From positions 18,007,344 through 18,071,343 of the forward strand of contig OZ024784.1 in the NCBI GenBank assembly GCA_964017065.1: 64,000 nucleotides of DNA, given 5' to 3'. Origin of the DNA: Haliclona indistincta. Lineage: Eukaryota > Porifera > Demospongiae > Haplosclerida > Chalinidae. The notes under the pieces are model-generated. The model made no database searches, was not told the DNA's origin, and saw only the letters and a list, made by a program, of their open reading frames with translations. Below are positions 1 to 64,000 of the stretch, piece after piece (positions within the stretch are counted from its first letter, which is position 1; the number at the start of each line of letters is the position of its first letter). The translations under genes and the position numbers were made by a program.

Positions 1-710
1 TTGTCCGCATATTGCATCCGTGTAGCTATTGAACGCGTGACAATGACGTCACCAAGACCGAGAAAAGTCGAGCAAGCTGCCAGACCCTATCTCAGAAGCA
101 AAGCGGAAGAGGTGTGGTCTGGGAACGAGACTAGACCAGCTGACCTGATGTGGTCACGCCTACATACTGCACAACAGAGACTAGGCATAGCAGATAGGCA
201 AGTTACAGTGCTGGATAAACCTATACACATAGACACACATCAGGTTGCACGCAGCAACGCCATAAATGAGTCAGTAATAAACTAATGTCTGTCCATAATA
301 ATCGTGTTGCTGACTATAAACACGTTACAACATGCTCGTATGCACCAGTAAGGCTCAATATTACAGCTATAACACTCTCTGCACAAGCGCTCTAAGATGA
401 GTCTTGTGACAGGCAGTGACTGGCTGGTAGCTATTAGCAAGTCATTAGATAGGAACAATCAGCTGATATCACAGCTTAGTGGGTAAATAGGATGGGGAAA
501 GAGCTGATTCTAGGAAAGACTGTTTGCTGTTATGAGTCAAAGAGAAAGAGGGAAAGAGAAACAGGGACAGCCCTGAGGGTCAAAAGTGGTGGGAGGGATC
601 ATGAACAAAACAGTGTCAACTGTTGTCAGAATGCTAAGTGATTCACAAACTGGTGTTGATGGGTTCTGAAGACTTTGTGCAAACACAATAAGGAGAGAGA
701 GGGAGAGGGA

Positions 711-748
<38 letters not shown>

Positions 749-1680
749 AGTGTGTAACTACAGCTCCTCAATAGGAATCTAGCATACAGCTATATACGAG
801 TGTTTACACTGCACTGCCACACACTGTTACAATGACATCCAGCCAACAATGTACCAATACACAGTCACCTTCACCTGATGACGAATGGTGTACAGCAGCA
901 ACAAGCTCCAGATTGATAAGTAGAAACCAACTAGGCATACCTAAAATATCCCCACCTAGCCTTAAGCTACAAATACCAACCATTTCAAAGCTCTGTGATA
1001 ACAAGGACACTGAAACATACACTAGTGTACATGTCAGCCACTACACTACTATCCATACACTTGCACACACAGTTCGGAATGATAAGTACCTGTGCATTCC
1101 TGGCATACCTGACTAAAATGTACCATTGTCCTACAATCCTAAATTCCTAATCTAACAAGGGGGAGGTGAACCACTGCCTAGTATGCTGTGGCAGACATTT
1201 TATACTTGTAATCTAGACCACCATCACCTGAATCACTCGTATTTAACTACTCACGACACTCCCTGGTCGTTCACAGAACCTCAGGCTTACCGCGGAGCTG
1301 ATCAGCAACTATTTAACCCACTAGCATGCCTTCTATTGATACAAGCCCGACATGTCACTCTCGTGTGGAACAGTACACATGTATCTTAAAATTGAGTCGG
1401 GCTAGTGCCAATCGCGGGACAAGTTCCCGCTCGATCACGCGAGCGACTAACCTCTCTGAGCCGCGCCAATGGCAGGCGAAGTAGCTCGTTCACAGCTGAC
1501 AGGAGGAGATAGGACACCGCGCCATGTTACTCTGAACGGTCAAAAGATAAGAGGATGTTGACTTTGGCAGTGACTGGCAATAATTATTATTAACTAACTT
1601 CCGGTTATCAATCAATAATAAATCTTTAGGCGGGAAATTTAAAATTAATACAATAAAATCACAGTAATAACACACTGAAA
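1..1680. other. Left-edge region without a convincing gene
   Basis: I see no recognisable gene here. An open frame runs from the left edge to base 285 on the + strand and could be the last exon of an upstream gene, but its product resembles nothing I know. A second open frame at 832-1116 (+) is also unrecognised and overlaps an antisense frame of similar length, as expected by chance. A GA-rich microsatellite lies at about 690-745. The stretch at about 1395-1480 is locally GC-richer and could belong to the 3' flank of the gene on the other strand. Confidence 0.5.
690..745. repeat. (GA)n microsatellite
   Basis: Imperfect GA/GGGA dinucleotide tract of roughly 55 bp, read directly from the sequence. 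Similar GA tracts recur at 51898-51912, 53325-53350 and 57096-57264, so purine-rich microsatellites are common in this genome. Confidence 0.9.
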
Positions 1681-4600
1681 TCACATATCGAGTAAAGGTT
1701 CTCTAAGCTGACATGAATCATGGTTTAAAAAGAGTTCATTTGTTGAGAAATTGCTCTTAGTATCTGTTGATCTTTCTGTCATCATATTAATTGTATTTGT
1801 GAAGCTGACAGCTCTCGTGTTCTCAGTGACATTGCGCCGCTTGTGATGTAGCTTCCTCACATGTTGCACTACAAGCACCACATGGTATGCTACTACAGCT
1901 GTACTAGTGCAGAGCATTACGATAAGGTTGATGAGCAGCAGATACGCTCCGTTCTCTCCACCCAAAGCAACATACAGGTTGACGCATACGAGAACAATGG
2001 CGTTGAACACAACCCAAATATCAAGGACGTTGACCAGGTCTTGCTCGAACGGAGCAATAGCAGCTTGAACTATAGTGAAAGCAGTAAGTAGTAACAGCGT
2101 CAGTAAGATTTGCTGGTGAGGATAGCGCCCTCTCAAGATGGCATATGTAACATAGATGATAACCAGTAGAATCAGTCTCACACCAAACCAATAGCGTCTA
2201 TTGTCCTTGTATGGACCGTGGATAGCATCAATGAAAGGTCTCAGTTTGTTGACCCATCGATAGCGAAGACCAAACGATCCCAAAGTACCAATCAGTAAGT
2301 AAGGGACTATTACCAACACTGTCACCAGTGTAGAGACACACAAGAGAAATATGTGCCCAAAATTCCCTCCAAATGAAACACTGCCATCTGCCAACCAGAC
2401 CAGGTGCTCACTGTTTTCAGTTACTACGGTAACAGAGGCAAACACTTCTATGACAGTGATGAGTAGACTAGAGAAGGAGAGGTGAATTAGTGTTACTAGA
2501 ACCTGTACTGAAGATTGCATGAGGAGTTTAGATACTCGAGAAGAACACCGAGCTGCTACCATTACTGCAGCTACTAAGAGCCAGAGATAGAAAGAGAAGG
2601 CAAATCGAAGTCCCAATTTAACAGACATGGTCATTCCATCATAGAGACAAGAAGCAAAGGCTTGATCAAGGTTCAGGAAATAGAAAGGTGCTGCAAATGG
2701 AATGAGAAATGTCTTGTTTTCTATCAGGCTAGTTGTTACGGCAAACAGGTTTGCATAGAAAATAATTCCACCAATTGTTCCCAAGTGAAGTGTTAGATTT
2801 AGTGCAAACATGATCACAACAGCTATTATACCTCCTCCAAGATATACTATGATAGTGAACAACCAGTAGTTGGAGCACTCCATGCACATGTGAGGCCCCA
2901 GAGATATACTATAGCCAGGTAGACAGTTACCACAGAGAATACCAATCCTGTTGTTGAGACAAATTGAGGCATTTGGAGTTGATGCCTGTAGCTTTTTAGA
3001 GCTGTTACAGTAATATTGTGGACAAAATGGAGCAAATCCAATCTTTATGCTGCCTGTGTCGTTCTCAACTATACCGATCCAATTCAGTGCTTTTGGTGTG
3101 AGAAATTTATTTTCTTGATCACACTGAATATCTATGGTATTCAAAAATCCGTTGCACTGACACATTCCATCAGATTCACTCAATAAGAATCCTGGTGGGC
3201 AAGGTCTGAGGGAAATATTCTGATAGGCTAGTGAAGGCAGGCCTGGTACAGCAAAGTTCAACCTACCAATTCCCTCTTCAAATTTACTGTGAATTGTGTA
3301 TGTGAGGTTTCTGCACTGTTCATCATAAAGTGTGCTTATTTCTTGGTCGGTTCTTATCCACCAACCTGGCAGAGGTTTGATGGTTGATTCAGTTCTACTG
3401 AAGCTAGCATTCAATTGAGAGAAGACACTACCTCCAATAGAGTCTATGCCTATCAAGCTGACATGGATGTTGTCTCCTGGGTGGACAAAGGCTGTCGGAA
3501 AATCCAACTGGCAGTCAGGTGTGTTGTTAACACAAGGACAGATACTTAGAGCTGGAGAGGTGAGGGCGCTGGTTGTGTTCTCTTTAAAGGTGAAGACTCT
3601 GCTGTAGAGTCTTGTAAGATGTCGTGAAAAGACACGCACGCCGACCTGGAAGCATTGCTGTATTGGAGCAGCAAATATAGAATGACCGGATCTAAAAGCT
3701 ACATTATTGTCAAACGTTACATTAAGATTTACATCAAACCATCTTTTTTCATCGGAATCCACCTGGACGACACACACATAGTTGTCTGTTCCACCTTCAT
3801 TGGCGTAGATTGCTCCTCCATCTAAAAATGCTTGGTTGTTTTGGAAAAGGACAGTACTGTTCTCGGCAAGAATCAGATGAGAATTGCTTCTAAGCAGCAT
3901 GGCAGCACCTTGAGTAGCTGTATTATCCCTAAAGGTAACAAGTCCAGTTAGGTAAACATCACTTGCAAAAGCATTGATAACAGTCCCGTAATTGTTGACA
4001 AACTTGCTGCCGAGAAATGCAGTCCCCTTGATCGTCACTCTGCCTAGCCGAGTGAAAAGAAACTGGCTCGAGTTAGTCATGGTATTCACATTGATGTCTC
4101 CAAAGTACTGTGAATTGTCCTCGACATGTACGTCAGTCATCCTCAAACTGAGAGGTTTCTGATTACTAATAAGACCGTATGTGGTTTCAGCAAACATGCA
4201 GATTCCAGTGTAGTAAGCTCTATTGAATGTGAAGTTTACTCTTTCCAGCTCAACAACAACATCAAACAATGGTTGACTCGACATCACTATGTAAACAGTT
4301 GAACTGGTCTTACTCCCTCCACTGCGAGCATGATTCGTAATCAACGTATCACGCATTGATATCGGCGTCCACTCTGACTTCTGATAAGACTGACTAAATT
4401 CAAACGATCTTACGTAGTCTCTTGTGAAATAGATAGATGATGTCATCCCTGAGCCAGGACAGAAGCTGACTATGTTGGTGTTATTAGATAGTACAGTGTT
4501 ACCCGATAAAACCAACGAAGCAGTGTGGGGAGAGTTAATGTAAGCAGCAAAGAGGCCTCCGGTTGTGGTGCCATTGTTCTGAGCTATAGTGCACTGGTCG

Positions 4601-5454
4601 AGAACGACTTGATACATAAAAGTTGTCTGAGCAAAGATTGTGGTCATTCCGGCTGCTCCAAAAAAAGGAATACGATCGGGATTGAATCGAAACGCACTGT
4701 GCGTGCACAGAAAGTCATCGTTGAAGTATGTGTTGTTTCGAAATTGAGAGTTAGCGATTCGAAGAACACTCAATGTCTGGTTGTGAAATGGACTGTCCTT
4801 GGTATCATGAGTAAAAACTGCAACTCCTGAACCGTAGCAAGTGTAGTTACCTCGAGTGAAATCGGGTAATCTTGCACAAAATGTACCTCCTGAAGAGTTA
4901 AGTATTTGTAAGCTGTTGAATGAAGAAGAGCCATATGAATTGGCAGCAATGACAGCAAACCCATAGTACTCAGTGACGGCAATGTTGTTGAGAGTGAGGT
5001 CAAGTGTCTCACTTAGGAAAAGCACAGCAGATTGGTTTGTTCCAAAATACACAGGCACCTCAGTGGAGTTTTCATAAACAAGTGCCTCTTGAGACAGTAC
5101 TCCACCGCACTGAGAAAAACTGAGGTCCCTCAGAGTCAAGTTGCTACTGTTAAGGAAAGCAAAACCTCGCGTGGTGAAGAAGGAGAACTCGCTGGTATGT
5201 TTGCATATTATCTCTGCACGTTTTCCCGGCGTATCGCTGGAGACAATGACATTGGCGAGGTTCTGAACGACACAGAAACTGCCTGGGGAGATTAAGTGGG
5301 TGATATTTGTAGGGAGCACCAGTTGAAGGGTTCCTTGTTGAAGAATTTCCCTCCCTTCTCCACAGAGGTAGTGTTCCAGTGACTGGGAGCTACCGACAGT
5401 GAGTGCTTCGGTCCGTGAAAGAGCACACAGCGCGAAGATTAGCAACGCGATCAT
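1681..5454 (-). CDS. Divergent beta-helix multi-pass membrane receptor (1257 aa)
   Basis: Single-exon gene of 1257 codons starting with a signal peptide (about residues 1-18, MIALLIFALCALSRTEALT region). Residues about 20-650 are a repetitive, N-glycosylation-rich ectodomain with beta-helix-like turns (FRDNTATQGAA, FQNNQAFLDGGAIY). A linker domain and a Cys-rich module (CPPGF near residue 740, then GILCGNCLPGYS) follow, then about 8 hydrophobic segments and a short tail ending EPLLDM. The architecture matches the 8033-51759 array, but the protein is much more diverged: the HSCYCCVK loop and the FPARL tail are absent. It lies on the opposite strand from the ancestral array. The WFGVRLILL stretch after the YKDNRRY motif matches the FAGLYFAYR region of the paralogues. 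Role unknown; a surface receptor or channel-like protein is inference. Confidence 0.8.
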   Translation of the reverse strand: MIALLIFALCALSRTEALTVGSSQSLEHYLCGEGREILQQGTLQLVLPTNITHLISPGSFCVVQNLANVIVSSDTPGKRAEIICKHTSEFSFFTTRGFAFLNSSNLTLRDLSFSQCGGVLSQEALVYENSTEVPVYFGTNQSAVLFLSETLDLTLNNIAVTEYYGFAVIAANSYGSSSFNSLQILNSSGGTFCARLPDFTRGNYTCYGSGVAVFTHDTKDSPFHNQTLSVLRIANSQFRNNTYFNDDFLCTHSAFRFNPDRIPFFGAAGMTTIFAQTTFMYQVVLDQCTIAQNNGTTTGGLFAAYINSPHTASLVLSGNTVLSNNTNIVSFCPGSGMTSSIYFTRDYVRSFEFSQSYQKSEWTPISMRDTLITNHARSGGSKTSSTVYIVMSSQPLFDVVVELERVNFTFNRAYYTGICMFAETTYGLISNQKPLSLRMTDVHVEDNSQYFGDINVNTMTNSSQFLFTRLGRVTIKGTAFLGSKFVNNYGTVINAFASDVYLTGLVTFRDNTATQGAAMLLRSNSHLILAENSTVLFQNNQAFLDGGAIYANEGGTDNYVCVVQVDSDEKRWFDVNLNVTFDNNVAFRSGHSIFAAPIQQCFQVGVRVFSRHLTRLYSRVFTFKENTTSALTSPALSICPCVNNTPDCQLDFPTAFVHPGDNIHVSLIGIDSIGGSVFSQLNASFSRTESTIKPLPGWWIRTDQEISTLYDEQCRNLTYTIHSKFEEGIGRLNFAVPGLPSLAYQNISLRPCPPGFLLSESDGMCQCNGFLNTIDIQCDQENKFLTPKALNWIGIVENDTGSIKIGFAPFCPQYYCNSSKKLQASTPNASICLNNRIGILCGNCLPGYSISLGPHMCMECSNYWLFTIIVYLGGGIIAVVIMFALNLTLHLGTIGGIIFYANLFAVTTSLIENKTFLIPFAAPFYFLNLDQAFASCLYDGMTMSVKLGLRFAFSFYLWLLVAAVMVAARCSSRVSKLLMQSSVQVLVTLIHLSFSSLLITVIEVFASVTVVTENSEHLVWLADGSVSFGGNFGHIFLLCVSTLVTVLVIVPYLLIGTLGSFGLRYRWVNKLRPFIDAIHGPYKDNRRYWFGVRLILLVIIYVTYAILRGRYPHQQILLTLLLLTAFTIVQAAIAPFEQDLVNVLDIWVVFNAIVLVCVNLYVALGGENGAYLLLINLIVMLCTSTAVVAYHVVLVVQHVRKLHHKRRNVTENTRAVSFTNTINMMTERSTDTKSNFSTNELFLNHDSCQLREPLLDM

Positions 5455-6836
5455 CCTTAGTTACCAGGCGTCTCTATACCTGCCTCATAATACGGCAGAT
5501 GGGTAAGTTTACACAAAGAAGCAGTGCAAATCACAACTGATAAATGAGTGGACCTTGCACCCCGACACAGGTTCCTTGGTACCACAAAGATAAGCCCGAA
5601 CAGCCGGGCATATAATTATGTTCAAGGGGACTATACAATGATGTACTATTAAGGTGGCGGGTGCGCATGAATATCATTATAAGCCTGACTTTTTGTTAAC
5701 TGTTTTTCTCTACTTATCTGCAGGCCAGAAGCTGCAAACTTGCACTACACAGTTGTTTTATGATATACTCACTGTTTATGAACGGTTTTTAGCGATAAAA
5801 CGCACAGCAGCGCTTGTTCACGACGGGCAGCGCGACGGCGCCTATTGTACCACTTTACTCGAGCGTCCTAGGTCCTGCAACGCTACAGATCGCCACAGAG
5901 CTTTCTCATACCATCGACATGATCACCTTGTATCCTTTTTTCGATATTCGATTCCTAAGTAAGTAAAACTGGCAAACGCATACGCCCACGCAGAACTTCA
6001 GCAGCCATAACTCGCGCCACGGGCAGAAAACAGCAAAAAGCATACTTGGTCACCTGGAGAAGACACGTATGAACAGTCTAGGCGCTTGAGCGCTGGAATT
6101 GCAAACACGATGTGAGCACGAAATGGTTCATAAAAAGTTGTGTATTGTAGGCGTGCATACTTTAATGCTAGAGTTTGGTGATCCAGGGTTATTATTATTT
6201 TTTTTTTACTTAGGAATCGAATATCGAAAAAAGGATACAAGGTGATTATGTCGATGGTATGAGAAAGCTCTGTGGCGATCTGTAGCGTTGCAGGGCCTAG
6301 GACGCTCGAGTAAAGTGGTACAATAGGCACCGTCGCGCTGCCCGTCGTGAACAAGCGCTGCTGTGCATTTTATCGCTAAAAACCGTTCATAAACAGTGAG
6401 TATATCATAAAACAACTGTGTAGTGCAAGTTTGCAGCTTCTGGCCTGCAGATAAGTAGAGAAAAACAGTTAACAAAAAGTCAGGCTTATAATGATATTCA
6501 TGCGCACCCGCCACCTTAACATACATGGAGGTATGCAGTATGATGTCACTGATGATTTGATTACCGTGGTTCCTGCATTTCTACGACTGCAGTACAACTG
6601 AAAGTTCACAAGAGAAAGCACGACACTGGAACTGTCTGATAAGTAAATAAAACAACTGGTACTACATCGTGATACACGATCTCCGGTAACACTCAATGCG
6701 TAGATGATCTATGCTCGATGCAAGCAGAGAGTCTGGTGCAGATCAAATATGGGTGGAGCTCCTAGGGTGGGGCCCGGGGCGCGGCTCGAGTAGTTTAACC
6801 CTTTGTTTGCTGTCGATGTCTGTAAAGTTCTTTGTG
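5455..6836. other. Intergenic region between two divergent genes, mostly a transposable element
   Basis: The gap between the divergent receptor (-) and SAYSD1 (+) probably holds both promoters. Most of it (5649-6519) is a fold-back element described separately. About 6750-6790, just upstream of SAYSD1, is GC-rich and may be promoter sequence. No TATA box is clear. Confidence 0.5.
5649..6519. mobile_element. Fold-back (long inverted repeat) TTAA-flanked MITE
   Basis: An 871-bp unit whose two arms, 5649-5962 and 6206-6519, are inverted copies of about 314 bp differing at only a few positions. It begins TTAAGGTGGCGGGTGCGCAT and ends with the reverse complement, so TTAA sits at both ends and is probably the target duplication. 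The central spacer (5963-6205) is unrelated to the arms and codes for nothing I recognise. The open frames inside each arm are mirror images and not genes. The same TTAAGGTGGCGG terminus occurs at 10975 and, in variant form, at 10388. TTAA targets are typical of piggyBac-type transposases; that assignment is inference because no transposase is present. Confidence 0.85.
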
Positions 6837-7343
6837 ATGTCGACCTCAAAGTTTCAAAGTGTTCAGGAGCAACTGAAAGCTTACCGAAGAGCTAAAGCTG
6901 ATAATCATTCGGAAGAGATAAGCAAAAGAGAATCTTCGTCTTCTGACATAGAAACCGCCACAAATCTGAATTCTGACTCTGATCGCTCAGGCTCTGCAAA
7001 AGAAAATACAACAAAACATGTCAAAACGGAGGTAAAAACAGGTTCATCTCTTTCAACCAACACTCTCAATGACAGTGAATCGTCGAGTTGGTGGCTGTTT
7101 GCTTTGAAAGCTCTTCTCTGGGTGCTTCTCTTTGGGTTTTTCGTGCAGATTGAGTTTGGAATGGTTTTTCTAGTCTCTTCTGGTCTATACCTCATGTATG
7201 CTTCGATGCGAGGGAGTCGTAGGAAGCCGTCAGAGATGAGTGCATACTCTGTGTTTAACAAAAACTTTGAAAAGATTGATGGTACATTGTCAGCTGAACA
7301 GTTTGAGAGGGAAATCAGATACGGGCCAACCTCAGTAAGATGA
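6837..7343 (+). CDS. SAYSD1: SAYSvFN domain-containing protein 1 homologue
   Basis: The product of about 168 residues ends in a SAYSvFN domain: SAYSVFNKNFEKIDGTLSAE is seen directly near residues 134-153, followed by QFEREIRYG. The N-terminus (FQSVQEQLKAYRRAKA) resembles the short amphipathic start of animal SAYSD1. It is followed by a Ser/Asp-rich linker and a hydrophobic stretch (WWLFALKALLWVLLFGFFV, then MVFLVSSGLYLMYA) that would form an ER-membrane hairpin. In animals SAYSD1 is an ER protein associated with the translocon and UFMylated ribosomes. The frame extends upstream to 6711, but ATG 6837 (alternatively 6816) gives the family-like start, and upstream residues look untranslated. Human SAYSD1 is about 183 aa. 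The gene has no intron here and is unrelated to the receptor array around it. Confidence 0.9.
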   Translation: MSTSKFQSVQEQLKAYRRAKADNHSEEISKRESSSSDIETATNLNSDSDRSGSAKENTTKHVKTEVKTGSSLSTNTLNDSESSSWWLFALKALLWVLLFGFFVQIEFGMVFLVSSGLYLMYASMRGSRRKPSEMSAYSVFNKNFEKIDGTLSAEQFEREIRYGPTSVR

Positions 7344-8032
7344 CCACATCACTCTACTATACTACTACTGTTTGTGCTATAACCATTCCACTAACTATTC
7401 AACTGCGCAATAATTATTCTAACTGATACTCTTTCAATACTCTTTCAAAGTGTTAAAAATTTGTTATCCAAAAATTAATTTTTAGTCAAATTTTTGATAC
7501 TTGGTTATCCAAAATTTTAGTAAAATTTTTTGATACTTGGTTATCCAAAAAATTAGTCAAAGTTTTGATACTTAAAAAATTTAATCAAATTTTGGTTATT
7601 TAAAACTTTTAGTCTACTGCATTGTATATAAATAGCCGATTCTCATAGATTGTGTTTGGTCTATTACTGAATTACAATGTTTTGAATATATGCTCCACAT
7701 TGTATTTGTGACTAGATTTTCAGATGCAGGCCAATTTTGTGATCCGAAAGTGACACAACTACTCTGAGAAAACCATGTTATTTACCAGCTTCCAGAGCAC
7801 AATAATTATTGTTGTCACGAGGCAATCACACATGGTTTCTCACATGTATACTCAAATCTAATAGTTTAACATACATGCGAGCGAGGAGTATCAAAACAAT
7901 GTTTTGATGACATTTGATGTGTATACAAATAATGGAGTCTCATGATCACAACATCGAACGTTAAAACTGAAAAGAAAAAAGAATTTTGAATAGCACCATA
8001 GCGTCCAGCAGAACACGACCCAAGTCACTGCT
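7344..8032. other. AT-rich intergenic region with short tandem repeats
   Basis: No gene is visible. From about 7455 to 7600 a unit of roughly 40-50 bp, with core TGATACTTGGTTATCCAAAA, is repeated about three times with decay. A TATATAAATA box lies at 7625-7634, about 400 bp before the next ATG, too far to assign confidently. Confidence 0.55.
7455..7600. repeat. Degenerate AT-rich tandem repeat
   Basis: Three to four decayed copies of a unit containing TTTTGATACTTGGTTATCC, separated by A/T-rich spacers with TTAGT. Some halves are also inverted (CAAAATT/AATTTTG), so the tract could fold. Read by eye; unit length is approximate. Confidence 0.6.
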
Positions 8033-10391
8033 ATGAGACAGCTGCTGCTTTTAGTGTGTCTTCTCAGATGCTGTGTCTCTGCCCTAGAGATCATCATCTC
8101 AGAGAAAGGAAGTGACACTCAATCTTGTCTTGAGGAACACGACCCGCTGGTCTCCTGTCAGTCTCTGGTCAAGGTCTCTGAGTATGTGACTAGTCACAAG
8201 CTCAACAATGTAACCATCAGGATCAATGACACTAACTACACTCTTCAAGGAGTAGCTAATTTCAGTGGAGTTGAGAATGTATCTATTACTGGAAGAGGCC
8301 ACTCTCTAACACACATCAACTGCAATAGCTCATGCAACCATGGAGCAGGAATAGCCTTTGATAACTCATTTCAAATTACCCTCACAAACTTTACCATCAG
8401 TAACTGTGGAGCAACTATTTTTAGCAATGATGAACTGAAAAATTGGACAAACCTAACTGGTTATGGCACAGCAATACAGTTCGTTTATTGTTCTCAAGTC
8501 AGTGTATCAGATATTGTGGTGTACAGGAGCATTAGTCAAGGTCTTACGTTTATCAACACAGGATCAACAGTGCAAGTGACCAAATCTTATTTCATCAACA
8601 ACACGGTCTCTCGATCTCATTGGTTTGGTGGTGGTGCTTTACAGATACTATTCTTTGGAACAAAGGTACTAAATATGTCCAATAATTATACCATCGCTAA
8701 TAGTACGTTCCTGTACAATGATGTTGGCAAACGAATTAAGAGTTCATCAGATATCTACAAATCGTATTATTGTGAAAGAGGTGGTGGAGTTCGTATTGCA
8801 GTTTTTGACAATGTTTTGATAAATAGCACCATAAAACTGTTTAATAACACGCTAGAAGGGAACACTGCTGTTTTTGGTGGTGGCATACTGGTCTGCCTCA
8901 GTGGAAATACAACAGGTAACACGATAAATATTTCACACAGCAAAATTATTGCCAACAAGGCTATAGCAGGAGGAGGAGGCTTTGATGCTGGGTACACTAT
9001 GCATAACTATCACAATCCAAGAGAAAACGACATTTTTATATTCAATTCTTCTTTTGAGCACAATACTGCACTTTTTGGTGGCGGCCTTTCGGTGTTTGGT
9101 GGTTTTATTAGTTTCTTTGATGAGCACACCCATAATCACATCAACCTTAGCAGCTGTCGTTTTAAGAGCAATGCAGCTCGAGGCGGAGCAGCTGTTAACA
9201 TTGGTCCAGACATTTTAAAATATGATGGATCGCAGGCTTTAATGACTATTCAGTTTGAAAACTGTACAATTGAAAATAACTTTATAGCATTTGACTCTAC
9301 TCATAGCGGAGCTTCTGGTGGAAATGGAGCCTTCTTTGCTTCAGTTATTGCTGTGAAGTTTTTGGGCACAACAATCTTCAAAGGCAACAACGGTACAGCT
9401 TTATATCTTGATTCAACAATAGTAATGTTTAATCAACACAGCATTGTTGATTTTAGTAACAACTCTGGTTACCAAGGGGGTGCAATTCTCTTGTTTGGAA
9501 AGTCAGCCATCTATATGGATGATAGCGGCCACTTACGATTTTGGAACAACTCAGCCACTAAGTCTGGTGGAGCAATTTGTGCTTTAACTAGTGAGAAACA
9601 TGTCTTGTCTTATATGAACTCTTGCTTTTTGAAGGTCAAAAGCCCTCGTAGCAAGTTGAATAATATCACCTTTTCTTTCCAAAATAACAGTGCCACAATT
9701 GGTCACGATATCTATGCAACATCGATTGCCTCATGTGATATGCTGTGCAGACGTAGATTAGCTTTTAACAGTTTGAATCACTTTTTTGACGAAATTTGCT
9801 ATGGCAACTTTAATTTTGGAGACTCTCGAGATCACATTGACATCACCAAGCATGTTGCAACATCACCAATGAATGTCACCTCAGTCGCCGTAAGCTCTTC
9901 ATCAGTGATGTCCATTGTCCCTGGAATTTTGACTCGACTTGGCATTGTTCAATATGACGAGATAGGGGGTAATGTCAGTCAACTATTTCCTCTCACGGCT
10001 AGGGTACAGAGCTTGACCCATAATGATAGCATTAAAGTGGATCCCTCTTACAGCATCATCACTAATAATGAAATAATTCTCTTTGGGTCTTCTGGAGCTG
10101 AGGGAGACCTTGTGCTTGAAAGTCAATCAATTCGATACATCGTACGATTCAAACTATCTCAGTGTGGTCCTGGGTTTGTTTTGAGCAAAGGAAAGGATAA
10201 GAGATGTATTTGTAGTGCTAGTTCGAACAATGAGTCATTAAGCTATGTTTCACTGAGGTGTCAACCAAGTGGATTGGTTGGAATTGCCATCAACTATTGG
10301 GCAGGTTATCCAAACAGCAGCATTGCTTCTCAAGATAGTTTATACACTGGAGTTTGTGTTACACAATTGTGCAACCCTATGGATTTCTTAA
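8033..10391 (+). pseudogene. 5' part of array receptor split by TTAA elements
   Basis: This part encodes a signal peptide (MRQLLLLVCLLRCCVSALE), about 600 residues of beta-helix repeats (GGGL/GGGA with FxNN turns), the linker domain (GIVQYDEIGGNVSQLFPLTA) and the start of the Cys-rich module (CGPGFVLSKG, YTGVCVTQLC). Translation then enters transposon DNA at the TTAA at 10388-10391 and stops at 10448-10450 after about 19 foreign residues. Taken alone this would be a soluble ectodomain without membrane segments. It continues at 11652; joining the parts through a single TTAA keeps the frame exactly (2359 + 1433 = 3792 nt, 1264 codons). No other disabling change was seen, so the insertion may be recent. 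Confidence 0.85.
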
Positions 10392-10978
10392 GGGGGCGGT
10401 GCATGATTTTATGGGGGACTTTGATGTGCTGCATCTTGTTTTCTGCTTAGCATATATGCACAAAAGTGCTTTTATTGATTAGACCAAGTCTAACACTACC
10501 TGCCGTGCAACTATGGCGAGCTGGTGACGCTCTCGGGTACGCACAAAAGACCTCGCTTCTGCTACATGGTTTGTACACGTTTTCTCGACTTCTGAGCTAG
10601 AGATCGACGAGCTGTAAACGCAGTACTATTCAGTACCATCTTGCGCAGAAACGTATAGAGCGATTTGTCGATATTCGTTCGCGAAGGTAGCAAAGCAGCG
10701 TTCGTGCACTAGAAAAAACTACGCTGTAAAAAAAGTAAGCGCTATTACGAAAATTCGCTCTATACGTTTGTGCGCAAGATGCTACTGAATAGCACTGCGT
10801 TTACAGCGCGTCGATCTCTTGCTCAGAAGTCGAGAAAACGTGTACAAACCATCCGTGTATTATTTCTGCCATACTCTTATGGGAGATCGGTTTGTTTATA
10901 AATAGTTATTCAACCACAAGAACATAACCATGTAACTATGAATAATTTGAATATTAAGTCCTTGCACCGCCACCTTAA
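10388..10978. mobile_element. TTAA-flanked MITE, first of two abutting copies
   Basis: The left end reads TTAAGGGGGCGGTGCATG. The right end is the inverted counterpart, so the reverse complement of its end reads TTAAGGTGGCGGTGCAAGG. TTAA is present at both borders and the right one is shared with the next element. Inside is a long imperfect hairpin (10566-10852). No transposase is encoded. Insertion at the TTAA codon context of the receptor gene truncates that gene. Confidence 0.85.
10566..10852. repeat. Inverted repeat inside the TTAA element
   Basis: Arms 10566-10668 and 10750-10852 are inverted copies of about 103 bp with roughly 90 percent identity by eye (for example TTTGTACACGTTTTCTCGAC against its complement near 10830-10850). 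Between them is about 80 bp of loop. If transcribed, it would form a long stem. Confidence 0.85.
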
Positions 10979-11651
10979 GGTGGCGGGTACCCTTTCGCCC
11001 ACGCAACATGAATATTGTTATTTTATGTAAACTTGTGGTGATAATAATTATAATCATAGCAAAATGTAGCACGTGAGCTTGTACAATAATACAACTGTAG
11101 TTCACTCGCCGACTCGCTACTGGTGAACAGTTTCTGCGTCAAAGTTTGCGAACAGCTCTATTCAGCGGACCGTCTGACCAGGTTTTTTCGGTTGTACGAT
11201 GTCTTGGGCAGTCACAAGGGGTAAAAACATTGTCGGGGGAGTTGCCGTTCGAGATTTATGGCTCGAAGAAGGCGAACGCTCGCCCTGGCTAGCTGACATA
11301 TCGACTCGTTTCTCTGCGCCAACTTACCAGGACACCTGCAGACTCTCTATGTGACTCCGCTGTATGTAGAAGAGTTGGCTAGTGGTATTTGTTCGCGTTT
11401 CTCTTACGAGCCTGGGACAAAAGTTGACGTGGAAACTCGAAAAATTCATGATGTGCGTGCTGGTTGCTGCCGACAAGCTAATTTGCATTTAAGCCTAGTT
11501 TTAAAGCTGCTGCAGAAGAGCAATCTTTGGCGTCTCGATTACTAGTTCTTATAGCGTTGTAGCGTGTTTCATCTTAACACAGCGATTATATATACACTAG
11601 CATACAAACTTATGAATAATTAATGAGCAAAGGGTACCCGCCACCTTTTAA
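10975..11651. mobile_element. TTAA-flanked MITE, second abutting copy
   Basis: Starts TTAAGGTGGCGGGTACCCTT and ends with GGGTACCCGCCACC followed by TTTTAA, giving terminal inverted repeats of about 20 bp. The element shares the TTAA at 10975-10978 with its left neighbour, so it probably inserted into that element's target duplication, or the reverse. The right border carries two extra T bases before TTAA. The interior has scattered short open frames that I do not recognise. Confidence 0.8.
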
Positions 11652-13084
11652 GCAATGATACTACTGACTATCTATTTCGCAGTTCACCTCAATCAGTTGA
11701 CGAACTTGAAAAAAAAATTTGTGGAGAAAGCAGGCAAGGGCGATTGTGTGGAAGATGCGTTCAGAATAAGTCGGTCTTTTATCATTCTGATAATTTTGAT
11801 TGTCTTAACAACACCAGCTGTTGGTATGGTATTCCTATCTACATTGTCTCAGAGCTGCTCCCTGTGACTGTTCTCTTTCTTGTCATTCTTATTTTCAACA
11901 TCAGTCTCACTTCAGGAGCTGTCTACAGCTTTGTCTTCTATGCACAATTATTATCCACTTTGAGTATCACCTTATATGGAACAATTCCTCTTGAGAGCAC
12001 TGTTACAAAGTATGTGATCAAAATTTTTCAGTTTCTTTTAGGTATTTTTAGCTTTAACATAATGAAGATTGAATTCTGTATCTTCCAAACTGACACTATC
12101 ATGGATTTATTGATGATCAAATATGCCACACTGGTATATGCTTTCTTTCTGGTTATAGCCACTATCTTGATCATGAGAATACACTCGTGTTATAGCTGTG
12201 TGAAGCTGTGCAGACGATGTGGCAGGAGGAACATTAGAGGGTCTATAGTAGATGGACTGTCAGCATTCCTAGTACTGTGCTACTTCCAATGTGCTGTTGT
12301 GACCTCACAGATACTTACTCCTTCACAACTGTATGGTATTAGGAAAACATGGCATAAAACTGTAGCATTGTTTGATGGTGAACTGGACTATCTCAAGGGA
12401 GATCATCTATTGTATGCTATGCCTGCCTTTCTTTGTATGATCTTCATTTTGATTCCTCCACCAACTATCCTCATTCTGGAACCCATACTCACTAAGCTGT
12501 TCAGCATGGACTGCTTCACAAGTACAGCACCAAAGTGGTACTACAATAAACTACGACTGAAGCTGATGCCATTTCTTGACTCCTTCCAGGCTTGTTTCAA
12601 AGATAGACACCGCTACTTTGCTGGACTCTACTTCCTTTATCGTCTGGTTATTCCACTGGCGAGCATATTTGTTCAAAGTATACAAAACTACTACGCTACT
12701 GTCACTGGTATATTTTTGATTATTCTCTTTATTCATGCTCTTTTTCAACCGTACAAAAAGAAGTGGCATAGTTTTCTGGAACGTTCTCTTTTCGTCAATG
12801 TGTTACTTCTTTTCTCTATCTCAGTGTACAACTACTATTGCAGCAAGAATGTTTTAGTCTATGTGCAGTTACTATTCATTTCACTTTCAATTGGGTACAT
12901 CGTTCTTTATACCATTTTTGCAATTCAGCAGAAATTTGTCATTTTTCAAGGGTGCCAGAAATGGATACCAGCAGCAGCAAGACCCAGAAGAGAGACCACT
13001 GATGTAGACATTGATAGTCTTCCCTATCGTCTACTGATCAATAACAGTGATGTCACTATTAGCAACAGCTACCAAACATTTTAA
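11652..13084 (+). pseudogene. 3' part of array receptor split by TTAA elements
   Basis: It resumes the frame of 8033-10391 directly after the transposon TTAA. It encodes the second half of the Cys-rich module (ELEKKICGESRQGRLCGRC), then the multi-pass membrane region starting IPIYIVSELLPVTVLFLV. The conserved loop is present in a variant form (HSCYSCVKLCRRCGRRNIRG), followed by SIVDGLSAFLVLCYFQC and a cytosolic tail. The tail (YRLLINNSDVTISNSYQTF) lacks FPARL, setting this gene apart from most of the array. An ATG at 11744 could start a transcript producing only the membrane part, but the conserved coding frame runs upstream of that ATG to 11652. No stop or frameshift was found in this half. 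Confidence 0.85.
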
Positions 13085-13877
13085 TCGGAAGTGCGTCAAC
13101 CATTATAGTTTACAGTTAATTTATTCACTATACTTGTGTACTAGACTAATGCGTCCGTACAGCACTCTGTTATTGTGAACACAAGGTGACATTCCAGTTA
13201 TGTTTGTTTTCAAATAATAGCAAACAAATTAAGTTTCCATTATAGAATGTATGTTTTTACAACATATTGTCAATAATATTATTGCTGCCTTATAGTTTCA
13301 CTTATGTTGCTTGCTCAAATATGATAGTGTAGTTGTATTGCAGGATATTCCACACTTGTATCATACACATGTTACTACTGCTCCTTGCACTTGCGGGATC
13401 TCACTCTACATTGTCTCAGAGTTGCTACCAGTGACTATCGTCTTTACAGTCATTTTGATCTTCAATATCAGTCTCACTTCAGTAGCTCTATACAACTATG
13501 TCTTTTATGCTCAGTTCTTGGCATTTTTACATTGATGACTTTAGGACATTGTCACTCATAGCTTTAGCCAGTGGCTTTAGTAACTAAAATTGTCTATGCA
13601 GTGTATTCAACATTCAATCTTATGGAGAAGATACTTCATTTTGTCTGATAAGCAGTGCTAATTTAATTGTCTATTTGTTTCATTATTGCACCATATTGTA
13701 TGCTGTGATGTTGGCTTTAGTTACTGTTCTTGTCTTTTGACAAATAGTTTCTTTATTTGATTCAGAGTAATAATCTAATGATGCATAATAAAGTAATGTC
13801 AAACAAAAAGGATGTTGACAATTTCTAGGGGTTTTTTAGTTTCAGTTCAGACTATTACTAGAATAACAGTGCTTGAA
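13085..13877. other. Intergenic stretch with a receptor relic
   Basis: Apart from the relic at 13311-13740 described separately, this is AT-rich spacer with no promoter motif I can support. The 13812-13877 frame is open into the next gene, but the signal-peptide-bearing ATG is at 13878. Confidence 0.5.
13311..13740 (+). pseudogene. Relic of an array receptor (transmembrane region only)
   Basis: Bases 13340-13530 translate to a recognisable piece of the first membrane segments (ISLYIVSELLPVTIVFTVIL, then FNISLTSVALYNYVFYAQ). The frame then breaks with stops. Further decayed sequence corresponding to the third membrane segment is visible near 13670-13735 (HHCTILYAVMLALVTVLVF-like). Both ectodomain and C-terminus are missing. 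It indicates an older lost array member between two surviving ones. Confidence 0.8.
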
Positions 13878-16800
13878 ATGATCTCTCGTTCTTCCATTTG
13901 TCTCCTTGTTATCTATGTTCTTACATGGAAAGCAGGCACTTCAGTTGATGACAACAACTCTCAAATATGTATTTGTTGTAACAAAACTGAAGGCTGCCAA
14001 TCACTGGACTCTGTGCTCAGTGAACTATTGCCCAGTAACTCTGTCCTTGAACTGACTAATGGCAGCTGTAACCTGACCCACTCACTCAGCTTCACCCGGG
14101 TGAGTAATATCACCATCAGAGGACAGGGCTCTCAGTACACTCACATCTCCTGCCATCACATGAATGCTGGACTGGTCTTCAATCAATCCTCCAATATTGA
14201 ACTACGAGACTTCACTATCGACTCTTGTGGTGTGCAAATTAGTCTGGATGAATTAACCGATAAAAAAGTAGGCAATGCTAGTAAGTCTATTGTCTTCATG
14301 AACACAACTAATGTAGTCTTGCAAGAGTTAATAGTAACCAACAGCAATGGATATGGTCTAATGATCAGTGACTGCTTTGGTAGTGTGCTTTTGAATAACA
14401 CTATCTTTGAGAACAACAAAGTGATTGAGTCTGAACTGGAGTATACTCATGGAGGAGGTGGACTGGTGATTGTGTCTAAATCATATGGCAATCGAGCAAT
14501 TAACTACACAATCAGTTACTGCATATTTAGAAACAACTCAGGAAATACTTATATACAGAACAAGACCTTATTCACTCTTCGTGATGCTGAAAAAGGTGGC
14601 GGAATCAAGTTGCTATTTCTTCAAAGTAAATTAATTTTTGTGGAAATTCTTAGCTGTTATTTTTCCAGCAATGCCGGTACATATGGAGGAGGATTGTATG
14701 TAAAAATAAGTGGGCACTCCAGGCACTGCCGAGTATTTGTTTCTGAATCCATCTTCTCTGACAATCGTGCTCAAGTTTATGGAGGAGGAGGAGCAGATGT
14801 AGGCTTCAGTAAATATTTAACCTCCATGCCCCAAAATAACACCATTAAATTCGAATCTGTGCTATTCTATGAAAACATTGGGTATATTGGTGGAGGAGCA
14901 TCGGTTTACTCCTCTTCAGTCGAAAAAATCAAGGGTGAAAAAAATATTGTCATATTTGAAAATTGCAATTTCACAAACAATTCTGCCACTGGCAGTGCAG
15001 CAATGGACATCAGGCCAGATGTTTCGTTGCAACGTGGACCAATTTTTATTACTGGAGTGCTATTTAAAAATGCAAATTTTATGGACAACAAACCCTTAGA
15101 TGGCAATAAAGTTACCGAGAATGCTGTCTTTTTGACTTCTCAAATAACTGTCAAATTTTCTGGTGACATATCATTTTCTAATAACGGTGCTACTTCTCTT
15201 TACAGCGCTTCTGCTCTGCTTGAGTTTACTGAGAACACCACTGTCAAATTTTGGAATAACAATGGAGAGCGCGGTGGAGCTGTTCTGCTAGCAGGTGATT
15301 CTCGTATGCAGCTAGGGAACCATACTCATTTTGAGTTTGTCAACAACACTGCATCTTATGGTGGAGCCATCTGTGCTCTGCCTACACAAGTCCATGGCTT
15401 CACATTTACTGATATATGCTTCTTGTATCCTGTTGATTTACTAAGTAAGAACATTACCTTCAAGTTTTTAAAGAACACAGCATCTACAAAAGTTGGTAAT
15501 GACATATTTGCTACATCTCTTGCTCCTTGTTTGGGAATATGTCAATTTGTGACTAAAAGGAATCTAAAAACTTCAGATATTTTTATGGGAAATGTGACTT
15601 GTATTGGAAACTTTACCTTTGCAGAGAGAATTCAACTCGGGACTGGAAGCATATCAACATGTCCAGAAAAAATAAACGTATCTTCTACTTTCATTGAGCC
15701 CATTCCAGGATTTTCTTATAAGTTAAACATTGTTCAAATTGATGAGATGGGTAATACGGTCGGAGACATGTTCACACTCACAGCAAAGCTTGACAAGAGT
15801 AGCATAGCAAGTGGTGTGTCACTAAATAGTCCAACTATTGTAAACAATTTAGTGACATTCTATGGCGAGCCAGGTGTGTCTGGTACCCTCACTATTGAAA
15901 ACTCAGCTCAAATTCCAAGAAAAATAGACATTGGTTACCAGTTGTCCAACTGCCCCCCAGGATTTGTTATTCAAAATAAGACTTCATGCAAATGCTCTGC
16001 TTTATCAAACACTACACGGTATTATGAGATAACTTACTGTGAGAACTATTCTGCTATGATAAACCTAGGGAACTGGGTTGGTTACATTGGAAATGAATCA
16101 GAACATACACTTTACACAGGCAATTGTGTTGCAAAGTTTTGCAACTTTGGCAGAAATGCTGCAAAACAGAGATATTTATTACCCAAAAAGGCATGTTTGA
16201 AAGAAGAGCTTGAAGAGTTGGTGTGCGGAAAGCATCGCAGAGGAGTCTTGTGCACGATTTGTGCTGAAGGATTTGTAATACATTATCACTCACAAAATTT
16301 TGATTGTTACAATATTAGTACATCTATAAATTGCTCTTATGGCATTCCACTTTACATCATCTCAGAGTTGGTTCCAGTGACTGTTCTCTTTCTTGTCATT
16401 CTAATCTTCAACATCAGTCTCACTTCAGGAGCTCTCTGCAGCTTTGTCTTCTATGCACAGGTACTTGATTCTCAGTTTGTTGATGCTTTTGGAACAGTTC
16501 ATGTCCAATGCAGTGTCGTCAATCAAATTTTAAATCTTTTAAGGATATTTTATGGATTTTTTAATTTAAACATGTTTAACATTGAAGGCTTGTCTTTTTG
16601 CCTTGTCAGTGGTGCTAATGTAATGGACATCTTCATGTTTAATTATGCCACTATTCTGTACTCTGTGATGCTGGTTATAGCCACTATTCTTGTTCTTCGA
16701 CTTCACTCTTGCTACTGCTGTGTGAAGCTTGGCAATCGATGTGGCAGGAGAAACATCAGAGGTTCAATAGTAGATGGTCTGTCAGCATTCCTAGTGCTGT

Positions 16801-17606
16801 GCTACTTTCAATGTACAAGAATAACATATAAAATCTTAACGAATGTCACTCTCAGCGGAAAAAATGAAATATTGAACAAGACAGTTCCTTTGTTTCTAGG
16901 CGACTATGAGTACTTTGGTCCAGGTCATCTACCATATGCTATTCCAGCTGTCTTTGTCCTTATAGTTGTAATTATTCCGCCACCTTGTATCCTCATGCTT
17001 GAACCAGTGCTTACTAAACTGTTCAGTTGGAACTGCTGGAACATTAAAGTCACTCACTACTACACTAAGGTACGAATGAGCTTCATGCCATTCCTTGATT
17101 CATTTCAAGGATGTTTCAAAGACAAATATCGTTTCATTGCTGGACTCTACTTTGCATATCGTGCATCAATAACTGCAGCAGTTATCTCTCCAACAATCTT
17201 TGCTTGCTTTGTTAGAGCAGAAATTCTTCTCTTCTGTATCGTATTCTTACATGTCTTGTTGCGACCTTATAAAATAATTTGGCACGGCTATTTGGAGATT
17301 GGCCTCTTAATCAACCTTCTGTTTGTCAATACAGCTACACTGTTAAACTATGCAGCCACGATTTGGGGCAGTTATGATTCAAAACATGAAGTGATGATGC
17401 TCACATGGCTGCAGATTGTTGCAATGTTCATGCCTATCCTTTATCTTGCTATGTATACAATAATTGCTGCATATCGCAATGTCAAACAATTCTTTCGTAA
17501 ATCAAGTGATCCATCGCAACCTCTTCTGGACAAATCTGATGACAGTATGGGATTTCCTGCTCGTCTACTATATAGCAAAGAACTTGAAGATAACTACAGT
17601 TTTTGA
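13878..17606 (+). CDS. Array receptor: beta-helix ectodomain plus multi-pass membrane domain (1242 aa)
   Basis: Intact single-exon gene. The frame is open from 13812, but ATG 13878 starts a clean signal peptide (MISRSSICLLVIYVLTWKAG) and gives 1242 residues, the usual family length. Order: Cys pair ICICC; invariant N-terminal segment (NSVLELTNGSCNLTHSLSF and on); beta-helix to about residue 590 with GGGL, GGAVLL and FxNN repeats; linker domain (IVQIDEMGNTVGDMF); Cys-rich module (CPPGF, GVLCTICAEGF); about 8-9 membrane helices from about residue 830; tail QPLLDKSDDSMGFPARLL. The loop HSCYCCVKLGNRCGRRNIRG between membrane segments is present. It belongs to subtype B, with 37050-40778 and 48064-51759 (CSALSN/CSAAD cysteine module, FVDAFGT). 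Probable glycosylated plasma-membrane protein; ligand unknown. Confidence 0.88.
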   Translation: MISRSSICLLVIYVLTWKAGTSVDDNNSQICICCNKTEGCQSLDSVLSELLPSNSVLELTNGSCNLTHSLSFTRVSNITIRGQGSQYTHISCHHMNAGLVFNQSSNIELRDFTIDSCGVQISLDELTDKKVGNASKSIVFMNTTNVVLQELIVTNSNGYGLMISDCFGSVLLNNTIFENNKVIESELEYTHGGGGLVIVSKSYGNRAINYTISYCIFRNNSGNTYIQNKTLFTLRDAEKGGGIKLLFLQSKLIFVEILSCYFSSNAGTYGGGLYVKISGHSRHCRVFVSESIFSDNRAQVYGGGGADVGFSKYLTSMPQNNTIKFESVLFYENIGYIGGGASVYSSSVEKIKGEKNIVIFENCNFTNNSATGSAAMDIRPDVSLQRGPIFITGVLFKNANFMDNKPLDGNKVTENAVFLTSQITVKFSGDISFSNNGATSLYSASALLEFTENTTVKFWNNNGERGGAVLLAGDSRMQLGNHTHFEFVNNTASYGGAICALPTQVHGFTFTDICFLYPVDLLSKNITFKFLKNTASTKVGNDIFATSLAPCLGICQFVTKRNLKTSDIFMGNVTCIGNFTFAERIQLGTGSISTCPEKINVSSTFIEPIPGFSYKLNIVQIDEMGNTVGDMFTLTAKLDKSSIASGVSLNSPTIVNNLVTFYGEPGVSGTLTIENSAQIPRKIDIGYQLSNCPPGFVIQNKTSCKCSALSNTTRYYEITYCENYSAMINLGNWVGYIGNESEHTLYTGNCVAKFCNFGRNAAKQRYLLPKKACLKEELEELVCGKHRRGVLCTICAEGFVIHYHSQNFDCYNISTSINCSYGIPLYIISELVPVTVLFLVILIFNISLTSGALCSFVFYAQVLDSQFVDAFGTVHVQCSVVNQILNLLRIFYGFFNLNMFNIEGLSFCLVSGANVMDIFMFNYATILYSVMLVIATILVLRLHSCYCCVKLGNRCGRRNIRGSIVDGLSAFLVLCYFQCTRITYKILTNVTLSGKNEILNKTVPLFLGDYEYFGPGHLPYAIPAVFVLIVVIIPPPCILMLEPVLTKLFSWNCWNIKVTHYYTKVRMSFMPFLDSFQGCFKDKYRFIAGLYFAYRASITAAVISPTIFACFVRAEILLFCIVFLHVLLRPYKIIWHGYLEIGLLINLLFVNTATLLNYAATIWGSYDSKHEVMMLTWLQIVAMFMPILYLAMYTIIAAYRNVKQFFRKSSDPSQPLLDKSDDSMGFPARLLYSKELEDNYSF

Positions 17607-18414
17607 AATAACTCATCTACATATAGCTGTAGCTATTTGCTCTTACTGAGCTAACTAATTAAAAAGCTCTGGATCAAAATTAACATTTTCTCTCTATGTG
17701 TGCATGTGTGTACAATACTACAGCACATTGTTATTTGAACAATGTAGTTAGCCTATAGTTAGCGATTATATTAGTTAATTGTTATGTTGTACATATCTTA
17801 TTTGTTATAATGGTAAGTGCTTATTTTCTTGCTGAAACTATTACATGCAACAGTGTTTAGTAACATTTTAGTCTAATACATTTATTATGGGTTCTTGGTT
17901 ATTTTCGATCCCTGTGTGGTGTTTCAGAATGTTCATACATACATAAGGAATCATGTACGTCTACGAATGCATTTAAGACCAAATGATGCAGTTTTTCTTT
18001 GCAAAATGAACAGTTTGTCAGTTTTCTTACCACATGCATGCACAAGTTACTTTCAATCTTACTTGTTTTCGTCTAACATTTTAATTTTTGCTACATTTAG
18101 CAGATAGACCATTATCTCTACATCTGTACCAGTACATGTATGCTACAACAAAACAACGTGGCATACTAATTTCACATCCATGAAGACATGCAGCCTGATT
18201 TTTATACTTGGATTGAACAGTATTCCAGTTTTATGAAACTACTCGTCACATTTACACTAGCAATGGCTATACAGAAAGTCTAAAAAGTGTACACAACTTG
18301 CAGCAATGATTTATAACTTTGCTATCAGTGAATTAAGAATGTTATAAAAACCGATTTTCTTGTATATAAAGTTGCATGTCTTGTGATTAAATTATTGGAA
18401 GCAGCTATACAGCA
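17607..18414. other. Intergenic spacer
   Basis: No gene seen. AT-rich with several short T and A runs. A TATA-like box at 18363-18371 precedes the next start codon and is listed separately. Confidence 0.6.
18363..18371 (+). promoter_or_regulatory. Candidate TATA box
   Basis: TATATAAAG lies 44 bp upstream of the ATG at 18415, which would leave a 5' leader of only about 15-20 bases. The match to consensus is good, but the region is AT-rich and I see no equivalent box in front of most paralogues. Confidence 0.35.
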
Positions 18415-21400
18415 ATGATGATTCCTCTAGCTTATCACAGTATTCTTCTAATTATTTACTGTGCTAGTCTTCACCAAGCGTTTCCTATTTGTTGCGAAGA
18501 AAAATCGAGCAGCCAAAAAAGCAACTGCCAATCACTGGACTCTGTGCTCAGTGAACTATTGCCCAATAACTCTGTCCTTGAGCTGACTAATGGCAGCTGT
18601 AACCTGACCCACTCACTCAGCTTCACCCGGGTGAGTAATATCACCATCAGAGGACAGGGCTCTCAGTACACTCACATCTCCTGCCATCACATGAATGCTG
18701 GACTGGTCTTCAATCGATCCTCCAATATTGAACTACTTGACTTCACTATCGACTCTTGTGGTGTGCAAATTAATCACGATGAATTAACCGATATAACAGG
18801 CAATGCTAGTAAGTCTATTGTCTTCGTGAACACAACTAATGTAGTCTTGCAAGGGTTAATAGTAACCAACAGCAATGGATATGGTCTAATGATCAGTGAC
18901 TGCTTTGGTAGTGTGCTTTTGAATAACACTGTCTTTGAGAACAACGAAGTGATTGAGTCTGAACTGGAGTATACTTATGGAGGAGGTGGACTGGTGATTA
19001 TTTTCATTCCTTACCAGAAACGGCAGAAAACCCAGTACACTATTAAAAACTGCACATTCGAAAGCAACTCTGCTAACACCATGATAAAACATTGGGATAG
19101 TCAAAAAGGTGGAGGATTGTTTTTAAAATTTTTGCACTACTCACAAGATATTTACATTGAACTCGAAAATTGCTACTTCAATAAAAACACTGCTTCAATG
19201 GGTGGTGGCTTGTTCTCACATTTTAGTGATAGAAGTACAGACTGTCACTTGACTGTTTATAACATAAAGTTCCATGATAACCATGCTACCTCATCATCTC
19301 CGATAGAAAAAGCTGGAGGAGGAGTCCAACTTGGGTTTAGCATTAATCTACCACAAAATAAATTGTACAAAGCTCCAATTAACAACTCGATATTGTTTGA
19401 TTCAGTGAACTTCACTGGTAACACTGCTGACAATGGAGGAGGAGCTTCACTGTTTATTCTATCAGTTACTAAAATGCAGTTAGACCAAAATAGCAACATC
19501 ACTTTCAGAAACTGTGTCTTTGTAAACAACAGTGCCAATGGAGGATCAGCTCTAGAGATCACACCTAGCTATACAGAGCAACAAAGATCCCAGTTCATTG
19601 GTCAAGTTTTGCTTATAGATTGTGTCTTCACAGGCAATGTTCCTAACCCTCAGAATGAAATAGGACAAGAGTCAACTTTATTTATTTACCAAGTTCCAGT
19701 TACTTTTTCAGGATCAGCAAAATTCTTTAATAACAGAGCCAGTGCTATTCTTGCATCATCAGCTTTACTGATCTTTCAGGAGAACACTAGTGTAGAATTT
19801 TTCAACAATGTAGGAAGTGAAGGTGGAGCCATTTTTCTTGGAGAAGATTCAAAGATGCTGGTATATGATAACACTGCTTTCCAGTTCACTAACAACACTG
19901 CATCTTATGGAGGAGCCATCTGCTCTCTTCCTTCAGATATCAGTGTTACTTATGGTGGCAATTGCTTTCTAATGCTGCACTGAGGTAATAGATTATAAAA
20001 ACATTACCTTAAAATTATTTGGAAATAAAGCATCTAAACAGATTGGTAATGATATCTTTGTGTCATCTCTTGCTTCATGCTGCAAGTTTTGTCATAGCAG
20101 GTTACTTGGATTACAAAATGTTACGGCTGAAAACATATTTTCTAGTCAATGCATTGGAGACTATAGCTTTGTCAACACAGGAGTATCTGGCAGTAGTATT
20201 GCTACTTCTCCTTCACTATTGAACACATCATCATCGTATCTTGAACTCACTCTTCCAGGCCTTCCTCATGAACTGAACATCACTCAAATTGATGAATTGG
20301 GTAATGCTAGTGATCTTTTTCATGTTAATGCTGAGATCGAATTTTTCACAGGACTAGTATCTCGTGTACATGTAGTTGCAAACAAGATTACTTTATATGG
20401 AGAACCTGGATCAAACGGCACAATTATGCTTATGAATAATGCTCCTATTGTTGGAAAGAAACAGTTAAATTTTTCTCTCTCTTGGTGTCCACCTGGCTAT
20501 TCACTTCAAAATGAAAATTCCTGTATCTGTTCAGCTTTTAACGTCAGCCATAAATACTTTGAGATGCCTTTGTGCACTGATAAGAATTCTTCTTTGATAG
20601 CACATGGATTTTGGGTTGGCTATATAGGCAATTTGTCAAGTGAGAGCACACTCTTCACAGGTGCCTGCGTTGCTGATTTTTGTTCTTATAATGGAGAGCA
20701 ATCTAAGAATGGATACAATAAAATTCCAATATCTAGTAAAACGAGAGAAAAACTTGAAAAAACTGTGTGTGGTGAAAATCGTAAAGGTATCTTATGTGCT
20801 AGTTGTATTGAAGGATATTCCACACTTTATCACTCACCATCATACACATGTGCTAACTCATCTACTGCTCCTTGTGCTTATGGGATCCCGCTCTACATTG
20901 TCTCAGAGTTGCTTCCAGTGACTATCATCTTTATAGTCGTTTTGGTCTTCAATATCAATCTCACTTCAGGAGCTCTACACAGCTTTGTCTTCTATGCACA
21001 GTTACTTGACTTCCTATACATTGATGCATTTCAAACATTGTTTGACAAAAATGAGGTTATTAGAACTGTTCATATAATCTTTTCTACCTTCAACCTTAAA
21101 TTTTTTGATGGAGAGCATCTATCGTTCTGCATAATCAGCGTTGCAAGCACAATGGACATCTTTATGTTCCACTATGGCACTATCTTGTATGCTGTGATGC
21201 TGGTTATAGCCACTGTTCTTGTTCTTCGACTTCACTCTTGCTACTGCTGTGTGAAGCTTGGCAATCGATGTGGCAGGAGAAACATCAGAGGTTCGATAGT
21301 AGATGGTCTGTCAGCATTCCTAGTGCTGTGCTACTATCAATGCTCCTTAGTTACTTTCTCTATTTTGACACCAATTGCTCTGAGAGGTATGGGTGAAGAA

Positions 21401-21761
21401 GTCAGTCGAAGAGTTCCTTTATTTGTTGGTGATTCAGAGTATTTTAGGAGTGGTCATCTACCATATGCAATCCTAGCAGTATTGTGCCTTGTTTTGGTAA
21501 TACTACCTCCTCCTTGTATCTTGCTACTTGAACCTCTTACAACTAAGCTGTTTAGCTGGCAAGTATGGCCAGAATCTGCAAAGAAAGTTTACAACAAGCT
21601 TCGCTTAAAGTTCATGCCTTTTCTTGATTCCTTTCAAGCTAGTTTCAAAGACAATTATCGATATTTTGCTGGACTGTATTTTGCCTATCGAGTGCTGATT
21701 CCGTTGATTTATTTAGTTTTCAGGGAGACTGTATCTACCTGCTATATTGCTGTAGAAGTAG
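18415..21761 (+). pseudogene. Array receptor, frameshifted and truncated by inversion (5' part)
   Basis: The signal peptide (MMIPLAYHSILLIIYCASLH), invariant N-terminal segment and beta-helix read cleanly to about 19975. There one extra base (region 19975-19985, around ATGCTGCACTGAGG) shifts the frame to a TGA. The next frame continues the protein without further damage: linker domain (ITQIDELGNASDLF), Cys module (CPPGYSLQNENSC, GILCASCIEGYS), membrane segments and the conserved loop, up to AVEV at 21761. Homology stops abruptly there and antisense sequence of another receptor begins. The missing C-terminus is found at 45166-45518 (-). The two pieces total 3700 nt, exactly one base more than 1233 codons, so the single extra base near 19980 is the only other lesion. 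Subtype A (TSPSLLNTSSSYLEL motif). Confidence 0.85.
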
Positions 21762-21762
21762 T

Positions 21763-23323
21763 GAAAGCAACCACCACCATAAATAGCACTGATATCAGAA
21801 GACACGGAGCAGATGGCTCCTCCATAAGCTGCAGTGTTGTTAGTGAAATGAAAAGCAGTGTTATCATATACCAGCATCCTTGACTCTCCTGCAAGAAAAA
21901 TAGCTCCACCTTCACTTCCTACATTGTTGGAAAATTCTACACTAGTGTTCTCCTGAAAGATCAGTAAAGCTAATGATGCATAAATAGCACTGGCTCTGTT
22001 ATCAGAGAATTTTGCTGATGCTGCAAAGGTAATAGGAACTCGATAAGTAAATAAAGTTGACTCTTGTCCTATTTCATTCTGAGGGTTAGGAACATTGCCT
22101 GTGAAGACACAATCTATAAGCAGAACTTGACCAATGAACTGGGATCTTTGTTGCTCTGTATAGCTAGGTGTGATCTCTAGAGCTGATCCTCCATTGCCAC
22201 TGTTGTTTACAAAGACACAGTTTTTGAAAGTGATGTTGTTATTAGACTGCATTGAACTATTGATAGATGAGATAAACACTGAAGCTCCACCTCCATTGTA
22301 AGCAATATTAGCAGTGAAGTTCACTGAATCAAGCAAGATTGAGTTGTTCTTTGGAATCTCTAGTAAACATTTTTGTCGTGGATTAATGCTAAATCCAAGT
22401 TGGACTCCTCCTCCTGCTCTTTCTTCAGACAGGGATGATGTGATAGCACGGTTGCCGTGGAATTTTGCATTGTAAACAAACAAGTGACAGTTGGTACTGT
22501 TATCGCTAGCCCAGGAAAATAAACCACCTCCACGTGCTCCGATATTGTTTTTGAAGGAGCAATTATCAAGTTTAACATGAATATCTTGTGAATAGTGCAA
22601 AAATATAACAGACATTCCTCCACCTTTTTGATTGATCCAAAAACGTTTTCTGATGTTGGCAGAGTTGTTTTTGAATGTGCAGTTGTTAATAGTGTACTGG
22701 GTTTTCTGCTGTTTCTGGTAAGGAATGAAAACAATCACCAGTCCACCTCCTCCATAAGTATACTCCAGTTCAGACTCAATCACTTTGTTGTTCTCAAAGA
22801 TAGTGTTATTCAAAAGCACACTACCAAAGCAGTCACTGATCATTAGACCATATCCATTGTTGTCGGTTACTATTAACCCTTGCAAGACTACATTAGTTGT
22901 GTTCATGAAGACAATAGACTTACTAGCATTGCCTGTTATATCGGTTAATTTATCATGATAAATTTGCACACCACAAGAGTCGATAGTGAAGTCTCGTAGT
23001 TCAATATTGGAGGATTGATTGAAGACCAGTCCAGCATTCATGTGATGGCAGGAGATGTGAGTGTACTGAGAGCCCTGTCCTCTGATGGTGATATTACTCA
23101 TCCGGGTGAAGCTGAGTGAGTGGGTCAGGTTACAGCTGCCATTAGTCAGTTCAAGGACAGAGTTATTGGGCAATGGTTCATTGAGCACAGAGTCCAGTGT
23201 TTGGCAGTGGATGCTTCCTTCATTTCTACCACAGCAAATGTGTATTCTTACGTTACCAACTGCAATGCGGACAAGAGCATGAACGATAAGAAGATGGATC
23301 CAAACCTTAAGGAACATTTTCAC
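21763..23323 (-). pseudogene. Array receptor, 5' part, truncated by inversion
   Basis: Reads from a signal peptide (MKMFLKVWIHLLIVHALVRI) through the invariant N-terminal segment and most of the beta-helix to the Cys residue of a YGGGCF motif at 21763. Beyond this the strand runs into another gene's antisense. Its continuation is 45519-47662 (+): the split codon is C from here plus TA from there (Leu), and the combined length is 3705 nt, exactly 1235 codons. The in-place extension past 21763 adds a short foreign tail. Nearly identical to the N-terminal part of the gene at 31239-32446, including the upstream 230 bp. Confidence 0.85.
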
Positions 23324-23556
23324 GTTGATGTATCTATAATACGTAAACTGAAAATCGATGCTGGTGGGCTAACTGTTATCATAACCTGTTCTTGTTATTA
23401 TGGTCTTTGTTGTCAATAGTTCTAGTTAGCTTATTTGAAAAACGTGTATAGTTCGATAATTATTGAAACCTAAACACTATTGCACACACTATAAACAAAC
23501 TAAATAATGTATACTAAAACTGTAAACAACTTTGTTCTTGTGGTTTAGGGTCATAG

Positions 23557-26500
23557 TTACAAGTCTATTAGACGAGCAGGAAATCCCATACTGTCCGTAT
23601 GTGCAGCATCAGCATTTGTGTCAAGCCTTTGGTAGCCATTCTTAAATTGCTTTATTTTTTGATAGAGAGAAACAAGGGTGTAAACAACAAGATATACGAG
23701 CGGGAGAATTACAGTCAGCACTTGTATCCAGACAGCAGTTATCACTTCATTTTGACTTTCACTGTCTCCCCAAATAGTTGCAGCATAGTTGAAGATGGTG
23801 ATGGTGTTAACAAAGAGCAGGTTGATAAGAAATGCAGACTCCAAAAGGTTATGCCAACGCATTTTATAGGGTTGAATTGTGATATGAAGAAAAACAAGCA
23901 AAAAGAGAAGTACTTCTACAGCAATATAGCAGGTAGACACTGTTTCTCTGAAAACTAAATAAAGTAGTGGAATCACCACTCGATAGGCAAAGTATAGTCC
24001 AGCAACGTATCGATGTTGGTCTTTAAAACTGGCTTGGAAGGAATCAAGAAAAGGCATGAATTTGAAACGAAGCTTGTTGTAAAAGTATTTGACAGATTTT
24101 GGCCATATTTGTAAGCTAAGAAATTTTGTTGCTACAGGTTCAAGCAGCAAGATACAAGGAGGAGGTAACATTACCACAATGAGACATAAAACTGCTGGGA
24201 TTGCATATGGTAGATGACCACTCCCAAAATACTCTGTATCACCAATTAACAATGAAACAGTTCGATTTCTGCTTTTACCTCTTCCTCTGAGAGTGACTGG
24301 TGTCAAAATTGAGAAAGTAATCAAGGAGCATTTAAAGTAGCACAGCACTAGGAATGCTGACAGACCATCTACTATTGAACCTCTGATGTTTCTCCTGCCA
24401 CATCGATTGCCAAGCTTCACACAGCAGTAGCAAGAGTGAAGTCGAAGAACAAGAACAGTGGCTATAACCAGCATCACAGCATACAATATAGTGGCATATT
24501 CAAACATATACATATCTACTGAATTGACATCGCTGATTAGACAAAAAGATAATTTTTCTGAATGAAAAAGTTTAAGGTTGAAAGAAGCATAAATTGTATG
24601 AATAGTTCTGATAGCCCCGGTTGTCTCAAACAAAGTTCTGAAAGCATCGATATAAAGAAAGTCAAGTATCTGTGCATAGAAGACAAAGCTGTTAAGACCT
24701 CCTGAAGTGAGACTGATGTTGAAGACTAAGATGACTGTAAAAATGATAGTCACTGGCAGCAACTCTGAGACAATGTAGAGCGGGATCCCATAAGCACAAT
24801 GAGCAGTAGATGTGTTAGCACACATGAATGATGGTGAATGATAATAAGCTGAATAGCCTTCAATGCAACTACTACATAAGATGCCAGTACGATTTTCACC
24901 ACAGACAGTTTTTTCAAGTTTTTTTCTTGTTTTAATGGATATTGGAATTTCATTATATCCATTCTTAGGTAGTGTTCCATTATAGGAACAAAAATCAGCA
25001 ACACAGGCACCTGTGAAGAGTGTGCTCTCACTTGGAGAATTGCCTATATAGCCAACCCAAAATCCATGTGTTATTAAAGCAGAAACGTTATTACAGGAAG
25101 GCATTTGAAAGTACCTATCATCTTCTTTAGTTGCTGAGCAGGTACAAGCTTTTTCATAGTCAAGTGAGAAACCAGGTGGACACCGAGAGAGGGAAAAATT
25201 CAATTTTTTTCTACTAACAACTGGAGCATTGTTTTCTAGAACTATTGTGCCATTTGTTCTTATTTTTCCATATACGGTAATAGAGCCCTTTTTAGTCGAT
25301 ACATGTGCATATTTTACTAGCCCTGAGAAATCTTCAGTTTTGGCAGTGACATGGAAAAGATCACTAGCATTACCCAGTTCATCAATTTGAGTGATGATCA
25401 GTTCATGAGGAAGTCCTGGAATGAGTTCGAGACATGATGATGATGTGTTCAATAGTGAAGGAGAAGTAGCGATACTACTGCCATTTACTCCTGTGTTGGT
25501 AAATGTATAGTTTCCAATACACTGGATAGAAAAAATATGCATTAAAGAAACATATTTGTAAAGCCTGTTCTGACAAAAATTGCAGCACGAAGTGAGAGAT
25601 GATACAAAAATGTCATTGCCAATTTGCTTGGATGTCATATTATCAATAAAGTGTAGGGTAATGTTTTTGTAGTCGTTTTTCTGTGGCATTACAAAGCAAC
25701 TGGCATCATAGGCAATACTGATATCTGAAGGAAGAGAGCAGATGGCTCCTCCATAAGATGCAGTGTTGTTAGTGAAATGGAAAGCAGTGTTATCATTTAC
25801 CAGCATCCTTGAATCTCCTGAAAGAAAAATAGCTCCACCTTTGCTTCCAACATTGTTGGAAAATTCCACACTAGTATTTTCCTGAAAGATCAGTAAGGCT
25901 GATGATGCAAGAATAGCACTGGCTCTATTATTGGAAAATTTCATTAATCCTCTTAAAGTGATGAGAATTTGGGATGTGAATAAAGTTGACTCTTGTCCTA
26001 TTTCATTCTGATAATTCGGAAAATTGCCTGTGAAGACACAATCTATAAGCAGAACTCGACCAATGAACTGAGATCTTTGTTGCTCTGTATAGCTAGGTGT
26101 GATCTCTAGTGCTGATCCTCCATTACCACTGTTGTTTACAAAGACACATTTTCTGAAAGTGATGTTATTCAGTTTTTCAGATACCATTGTCTTTTTGATT
26201 GATGATAGAAATAGTGAAGCTCCTCCTCCATTGTCAGCAGTGTTAGCAGTGAAGTTCACCGAATCAAACATGATTGTGTTTTTTGTAGGAATTTGTTTAT
26301 TGTGTCGTAAGCTAATGCTTAACCCAAGTTGGAATCCTCCTCCAGCTTTATCTTCATTAACAGATGGAGAAAGTGTGGTAGCACGGTTACCATAGAACCA
26401 TGTATTGTAAACAGTCAAGTGACAGTTGGTAGTGTCTTCACTATACCATGCGAAGAGACCGCCACCGTGTGAACCTGTGTTGTTTTTGAAAGAGCATCTT

Positions 26501-27240
26501 TCCAGTTCGACATAAATATCCTTTGAATTGTGCAAAAACAGTAGAGACATTCCTCCACCTCTTTCAATGAGTGAATGACCTTGATTGATTTTTTCAATGT
26601 TGGCCGAATTTCTTTCAAATGAGCAGTTGCTAATTGTAAAATGGGCTTCTTGTTGCTTTTTGTGAGGTGTAAAATCGATCACCAGTCCACCTCCTCCATA
26701 AGTATACTCCAGTTCAGACTCGATCACTTTGTTGTTCTCAAAGATAGTGTTATTCAAAAGCACACTACCAAAGCAGTCACTGATCATTAGACCATATCCA
26801 TTGCTGTTGGTTACTATTAACCCTTGCAAGACTACATTAGTTGTGTTAAAGAATACTATAGAATTGCTTGCATTGCCTGATATGTTGCTGTGATAAATTT
26901 GCACACCACAAGAGTCGATAGTGAAGCCACTTAGTTCAATATTGGAGGATTGATTGAAGACCAGTCCAGCATTCATGTGATGGCAGAAGATGTGAGTGTA
27001 CTGAGAGCCCTGTCCTCTGATGGTGATATTACTCACCCGGGTGAAGCTGAGTGAGTGGGTCAGGTTACAGCTGCCATTAGTCAGTTCAAAGACAGAGTTA
27101 CTGGGTAGTAGTTCACTGAGCACAGAGTCCAGTGATTGGCAGTTATCACATGAAGAACAATTAATAGTGAAGACATTCTTACTGCCACAAGCTGAAAGGT
27201 TGAATAAGAGAGCAAGAAGGTAGACAGTCCGAACATCCAT
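23557..27240 (-). CDS. Array receptor, subtype A (1227 aa)
   Basis: Intact single exon. Signal peptide MDVRTVYLLALLFNLSACGS; Cys motif CSSCDNCQSLDSVLSELLP; invariant segment with IRGQGSQYTHIFCHHMNAG; beta-helix with GGGMSLLFL, GGGLFAWYS and GGAIFLSGDS turns; linker domain (ITQIDELGNASDLFHVTA); Cys module (CPPGFSLDYEKACTCSA, GILCSSCIEGYS). About nine hydrophobic segments run from GIPLYIVSELLPVTIIF to near residue 1195, with the HSCYCCVKLGNRCGRRNIRG loop. The tail ends SMGFPARLIDL. It is a close copy of 32680-36366, about 9.12 kb away, and shares the SGFTIDSCGVQIYHSN variant with 41153-44881, which suggests exchange between them. It ends only 233 bp from the next start codon. Probable N-glycosylated surface protein of unknown ligand. 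Confidence 0.88.
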   Translation of the reverse strand: MDVRTVYLLALLFNLSACGSKNVFTINCSSCDNCQSLDSVLSELLPSNSVFELTNGSCNLTHSLSFTRVSNITIRGQGSQYTHIFCHHMNAGLVFNQSSNIELSGFTIDSCGVQIYHSNISGNASNSIVFFNTTNVVLQGLIVTNSNGYGLMISDCFGSVLLNNTIFENNKVIESELEYTYGGGGLVIDFTPHKKQQEAHFTISNCSFERNSANIEKINQGHSLIERGGGMSLLFLHNSKDIYVELERCSFKNNTGSHGGGLFAWYSEDTTNCHLTVYNTWFYGNRATTLSPSVNEDKAGGGFQLGLSISLRHNKQIPTKNTIMFDSVNFTANTADNGGGASLFLSSIKKTMVSEKLNNITFRKCVFVNNSGNGGSALEITPSYTEQQRSQFIGRVLLIDCVFTGNFPNYQNEIGQESTLFTSQILITLRGLMKFSNNRASAILASSALLIFQENTSVEFSNNVGSKGGAIFLSGDSRMLVNDNTAFHFTNNTASYGGAICSLPSDISIAYDASCFVMPQKNDYKNITLHFIDNMTSKQIGNDIFVSSLTSCCNFCQNRLYKYVSLMHIFSIQCIGNYTFTNTGVNGSSIATSPSLLNTSSSCLELIPGLPHELIITQIDELGNASDLFHVTAKTEDFSGLVKYAHVSTKKGSITVYGKIRTNGTIVLENNAPVVSRKKLNFSLSRCPPGFSLDYEKACTCSATKEDDRYFQMPSCNNVSALITHGFWVGYIGNSPSESTLFTGACVADFCSYNGTLPKNGYNEIPISIKTRKKLEKTVCGENRTGILCSSCIEGYSAYYHSPSFMCANTSTAHCAYGIPLYIVSELLPVTIIFTVILVFNISLTSGGLNSFVFYAQILDFLYIDAFRTLFETTGAIRTIHTIYASFNLKLFHSEKLSFCLISDVNSVDMYMFEYATILYAVMLVIATVLVLRLHSCYCCVKLGNRCGRRNIRGSIVDGLSAFLVLCYFKCSLITFSILTPVTLRGRGKSRNRTVSLLIGDTEYFGSGHLPYAIPAVLCLIVVMLPPPCILLLEPVATKFLSLQIWPKSVKYFYNKLRFKFMPFLDSFQASFKDQHRYVAGLYFAYRVVIPLLYLVFRETVSTCYIAVEVLLFLLVFLHITIQPYKMRWHNLLESAFLINLLFVNTITIFNYAATIWGDSESQNEVITAVWIQVLTVILPLVYLVVYTLVSLYQKIKQFKNGYQRLDTNADAAHTDSMGFPARLIDL

Positions 27241-27958
27241 TTGGACTCTTTAGTTGCAAAAGTGCCAAATTCAAGTTGATTTGAAACTATAAGTTATCCT
27301 ATAGTTTACCAACTCTCCATGAGAGAATTTTATTCTGAAAGTATCACTTCAATTCAATACTTTAGGCAGTTATCAAATTACATCTACCCCCACGTGCATG
27401 CATGGATGATTCATGTTGACAAACCATGAATATATACGTGTACTCACTCTAGTGCTTGTGGTAATAATTTATGGAAAATTATTACCACAATAAATGCAAA
27501 CCCGCCTGCAGTTGCTACAGCTCCATAGCTTAGATATGTTTTCGCAGAGAACTATACCTAGCCACCATTAATGTAGTTGATTCGTATTGATTCTGAGTAG
27601 AATGTGTATTTGTACACACGGCATGCATTTATAAATAACAATTTACTCACAAGAAATCAATATTGATTCTATTACAACAACATCTTTAAGGTGCTAAAAG
27701 CAAGTGAAATAAAACATTACTGCATGTTATGTACACTCTCCTGACTTTCTGTGTAAATAGCTACTGGAGTTGACATGTGATCTGGTCTTGAGCATCTTTT
27801 GTACAAAAATGCATACTTTTCATTAGTAATAAAACAGATGTTATACTAGGGCATGTGAGAAATTATAAAATGTGTGCGAAGTGCATGAAAAGGTATGCAC
27901 GCATAATGTGTTATATAATTATACAACTAATTATACAACTAAAGCGTCCAAATGGTGT
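27241..27958. other. Intergenic spacer, duplicated at 36367-37049
   Basis: No gene seen. Long stretches are nearly identical to 36367-37049 apart from small indels (for example the ATGCATGGA region and GACTTTCTGTGTAA near 27740), which dates it to the same tandem duplication as the flanking genes. It includes the upstream region of 23557-27240 and the 3' flank of the pseudogene at 27959. Confidence 0.7.
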
Positions 27959-29980
27959 TTAGAAATCATCTTCTTGCTCTTCTTTGCTATGAAGCAGACG
28001 ATCAGGAAACTCAATCTCAACAGATTTTTCAAGTAGAGGCTGTGATTTATCACTTGGTGGTGGTGTGTGATGTAAAGGTTTGATATTACGATATACAGCA
28101 ATGGCTATGTACACAGCAAGATAGATGATGGGCACAGACATGGCGATTATCTGCAGCCACGCTATTGTAATTTCATTTAGACTTAAGTCAATTTTTCCCT
28201 GAATAATAGCGAGATTTATCAGTGTAGCTGTGTTGACAAACAGTAGGTTGATTAAGATGACAAACTCGATGATGTTGTGCCAAGACTCTTTGTGAGGACG
28301 TAGTATGACATGAATGAAGACAATCAAGAAGAGAATCACCTCAAGAGAAACATAACATGAGAATACTGATGGAGAGAAATATGTTGCAGTGGTTGCTACA
28401 CGATAGGCAAAGTAAAGACCAGCAATGAATCGATATTTGTCCTTGAAACATCCTTGAAATGAATATCAAGGAATGGCATGAAGCTCATTCGTACCTTAGT
28501 GTAGTAACTAGTAGTGACCTTGAAGGTGTTCCAAAAATTCCAACTGAACAGTTTAGTAAGCACTGGTTCAAGCATGAGGATACAAGGTGGCGGAATAATT
28601 ACAACAATAAGGACAAAGACAGCTGGAATAGCATGTGGTAGATGACCTGGACCAAAGTACTCAGAGTCGCCTAGAAACAAAGGAACCGTCTTGTTGAATA
28701 TTTCATTCTTCCCACTGAGAGTGACAAATGCCAAGATCCCAGATGTTATTCTTGTACATTGAAAGTAGCACAGCACTAGGAATGCTGACAGACCATCTAC
28801 TATTGAACCTCGGATGTTTCTCCTGCCACATCGATTTCCAATCTTCACACAGCAGTAGCAAGAGTGGTACCTAAGAACAAGAACAGTGACTATAACCAGC
28901 ATCACAGTATACAGTATAGTGGCTTAACTAAACATGAAGATGTCCATTACATTAGCACCACTGATGATGCAAAAGGACAAACCTTCTATATTTAACATGT
29001 TCAAATTGAAAGAGCCATATATCACTTTGAAAATATTTAAAACAAATTCTGTGACTGGATCGTTTACATCTGCTGTACCAAATGCATCGACAAACTGAGA
29101 ATCAATCACTTGTGAATAGAAGACAAAGCTGTAGACAGCTCCTGAAGTGAGACTGATATTGAAGATAAGAATGACAAGGAAGATGATGGTCACTGGAAGC
29201 AGCTCTGAGACAATGTACAATGGAATTCCAAATGCACAATTATTTCTCTGGAAGCACTCTAAATTAGGAGAATGATAAAATACTGTGTATCCATTGGCAC
29301 ATCTGGTACATAACACTCCTTTCCGCTTGCTACCACATACTACCTCTTCTAGGGCTTCTTCAGTACTGTCTGTGTTTGGTAGAGAATGTTTCCCATCTGG
29401 AGCACGGTACTCCTGCCAGGTACTCCTCTGTTGGTAAATGTATATTTTCCAATGCAGGCAATAGTAAAAATATTCGCAGGAGTAACCTGTTCATGAGACC
29501 TGGTATGACAAAAATTGCAGCATGAAGTAAGAGATGACACAAAAATGTCATTGCCAGTCTGCTTTGATGCCTTATTTCCAGCAAAGTGTAGGGTAATATT
29601 TTTGTAGTTCAAATCGTTTGGCATTAGAAAGCAACTACCACCATAAATAGCACTGATATCAGAAGACATGGAGCAGATGGCTCCTCCATAAGATGCAGTG
29701 TTGTTAGTGAACTGGAAAGCAGTGTTATCATTTACCAGCATCCTTGACTCTCCTGCAAGAAAAATAGCTCCACCTTCACTTCCTACATCGTTGGAAAATT
29801 CTACACTAGTGTTCTCCTGGAAGATCAGTAAAGCTAATGATGCATAAATAGCACTGGCTCTGTTATTGAAGAATTTTGCTGATGCTGCAAAGGTAACAGG
29901 AACTCGATAGGTGAATATAGTTGACTCTTGACCTATTTCATTCTGAGGGTTAGGAACATTGCCTGTGAAGACACAATCTA

Positions 29981-30364
29981 AAGAAAATAAAAAAGATTTC
30001 TATCGAAATCAAAAGGATGTAGGGTTGTGAAATCTACCACTGGTCAACAATGTAAACTAACAAGGAACAAGCATGGAATGGTAACACGATTGACTTGCTA
30101 ACAGACCATAGATCCCTACATCAGTGGCTGCTGTAGTTGACTATAGCTAGTTCAGCTTAGCTAGTTGCTGTTGACTGACACCTGACGTGCATTCAGCTTG
30201 TGACAGCTTATGTACAGCCACTGATGTAGGGATCTATGGTCTGTTAGCAAGTCAATCGTGTTACCATTCCATGCTTGTTCCTTGTTAGTTTACATTGTTG
30301 ACCAGTGGTAGATTTCACAACCCTACATCCTTTTGATTTCGATAGAAATCTTTTTTATTTTCTT
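29981..30364. repeat. Long hairpin element with 149-bp arms
   Basis: Arms 29981-30129 and 30216-30364 are reverse complements with no mismatch that I could find. They start AAGAAAATAAAAAAG and end CTTTTTTATTTTCTT. The 86-bp loop is itself partly repetitive (CTAGTTCAGCTTAGCTAG). The near-perfect arms indicate a young insertion or ongoing arm homogenisation. Confidence 0.9.
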
Positions 30365-31238
30365 GTTTGTGTCCTTTTTTTCTTTTTCAGTGAAGTACAG
30401 TTCAATATCATGTAATTACTGTGCCATCTTTGTTTCCACCATTGGTTTGGTTTTCCTGTTGTTGATGGCTTTCTTTATTATTAACAATTTTAAACTTGTA
30501 GCTAGATAATTCTTATGCTGTAGATATCAGCTCGCCTACGCATGCATGAATACAGTGCATACGAGCCCCGCCCACACTTGTTTACGGTGGTTATAAATAT
30601 CTGGCAAGGCAGAATGGTGATTCTGCGCTTGCTAGCTTACCGTTCTTCGAAGATTCCAGACAAATACTGATGTGTTCTCCGTGATCTATACGGCGTGGCG
30701 ATACTCAAGCTTGTGCTTGGTCACGTGCGCTAACCACAGCTTGGTCACGTGCGTATTGCGCAATCACTATAATTATTAATGGCGTCTAACACTTAGCTGA
30801 CAATGGATCACGATCGAGAAATCGCGGAATTTATATCGCCGTTTCGCTAAAAACTAAGTTCAAAAGGCACATGCCAGGAGAATTTCACGACTGTTCGTGG
30901 GTGTTTTGGTCTCGGCACTGCTCACGTAAAGGTGCTAGGCGAGTGGAAGAAAGAAAGAAGAAGAAGAAGAAAGAAGAAAACGAAGATGACGAAACTCGAT
31001 TTTCACCGTTTCCAGGTTCGTCACTTTAGTAACAATCTCGAGCAATCTCCTTGCTACTGTAAGATGGGGCAACACCAGATAGCAGATTTAAGTGTTTTTG
31101 GACGTATAAAATTCATCACCAGGCGAAATATCAGCGTTTGAACGCTAATACATTGTATGTAGCCGCCATCTTGTTTTCTCGTTCAACCCTACATAGGGAG
31201 ACACTACCGTGTCTCCCTAACACTACCGTGTCTCCCTA
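29981..31238. mobile_element. Insertion in the chimeric receptor pseudogene
   Basis: About 1.26 kb interrupts a sequence that is continuous in paralogues (ACAATCTATAAGCAG). It contains a 149-bp perfect-looking hairpin element (29981-30364). About 870 bp of unrelated sequence follow, with direct repeats of CTTGGTCACGTGCG at about 30717 and 30741. The right end has palindromic AGGGAGACAC/GTGTCTCCCT motifs (31194-31238), one of them repeated. No clear target duplication or transposase was seen, so this may be a composite of nested insertions. The open frame at 30932-31141 is a lysine/arginine-rich low-complexity string and I do not consider it a gene. Confidence 0.7.
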
Positions 31239-32679
31239 ATAAGCAGAACTCGACCAATGAACTGAGATCTTTGTTGCTCTGTATAGCTAGGTGTGATCTC
31301 TAGAGCTGATCCTCCATTGCCACTGTTGTTTACAAAGACACAGTTTTTGAAAGTGATGTTGTTATTAGACTGCATTGAACTATTGATAGATGAGATAAAC
31401 ACTGAAGCTCCACCTCCATTGTAAGCAATATTAGCAGTGAAGTTCACTGAATCAAGCAAGATTGAGTTGTTCTTTGGAATCTCTAGTAAACATTTTTGTC
31501 GTGGATTAATGCTAAATCCAAGTTGGACTCCTCCTCCAGCTCTTTCTTCAGACAGGGATGATGTGATAGCACGGTTGCCGTGGAATTTTGCATTGTAAAC
31601 AAACAAGTGACAGTTGGTACTGTTATCGCTAGCCCAGGAAAATAAACCACCTCCACGTGCTCCAGTATTGTTTTTGAAGGAGCAATTATCAAGTTTAACA
31701 TGAATATCTTGTGAATAGTGCAAAAATATAACAGACATTCCTCCACCTCTTTCATTGATCCGAAAACGTTTTCTGATGTTGCCAGAGTTGCTTTCGAATG
31801 TGCAGTTGTTAATAGTGTACTGGGTTTTCTGCTGTTTCTGGTAAGGAATGAAAACAATCACCAGTCCACCTCCTCCATAAGTATACTCCAGTTCAGACTC
31901 AATCACTTTGCTGTTCTCAAAGATAGTGTTATTCAAAAGCACACTACCAAAGCAGTCACTGATCATTAGACCATATCCATTGCTGTTGGTTACTATTAAC
32001 CCTTGCAAGACTACATTAGTTGTGTTCATGAAGACAATAGACTTACTAGCATTGCCTACTTTATCGGTTAATTCATCGTGATTAATTTGCACACCACAAG
32101 AGTCGATAGTGAAGTCACGTAGTTCAATATTGGAGGATTGATTGAAGACCAGTCCAGCATTCATGTGATGGCAGGAGATGTGAGTGTACTGAGAGCCCTG
32201 TCCTCTGATGGTGATATTACTCACCTGGGTGAAGCTGAGTGAGTGGGTCAGGTTATAGCTGCCATTAGTCAGTTCAAGGACAGAGTTATTGGGCAATGGT
32301 TCATTGAGCACAGAGTCCAGTGTTTGGCAATAAATGCTTCCTTCATTTCTACCACAGCAAATGTGTATTCTTACGTTACCAACTGCAATGCGGACAAGAA
32401 CATGAACGATAAGAAGATGGATCCAAACCTTAAGGAACATTTTCACGCTGATGTATCTATAATACGTAAACTGAAAATCGATGCTGGTGGGCTAACTGTT
32501 ATCATAACCTGTTCTTGTTATTATAGTCTCTGTTGTCAATAGTTCTAGTTAGCTTATTTGAAAAACGTGTATAGTTCGATAATTATTGAAACCTAAACAC
32601 TATTGCACACACTATAAACAAACTAAATAATGTATACTAAAACTGTAAACAACTTTGTTATTGTGGTTTAGGGTCATAG

Positions 32680-35600
32680 TTACAAGTCTATTAGACGAGC
32701 AGGAAATCCCATACTGTCCGTATGTGCAGCATCAGCATTTGTGTCAAGCCTTTGGTAGCCATTCTTAAATTGCTTTAGTTTTTGATAGACAGAAACAAGG
32801 GTGTAAACAACAAGATATACGAGCGGAAGAATTACAGTCAGCACTTGTATCCAGACAACAAACACTAGTTCATTTTGACTTTCACTGTCTCCCCAAATAG
32901 TTGCAGCATAGTTGAAGATGGTGATGGTGTTTACAAAGAGCAGGTTGATAAGAAAAGCAGACTCCAAAAGGTTATGCCAACGCATTTTATAGGGTTGAAT
33001 TATGATATGAAGAAAAACAAGCAAAAAAAGAAGTACTTCTACAGCAATATAGCAGGTAGACACTGTTTCTCTGAAAACTAAATAAAGTAATGGAATCAGC
33101 ACTCGATAGGCAAAGTATAGTCCAGCAAAGTATCGATGTTGGTCTTTAAAACTGGCTTGGAAGGAATCAAGAAAAGGCATAAAATTTAAGCGAAGCTTAT
33201 TGTAAATTTGTTTTACAGATTTTGGGCATATTTGTAAGCTAAGAAATTTTGTTGCTAGAGGCTCAAGCAGCAAGATACAAGGAGGAGGTAGCATTACCAC
33301 AATGAGACATAAAACTGCTGGGATTGCATATGGTAGATGACCACTCCCAAAATACTCTGAATCACCAAGTAGCAATGGAACAGTTTGACTTTCGTTCCCA
33401 CCTCTTCCTCTGAGAGTGACTGGTGTCAGTATTTGGAAAGTAATCAAAGAGCATTGAAAGTAGCACAGCACTAGGAATGCTGACAGACCATCTACTATTG
33501 AACCTCTGATGTTTCTCCTGCCACATCGATTGCCAAGCTTTACACAACAGTAGCAAGAATTGAACCGAAGAAAAAGAACAGTGGCTATAACCAGCATCAC
33601 AGCATACAATATAGTGCCATATTGAAACATGTAGATATCCACTGAATTGGCATCACTGATTAGACAAAATGATAATTTTTCTGAATAAAAAATTTGAAGG
33701 TTGAAAGTAGAATAAATTGTATGAATAGTTCTAACAGCCCCAGTTGTCTCAAATAATGTTCTGAAAGCATCAATGTAAAGAAAGTCAAGTACCTGTGCAT
33801 AGAAGACAAAGCTGTTGAGAGCTCCTGAAGTGAGACTGATGTTGAAGACTAAGATGATTGTAAAAATGATAGTCACTGGCAGCAACTCTGAGACAATGTA
33901 GAGCGGGATCCCATAAGCACAATGAGCAGTAGTTGTGTTAGCACATGTGTATGATGGTGAGTGATAATAAGCTGAATAGCCTTCAATGCAGCTACTACAT
34001 AAGATACCTGTACGATTTTCACCACACACTACTTTTTCAAGGTCTCCTCTTGTTTTCATAGATATTGGAATTTCATTATATCCATTCTTAGGTAGCGTTC
34101 CATTGTAGGAACAAAAATCAGCAACACAGGCACCTGTGAAGAGTGTGCTCTCATTTGGAGAATTGCCTATATAGCCAACCCAAAATCCATGTGTTATTAC
34201 AGCAGAAATGTTATTACAGGAAGGCATTTGAAAGTACCTATCATGTTCTTTAGTTGCTGAGCAGGTACAAGCTTTTTCATAGTCAAGTGAGAAACCAGGT
34301 GGACACCGAGAGAGGGAAAAATCCAAAATTTTTCTACTAACGACTGGAGCATTGTTTTCAAGAACTATTGTGCCATTTGTTCTTGGTTCTCCATTTAGGG
34401 TAATCAAGCCCTTTTGAGTCGACACATGTGCATATGTTACTAGCCCTGAGACATCTTTAGTTTCGGCAGTGACATGGAAAAGATTGACAAAATCATTGTC
34501 CCATTCATCTGTTTGAGTGACGGTCAGTTCATGAGGAAGTCCTGGAATGAGTTCAAGATACGATGATGATGTGTTCAATAGTGAAGGAGAAGTAGCAATA
34601 CTACTGCCAGATACTCCTGTGTTGGTAAATGTATAGTTTCCAATGCACTGGATGGAAAAAATTAAAGTAACATTTTTGTAAAGCCTGTTCTGACAAAACT
34701 TGCAGCACGAACTGAGAGATGATACAAAAATGTCATTGCCAATTTTCTTGGATGCCATATTATCAATAAAGCGAAGGGTAATGTTTTTGTAGTCTTTATT
34801 CTGTGGCATTACAAAGCAACTAGCATCATAGGTAATACTGATATCAGAAGACATGGAGCAGATGGCTCCTCCATAAGATGCATTGTTGTTAGTGAACTGG
34901 AAAGCAGTGTTATCATATACCAGCATCCTTGACTCTCCTGAAAGAAAAATAGCTCCACCTTTGCTTCCAACATTGTTGGAAAATTCTACACTAGCGTTCT
35001 CCTGAAAGATCAGTAAGGCTGATGATGCAAGAATAGCACTGGCTCTGTTATTAGAGAATTTCATTAATCCTCCTAAAGTGATGAGAATTTGGGACGTAAA
35101 TAAAGTTGACTCTTGTCCTATTTCATTCTGATAATTAGGGAAATTGCCTGTGAAGACACAATCTATAAGCAGAACTTGACCAATGAACTGGGATCTTTGT
35201 TGCTCTGTATAGCTAGGTGTGATCTCTAGTGCTGATCCTCCATTGCCACTGTTGTTTACAAAGACACAGTTTCTGAAAGTGATGTTATTCAGTTTTTCAA
35301 ATTCCATTGTCTTTCTGATTGATGATAAAAATAGTGAAGCTCCTCCTCCATTGTCAGCAGTGTTAGCAGTGAAGTTCACCGAATCAAACATGATTGAGTT
35401 TTTTGTACATGTAGGAATTTGTTTATTGTATCGTAAGCTAATGCTTAACCCAAGTTGGACTCCTCCTCCAGCATTCACAGATGGAGAAGGCGTGGTAGCA
35501 CGGTTACCATAGAACTCTGTATTGTAAACAGTCAAGTGACAGTCGGTAGTGTCTTCACTATACCACGCGAAGAGACCTCCTCCGTGTGAACCTGTGTTGT

Positions 35601-36366
35601 TTTTGAAGGAGCATCTTTCAAGTTCGACATAAATATCCTTTGAATTGTGCAAAAACAGTAGAGACATTCCTCCACCTCTTTCAATTAGTGAATGACCTTG
35701 ATTTATTTTTTCAATGTTGGCCGAATTTCTTTCAAATGAGCAGTTGCTAATTGTAAAATGGGTTTCTTGTTGCTTTTTGTGAGGTGTAAAATCAATCACC
35801 AGTCCACCTCCTCCATACGAATACTCCAGTTCAGACTCAATCACTTTGTTGTTCTCAAAGATAGTGTTATTCAAAAGCACACTACCAAAGCAGTCACTGA
35901 TAGTTAGACCATATCCATTGCTGTTGGTTACTATTAACCCTTGCAAGACTACATTAGTTGTGTTCACGAAGACAATAGACTTACTAGCATTGCCTGTTAT
36001 ATCGGTTAATTCATCGTGATTAATTTGCACACCACAAGAGTCGATAGTGAAGTCACGTAGTTCAATATTGGAGGATTGATTGAAGACCAGTCCAGCATTC
36101 ATGTGATGGCAGGAGATGTGAGTGTACTGAGAGCCCTGTCCTCTGATGGTGATATTACTCACCCGGGTGAAGCTGAGTGAGTGGGTCAGGTTACAGCTGC
36201 CATTAGTCAGTTCAAGGACAGAATTATTGGGCAATAGTTCATTAAACACTGAGTCTAGTGATTGGCAGTTATCACATGAAGAAAAATTAATAGTGAAGAC
36301 ATTCTTACTTCCAGAAGCTGAAAGGTTGAATAAGAGAGCAAGAAGGTATACAGTCCGAACATACAT
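32680..36366 (-). CDS. Array receptor, subtype A (1228 aa)
   Basis: Intact single exon starting MYVRTVYLLALLFNLSASGS (signal peptide). Domain positions measured from the sequence: invariant N-terminal segment about 35-125; beta-helix to about 600 with GGGMSLLFL and GGAIFLSGES turns; linker domain about 605-686 (VTQTDEWDNDFVNLF); Cys-rich module 687-818 (CPPGFSLDYEKACTCSA, GILCSSCIEGYS). About nine hydrophobic segments lie between 819 and 1195, and the tail 1196-1228 ends MGFPARLIDL. The loop has FNSCYCCVKLGNRCGRRNIR, with Asn for His. It is the duplicate of 23557-27240; differences are scattered and include small codon-preserving indels, so both copies appear to be under coding constraint. 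Probable surface receptor, ligand unknown. Confidence 0.88.
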   Translation of the reverse strand: MYVRTVYLLALLFNLSASGSKNVFTINFSSCDNCQSLDSVFNELLPNNSVLELTNGSCNLTHSLSFTRVSNITIRGQGSQYTHISCHHMNAGLVFNQSSNIELRDFTIDSCGVQINHDELTDITGNASKSIVFVNTTNVVLQGLIVTNSNGYGLTISDCFGSVLLNNTIFENNKVIESELEYSYGGGGLVIDFTPHKKQQETHFTISNCSFERNSANIEKINQGHSLIERGGGMSLLFLHNSKDIYVELERCSFKNNTGSHGGGLFAWYSEDTTDCHLTVYNTEFYGNRATTPSPSVNAGGGVQLGLSISLRYNKQIPTCTKNSIMFDSVNFTANTADNGGGASLFLSSIRKTMEFEKLNNITFRNCVFVNNSGNGGSALEITPSYTEQQRSQFIGQVLLIDCVFTGNFPNYQNEIGQESTLFTSQILITLGGLMKFSNNRASAILASSALLIFQENASVEFSNNVGSKGGAIFLSGESRMLVYDNTAFQFTNNNASYGGAICSMSSDISITYDASCFVMPQNKDYKNITLRFIDNMASKKIGNDIFVSSLSSCCKFCQNRLYKNVTLIFSIQCIGNYTFTNTGVSGSSIATSPSLLNTSSSYLELIPGLPHELTVTQTDEWDNDFVNLFHVTAETKDVSGLVTYAHVSTQKGLITLNGEPRTNGTIVLENNAPVVSRKILDFSLSRCPPGFSLDYEKACTCSATKEHDRYFQMPSCNNISAVITHGFWVGYIGNSPNESTLFTGACVADFCSYNGTLPKNGYNEIPISMKTRGDLEKVVCGENRTGILCSSCIEGYSAYYHSPSYTCANTTTAHCAYGIPLYIVSELLPVTIIFTIILVFNISLTSGALNSFVFYAQVLDFLYIDAFRTLFETTGAVRTIHTIYSTFNLQIFYSEKLSFCLISDANSVDIYMFQYGTILYAVMLVIATVLFLRFNSCYCCVKLGNRCGRRNIRGSIVDGLSAFLVLCYFQCSLITFQILTPVTLRGRGGNESQTVPLLLGDSEYFGSGHLPYAIPAVLCLIVVMLPPPCILLLEPLATKFLSLQICPKSVKQIYNKLRLNFMPFLDSFQASFKDQHRYFAGLYFAYRVLIPLLYLVFRETVSTCYIAVEVLLFLLVFLHIIIQPYKMRWHNLLESAFLINLLFVNTITIFNYAATIWGDSESQNELVFVVWIQVLTVILPLVYLVVYTLVSVYQKLKQFKNGYQRLDTNADAAHTDSMGFPARLIDL

Positions 36367-37049
36367 TTGGACGCTTTAGTTGCAAAAGTGCCAAATTCAA
36401 CTTGATTTGAAACTATAAGTTACCCTATAATTTACCAACTCTCCATGAGAGAATTTCATTCTGAAAGTATCATTTCAATTCAATACTTTAGGCAGTTATC
36501 AAATTACATCTACCCCCACATGCATGCATGGACAAGTTCATGTTGACAAACCATGAATATATATACATGTACTCACTCTAGTGCTTGTGGTAATAATTTA
36601 TGGAAAATTATTAGTCACAATAAATGCAAACCCGCCTGCAGTTGCTATGTTGGCAGCTCCATAGCTTAGATATATTTTCGCAGCGACAAAATAGTGAATA
36701 TTTGCTGAGAACTATACCTAGCCACCATTACTGTAGTTGGTTAATATTGATTCTGAGTAGAATGTGTATTGTACACACAACATGCATTTATAAATAACAA
36801 TTTACTCACAAGAAATCTCTATTACAACAGCATCTTTAAGGTGTTAAAAGCAAGTGAAATAAAACATTACTGCATGTTATGTACACTCTCCTGACTTTCT
36901 GTGTAATAGCTACTGGTAGTTCTGATCTGAGCATCTTTTGTACAAAAATGCATAGATGTTATACTAGGGCATGTGAGAAATTATAAAATGTATGCGAAAT
37001 GCATGAAAGGTATATATGCACGCATAATGTGTTATATCATTTATGGTGT
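36367..37049. other. Intergenic spacer, duplicate of 27241-27958
   Basis: No gene seen. Homologous to 27241-27958 along most of its length with several indels. Contains the presumed promoter of 32680-36366 and the 3' end of 37050-40778. Confidence 0.65.
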
Positions 37050-40000
37050 TTAGAAATCATCATCTTGCTCTTCTTTGCTATGAAGCAGACGATCAGGAAA
37101 CTCCATCTCAACAGATTTTTCAAGTAGAGGCTGTGATTTATCACTTGGTGGTGGTGTGTGATGTAAAGGTTTGATATTATGATATAAAGCAATGACTATA
37201 TACACAGCAAGGTAGATGATGGGCACAGACATGGCGATTATCTGCAGCCACGCTTTTGCAATTTCATTTAGACTTAAGTCAATTTTTCCCTGAATAATAG
37301 CGAGATTTATCAGTGTAGTTGTGTTGACAAACAGTAGGTTGATTAAGATAATAAACTCGATGATGTTGTGCCAAGACTCTTTGTGAGGACGTAGTATGAC
37401 ATGAATTAAGACAATCAAGAAGAGAATCACCTCAAGAGAAACATAACATGAGAATACTGATGGAGAGAAATATGTTGCAGTGGTTGCTACACGATAGGCA
37501 AAGTAGAACCCAGCAATGAATCGATATTTGTCCTTGAAACATCCTTGAAATGAATCAAGGAATGGCATGAAGCTCATACGTACCTTAGTGTAGTAACTAG
37601 TGACCTTGAATGTGTTCCAGAAGTTCCAACTGAACAGTTTAGTAAGCACTGGTTCAAGCATGAGGATACAAGGTGGCGGAATAATTACAACAATAAGGAC
37701 AAAGACAGCTGGAATAGCATATGGTAGATGAGCTGGACCAAAGTACTCATAGTCGCCTAGAAACAAAGGAACCGTCTTGTTAAATTTTTCATTCTTGCCA
37801 CTGAGAGTGACAAATGCCAAGATCTTAGATGTTATTCTTGTACATTGAAAGTAGCACAGTACTAGGAATGTTGACAGACCATCTACTATTGAACCTCTGA
37901 TGTTTCTCCTGCCACATCGATTGCCAAGCTTCACACAGCAGTAGCAAGAGTGGTACCTAAGAACAAGAACAGTGGCTATAACCAGCATCACAGCATACAG
38001 AATAGTGGCATAGTTAAACATGAAGATGTCCATTACATTAGCACCACTGATGATGCATAAAGACAAGCCTTCTATATTTAACATGTTCAAATTGAAAGAC
38101 CCATATATCACTCTGAAAATGTTTAAAACAAATTCTGTGACTGGATTGTTTAATTCTGCTGTACCAAAAGCATCAACAAACCGAGAGTCAATCACTTGTG
38201 AATAGAAGACAAAGCTGTAGACAGCTCCTGAAGTGAGACTGATATTGAAGATAAGAATGACAAGAAAGACGATAGTCACTGGAAGCAGCTCTGAAACAAT
38301 GTACAATGGAATTCCAAATGCACAAATAGTTTTCAGGGAACATTCTAAGCTTGGAGAATGAAAGAATACTGTGTATTCATTGGCACATCTGGTACATAAC
38401 ACTCCTTTCCGCTTGCTACCACATACTACCTCTTCTAGGGCTTCTTCAGTACTGTTTGTGATTGGTAGAGAATGTGGTTGAGTTCCTTTGAAGTTACAAA
38501 ATCTCACAACACATCTACCAGTAAACAGTGTTTCCTCGGTATTACCACCGATATAGCCAACCCAGTATCCAGGTTTAACAAATGCTGAATGATTACTACA
38601 AGAATGAATACCATGATACAGCCTGTGAGTGTCAGATGCAGAACATACACAAGATTTTCTAAAACTCTCCTTTAAAACAAATCCTGGAGGACAGTCAGCC
38701 AATTTAAACTTAATGGTTATTTGCCTTGTGATTTGAGCTGAGTTCTCAATTATAAGATCGCCTGATGCTCCTGGTTCTCCATAAAATTTAATGTAATTCT
38801 TTAAAGTTAAACTTCCAAGGGACACATTCTGTGCTCTACTGGCTTTGTCGAGCTTTACAGTTAATAAGAACATATCTCCAACATTATTGCCCATCTCATC
38901 GATTTGAGAGATTTTCAAGTTATGAAGGAATCCTGGAATAGGATTAATTTTAGAGGTCGGACAATTTAACACCTTAGGGCATGTAGATATATTTCCGTTT
39001 GGACTTCTCTCTGACTCATCAGCAAAGTGAAATTTTCCAATGCAGTTGCTGGAAAATATTTCAGAAGTGCTCACATTTCTCCCGAGTTTGAATTGACATT
39101 GTCCTAAGCAAAGATAAAGAGATGTGGCAAAAATGTCATTGCCAATTAATGCAGAATTTCCAGCAAACTTTAAATAAACGTTTGACTTGTTGAACTTTGA
39201 GTTCAAGAAACACTTATCACTAAATGAGAAGCCATGGACTTGTGTAGACAGAGCACAAATGGCTCCACCATAAGATGCAGTGTTGTTAATGAATTCAAAA
39301 TGGGTATTATCACCTAGTTGCATACGAGAATCACCTGCTAGCAGGACAGCTCCACCATTACGTTCTCCTGTATTGTTCCAAAACTTTACAGTACTGTTCT
39401 CATTAAACACAAGCAAAGCAGAAGCGCTGTAAAGAGCAGTAGCATTGTTATCAGAAAACATTATGTCACCAAAAAAATTCACTGTTATTTCAGAAGTCAA
39501 GAGGATAGCACGTTCAGTGTGCTCATCAGTGTACAGTTGTTTAATAGCATTGGCAGTAAAAGTGACATTCGTGAAACTTACTCCTGTGATGAAAATTGCA
39601 CCACCATGTAAGGAATTATCTGCTCTGATATCTATTGCTGCTCCACCATTAGCAGAATTATTAGTGAAATTTCAGTTTTCAAAATCAATATGATTTTTCT
39701 CATTAGGCTTTATTCCTTCTTCAACTGAGGAAGTAAAAACCGATGCTCCTCCTCCAATGTAGCCATTGTTCTGCTCGAAAACCACATGACTAAACTTAAT
39801 TGTATTTCTGTGTGGAATATTTTGTTTATTCCAAAAATTGTAGCCCACATTAACTCCTCCTCCTCCGTACACTTCACCAGAATTACCAATGAACCTCGAT
39901 TTGGTAACATTAATGCAACATCTGCTGGTATTATCTCTGATTCTGACATACATTCCTCCTCCAAATGTGCCAGCATTGTTTTTAAAAGTGCAGTTGCAAA

Positions 40001-40778
40001 TGTCAATTCTTATCTTTGTTGAATTGTGCAAGACAAGTAATTTTATTCCGCCACCTTTTTCGGAATCATGAGGATGTAATAGCTGGAGTTTTTGTGATTG
40101 GATTTGAGCAGAGTTGTTTTCAAATGTGCAATTGACAATAGTGTAGCGAAAGTGAGTATTTGAAAGAAATGGCATAAAAGTAAGGACCAGTCCACCTCCT
40201 CCTTCGAGTTCAGACTCAATCACTTTGTTGTTCTCAAAGATAATGCTTTTCAAATGCACACTACCAAAGCAGTCACTGATCATTAGACCATATCCATTGC
40301 TATTGGTTACTACTAAATTTTTTATATTTATATCAGTTGTGTTCATGAAGACAATAGACCTACTGGCATTGCCTGTCTCAGTAGTTAATTCATCGTGATT
40401 AATTTGCACACCACAAGAGTCGATAGTGAAGTCACGTAGTTCAATATTGGAGGATTGATTGAAGACCAGTCCAGCATTCATGTGATGGCAGGAGATGTGA
40501 GTGTACTGAGAGCCCTGTCCTCTGATGGTGATATTACTCACCCGGGTGAAGCTGAGTGAGTGGGTCAGGTTACAGCTGCCATTAGTCAGTTCAAGGATAG
40601 TGGTCAGTTCAAGGTCATCGTGATGTATGAACGAGTCCAGAGTCCAGTGAGTGTCCAGTGAGTGGCAGTAACTTTTCCATTCTGTTTCATTGCAGCAAAT
40701 AGTTATCGTTTCATCACCGAGTGCACTGTAAATAGCAACAGCAATGTTGATAAGACAAATGAACACTCTTGAAGACAT
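37050..40778 (-). pseudogene. Array receptor, subtype B, with one in-frame TGA
   Basis: 3729 nt, 1243 codons including the stop, continuous except for TGA at 39672-39674. Subtype B paralogues have Cys there (FENCNFTNN against FEN-stop-NFTNN). Everything else looks intact: signal peptide MSSRVFICLINIAVAIYSAL, invariant N-terminal segment, beta-helix, linker (ISQIDEMGNNVGDMFLLTVK), Cys module (CPPGFVLKESFRKSCVCSAS, GVLCTRCANEYT), membrane segments with the HSCYCCVKLGNRCGRRNIRG loop, and tail QPLLEKSVEMEFPDRLLHSK. A single base change (TGC or TGT to TGA) explains it, so this is a very recent null allele or a sequencing error. The first 368 residues alone would be a secreted fragment. Selenocysteine readthrough is formally possible but unsupported. 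Confidence 0.8.
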
Positions 40779-41152
40779 TTCAACTTCCAGCTGTTGCTCT
40801 GTCCAGCATGTTATGTTATTTTACTGTCAGGTTTTAACAGAACTGAGAGTTTTCGATAAGATCAATGATGACTAATCTTAACAAAGAAGACAATAGATCT
40901 TGTTTTGGTCACTTTAGTCTATTGACGCTTTGTTAAACTGAGAAACAAAAGAATTATTGTGAAAAACACTTTTTGTTCAACAGTACCGAATATTATACAC
41001 ACTCTATACATTAGGGAAATACATCAGAAGAAAAACAGCATGTTCTAGGAATACAGTAAATCAACAGCAATGTGTAAAATGTATACTCTGAGAAAAAGTC
41101 TTAAAGTTGTGCTGTATCAGTTGACAAAATGGTGACGATACAGTGCTATTAT
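40779..41152. other. Intergenic spacer
   Basis: AT-rich, no gene or clear element seen. It separates the start of 37050-40778 from the end of 41153-44881, both on the - strand. Confidence 0.6.
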
Positions 41153-44100
41153 TTACATGTCCATTAACCGAGCAGGAAACTCCATGCTGTTAATGTTTGC
41201 AGCATCAGGTGTTGTGGCAACTTTTTGATAGCCTTTCATGAATGCCTTGATTTTATAATAAGCAGATACAATGGTATACCCAGTGATATATATGAGCGGG
41301 AACAACACAGATGGAATCTGTGCCCAGACAGCTACTTCAATTTCTCTACTATTTTCACTGACACCCCAAATAGTTGCAGCATAGTTGAAGATGGTGATGG
41401 TGTTTGCAAAGAGCAGGTTGATAAGAAAAGCAGACTCCAAAAGGTTATGCCAATGGACTTTATAAGGTTGAATCAGGACATGAAGGAAAACAAGGAAAAA
41501 GAGAAAAATTTCAACAGCAACATAACACGTGGATACTGTGTTTCGGAACAGTAAGTAAAGCAATGGAATAACAATACGATAAGTGAAATATAGTCCAGCA
41601 AAGAATCGATATTTACCTTTGAAACTAGCTTGAAATGAATCAAGAAAAGGCATAAATTTAAATCGAAGCTTGGTATAAGCTTGTTTTATAGATTCTGGCA
41701 ATATTTGAAAGTTAAACAGCTTGGTTGCTACAGGTTCAAGCAGCAAGATACAAGGAGGAGGTACTATAATCACAACAAGACATAAAACAGCTGGGATTGC
41801 ATATGGTAGGTGGCCACTCCCAAAATACTCTGAATCACCTAAGTACAATGGAACAGTTCGATTCTTCATTTCTCCAGTTCCCCTTAAAGTGACCGGTGTC
41901 AGAATATAAACAGTAATGAAAGAGCATTGAAAGTAGCAAAGCATTAAAAATGCTGACAGACCATCTACTATCGAACCTCTGATGTTTCTCCTGCCACATC
42001 GATTACCAAGCTTCACACAGCAGTAGCAAGAGTGAAGTCGAAGAACAAGAACAGTGGCTATAACCAGCATCACAGCATACAATATAGTTCCGTATTGAAA
42101 CATAAATATGTCCATTGCATTTGCATTGCTGATCAAGCAGAAAGCTAAATTGTCTGTGTAGAAATATTTAAGGTTATAACTCGCATAAACAACATGGATT
42201 AGTTTAGCAAACTTAGCCATAAACTTTCCTTCAAACAAAGTCTTAAAAGCATCAATGTATAGGAAGTCAAGCACCTGTGCATAGAAGACAAAGCTGTATA
42301 GAGCTCCTGAAGTGAGACTGATATTGAAGACCAAGATGATAACAAAGATGATAGTTACAGGAAACAACTGTGAGACAATGTAGAGCGGGATCCCATAAGT
42401 GCAAGGAGCAGTAGTTGAGTTGAAGCATTGCAATGTTGGTGAATGGTAAAGTGTGGAATGACCTTCAATGCAACTTCCACATAAGATACCTTTGCGATTT
42501 TCACTGCAAACTATTTCTTCAAGTTTTTCTTTAGTTTTAATAGTTGTTGGAATTTCATTATATCCATTCAAAGGTGAATTTTCTCTATACGAGCAAAAAT
42601 CAGCAACACAGGCACCTGTGAATAGCATGTCCTCACTTGATGAATTGCCAATATAGCCAACCCAAAATCCATGTGTTATCAAAGCGGAATTTTCATCGCA
42701 ATTGGTCATTTGAAAATATTTATTGCCAGTAAATGCTGAACAGACACAAACATTGTCACTGTTAAGCGAAAAACCAGGAGGGCACTGAGAGATGGAGAAG
42801 TTGCAATATTCCCTTCTCACAACAGGAGCATTATTTTCAAACACAACTACACCATTTGTTCCTGGTTTTTCACACAGAGTAATAGAGCTGTTATGAACAG
42901 TTATGAGTGATTTTTTGACATCTGTAGTGATCTCTGCAGTGACTATATACATATCAACAACATCATTACCCAGTTCATCTGTCTGAGTGATGTTCAGTTG
43001 ATGAGGAAGTCCTGGAGTGAGTTCAAGATACGATGATGATGTGTTCAATTGTGAAGGAGCAGTAGAGATACTACTACCAGGTACTCCTGTGTTAACAAAT
43101 GTATAGTCTCCAATACACTGCTTCTCAAAGACATTCCTAGCATTGATCGTTTCATTAGACCAGATCTGACAATACTTACAACATGAAGCAAGAGTTGATA
43201 CAAAGATATCATTGCTAATCTCTCTCGATGCTTTATTACCAGCAAAGTATAGGCTAATGTTCTTGTAGTCTTTTCCCTGTGGTATTAGAAAGCAACTGCC
43301 ACCATAACTGATACTGTTGTCTGAAGGAAGAGAGCAGATGGCTCCTCCATAAGATGCAGTGTTATTAGTGAACTGGAAAGCAGTGTTATCATTTACCAGC
43401 AACCTTGAATCTCCTGAAAGAAAAATAGCTCCTCCTTTGCTTCCACTATTGTTGGAAAATTCTACACTAGTGTTCTCCTGAAAGATCAGTAAGGCTGATG
43501 ATGCATAAATAGCACTGGCTCTGTTATTAGAGAATTTCATTAATCCTCCTAAAGTGATGAGAATTTGGGACGTAAATAAAGTTGACTCTTGACCTATTTC
43601 ATTCTGAGGGTTAGGAACATTGCCTGTGAAGACACAATCTATAAGCAGAACTCGACCAATGAACTGAGATCTTTGTTGCTCTGTATAGCTAGGTGTGATC
43701 TCTAGAGCTGATCCTCCATTGCCACTGTTGTTTACAAAGACACAGTTTATGAAAGTGATGTTATTCAGTTTTTCAAATTCCATTGTCTTTTTGATTGATG
43801 ATAGAAATAGTGAAGCTCCTCCTCCATTGTCAGCAGTGTTAGCAGTGAAGTTCACCGAATCAAACATGATTGAGTTTTTTGTAGGAATTTGTTTATTGTG
43901 TCGTAAGCTAATGCTTAACCCAAGTTGGAATCCTCCTCCAGCTTTATCTTCATTAACAGATGGAGAAAGTGTGGTAGCACGGTTACCATAGAACCATGTA
44001 TTGTAAACAGTCAAGTGACAGTTGGTAGTATCTTCACTATACCACGCGAAGAGACCTCCTCCGTGTGAACCTGTGTTGTTTTTGAAGGAGCATCTTTCAA

Positions 44101-44881
44101 GTTCGACATAAATATCCTTTGAATTGTGCAAAAACAGTAGAGACATTCCTCCACCTCTTTCAATAAGAGAATGACCTTGATTTATTTTTTCAATGTTGGC
44201 CGAATTTCTTTCAAATGAGCAGTTGCTAATTGTAAAATGGGTTTCTTGTTGCTTTTTGTGAGGTGTAAAATCGATCACCAGTCCACCTCCTCCATAAGAA
44301 TACTCCAGTTCAGACTCGGTCACTTTGTTGTTCTCAAAGATAGTATTATTCAAAAGCACACTACCAAAGCAGTCTCTGATCATTAGACCATATCCATTGC
44401 TGTTGGTTACTATTAACCCTTGCAAGACTACATTAGTTGTGTTAAAGAATACTATAGACTTGCTTGCATTGCCTGTTATGTTGCTGTGATAAATTTGCAC
44501 ACCACAAGAGTCGATAGTGAAGCCACTTAGTTCAATATTGGAGGATTGATTGAAGACCAGTCCAGCATTCATGTGATGGCAGGAGATGTGAGTGTACTGA
44601 GAGCCCTGTCCTCTGATGGTGATATTACTCACCCGGGTGAAGCTGAGTGAGTGGGTCAGGTTACAGTTGCCATTAGTCAGTTCAAGGACAGAGTTACTGG
44701 GGACTTCACTGAGCACAGTGTCCAGTGATTGGTAGTTGCTGTGTTGGTTGCTCAAATCATCTTCAGCACAACAGACATGTATCACTTGAGAGTTTTTGTC
44801 ACCAATTGCAATGCTGGTTTTGGCTCTGATAAAGACTGTGACAATAAAAAGGCATAAGAAAGGCTTTAAAATCATCTTCAA
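41153..44881 (-). CDS. Array receptor, subtype A (1242 aa)
   Basis: Intact single exon. Signal peptide MKMILKPFLCLFIVTVFIRA; Cys pair HVCCAEDD; invariant N-terminal segment with the SGFTIDSCGVQIYHSN variant; beta-helix; linker (ITQTDELGNDVVDMY); Cys module (CPPGFSLNSDNVCVCSA, GILCGSCIEGHS). About nine membrane segments carry HSCYCCVKLGNRCGRRNIRG, and the tail ends SMEFPARLMDM. The beta-helix part (residues about 190-350) is nearly identical to 23557-27240, whereas the Cys and membrane parts match 45519-47662 better (FEGKFMAKFAK against FEGTFMAKVTT, HVLIQPYKVHWHNLLESAF). This looks like a mosaic made by exchange between paralogues. Probable glycosylated plasma-membrane protein with unknown ligand. 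Confidence 0.88.
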   Translation of the reverse strand: MKMILKPFLCLFIVTVFIRAKTSIAIGDKNSQVIHVCCAEDDLSNQHSNYQSLDTVLSEVPSNSVLELTNGNCNLTHSLSFTRVSNITIRGQGSQYTHISCHHMNAGLVFNQSSNIELSGFTIDSCGVQIYHSNITGNASKSIVFFNTTNVVLQGLIVTNSNGYGLMIRDCFGSVLLNNTIFENNKVTESELEYSYGGGGLVIDFTPHKKQQETHFTISNCSFERNSANIEKINQGHSLIERGGGMSLLFLHNSKDIYVELERCSFKNNTGSHGGGLFAWYSEDTTNCHLTVYNTWFYGNRATTLSPSVNEDKAGGGFQLGLSISLRHNKQIPTKNSIMFDSVNFTANTADNGGGASLFLSSIKKTMEFEKLNNITFINCVFVNNSGNGGSALEITPSYTEQQRSQFIGRVLLIDCVFTGNVPNPQNEIGQESTLFTSQILITLGGLMKFSNNRASAIYASSALLIFQENTSVEFSNNSGSKGGAIFLSGDSRLLVNDNTAFQFTNNTASYGGAICSLPSDNSISYGGSCFLIPQGKDYKNISLYFAGNKASREISNDIFVSTLASCCKYCQIWSNETINARNVFEKQCIGDYTFVNTGVPGSSISTAPSQLNTSSSYLELTPGLPHQLNITQTDELGNDVVDMYIVTAEITTDVKKSLITVHNSSITLCEKPGTNGVVVFENNAPVVRREYCNFSISQCPPGFSLNSDNVCVCSAFTGNKYFQMTNCDENSALITHGFWVGYIGNSSSEDMLFTGACVADFCSYRENSPLNGYNEIPTTIKTKEKLEEIVCSENRKGILCGSCIEGHSTLYHSPTLQCFNSTTAPCTYGIPLYIVSQLFPVTIIFVIILVFNISLTSGALYSFVFYAQVLDFLYIDAFKTLFEGKFMAKFAKLIHVVYASYNLKYFYTDNLAFCLISNANAMDIFMFQYGTILYAVMLVIATVLVLRLHSCYCCVKLGNRCGRRNIRGSIVDGLSAFLMLCYFQCSFITVYILTPVTLRGTGEMKNRTVPLYLGDSEYFGSGHLPYAIPAVLCLVVIIVPPPCILLLEPVATKLFNFQILPESIKQAYTKLRFKFMPFLDSFQASFKGKYRFFAGLYFTYRIVIPLLYLLFRNTVSTCYVAVEIFLFFLVFLHVLIQPYKVHWHNLLESAFLINLLFANTITIFNYAATIWGVSENSREIEVAVWAQIPSVLFPLIYITGYTIVSAYYKIKAFMKGYQKVATTPDAANINSMEFPARLMDM

Positions 44882-45165
44882 CTTGTGCTCTGAAAACAGC
44901 AGTCTGTTTTCAGCCTAAACTAAAACCGAAAGCAACTATTGAATTGTTGATATGCTCAATGGATTATTATTATTATTATACATTGCAGTCTTTGTTGTAA
45001 TTCCCTATTGTGTATTGGTTCTTTGCCTATTCTGAAAACACAATAAAACTCTTTCAATCAAATAATATGCACTCATTCACACATTGATGCAAAACAATAA
45101 ACTTTACATGCATATACAAAACAATGAACTTGTTCAATAGTGTTTGTGTCACAGGTAAATATGAT
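44882..45165. other. Short intergenic spacer
   Basis: AT-rich with a (TTA)n run near 44965-44980. No gene seen. Confidence 0.55.
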
Positions 45166-45518
45166 CTACATGTTTATTAGACGAGCAGGAAATCCAATAC
45201 TGTCCTCAAACTCAGAATCAGATTTGGTGATAACTCTTTGGTAACCCTTCATGAACAGCTTAACGCTGCGATAGACAGAAACAATGATATACACAACAAG
45301 ATATATGAGCGGGATAAACACAATTATTATTTGTATCCAGACAGCAACTATCACTTCATTGTGATTATCGTTGTCTCCCCAAATAGTTGCAGCATAGTTG
45401 AAGATGGTGATGGTGTTTACAAAGAGCAGGTTGATAAAGAAAGCAGACTCTAAAAGATTATGCCAACTAATCTTATAAGGTCGAATTGAAACATGAAGAA
45501 AAACAAGGAAGAAGAGAA
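45166..45518 (-). pseudogene. Array receptor 3' fragment (C-terminus displaced by inversion)
   Basis: Encodes the last two membrane segments and the tail: LFFLVFLHVSIRPYK, LLESAFFINLLFVNT, WIQIIIVFIPLIYLVVYIIV, ending SIGFPARLINM. It begins abruptly at 45518, where sequence of another gene on the opposite strand starts. It continues the coding of 18415-21761: the split codon is G from there plus TT from here (Val), and codon phase is kept to the stop. No start codon or signal peptide of its own. Confidence 0.85.
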
Positions 45519-47662
45519 TAATGCCAAACGATTTATTCTACAAAAATATTACCCTACACTTTGCTGGAAATAAGGCATCAAAGCAGACTGGCAATGACAT
45601 TTTTGTGTCATCTCTTACTTCATGCTGCAATTTTTGTCATACCAGGTCTCATGAACAGGTTAATCCTGGGAAAGTTTTTACTATTGACTGCATTGGAAAA
45701 TATACATTTACCAACACAGGAGTACCTGGCAGCAGTATCGCTACTTCTCCTTCACTATTGAACACATCATCATCGTATCTTGAACTCATTCCAGGACTTC
45801 CTCATGAACTGATCATCAATCAAACTGATGAACGAGGCAATGCCATTGTTAATATGTTCCTTGTTACTGCTGAGACTGTAAATGTCACAGGGATAGTGTC
45901 TTACGTGCATGTAGAAACTGAGAAGAATTCAATAGCAATCTTTGGAAAACCAGGAACAAGTGGAAGCATTGTTCTGAAAAATAATGCACCCGTAGTTAGA
46001 AGACTGAATCTGAACTTCACTCTTTCTCGATGTCCACCTGGGTTCTTAATTGATGATGAAAATGCTTGTGCCTGTTCAGCATCTAACACCAGCCACAGTT
46101 ACTTTCAAATGTCGTCCTGTAATAAAAATTCTTCATTGATTACACATGGATTTTGGGTTGGTTACATGGGCAACTCAAGTGAGGACATGCTATTCACAGG
46201 TGCCTGTGTTGCTGACTTCTGCTCGTATAATAGAATACCACCTTTGAATGGATATAATGAAATTCCAACGTATGTTAAAACTAAAGAAGACCTTGAAGAA
46301 GTAGTGTGTGGTGAAGATCGTAAAGGTATCTTATGTGGTAGTTGTATTGAAGGATATTCCACACTTTATCATTCGCCAACATTCATGTGTGCTAACACAA
46401 GTACTGCTCATTGTGCTTATGGGATCCCGCTCTACATTGTCTCAGAGTTGCTGCCAGTGACAATTGTCTTCATAATCATCTTGGTCTTCAATATCAGTCT
46501 CACTTCAGGAGCTCTATACAGCTTTGTCTTCTATGCTCAGGTACTTGACTTCCTATTCATTGATGCTTTTAAGACTTTGTTTGAAGGAACATTTATGGCC
46601 AAGGTTACTACAATAATCCATACCGTTTATGCCAGTTTCAACCTTAAATTTTTCTATGCCGATAGCACAGCTTTTTGCTTGATCAGCAATGCCAATACAA
46701 TGGACATATTCATGTTTCAATATGGCACTATACTGTATGCTGTGATGCTGGTTATAGCCACTGTTCTTGTTCTTCGACTTCACTCTTGCTACTGCTGTGT
46801 GAAGCTTGGCAATCGATGTGGCAGGAGAAACATCAGAGGTTCAATAGTAGATGGTCTGTCAGCATTTTTAATGCTGTGCTATTTCCAATGTTCTCAGATT
46901 ACTTTCTATATACTGACACCTGTCTTTCTGGAAGGAACTGGAGGAATCAAAAATCGAACTGTTCCATTGTACTTAGGTGATTCAGAGTATTTTGGGAGTG
47001 GCCACCTACCATATGCAATCCCAGCAGTTTTATGTCTTGTCGTAATTATAATACCTCCTCCTTGTATCTTGCTGCTTGAACCTGTAGCAACAAAGATTTT
47101 AAGCTTTCAAATATGGCCAGAATTTGTAAAACAAGCATATAACAAGCTTCATTTTAAATTTATGCCTTTTCTTGATTCCTTCCAAGCCAGTTTCAAAGAC
47201 AAATATCGATTTTTTGCTGGACTATATTTCTTTTATCGAATCCTGGTTCCATTGAACTATTTAACTTTTCGCAATACAGTGTCTACATGTTATGTTGCTG
47301 TTGAACTTTTTCTCTTCTTTCTTGTTTTCCTTCATGTCCTGGTTCAACCTTATAAAGTCCATTGGCATAACCTTTTGGAGTCTGCTTTTCTTATCAACCT
47401 GCTCTTTGCAAACACCATCACCATCTTCAACTATGCTGCAACTATTTGGGGTGTCAGTGAAAATAGCAGAGAAATTGAAGTAGCTGTCTGGGCACAGATT
47501 CCATCTGTGTTGTTCCCGCTCATATATATCACTGGGTATATCATTGTATCTATCTATCACTATTTTAAGCTGTTCAAGAAGGGCTACCAAAAAGTTTCCA
47601 CAACTCCTGATGCCTCCCATTGTGACAGTATGGAGTTTCCTGCTCGTCTAATGGATATGTAA
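45519..47662 (+). pseudogene. Array receptor 3' part, severed from its N-terminus by inversion
   Basis: Open from 45519; an ATG at 45521 is by chance in frame and would give 713 residues with no signal peptide, missing about 520 N-terminal residues. Content: end of the beta-helix (YKNITLHFAGNKASKQTGND), linker (INQTDERGNAIVNMFLVTAE), Cys module (CPPGFLIDDENACACSA, GILCGSCIEGYS), complete membrane region with the HSCYCCVKLGNRCGRRNIRG loop, tail CDSMEFPARLMDM. Without a signal peptide its membrane insertion would be altered. Its missing head is 21763-23323 (-), and the join reproduces the CFLMPND sequence seen at the equivalent place in the pseudogene at 29610. No internal lesion, so the gene was probably intact before the inversion. 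Confidence 0.85.
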
Positions 47663-48063
47663 TACATTACCACTGACTTTTGCTGCATGCTCTTCTTAAT
47701 TTTTTCAATACAGCTTTTTTCTATTGTAACACATCAATGCACCCCCCCCACATACATTAGTTTAGTTTGAGGGCATGATTTGTTTTTTCAGTGTCTATAG
47801 AACTGTTTATTCGCATTTCCTATTGTATAGTGTGTAGTATAATACTCCAGTACTGTTTATTAATCTTGAACAAAAGAAAGTTTATTTCAGTTGAATAGCA
47901 GTTTTATATAAGCAAGTAACCAGTAAACTAAAGAGAACTGCAACAGGAACCAGATGGTGATAACATAGATCTCTTCGTCATTGATCATGTTGACAAATTC
48001 TCTCAGGCTTTAGTTCAGTTTAAAAAGACTGTTACAAAGGGTAAGAACAGCTGCAAGTTTACA
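47663..48063. other. Intergenic spacer
   Basis: No gene. A run of eight C near 47741 and a TATATAAG box at 47906-47912, about 150 bp before the next ATG, are the only notable items. Confidence 0.5.
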
Positions 48064-51000
48064 ATGTCTTCAAAGGCTATTATTTGTCTTATTTACATTG
48101 CTGTAGCTATCTACACCGTTGATGTTGCATTTGGAGACAAAAAGGTAAAAGTTTGTTGCAATGAAAGCGAATCAAGCAGCTACTGCCAATCACTAGACTC
48201 GTTGAATGAAACACATCTTCAGGGCCTGATCTTTGAACTGACTAATGGCAGCTGTAACCTGACTCACTTGCTGCATTTCAATTGGGTAAATAATATCACC
48301 ATCAGAGGACAGGGCTCTCAGTACACTCACATCTCCTGCCATCACATGAATGCTGGACTGGTCTTCAATCAATCTTCCAATATTGAACTACGTGACTTCA
48401 CTATCAACTCTTGTGGTGTGCAAATTAATCACGATGAATTAATCGATAAAGTAGGCAATGCTAGTAAGTCTATTGCCTTCATGAACACAACTAATGTAGT
48501 CTTGCAAGGGTTAATAGTAACCAACAGCAATGGATATGGTCTAATGATCAGTGACTGCTTTGGTAGTGTGCTTTTGAATAACACTGTCTTTGAGAACAAC
48601 AAAGTGATTGAGTCTGAACTGGAGTATACTTATGGAGGAGGTGGACTGGTGATTGTTTTCATTCCTTATCAGAAGCAGCAGAAAACTCAGTACACTATTA
48701 ACAACTGTACATTCGAAAACAACTCCGGTAATATACAAATACAAAATCAGTCCTTTTTACGTCCTTATGATTCTGAAAAGGGTGGCGGAATGAAATTGAT
48801 TGCTTTACATAATTCAAGAGAAGTCAACATTACAATTTTCAACTGTGTTTTCATGAATAATACTGCTTCATACGGAGGAGGTCTGTACATAAGAGTTAGA
48901 GATAATACCAGTAACTGTAATGTCATTGTATCAAACTCTAAGTTCATTGGAAATAACGGTGAATTGTATAGCGGAGGAGGAGCTGATGTGGGCTTTAACA
49001 AAAATGAACAGTACTGGCACCATAAAAATGAATTTCCACATAAGAACACAATAAGGTTTGAAAATGTGCTTTTTGAACAAAACAAAGGCTTAATTGGAGG
49101 AGGAGCATCAGTTTACACTTCCTCAGTTGAAGAAGGAATAACATCTGAGAAGAAAAACTTTGTTGTTTTTGAGAACTGCAATTTCATAAAAAATTCTGGT
49201 AATGGTGGAGCAGCAGTTGATATCAGATCCAATGATGCCTTGCAGCGTGGAGCAATTTTTATCACAGGAGCAAATTTCACTAACGTCAATTTCAGTTCCA
49301 ACTTTCCTAACGATATTGAACTCACTGAGTGCGCTGTCTTCTTGACTTCTGAAGTAACAGTAACATTTTCAGGTGACATAATGTTTTCTGATAACAAAGT
49401 GACTGCTCTTTACAGTGCTTCTGCTCTGCTTGTGTTTAATGAGAACAGTAATGTAAAGTTTTTGAATAACAATGGAGAACGCGGTGGAGCTGTTCTGCTA
49501 GTTGGTGATTCTCGTATGCAGCTAGGGAACCATACTTATTTTGAGTTTATCAACAACACTGCATCTTATGGTGGAGCCATCTGTGCTCTGCCTACACAAG
49601 TCCATGGCTTCACATTTATCGATAAGTGTTTCTTGAATCCAAGCAGTAGAAGGTTTCATAACATCAGCTTATTCTTTGCTGGAAATTTAGCATCTATTAT
49701 TGGTAATGACATCTTTGCCACATCTCTTGATCCTTGCTTAGGACAATGTGAATTTGAACTCAAGGAAAAATTAGCAAACACTTCAGAGATCTTTTCCAGG
49801 AATTGCATTGGATTTTTTAAATTCGAAAAGCCTCCAAATGGAAGTGTATCCACTTGCCCAAAAGTGATAGAGGGTCCGCCTTCCACTATTTTTCCAATTC
49901 CAGGCTTTCCTTACAACTTACCCATTTCTCAAATCGATGAGATGGGCAATGATGTTGGATATACGTTCTTGCTAACTCTGAAGCTTGGAAAAGCCAGTAA
50001 TGTGTCTCTTGGAAGTCTAACTTTGAAGAACAATACCAATTTTTATGGTGAGCCAAGAGAATCAGGAATTCTCACCATTGAAAACTCAGCTCAAATTGTA
50101 AGACAACTAAGGATTAATTTTAAATTGGCTGACTGTCCTCCAGGATTTGTTTTAAAGAATTTTAGAAAATCTTGTGTATGTTCTGCAGCTGACAGCTTGT
50201 ACCGTGGTATTCATTCTTGTCGTAACCATTCAGCATTAGTTAAACCAGGATACTGGGTTGGCTATATCGGTGGTAATACTGAGGAAACACTGTTTACTGG
50301 CAACTGTATTGCAAGTTTTTGCAATTTTAATGAAAGCCGTGCTGCAGCTAGAAATCATTCTCTACCAAACACAAACAGTACTGAGGAAGCCCTAGAAGAG
50401 GTAGTATGTGGCAGCAAGCGGAAAGGAGTGTTATGTACCAGATGTGCCAATGGATACACAGTATTTTATCATTCACCTAATTTAGAATGTTTCCAAATAT
50501 ATAATTGTGCGTTTGGAATTCCATTATACATTGTCTCAGAGCTGCTCCCTGTGACTATTGTCTTTCTTGTCATTCTTATCTTCAACATCAGCCTTACTTC
50601 AGGAGCTGTCTACGGCTTTGTCTTCTATGCACAAGTGCTTGACTCTCAGTTTGTCGATGCATTTGGTACAGCAGATGTAAACAATCCAGTCACAGAATTT
50701 GTTCTAAATGCTTTCAAAGTGATATATGGCTCTTTCAATTTGAACATGTTAAATATAGAAGGTTTGTCCTTTTGCATCATCAGTGGTGCTAATGTAATGG
50801 ACATCTTCATGTTTAATTATGCCACTATTCTGTACTCTGTGATGCTGGTTATAGCCACTGTTCTTGTTCTTAGATATCACTCTTGCTACTGCTGTGTGAA
50901 GCTTGGCAATCGATGTGGCAGGAGAAACATCAGAGGTTCAATAGTAGATGGTCTGTCAGCATTCCTAGTGCTGTGCTACTTTCAATGTACTAAGATAACA

Positions 51001-51759
51001 TCTAAGGTATTGGCTTCAGTGACTCTCAGCAGCAAGAATGAAACATCGAACAAGACAGTTCCTTTGTTTCTAGGCGACTCTGAGTACTTTGGTCCAGGTC
51101 ATCTACCATATGCTATTCCAGCTGTCTTTGTCCTTATTGTTGTAATTATTCCGCCACCTTGTATCCTCATGCTTGAACCAGTGCTTACTAAACTGTTCAG
51201 TTGGAACTGCTGGAACACCTTCAAGGTCACTTGTTACTACACTAAGGTACGAATGAGCTTCATGCCATTCCTCGATTCATTTCAAGGATGTTTCAAGGAC
51301 AAATATCGATTCATTGCTGGGTTCTACTTCGCCTATCGTGTAGCAACCACTGCAACATATTTCTCTCCATCAGTATTCTCATGTTATGTTTCTCTTGAGG
51401 TGATTCTCTTCTTGATTGTATTCATTCATGTCATACTACGTCCTCACAAAGAGTCTTGGCACAACATCATCGAGCTTGTCATCTTAATCAACCTACTGTT
51501 TGTCAACACAGCTACACTGATAAATCTCGCTATTATTCAGGGAAAAATTGACTTAAGTCTAAATGAAATTGCAATAGAGTGGCTGCAGATAATCGCCATG
51601 TCTGTGCCCATCATCTACATGAGTGTGTATGCAGCATACCGTGCTTTCAAACAGTTCTGCCGCACACCACCAAGTAATACATCACAACCTCTACTTGAAA
51701 GATCCGATGATATGGGGTTTCCTGCTCGTCTTCTTGATAGCAAAGAACACGTTTTCTAA
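48064..51759 (+). CDS. Array receptor, subtype B (1231 aa)
   Basis: Intact single exon at the right end of the array. Signal peptide MSSKAIICLIYIAVAIYTVD; CC pair KVCCNESE; N-terminal segment slightly diverged (LHFNWVNNITIRGQGSQYTH); beta-helix with GGGMKLIAL, GGGLYIRV and GGAVLLVGDS turns; linker (ISQIDEMGNDVGYTFLLTLK); Cys module (CPPGFVLKNFRKSCVCSA, GVLCTRCANGYT). About nine hydrophobic segments start at IPLYIVSELLPVTIVFLV and carry the HSCYCCVKLGNRCGRRNIRG loop. The tail TSQPLLERSDDMGFPARLLD ends SKEHVF. Close relative of 37050-40778, including the signal peptide. It is immediately outside the inverted block and shows the ancestral + orientation. Expected to be an N-glycosylated surface receptor; ligand and signalling unknown. 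Confidence 0.88.
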   Translation: MSSKAIICLIYIAVAIYTVDVAFGDKKVKVCCNESESSSYCQSLDSLNETHLQGLIFELTNGSCNLTHLLHFNWVNNITIRGQGSQYTHISCHHMNAGLVFNQSSNIELRDFTINSCGVQINHDELIDKVGNASKSIAFMNTTNVVLQGLIVTNSNGYGLMISDCFGSVLLNNTVFENNKVIESELEYTYGGGGLVIVFIPYQKQQKTQYTINNCTFENNSGNIQIQNQSFLRPYDSEKGGGMKLIALHNSREVNITIFNCVFMNNTASYGGGLYIRVRDNTSNCNVIVSNSKFIGNNGELYSGGGADVGFNKNEQYWHHKNEFPHKNTIRFENVLFEQNKGLIGGGASVYTSSVEEGITSEKKNFVVFENCNFIKNSGNGGAAVDIRSNDALQRGAIFITGANFTNVNFSSNFPNDIELTECAVFLTSEVTVTFSGDIMFSDNKVTALYSASALLVFNENSNVKFLNNNGERGGAVLLVGDSRMQLGNHTYFEFINNTASYGGAICALPTQVHGFTFIDKCFLNPSSRRFHNISLFFAGNLASIIGNDIFATSLDPCLGQCEFELKEKLANTSEIFSRNCIGFFKFEKPPNGSVSTCPKVIEGPPSTIFPIPGFPYNLPISQIDEMGNDVGYTFLLTLKLGKASNVSLGSLTLKNNTNFYGEPRESGILTIENSAQIVRQLRINFKLADCPPGFVLKNFRKSCVCSAADSLYRGIHSCRNHSALVKPGYWVGYIGGNTEETLFTGNCIASFCNFNESRAAARNHSLPNTNSTEEALEEVVCGSKRKGVLCTRCANGYTVFYHSPNLECFQIYNCAFGIPLYIVSELLPVTIVFLVILIFNISLTSGAVYGFVFYAQVLDSQFVDAFGTADVNNPVTEFVLNAFKVIYGSFNLNMLNIEGLSFCIISGANVMDIFMFNYATILYSVMLVIATVLVLRYHSCYCCVKLGNRCGRRNIRGSIVDGLSAFLVLCYFQCTKITSKVLASVTLSSKNETSNKTVPLFLGDSEYFGPGHLPYAIPAVFVLIVVIIPPPCILMLEPVLTKLFSWNCWNTFKVTCYYTKVRMSFMPFLDSFQGCFKDKYRFIAGFYFAYRVATTATYFSPSVFSCYVSLEVILFLIVFIHVILRPHKESWHNIIELVILINLLFVNTATLINLAIIQGKIDLSLNEIAIEWLQIIAMSVPIIYMSVYAAYRAFKQFCRTPPSNTSQPLLERSDDMGFPARLLDSKEHVF

Positions 51760-52002
51760 ACTTCACAACAAATACCAAACAGCAGCTGCCTTTAATATAA
51801 TACCTATTACTAATTTACTTGTTGCTTTATTATAAATTATGTTGCTTTGTTAAAGTTGTGTTTGAAATGTTAATAATTAAAAACAGTAAAAACCAATGAG
51901 AGAGAGAGAGAGTTGATATACAGAGCAGTGTGTGTGATTCTGAATACATTACACATTCATACATTGTCTTATAGTGATTAATGGAAGCATGATTATATAG
52001 GG

Positions 52003-53318
52003 TCATAGAGGAGTGTTGAACATCGGTTTGTCACTCTCCAAAAAGCTGGAGCTGGAGCTGGACATCTGCAAGCTATGGCTTGTGGCGTGAAGCGTTTCCT
52101 CTGGATCAACGTCGCCATTTGGAACTGAACTGCTGATGGAATTGGCACTACTGCTTGCCGACATGTTTCCAGAAAGGTGAGACGCTCGAGTAATTGGAGA
52201 AAACGGAGTGGGTGAATAAACCTTTCTATCTCTATCTTTGCTCTGTTTCATGAGCATTGCAAACTCTTGCAAGCTACCAGCAGAACCAATAGAAGAGATA
52301 GAGGCAGTAGAGATGGGTCGGCCATGATTAGCTTTAGCCTCTCTGTTTCGACGAGTGTCACTCATTGTGGAGAGACGCATCTTTCGAGAGCTGTGACCAA
52401 GAGCGCGACCCCGTGTGAGCGTAGCTGTTCCCGAATTGATAAGATTTGAAATTGCTTTTGTGCCGTAAGATTCCAGATTGTCGTCTGTAAGGAGCAGAGA
52501 GAAAAGCATAATAAGTGTATAGTAGCCTCGCCTCCAGACCACACCCTTCAGTTAGTGGCCTGTTAATGACTGTCTGCGCATGTGTTGATTTTACCAGAAA
52601 ACCTAGTCAAAATGGCGTTGCTATCGTATACGTTGCGTATCGCACGTGTCTGGTCTTCTCTTAAACGTAATACCTGCCTTTCCAACAAGCTGAGACGGCG
52701 TGCTGTAGCGCTTAGCAATTGCGCGAGTAATTGATGATATCCGAATTCCTTGGAAAATCAACGCATGCGCAGACAGTCATTACCAAGCCACTAACTGAAG
52801 GGTGTGGTCTGGAGGCGAGGCTAAGTGTATAGATAAACAATTTATACCTCTCAGTTTCAGCATGTGGCTGAAGAACAAGTCCCATATCTCAGTCACCCAT
52901 TCCATTTTCGCCTCCATAGACTCAGCCTGTGAGTACAAGAAACAGTAATAAGCTTGCCTAACCAAGTGTACCTATTATCTACCTGGAGTTCAAGGGTGAT
53001 CTTTTTCATCTCTAGAGCAAACCGTGTTGAGTGACCAGGAATATTCTCTCTTAAAACAAGAGCATTTGTCTATGTAAGAAACAAATCAATGCATAATAAA
53101 CTATAATCAAATCTGATTCTCAAAGGTCTCACTCGATAAAAATTTCTGAACTCGTATTCATCCGTACCACTCAGACCAGATTTTGTTGTCCTCTTTATTT
53201 TAGCTAAGATGAGGCAGTGCTCAAAAAGGAACGCTTTTCGTTTGTGTTTGCTGAAGCCATCAATAACAGTGAGAACACCTACTCTTAAGACACGACCCTG
53301 CTCAGCTAGACTACCCTG

Positions 53319-53350
<32 letters not shown>

Positions 53351-56300
53351 ATTTGAGTGAGAGGAAGAGAAGTTCTGTACCTCATATCCTTTAAGACTCT
53401 CAAGTGCTAGGAGATCGTTTCCATGACGGAGAACAAAATCCACCATCTTGAGAGCTTCCTATAAATAAAACAGAATTAAATACAGTAAGCACAGCATGTG
53501 CATGCACGTACCTTTAACTTATCAAAATACTCCTTTTTAGCTCCTTTCTGTACTCCGAGCTGCTCTTTACCTTTGCTACTGTATTTGATCATTTCCTAAT
53601 CATTCAAACATAAAAAGTAAATTGAAAGGTAGACTGACTGACCTCTAGGAACTGTTTATACTTGATGACTCTCTGAACTGGTTTGATGAGATGAGCAAGC
53701 AGTGGAAGAGAATCATCCACGCTCTCTTGTATCGTCTGTAGCAGCAGTCGAAGGAGAGAGAAAAGATTATAACTAATACCATAGAGACTGTATTAACTCA
53801 CTCTAAAGAAGTGGATGGCTTCTTCTGTTCCAAGCAAATGGTCTTGAGCGGGCTTGTTTTTGAAGTACTTTGCGTATTCATAAAATTCCTATTGTAAGAA
53901 AAGTTTGTACATACATACATGTACGAGTGAGCAAGGTGAAGCATGAACCTCTTCATGTTCCAGGAAAACTAGCCCCATCTTGATTGGAGCTTTGGAACAC
54001 TTGCGAAGCTGAGGAAGAATAGTGCTAAAGAGAGAAACATACGAGTCATTGAAAGTGGATGTTGATTTTGTAGTACTTACTCTCTGTTGAACTCTAGAAT
54101 AGCCGTGAGGTAGCCAAACAGCACATGTTTCTTTCCCACTAGACACTTGGGTAGTGCACTGACATTGTCCATTGAGGGCATGTAGTGCTATGAAGAAAAT
54201 GGTGCATCTCTGTAATAAATAATCAGTGATCACTGTGTCTGGCTTACAGCGCAAAGGTGCTCTAGGTCTCTGATGTATATCTGCTCCGTCTCCAGTAGCT
54301 CCTCCATTAGCAACCTGCAAATAGTGATAAAATCAATTTTGAATTACATGATAAACTGCAACAAAGAACTATAAAAATAACTGGTTGCTATCTAGAAAGG
54401 CCCTGCTTTCGTTTGCAAAAATGGCAAGCTACTTCTCGTAGTGCCATGGAAGTGAGGGGAGGAAGAGAAGGAGAAAGGGGAGTAGAGCTTGTGCCTACAA
54501 GGAGGTAGAAAGACACTACATACAACCCAAGACACTGGCCTCTCAACCGAGCGCGGAGCTGCGGGAGTAGCGAGTACACGGAGGAACACGGGCAGACACA
54601 CAACACTAACAGATCAGCCGGAAGGAAGACGATCGATGCTAGAGAGGTGCCTAAACGTTCACTTCCATTAGCACCGCTAGTCTAAACCTATTTATTGTTA
54701 ACAATTCGACTTGCTGGCACTAGTGGGACTTGCAAGCACCTTGTGAATATCATTACGTGCAAGCGTGTGATGAATCTCATTATACCTTCTGTGTTTGGCA
54801 ATGGCAGTTTGTGCAGCCATATCTTCAGGTTCCTCTATCTGGAAACGACAGCAGGGAAGAACGTGATAAGTACTTTAGGCAAGCTTGTACCTTTGTGTCA
54901 TCAAGACTGATGGTCTCTGCTTCATCTACAAACTTGGGATTGATTGGAGCAGAAATGCCGGCTTTGTCAAACTACGGCAACGTGAGTACACTGTCAGTGA
55001 CTAGGGCGTGCATGGTGATAGCATACCTTAGAATGCTCCCCAGAAAGTGATACCTTAGACTCAGTGCGAGAGCGGAAGCCTTCACTCTCGGAGTCCCCTA
55101 GCTCAGACAAGAAGTCCACCAAGCTCAAGCATTCCGCATCATCTTGAGGATCAGCAGCTCGGGCAGTCTTGTCCAGTATGTTCAATGCCTGCATAGCCTC
55201 TCCATCAATGTCTACTAAACCAATAGTCCTACGGCGGCTCAGTCGTCCATCTCCTGTAGGGGCCTCAAGACCGGTAGGTGGTGTGCCCGCAAGATCTGGT
55301 ACATCCTCAGGCGGGAACACAGACTCATCGACCAGCTCGGGAGATGGTCCTCCTTGCTTCTCTTCAATCATCTCATCCAACATGCGATGGTAGAGCTCAA
55401 ATCGTTCATGAAGCTCAAGAATTCTGTTGAGAGCAAACTGGAACCCTTCTTTTCCCTTGACAGACTCAGGGCTGGCGACCATTTCATTCAGCAAGGCTAT
55501 CTCATCCCTGGTTGGAGGAGGGCAAAGCTCTTGAAATTCCAGCAACTTAGTCTTCCATTCAGTTGGATTAATATCCTCGAGATTTTGAGACATAAGGTCA
55601 AAATCAGCTAGAAATGAGACTCCTTCAATGCACCAGTCGATTGCCTGTAGAGGTAAAGATGAAAGTGAGCAGAATGATTAGAAACCACTCACTCTGTTCA
55701 TGATTTCGTGAAGCTTCAAGTTGTTGTTCAGTTTCTTTTTCCGTGAGTTCAGTCGAGTCGTGAAGTCTTTAGTCAGGTCTTTGATTTTGGAGGTCAACCC
55801 AGTAAGAAACTCATCATCTTCCTCTTCTCCATCTTCCAATTCTCTAGCTTTTTTCAGCAGTCGAGATGTCTTAGTTAAAATTTGCTGAAAATGACCATCA
55901 TAACTTTTTCTCTTGTTTTCTGTTTGTTATCTAACCTTGGTGGAAGATTCAAATTCATCAAGCTCAGTGACCATCGCCATGACAACTTGTTTAGAGTCAC
56001 CAATATCATTGTGTGTCTCAAAGAACTCTTCAGCATACTGCTCAAACCAATCTATCACCTGACACAGTAGACACAATAAAAAGAACATGTAATAAAAGAG
56101 CTCACTTGATGTGCTTCTGTCTCGAATTTCTTGTGTTTAAAGTTTGCTTGTAGTTTGGCGTGTCTACTGTCCCATAGGTCCTCCAGACGTGTTCGAACAT
56201 TCTCTACTCTGCTCATGAGCACTTCAATGGTGTCTAGAGTTGCTACAAAATCAGGATTGTTTCTGAACTGTTGCTGAGATGGTGAGTTCATCTTCTTGCG

Positions 56301-57096
56301 GATTCTCTCGCCTTCAGATGTCAACTCATCCACATGGAGTGTTTCCAGGGTCTTGCGTCTCTCTAAGTGATGAACTTTGAGTGATTCCTCTGCATCAGTC
56401 AACGTCTGAGGAAGATAATCCTCTGAAAATGGAGCAACTGCTTGCGCTAGCCTCTTAGAGACGCTCACTACGTCACAGATAAATGGTTCAACTTGCTACA
56501 CGAGAGAGAGAATTTGATAAAATGACAAACGATGGTGAGATCAAGTTATGCTGCTAACCATGCGGAATCGGACCCAGTCCTGATGCTTGTACTGTAGAGT
56601 TCCTCCAAACTCATGAGTGAGTTCGTCTGCACTAATGTACTGGTAGAGCTCAGGCATAGTGGGTACTACTGTGTGCTGAGAGAGAGGGGGAGATAGAGAG
56701 AGTGGGTGGGAGAAGGGAAAGCTAAACAGGATGGAGGTGCAGGAATGTAACAGTAGCTTTAGGGCATAAAAGTATTGTGTATATTTGTATATTTGTGTAT
56801 ATTGTGTATATTGTGTATATTGTGTATATTGTGTATATTGTGTATATTTGGTCTATGGAAATTCAATAAGCTACCATCACATGCAGAGCTAGTGTGACTA
56901 CTGAGGTTTAGTTCTCACTCACAGGAATGTCAGTGGGCGGTTTGACAGCAGGCTCGTCTGTTTTACAGTCTGCATTGTAGGCCCACTCCACTAGGTCGGC
57001 ACTAGTGTTACGACTACTACCAATGAAGTACACCATGTGAATGATCTCAGGGTTGCTCTGAGGATAATGAGAGATGGGATAAGTGACAAGGAGGAG

Positions 57097-57155
<59 letters not shown>

Positions 57156-57579
57156 AGGGAGGGTGGGTGGGAGAGAGAGGGAGGGAGGGAGGGAGAGAGG
57201 GAGGGAGGGAGGGAGGGAGGGAGGGAGGGAGGGAGGGAGGGAGGGAGGGAGGGAGGGAGGGAGAGGGGGAAGAGACCTGATGGAATGAGGTAAGTGCTTT
57301 AATGGATGCTCTTAGCAAGAAGTCATGAAAACCGTCTGTTGCCAGTGCTACTGAGAATTTCTTACTCCTCACTTCTTCGCTATAAGGAGAAACAGATGAA
57401 AAGGTCACACAGTGTTTGTCAATTTGATGTGCGAAAGTTCAGGGACAGCCGGTATCAGGGACAGCCAGGCAACATTTCTAGCATCAAACTAGGGCGTAGC
57501 TGTCTGTTTATATGCTACTTTTTGAGCACAATAACAGCCACCTTGTACAGTTGTATTGTTAGATGTAATTGCTTGTACC

Positions 57580-57610
<31 letters not shown>

Positions 57611-59170
57611 TGTGTCTTTGTTAAGTGTTTGTGAGTGTGTTGAGAATTGTGTGTACGAGAGTAGTAATTGTGAGTTAGCTATGTAGGTAAGTATGCTGTA
57701 CAGCTTGTGCTAGTGTACTAAGAGAGCAACATTGATTTGTGAATATGCACTTATGTATCTAATAGAGCAGTATTTGTGAGTGTGCTGTGTTTGTGACTGT
57801 TTGTGACTGTGAGAGTTGCACACACAAGACTTCATAGACAGACAGGCAGACACTGTCTGGGAGAATGCTTAGAGAATTGAGCAGTTATGTCCTCATGGTT
57901 GTAGAGGGACAGACAGTACATTGATAGTACCATGTTATAGATGTACGACGACACTGCACAAGATATCTTTGATCAGTAGAAGCAATGTTACAGTATCCTG
58001 TCTATTGGACAAGAGCACAAAGTATTGTTGTCACTAGCAGTCGATTTCCACGACAATAGAAGCCCAATACCTCAAGTAAACATAAGGATTTCAACACCAT
58101 AGTTGCATAATTTGCACATACTTTGCCAATTTCCGAGATATTCTCTAAATACACTAATCACTCCATAAAACAATGTGTTACTACATACACAATATGGCAG
58201 CACACTATAACCAAGTCAGTGTACCTTTGGTTAAATGCCAGTTACAAAACAAGCATCAATTGATAGTTTATGGTGTTTATGAAAACAACTAGAATCATAA
58301 TCACAGACCAACATACACAGATGTACATCTGGTACTATAATATGCTGTGATGTTAGTACCTTCTCCTTATCTCTAAAGTTCAAAGACCACTTTACGACCA
58401 CAGGATTGTTCAACTACAGCCTCGCAAAGCTCCGTTTTGGATTATTAGCACGTTATTTTATCAAATACCATAGTCACTTTCGAACTGACTAAGTTAACTG
58501 TGTTATGTATTGCGTAATATAAAATTTTAGCGTGCAATAGAGGGGTGTGGTCCTATATTGATAGACTACTGCATACTGAAGCTGTGATTCAGAAATGATG
58601 TAACCCAAAACAACTGAGGTCTGGACTACAGTGTGTTACTATCATACCTTGGTACAAAAGTGAAGTAGGAGATCATGTCAATAAAATCATCCTCCTGCAT
58701 CTCCATCAATGCTTCTACATCAACATCAGGATCAGTGGGGTGGACCAAAGACAGCACAGGACCTCCCCGCTTGTCCCTCCCTCCTGGAGGTCAAGGGATG
58801 AGAGTATGACAAACAGATCGCTTACACACACACAACGAATGCTAAACTTGTGGTATGCCTAGCTGCACATGCTGTTGTGATCAACTAGATTCAAAACTAG
58901 CTGAAATTAGTGTGACACTAGTTTCTAGCGATCGAGAGCTGTATCTTGTTGCGGTTCTGCTGTAGTAAACACACATTACTGTAACACTGCATTACCTGAT
59001 AGAAACACTACACCGGACAGGAGATTCTCAAGTGGGACTTCAATCGACTTCTTTCGAACTGAAGAGGCAACAACAAGTGTGAGTGATGTCATGCGATCGT
59101 CGATCGAGCGTTCACAAAACTCACCGTGACATAGTCGAGCTGTTTTAACGCCCTCGAAATCCATCTCCAT
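52003..59170 (-). CDS. SEC14-spectrin-DH-PH RhoGEF (Dbl/DBS-like), 23 exons
   Basis: Exons I placed from GT/AG borders: 59170-59125, 59058-58996, 58783-58648, 57379-57277, 57057-56923, 56675-56559, 56495-56106, 56058-55936, 55884-55693, 55644-55027, 54971-54891, 54838-54786, 54314-54248, 54187-54081, 54024-53949, 53888-53802, 53735-53643, 53595-53512, 53458-53381, 53315-53133, 53069-52983, 52926-52848, 52484-52003. They total 3480 nt, 1159 residues plus stop. SEC14/CRAL-TRIO domain about 1-200 (VVFLSGGRDKRGGPV, ELTHEFGGTLQYKHQDW); spectrin-like helices 201-640 (VIDWFEQYAEEFFETH); DH domain about 686-880 (ELLETEQIYIRDLEHL, LIKPVQRVIKYKQFLE); PH domain about 884-1000; Ser-rich tail ending MFNTPL. 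This order is that of MCF2/DBS-type exchange factors that activate Rho GTPases at membranes. It is a tandem paralogue of the next gene. Confidence 0.82.
52523..52823. mobile_element. MITE with TAGCCTCGCC ends and 9-bp target duplication
   Basis: A 301-bp element in the last intron of the first RhoGEF gene. Terminal inverted repeats of about 75 bp start TAGCCTCGCCTCCAGACCAC. It is flanked on both sides by AGTGTATAG (52514-52522 and 52824-52832), a 9-bp duplication. Nine-base duplications are typical of Mutator-like transposons; assignment to that group is inference, as no coding sequence remains. Confidence 0.88.
54315..54785. other. Enlarged intron of the first RhoGEF gene
   Basis: The matching intron in the tandem paralogue is about 95 bp (61718-61812), while here it is 471 bp. 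The extra material (about 54390-54720) is GC-richer than its surroundings and opens short frames on both strands that I do not recognise. It is probably an insertion; no flanking duplication was identified. Confidence 0.5.
56772..56850. repeat. TGTGTATATT tandem repeat
   Basis: About seven head-to-tail copies of a 10-bp unit TGTGTATATT in an intron of the first RhoGEF gene. A (TG)n tract follows further on at 57583-57614. Confidence 0.85.
57096..57264. repeat. (GA)n/(GGGA)n microsatellite
   Basis: About 50 bp of GA dinucleotides followed by about 115 bp of GGGA/GGAGG tetranucleotides, in the 219-bp intron 57058-57276 of the first RhoGEF gene. Repeat-encoded open frames here (Ser/Pro/Leu or Arg/Glu/Gly strings) are not genes. 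The G runs could form quadruplexes on the + strand. Confidence 0.9.
57380..58647. other. Longest intron of the first RhoGEF gene
   Basis: About 1.27 kb between two SEC14-domain exons in a gene whose other introns are mostly 45-75 bp. It contains a (TG)n tract (57583-57614), a short tandem GGGACAGCC motif near 57444-57472 and no recognisable coding exon. It may include regulatory sequence or an old insertion. Confidence 0.55.
57583..57614. repeat. (TG)n microsatellite
   Basis: About 32 bp of TG dinucleotides with one interruption, in the long intron of the first RhoGEF gene. Confidence 0.85.
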
Positions 59171-59772
59171 CAGAGGCGATCGACGCTAAGCCGCTCAGTT
59201 CCTATTCTAATCTATAGAAACATGCAACGAACAGACAATGTCTTAGTCATGTCAGCGGTTGCAATAACCACGCCCACCACTTAACGCTTATTGGTTTGAC
59301 ACGTGGGTAAAACACGCGTGTGCTCGATCGAGCGTGTTGTACGGTTAATAATTATTTTCACTTTGTAGATACAATTCTGCATCCCTTTGACTACCTAGCG
59401 ATGTAAATACATACTTGCAACATAATAACAATACTATTGTAGTATAAATAACATGACAGATGCCTCAGTGCGACATCAATACAATAAAGTTCGGACTCTT
59501 CGTAAACATGTCAAAAAAATTAATATCTCTGATCATTTAATTAATATGATCATGAAAATTTATCTAACCTCAGGACAATCAATGCACCAGTTGCTAATGA
59601 GCTAAGCATTCACTGAGTGACCACTGAGTCACAACCAGTCAGCTAGATATTAACTATAGATACCAAAAGGCAAACAGATGGTTATCTTCTATGATCATAA
59701 CAACAACCAGTTTTTGCAACAAAAGAGTACCTTTAATCATTGCTATTGTAAACAGTTACATGTACAGTAATG
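59171..59772. other. Intergenic region between tandem RhoGEF genes
   Basis: It carries the probable promoter of the upstream-most exon (ATG at 59170, - strand) and the 3' end of the second RhoGEF gene. A locally CG-rich stretch at about 59255-59340 fits a promoter. No other gene seen. Confidence 0.5.
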
Positions 59773-62700
59773 CTATAGTGGAGTATTGTACATTGGTACA
59801 TCGTCAAAGTTTGAGCTACAGGTAGATAACAGTGAGGTATAATCAGGAGTGGTAGTAGCTGCCGGCTCAGCTGTGTGACCACCAGTAGAGGCACTGATGG
59901 AGCTGCTAGTACTACTAGCTGATATGCTACCTCCTAAAATAGAGAGCTGCAAAGGTGCTTGAGGTAATGCTGAGCTATCAGAAAAACCAATGGAAGTGAT
60001 GGAGAGTCGGTGAAGATGCGCTCTAGACTCCCTGTTCCAACGTGTATCACTTATTGTAGAGAGTCGTCTTATTCGAGTACTAGCACCGCTAGCAACACTG
60101 GGTCTTCGAGTGAATCCCTTTGCAACTGAGGCGATGGGAGTTGATATAGCATTTGTGCCATAGGATATCAGGTTGTCATCTATACAGAAAGGAGAGTGTA
60201 ATAGTTAATTAATAATTATAGGACAGTGCTGTATGTCTACCTCTTAGCTTTAGCATGTGAGTGAACAACAAGTCCCAGATATCAGTCACCCAGTCCTTTT
60301 TTGCTTCCACAGACTCAGCCTGTGAGAATGCAAATAAAGTACCACTATCAATACTCTGTCTAGCCTTGCCTTCCAGTCCACACCCTGCTGGAGGCGAGGC
60401 TATACTCTGTCAATAAACTAACCTGAAGTTCAATGGTAGTCTTTTTCATCTCCAGAGCAAACCGTGTTTCATGCCCAGAAATATTCTCTCGTAGAACAAG
60501 AGCATTAGTCTACTCATTCGTTGGTAAAAATATTTCGTAGGACTTTCAAAAAACTTACATGATAGAATTTTTTGACCTCATATTCCTCTGCTCCACTTGG
60601 ACCTGTTTTAGTGGTTGCTGTAATCTTAGCTAAGATGAGGCAGTGCTCAAAAAGGAATGCTTTTCGTTTGTGTTTGCTGAAGCCATCAATAACAGTGAGA
60701 ACACCTACTCTTAAGACACGACCCTGCTCAGCTAGACTGCCCTGAAGAAAGTGAGAGAGAAAGTTAAGTGAGAGGAAAAGAAGTGCTGTACCTCATATCC
60801 TTTAAGACTCTCAAGTGCTAGAAGATCGTTTCCATGACGGAGAACAAAATCCACCATCTTGAGAGCTTCCTGAAAAGCATATTATTATTATTATGAAAGC
60901 AACAATCATACTGATACTATGAAAATAGTATGTGGACCTTTAGCTTGTCAATATAATCTGTCGTTGATCCTGTCTGTGCACCTTGACCTTGCTGATCCTT
61001 GCCTTTGATGCTGTACTTGATCATTTGCTGAACATGCAATGTACAATGCTGTTAACATATCCCATTTGATACTCACCTCTAGGAACTGTTTGTATTTGGC
61101 AACTCTCTGGACTGGTTTATTGAGGTGATCAAGTAGTGTGAAGGAGTCTTTTACACTCGTTTGTACCAACTACAGTATTCTAGTAATAGAGCTCTGGTTA
61201 GTAGCTGCAACCAACTCACTCTGAAGAAATGAGCGACCTCCTCTATTCCCAACAGTTGGGCTTGATCAGGTCTATTTTTGAAGTACCTGGCATATTCACA
61301 AAATTCCTATAGCACACAGAAATTGCTAAATCAGCTAAGGTATGATCATAACTTCACCTCTTCATGGTCCAAGAACACAAGACCTAACTTGATTGGAGCC
61401 TTGGAACACATGCGCAGTCGTGGCAGAATGATTCTAGGACAAACAGACAGTGATACGAATTTTGAGTATACAAAGCAATGTATCGCACTCACTCTCTGTT
61501 AAATTCCAAAATACTTGGGAGGTAGCCAAACAACACGTGCCTCTTTCCTACTAGACACTTGGGCAGTTGACTAGCAGAATCCATTGACGGCATATAGTGC
61601 TGCAAAGAGCTGCATTGTAAAGTGTATTTTGTTGCTGTTTGGCTGCTTACAGTACAGATGTGCTCAAGATGTTTGATGTACTGCTCTTCAGTCTCAAGTA
61701 ACTCTTTCATCAGTGACCTGCGTGATTGTGAAACCAGCAATTATTTTGAGTCCCTCCCACAATCATTTAAGCCGCAAATATTGCAACCAAGAGAATGCTA
61801 TAATTGTTTTACCTTCTATGTTTAGCAATGGCAGTTTGTACAACCAAATCATCACTGTCTGGCTCTTCCATCTGTAGAAAATCCTTGTATATGCAAGGCA
61901 GCACTATGAGGCAGCAATACCTTCATGTCGTCAAGACTAACTGCTTCAGATTTATCGTCAGCAAACTTTGGATTAAGTGGAGCAGATATATTAATTTTGT
62001 TGACCTATGAGAGTGATAATAAGAGTGCAGTTATTTACGGTATTAAGCTGGATACCGTTGAGCGTGAGTCTATACCGTCAAGTTGAACAAATCGACAACA
62101 GTCCATTTTTGGCTCGGTAGGTAGATGACCATTATGCAGTGCAGTTGTAGCATCACTAGCTTCACTGGCCAGCTCAAGAGATAACTTTTCCTGCTTCTTT
62201 TCAACCATCTCATCCAGCATGCGATGGTATAGCTCAAGGCGTTCATTAAGCTCACAGATTCGGTTGAGGACAAACTGTATGCTCTCTCTTTCACTTGTAG
62301 TTTCATTCAGTAGAGCTATCTCCTCTGTTGTTGGTGAAGGATAAAGCTCTTCAAAATTAAGCAACTTGTTGTTCCAATCAGTTGGATTAATGTCCTCAAT
62401 ATTTTGAGACATTAAGTCAAAATCAGCCAGAAATGAAAATCCTTCAACGTACCAGTCAATTGCCTGAAAGAAATTTATAAACTAGAATTAATTATAGATC
62501 ACTCACTCTGTGCATGATCTCATGTAGCTTCAAGTTCTCATTCAATTTCTTCTTTCTTGCATTCAGTCGGCTTGTATAGTCTTCCAACAAACTTTTGATT
62601 TTACTGGTCAAGCCATCTTCATCTCCACCCATTTCCTGTCTGGCATTAAGCAGTTGAGATGTTTTGGACAAAATTTGCTAAAGACAGAAGACATTTCAAA

Positions 62701-63469
62701 CATGGCTACATGTTCTACTCAACAATTTTTGTTCACCTTAGTAGCAGATTCAAAATTTTCTAATTCAGAGACCATTGCCAGGTCAATCTGCTCAGATTCA
62801 CCGATATCATTGTGTGTCTCAAAGAACTCTTCAGCATACTGCTCAAACCAATCTATCACCTGACACAGTAGACACAATAAAAAGAAAAAATGCAACAAAA
62901 AAGCTCACTTGATGTGCTTCTGTCTCGAATTTCTTGTGTTTTAAGTTTGCTTGTAGTTTGGTGTGTCTACTGTCCCAGAGGTTCTCCAGACGTGTTCGAA
63001 CATTCTCTACTCTGCTCATGAGCACTTCAATGGTGTCCAGAGTTGCTACAAAATCAGGATTGTTTCTGAATTGTTGCTGAGATGGTGAGTTCATCTCCTG
63101 GCATATCTTCTCATTCTCTGTCGTCAGCTCCTCGATGTGCAGTGCTTTCAGGGTGTCCTGTCGCTTTAGACGATGAACTTTGAGGGATACCTCTGCCTCA
63201 GTTAGTGTCTCAGGGAGATTCTCCTCTGAGAATTGTGTAACAGATTCTGCCAACTGCTTGAAGACACTCGTTGCATCACAAATGAAAGGCTCAACTTGCT
63301 ACGAAAGACAAGAATGATGACTTTAAAAGTTTAAAGGGCAGATTGTACTCACCATGCGGAAACGGACCCAGTCCTGATGCTTGTACTGTAGAGTTCCTCC
63401 AAATTCATGAGTGAGTTCGTCTGCACTAATGTACTGGTAGAGCTCAGGCATAGTGGGTACTACTGTGTG
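59773..63469 (-). CDS. SEC14-spectrin-DH-PH RhoGEF paralogue, 3' 18 exons (gene continues beyond the window)
   Basis: In-window exons: 63469-63353, 63298-62909, 62859-62737, 62677-62507, 62463-62056, 62004-61921, 61871-61813, 61717-61651, 61599-61493, 61433-61358, 61306-61220, 61169-61077, 61027-60938, 60869-60792, 60741-60559, 60509-60423, 60319-60241, 60179-59773. Each has a counterpart in the tandem gene, and all length differences are multiples of three. The first visible exon encodes the end of the SEC14 domain (ELTHEFGGTLQYKHQDW). Spectrin-like helices, DH (SLMKELLETEEQYIKHLEHI, LNKPVQRVAKYKQFLE), PH (KAFLFEHCLILAK) and a Ser/Thr-rich tail ending MYNTPL follow. The exon 62463-62056 is 210 nt shorter than its counterpart, losing the Pro/Glu-rich linker after the spectrin region. 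The 5' SEC14 exons are not in 63470-64000 and must lie beyond the right edge. Expected to activate Rho-family GTPases. Confidence 0.8.
60361..60402. mobile_element. 42-bp micro-MITE with 9-bp target duplication
   Basis: Begins TAGCCTTGCC and ends GGCGAGGCTA, matching the ends of the 52523-52823 element, but only 42 bp remain: essentially the two outer repeat tips joined. It is flanked by TACTCTGTC at 60352-60360 and 60403-60411. It lies in an intron of the second RhoGEF gene. Confidence 0.85.
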
Positions 63470-64000
63470 CTGAGAGAAAGACACATAGTCTAGGCCCTGA
63501 TTAAGATTTGTATGCATTTAATTTAGGAGAGGATAACTCAACTGTTTTAGGGTAATTTGACCCCAAGGAATAAGATGTGATATGTGCCAAATTGTCTATC
63601 CGCTGCGAAATACCCGAAAATGACCACACCCTTTTTATCAGCAGTGTCACTAACAATAATTGTTCTATCTTCTTAACCATTTTTAGTAACCTACTTTCTA
63701 GCAACTGTTCTAAGGTAATATGACCCTAAGGAATGTATTGGAATGTGTGCCAAAACCAATATTAATTTTACTGAAAAAAAATGGCTACAGCTTTTTCAGA
63801 AATGCATTAACATCTCTATTTTAAAGAGTTTAATATTTTTAAGATTCTGATGGTTTAAAAACAGCACAAGTACAGGGTATTACCAACAAAAGGACACAAT
63901 AATTTATTACTTGAGGAGTCACTCAAATATAAACTTAGGCAGTATTAATTTTAGTATTACAAAAATGTTCACAAAAATTAAGTTATTCAGTGATAGTGTT
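63470..64000. other. Right-edge intron or upstream sequence of the second RhoGEF gene
   Basis: AT-rich with no exon that I can recognise. A decayed direct repeat of about 45 bp (AACTGTT..AAGGTAATWTGACCC..AAGGAAT) occurs at about 63537-63585 and 63705-63755. Confidence 0.5.

Follow-up and report, generated by a model that had tools for sequence, protein, structure and literature searches.

A 23.8-kb inversion, very probably end-joined and fairly recent, splits two paralogues in a tandem array of receptor-like sponge genes

How two members of an otherwise continuous tandem gene array come to lie in pieces, each with its beginning on one strand and its end elsewhere on the other, is the question raised by this locus. 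The 64-kb stretch of DNA analysed here (the window) is part of a 19.19-Mb sequence, C2, in a genome of 144 Mb in 46 sequences, and carries genes arrayed in tandem that are open, seemingly without introns and ~1230 codons long; two of them, designated A and B, are broken. Our analysis leads us to hold with high confidence that a real inversion of 23.8 kb underlies this arrangement, with two breaks in the array and the intervening fragment rejoined in reverse by end-joining. The inversion is very probably real, fairly recent and end-joined, and very probably disabled both paralogues. The features on which this reading relies are collected in Table 1.

Table 1. Coordinates in the window of the broken genes, the inverted segment and the neighbouring members of the array
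Feature	Position	Strand	Remark
Open paralogue P0003	13812..17606	+	Outside the inversion
Gene A, 5' part (~9/10)	18415..21761	+	Net +1 frameshift in 19974-19990
Inverted repeat resulting from the inversion	18524..23208		Arms 18524-19969 and 21763-23208; 1457 columns, 88.5%; spacer ~1.8 kb
607-aa ORF through the left junction	20060..21883	+	Equals P0206 except at the start residue
Extra T at the left junction	21762	+	Belongs to neither joint
Inverted segment, 23,756 nt	21763..45518		Both broken genes joined on flipping
Gene B, N-half	21763..23323	-	Hydrophobic signal-peptide-like start (by eye) and beta-helix
Open paralogue E	23557..27240	-	Inside the inversion
Pseudogene C, twin of B	27980..32446	-	Broken by a repeated element, fused to another subfamily's tail; spans B's break column
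High-copy element inside C, 1.26 kb	29982..31238		
Open paralogue F (P0012)	32680..36366	-	Inside the inversion
Paralogue of the gene at 48064	37071..40778	-	Single in-frame TGA, otherwise open
Open paralogue D	41153..44881	-	Inside the inversion
Gene A, 3' end	45166..45518	-	Last ~117 codons including the stop
Gene B, C-half, ~713 aa	45519..47662	+	Beta domain (Big/cadherin-like) plus numerous predicted helices
Open paralogue P0001	48064..51759	+	Outside the inversion

The label "receptor" is a reasonable one from the predicted architecture of these proteins, which would combine a beta-helix ectodomain with a half containing many predicted helices. Four of the seven window proteins scanned gave E <= 0.01 against the right-handed beta-helix model, two of them exceeding the Pfam cut-off, and three of the seven matched the Chlamydia PMP repeat, again with two exceeding it; in a set of 41 family members, the beta-helix model was matched by 9 and the PMP repeat by 15. 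Structure prediction for the C-half (mean pLDDT 82.6) yielded a beta region with many long helices after it, and a search that took the helical part together with the rest of the C-half turned up no solved relative for that part. The relatives named by organism came from the sponges Geodia barretti, Dysidea avara and Amphimedon queenslandica. An uncharacterised protein of the last, LOC109583593 (P0293), is 36% identical over the C-half query and belongs to the same gene family as the array genes; its kinship is with the genes rather than with the inversion, and its listing names no function.

As assembled, gene A ends on the plus strand at 21761 and antisense sequence of the gene B beta-helix begins at 21763, while at 45518/45519 the end of gene A (-) adjoins the C-half of gene B (+). 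The open reading frame of the gene B N-half runs on to 21713, with a short tail read from antisense sequence. The initial annotation had proposed that reversing the segment repairs both genes, and its coordinates, frames and lengths proved exact to the base. Joining 23323-21763 (-) to 45519-47662 (+) gives a gene B of 3705 nt with its sole stop at the end, and joining 18415-21761 (+) to 45518-45166 (-) gives a gene A of 3700 nt with one frameshift, open in frame 0 to ~19983 and in frame 1 from there to the stop. The shift can now be refined to a net +1 (~4 extra nt in the alignment) somewhere in 19974-19990. The codons split at the joints are indeed those for Val (G/TT) and Leu (C/TA), and the motif CFLMPND, which the repair restores, is present in paralogue C at 29627.

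The paralogues E, F and D allowed the same joints to be viewed from the outside. Joined A and joined B both align with them free of gaps over the two joints. Against the assembled sequence, in contrast, the matches of E, F and D stop 0-4 nt from the junctions, the one exception being F, which continues 31 nt past the left junction; after flipping, each of the three proteins crosses each of the two junctions as a single match (6/6). Because these matches stop at the junctions as assembled and cross both of them once the segment is flipped, the junction pattern is not a product of chance. A single event with two reciprocal, non-homologous junctions accounts for the data, in support of the earlier reading of one inversion.

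It had further been claimed that all array genes fall on one strand after flipping. This holds for 8033-51759 and no further, relatives located 10-22 kb to the left of the window being on the minus strand. In a sample of the family (38 scored matches of 720 candidates), 8 of the 9 clusters with at least two members, a cluster being defined as relatives <=20 kb apart, had a single orientation; the cluster in the window reads +----++ and becomes uniform once flipped. Counting against the inversion reading, mixed orientation also occurs elsewhere in the wider region, as the minus-strand relatives to the left indicate. The database versions of these two left neighbours (L008 and L028), P0019 and P0024, are 91% and 97.5% identical to them; in the genome of the window, the copy of the first has an in-frame TGA, and that of the second aligns as two separate pieces. 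The first 137 residues of P0024 are 88% identical to the left-neighbour copy.

The junctions bear on how the inversion may have arisen. Two double-strand breaks ~23.8 kb apart would have struck an array that ran in one direction (8033-51759), the first ~117 codons short of the end of A and the second after ~codon 520 of gene B, and end-joining would have resealed the fragment in reverse. Compared with the paralogues, the two reciprocal junctions show little change, with 0 bases lost and 1 gained. The gained base, the T at 21762, might be the fill-in of a one-base stagger, copying the first T on the right-hand side (GTAG/TTCTC). The absence of long homology at the breakpoints, noted initially, was borne out, with <=1 nt shared. 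When 200-nt probes laid over the assembled junctions were searched (13 and 14 matches in total, in a search that skips very common words), the only full-length match of each was at home, and none of the 12 and 13 other matches reached >4 nt across. No dispersed repeat or mobile element was seen at either break, the junction probes matching only the array region of C2. With the breaks at non-equivalent sites, no more than one base in common and no dispersed repeat seen at either, repair by end-joining would be the best account of them, judged from the junction scar alone. Inversion mediated by a transposon was rejected as well: the breaks hold no element, and the 1.26-kb element within pseudogene C lies ~8 kb from the nearest junction.

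Paralogues that are 80-97% identical abound in this region and would offer ample substrate for non-allelic homologous recombination between inverted copies, yet A and B lay in the same direction in the ancestral order, and the breaks occupy different alignment columns (~residue 1115 of A versus ~521 of B). Paralogous matches moreover stop at the junctions rather than running across them, the probes matching paralogues on one side only. Given the different columns, the same prior direction and the lack of any shared sequence longer than one base, we reject recombination between paralogues, which we consider scarcely credible as the source of the inversion.

The initial annotation had left room for an assembly error, and a young, repetitive array flanked by neighbours with allele-like variants (91% and 97.5%) is a place where assemblers are prone to fail, be it through chimeric reads or through a wrongly oriented piece. 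Such an artefact would nevertheless require two errors agreeing to within one base, at junctions that sit at non-homologous positions. The window contains 0 N, and a scaffolding error was rejected on this ground. Both junction arrangements are, in addition, listed on other contigs. For P0206 (607 aa), identical to the ORF at the left junction except for the start residue and thus including the antisense tail past that junction, the listing gives two contigs, one of 483,525 bases and one shorter, compared to 19.19 Mb for the sequence that holds the window. On the right, P0207 starts at the ATG at 45521 of the gene B C-half and is identical to the window over 619 residues before a frameshift; its single listed contig has 10,188 bases and differs from the window. 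For P0122, a protein of 904 aa that equals part of D, the one contig given likewise has 10,188 bases, and we infer from the equal lengths that the two proteins share that contig. In the inverted order D and the C-half of B are separated by ~0.6 kb, in the uninverted one by ~19 kb. Because P0206 is listed on two other contigs and the gene order of the right junction, judging by the equal lengths, on the 10,188-base contig, an assembly error, which the initial annotation had kept possible, now appears unlikely, the lack of any N pointing the same way.

Searches for the uninverted arrangement agreed with this assessment in their outcome. Full-length B was not found among the best 120 of the 170 database matches to a joined-B query, where full-length proteins reached 72-74% and the top match of any length, at 78%, was P0122, the partial D protein. 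With joined B or the second half of A as queries, no uninverted haplotype was found in the protein database among the best word-sharing candidates scored, and the uninverted joints, searched as exact 25-mers, had 0 matches each in the genome assembly.

The contigs other than that of the window may derive from reads of the same specimen, and it may be that the record of 483,525 bases is a contig of the window's own assembly that was left unscaffolded. P0230 and P0004, both listed on a contig of 368,587 bases, correspond at 100% and 96.3% identity to a pair of array genes ~12 kb apart in the genome of the window; by these identities that contig seems to represent a different phasing. P0019 and P0024 are listed with a contig of 110,705 bases, and P0123, identical to part of E, with a contig of equal length. 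Allele-like divergence near the array would accordingly be judged large from these protein comparisons. The 483,525-base contig lists P0001, P0003, P0012 and P0206; the exact D and E proteins, P0122 (10,188-base contig) and P0123 (110,705-base contig), are absent from it, which counts against a simple picture.

Pseudogene C provides the inversion with a relative date. It is the closest relative of gene B, 1180 of 1208 positions being identical between 31239-32446 of C and 22116-23323 of B. C also retains what B has lost to the break: 29628-29981 matches the sequence of B just before the break (336/352) and 29409-29627 the sequence just after it (208/218). E and F are identical at 3436 of 3666 positions. 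The C/B and E/F pairs look like products of one tandem duplication, with a spacing of 9123, or 7864 where C continues past its element. Because the twin C holds unbroken sequence where B is interrupted, B was broken after the duplication; barring confusion by later gene conversion, the inversion would be younger than the local tandem duplication. That the halves of B are still without a stop likewise speaks for a young event, and the inversion looks fairly recent. C itself is a fusion, of B type to ~codon 589 and of a subfamily like the gene at 48064 from ~codon 754-759; the fusion point is probably the junction of the tandem duplication. Excluding the copy in C, 39 near full-length copies of its 1.26-kb element at 94-99% identity were found in the genome (40 scored of 3516 candidates, the copy in C included).

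The rearrangement removed the membrane half or end from both A and B. What is left open is a first ORF of 522 aa in A and the 536-aa N-half ORF of B, each of which stops past the beta-helix, close to the CFL(M) column, and, by eye, the C-parts of the broken genes have no recognisable start of their own. The remaining products would be at most beta-helix stubs of these lengths, which might be secreted, and both genes would presumably have lost their function. Gene A, which carries a frameshift besides, was perhaps already a pseudogene when the inversion occurred. The frameshift in A (19974-19990) and the break in B (21763) are within ~20 nt of the same alignment column, both truncating just after the beta-helix. 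A break hotspot was not built on this coincidence, whose chance we roughly estimate at ~0.5% for one pair, several lesions being comparable and the loop variable.

By placing part of B in antisense behind A, the inversion has also created an inverted repeat with the geometry of a candidate dsRNA silencing locus. Its 1.46 kb lie within one possible transcript of gene A, the transcript over both arms being hypothetical. It is conceivable that the inversion was kept for its effect, with the stubs of A and B, or dsRNA from the repeat, dampening the rest of the family. The truncation of both genes near the same CFL(M) column and the 1457 columns of 88.5% identity available to a single A transcript would fit such a role, and a precedent is offered by the soybean I locus, where post-transcriptional silencing of the chalcone synthase genes is reported to stem from an inversion next to their cluster (PMC6418295). 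In the sponge, however, an AATAAA at 22050 (+) could end the A transcript ~290 nt past the junction, another at 21713 (-) could end that of B just past it, and the shared column of truncation may be a coincidence in a variable loop; we regard retention for effect as very unlikely. What the two cases share is an inversion at a cluster of tandem genes and inverted paralogues close by; a foreign promoter brought in and a chimeric antisense transcript with silencing are reported for soybean, whereas the sponge array is known by its geometry alone (PMC6418295). In the most far-reaching version, the locus would be a natural hairpin gene in an animal, with transcripts from the A promoter running into antisense B, a 1.4-kb duplex and small RNAs silencing the receptor subfamily in trans; a milder form would have two secreted ectodomains ending near CFL(M) act as decoys. 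This we hold to be most unlikely, although, were the hairpin reading true, one end-joining event would have switched off a gene array.

An end-joined inversion that disabled two paralogues is an ordinary, known kind of structural mutation. Small inversions formed by end-joining at non-homologous breaks are known from Drosophila and other animals, and the sponge inversion is like them in its non-homologous, reciprocal breakpoints and a base of change; it is unlike them in that both breaks fell within coding sequences of one tandem array, so that both genes become legible after flipping. It thus offers a clean, base-resolved small inversion in a fast-changing array of receptor-like genes, with the broken genes still readable and with an internal clock, in that it postdates a local duplication. 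Arrays of this type can, by this example, lose members through end-joining besides mispaired recombination, and the two junctions are usable for typing other individuals.

Rfam and tRNA scans yielded nothing. Among viral contigs, three stretches matched the search pattern and 0 encoded a relative of the family, in a search from which records of the window's own genome were possibly left out. Toward the left end of the window, 1681-5454 (-) corresponds to a distant family member, ~22% identical to the array genes. The segment 56001-58000 displays a strong local GC skew of 0.297, unlike the remainder of the window.
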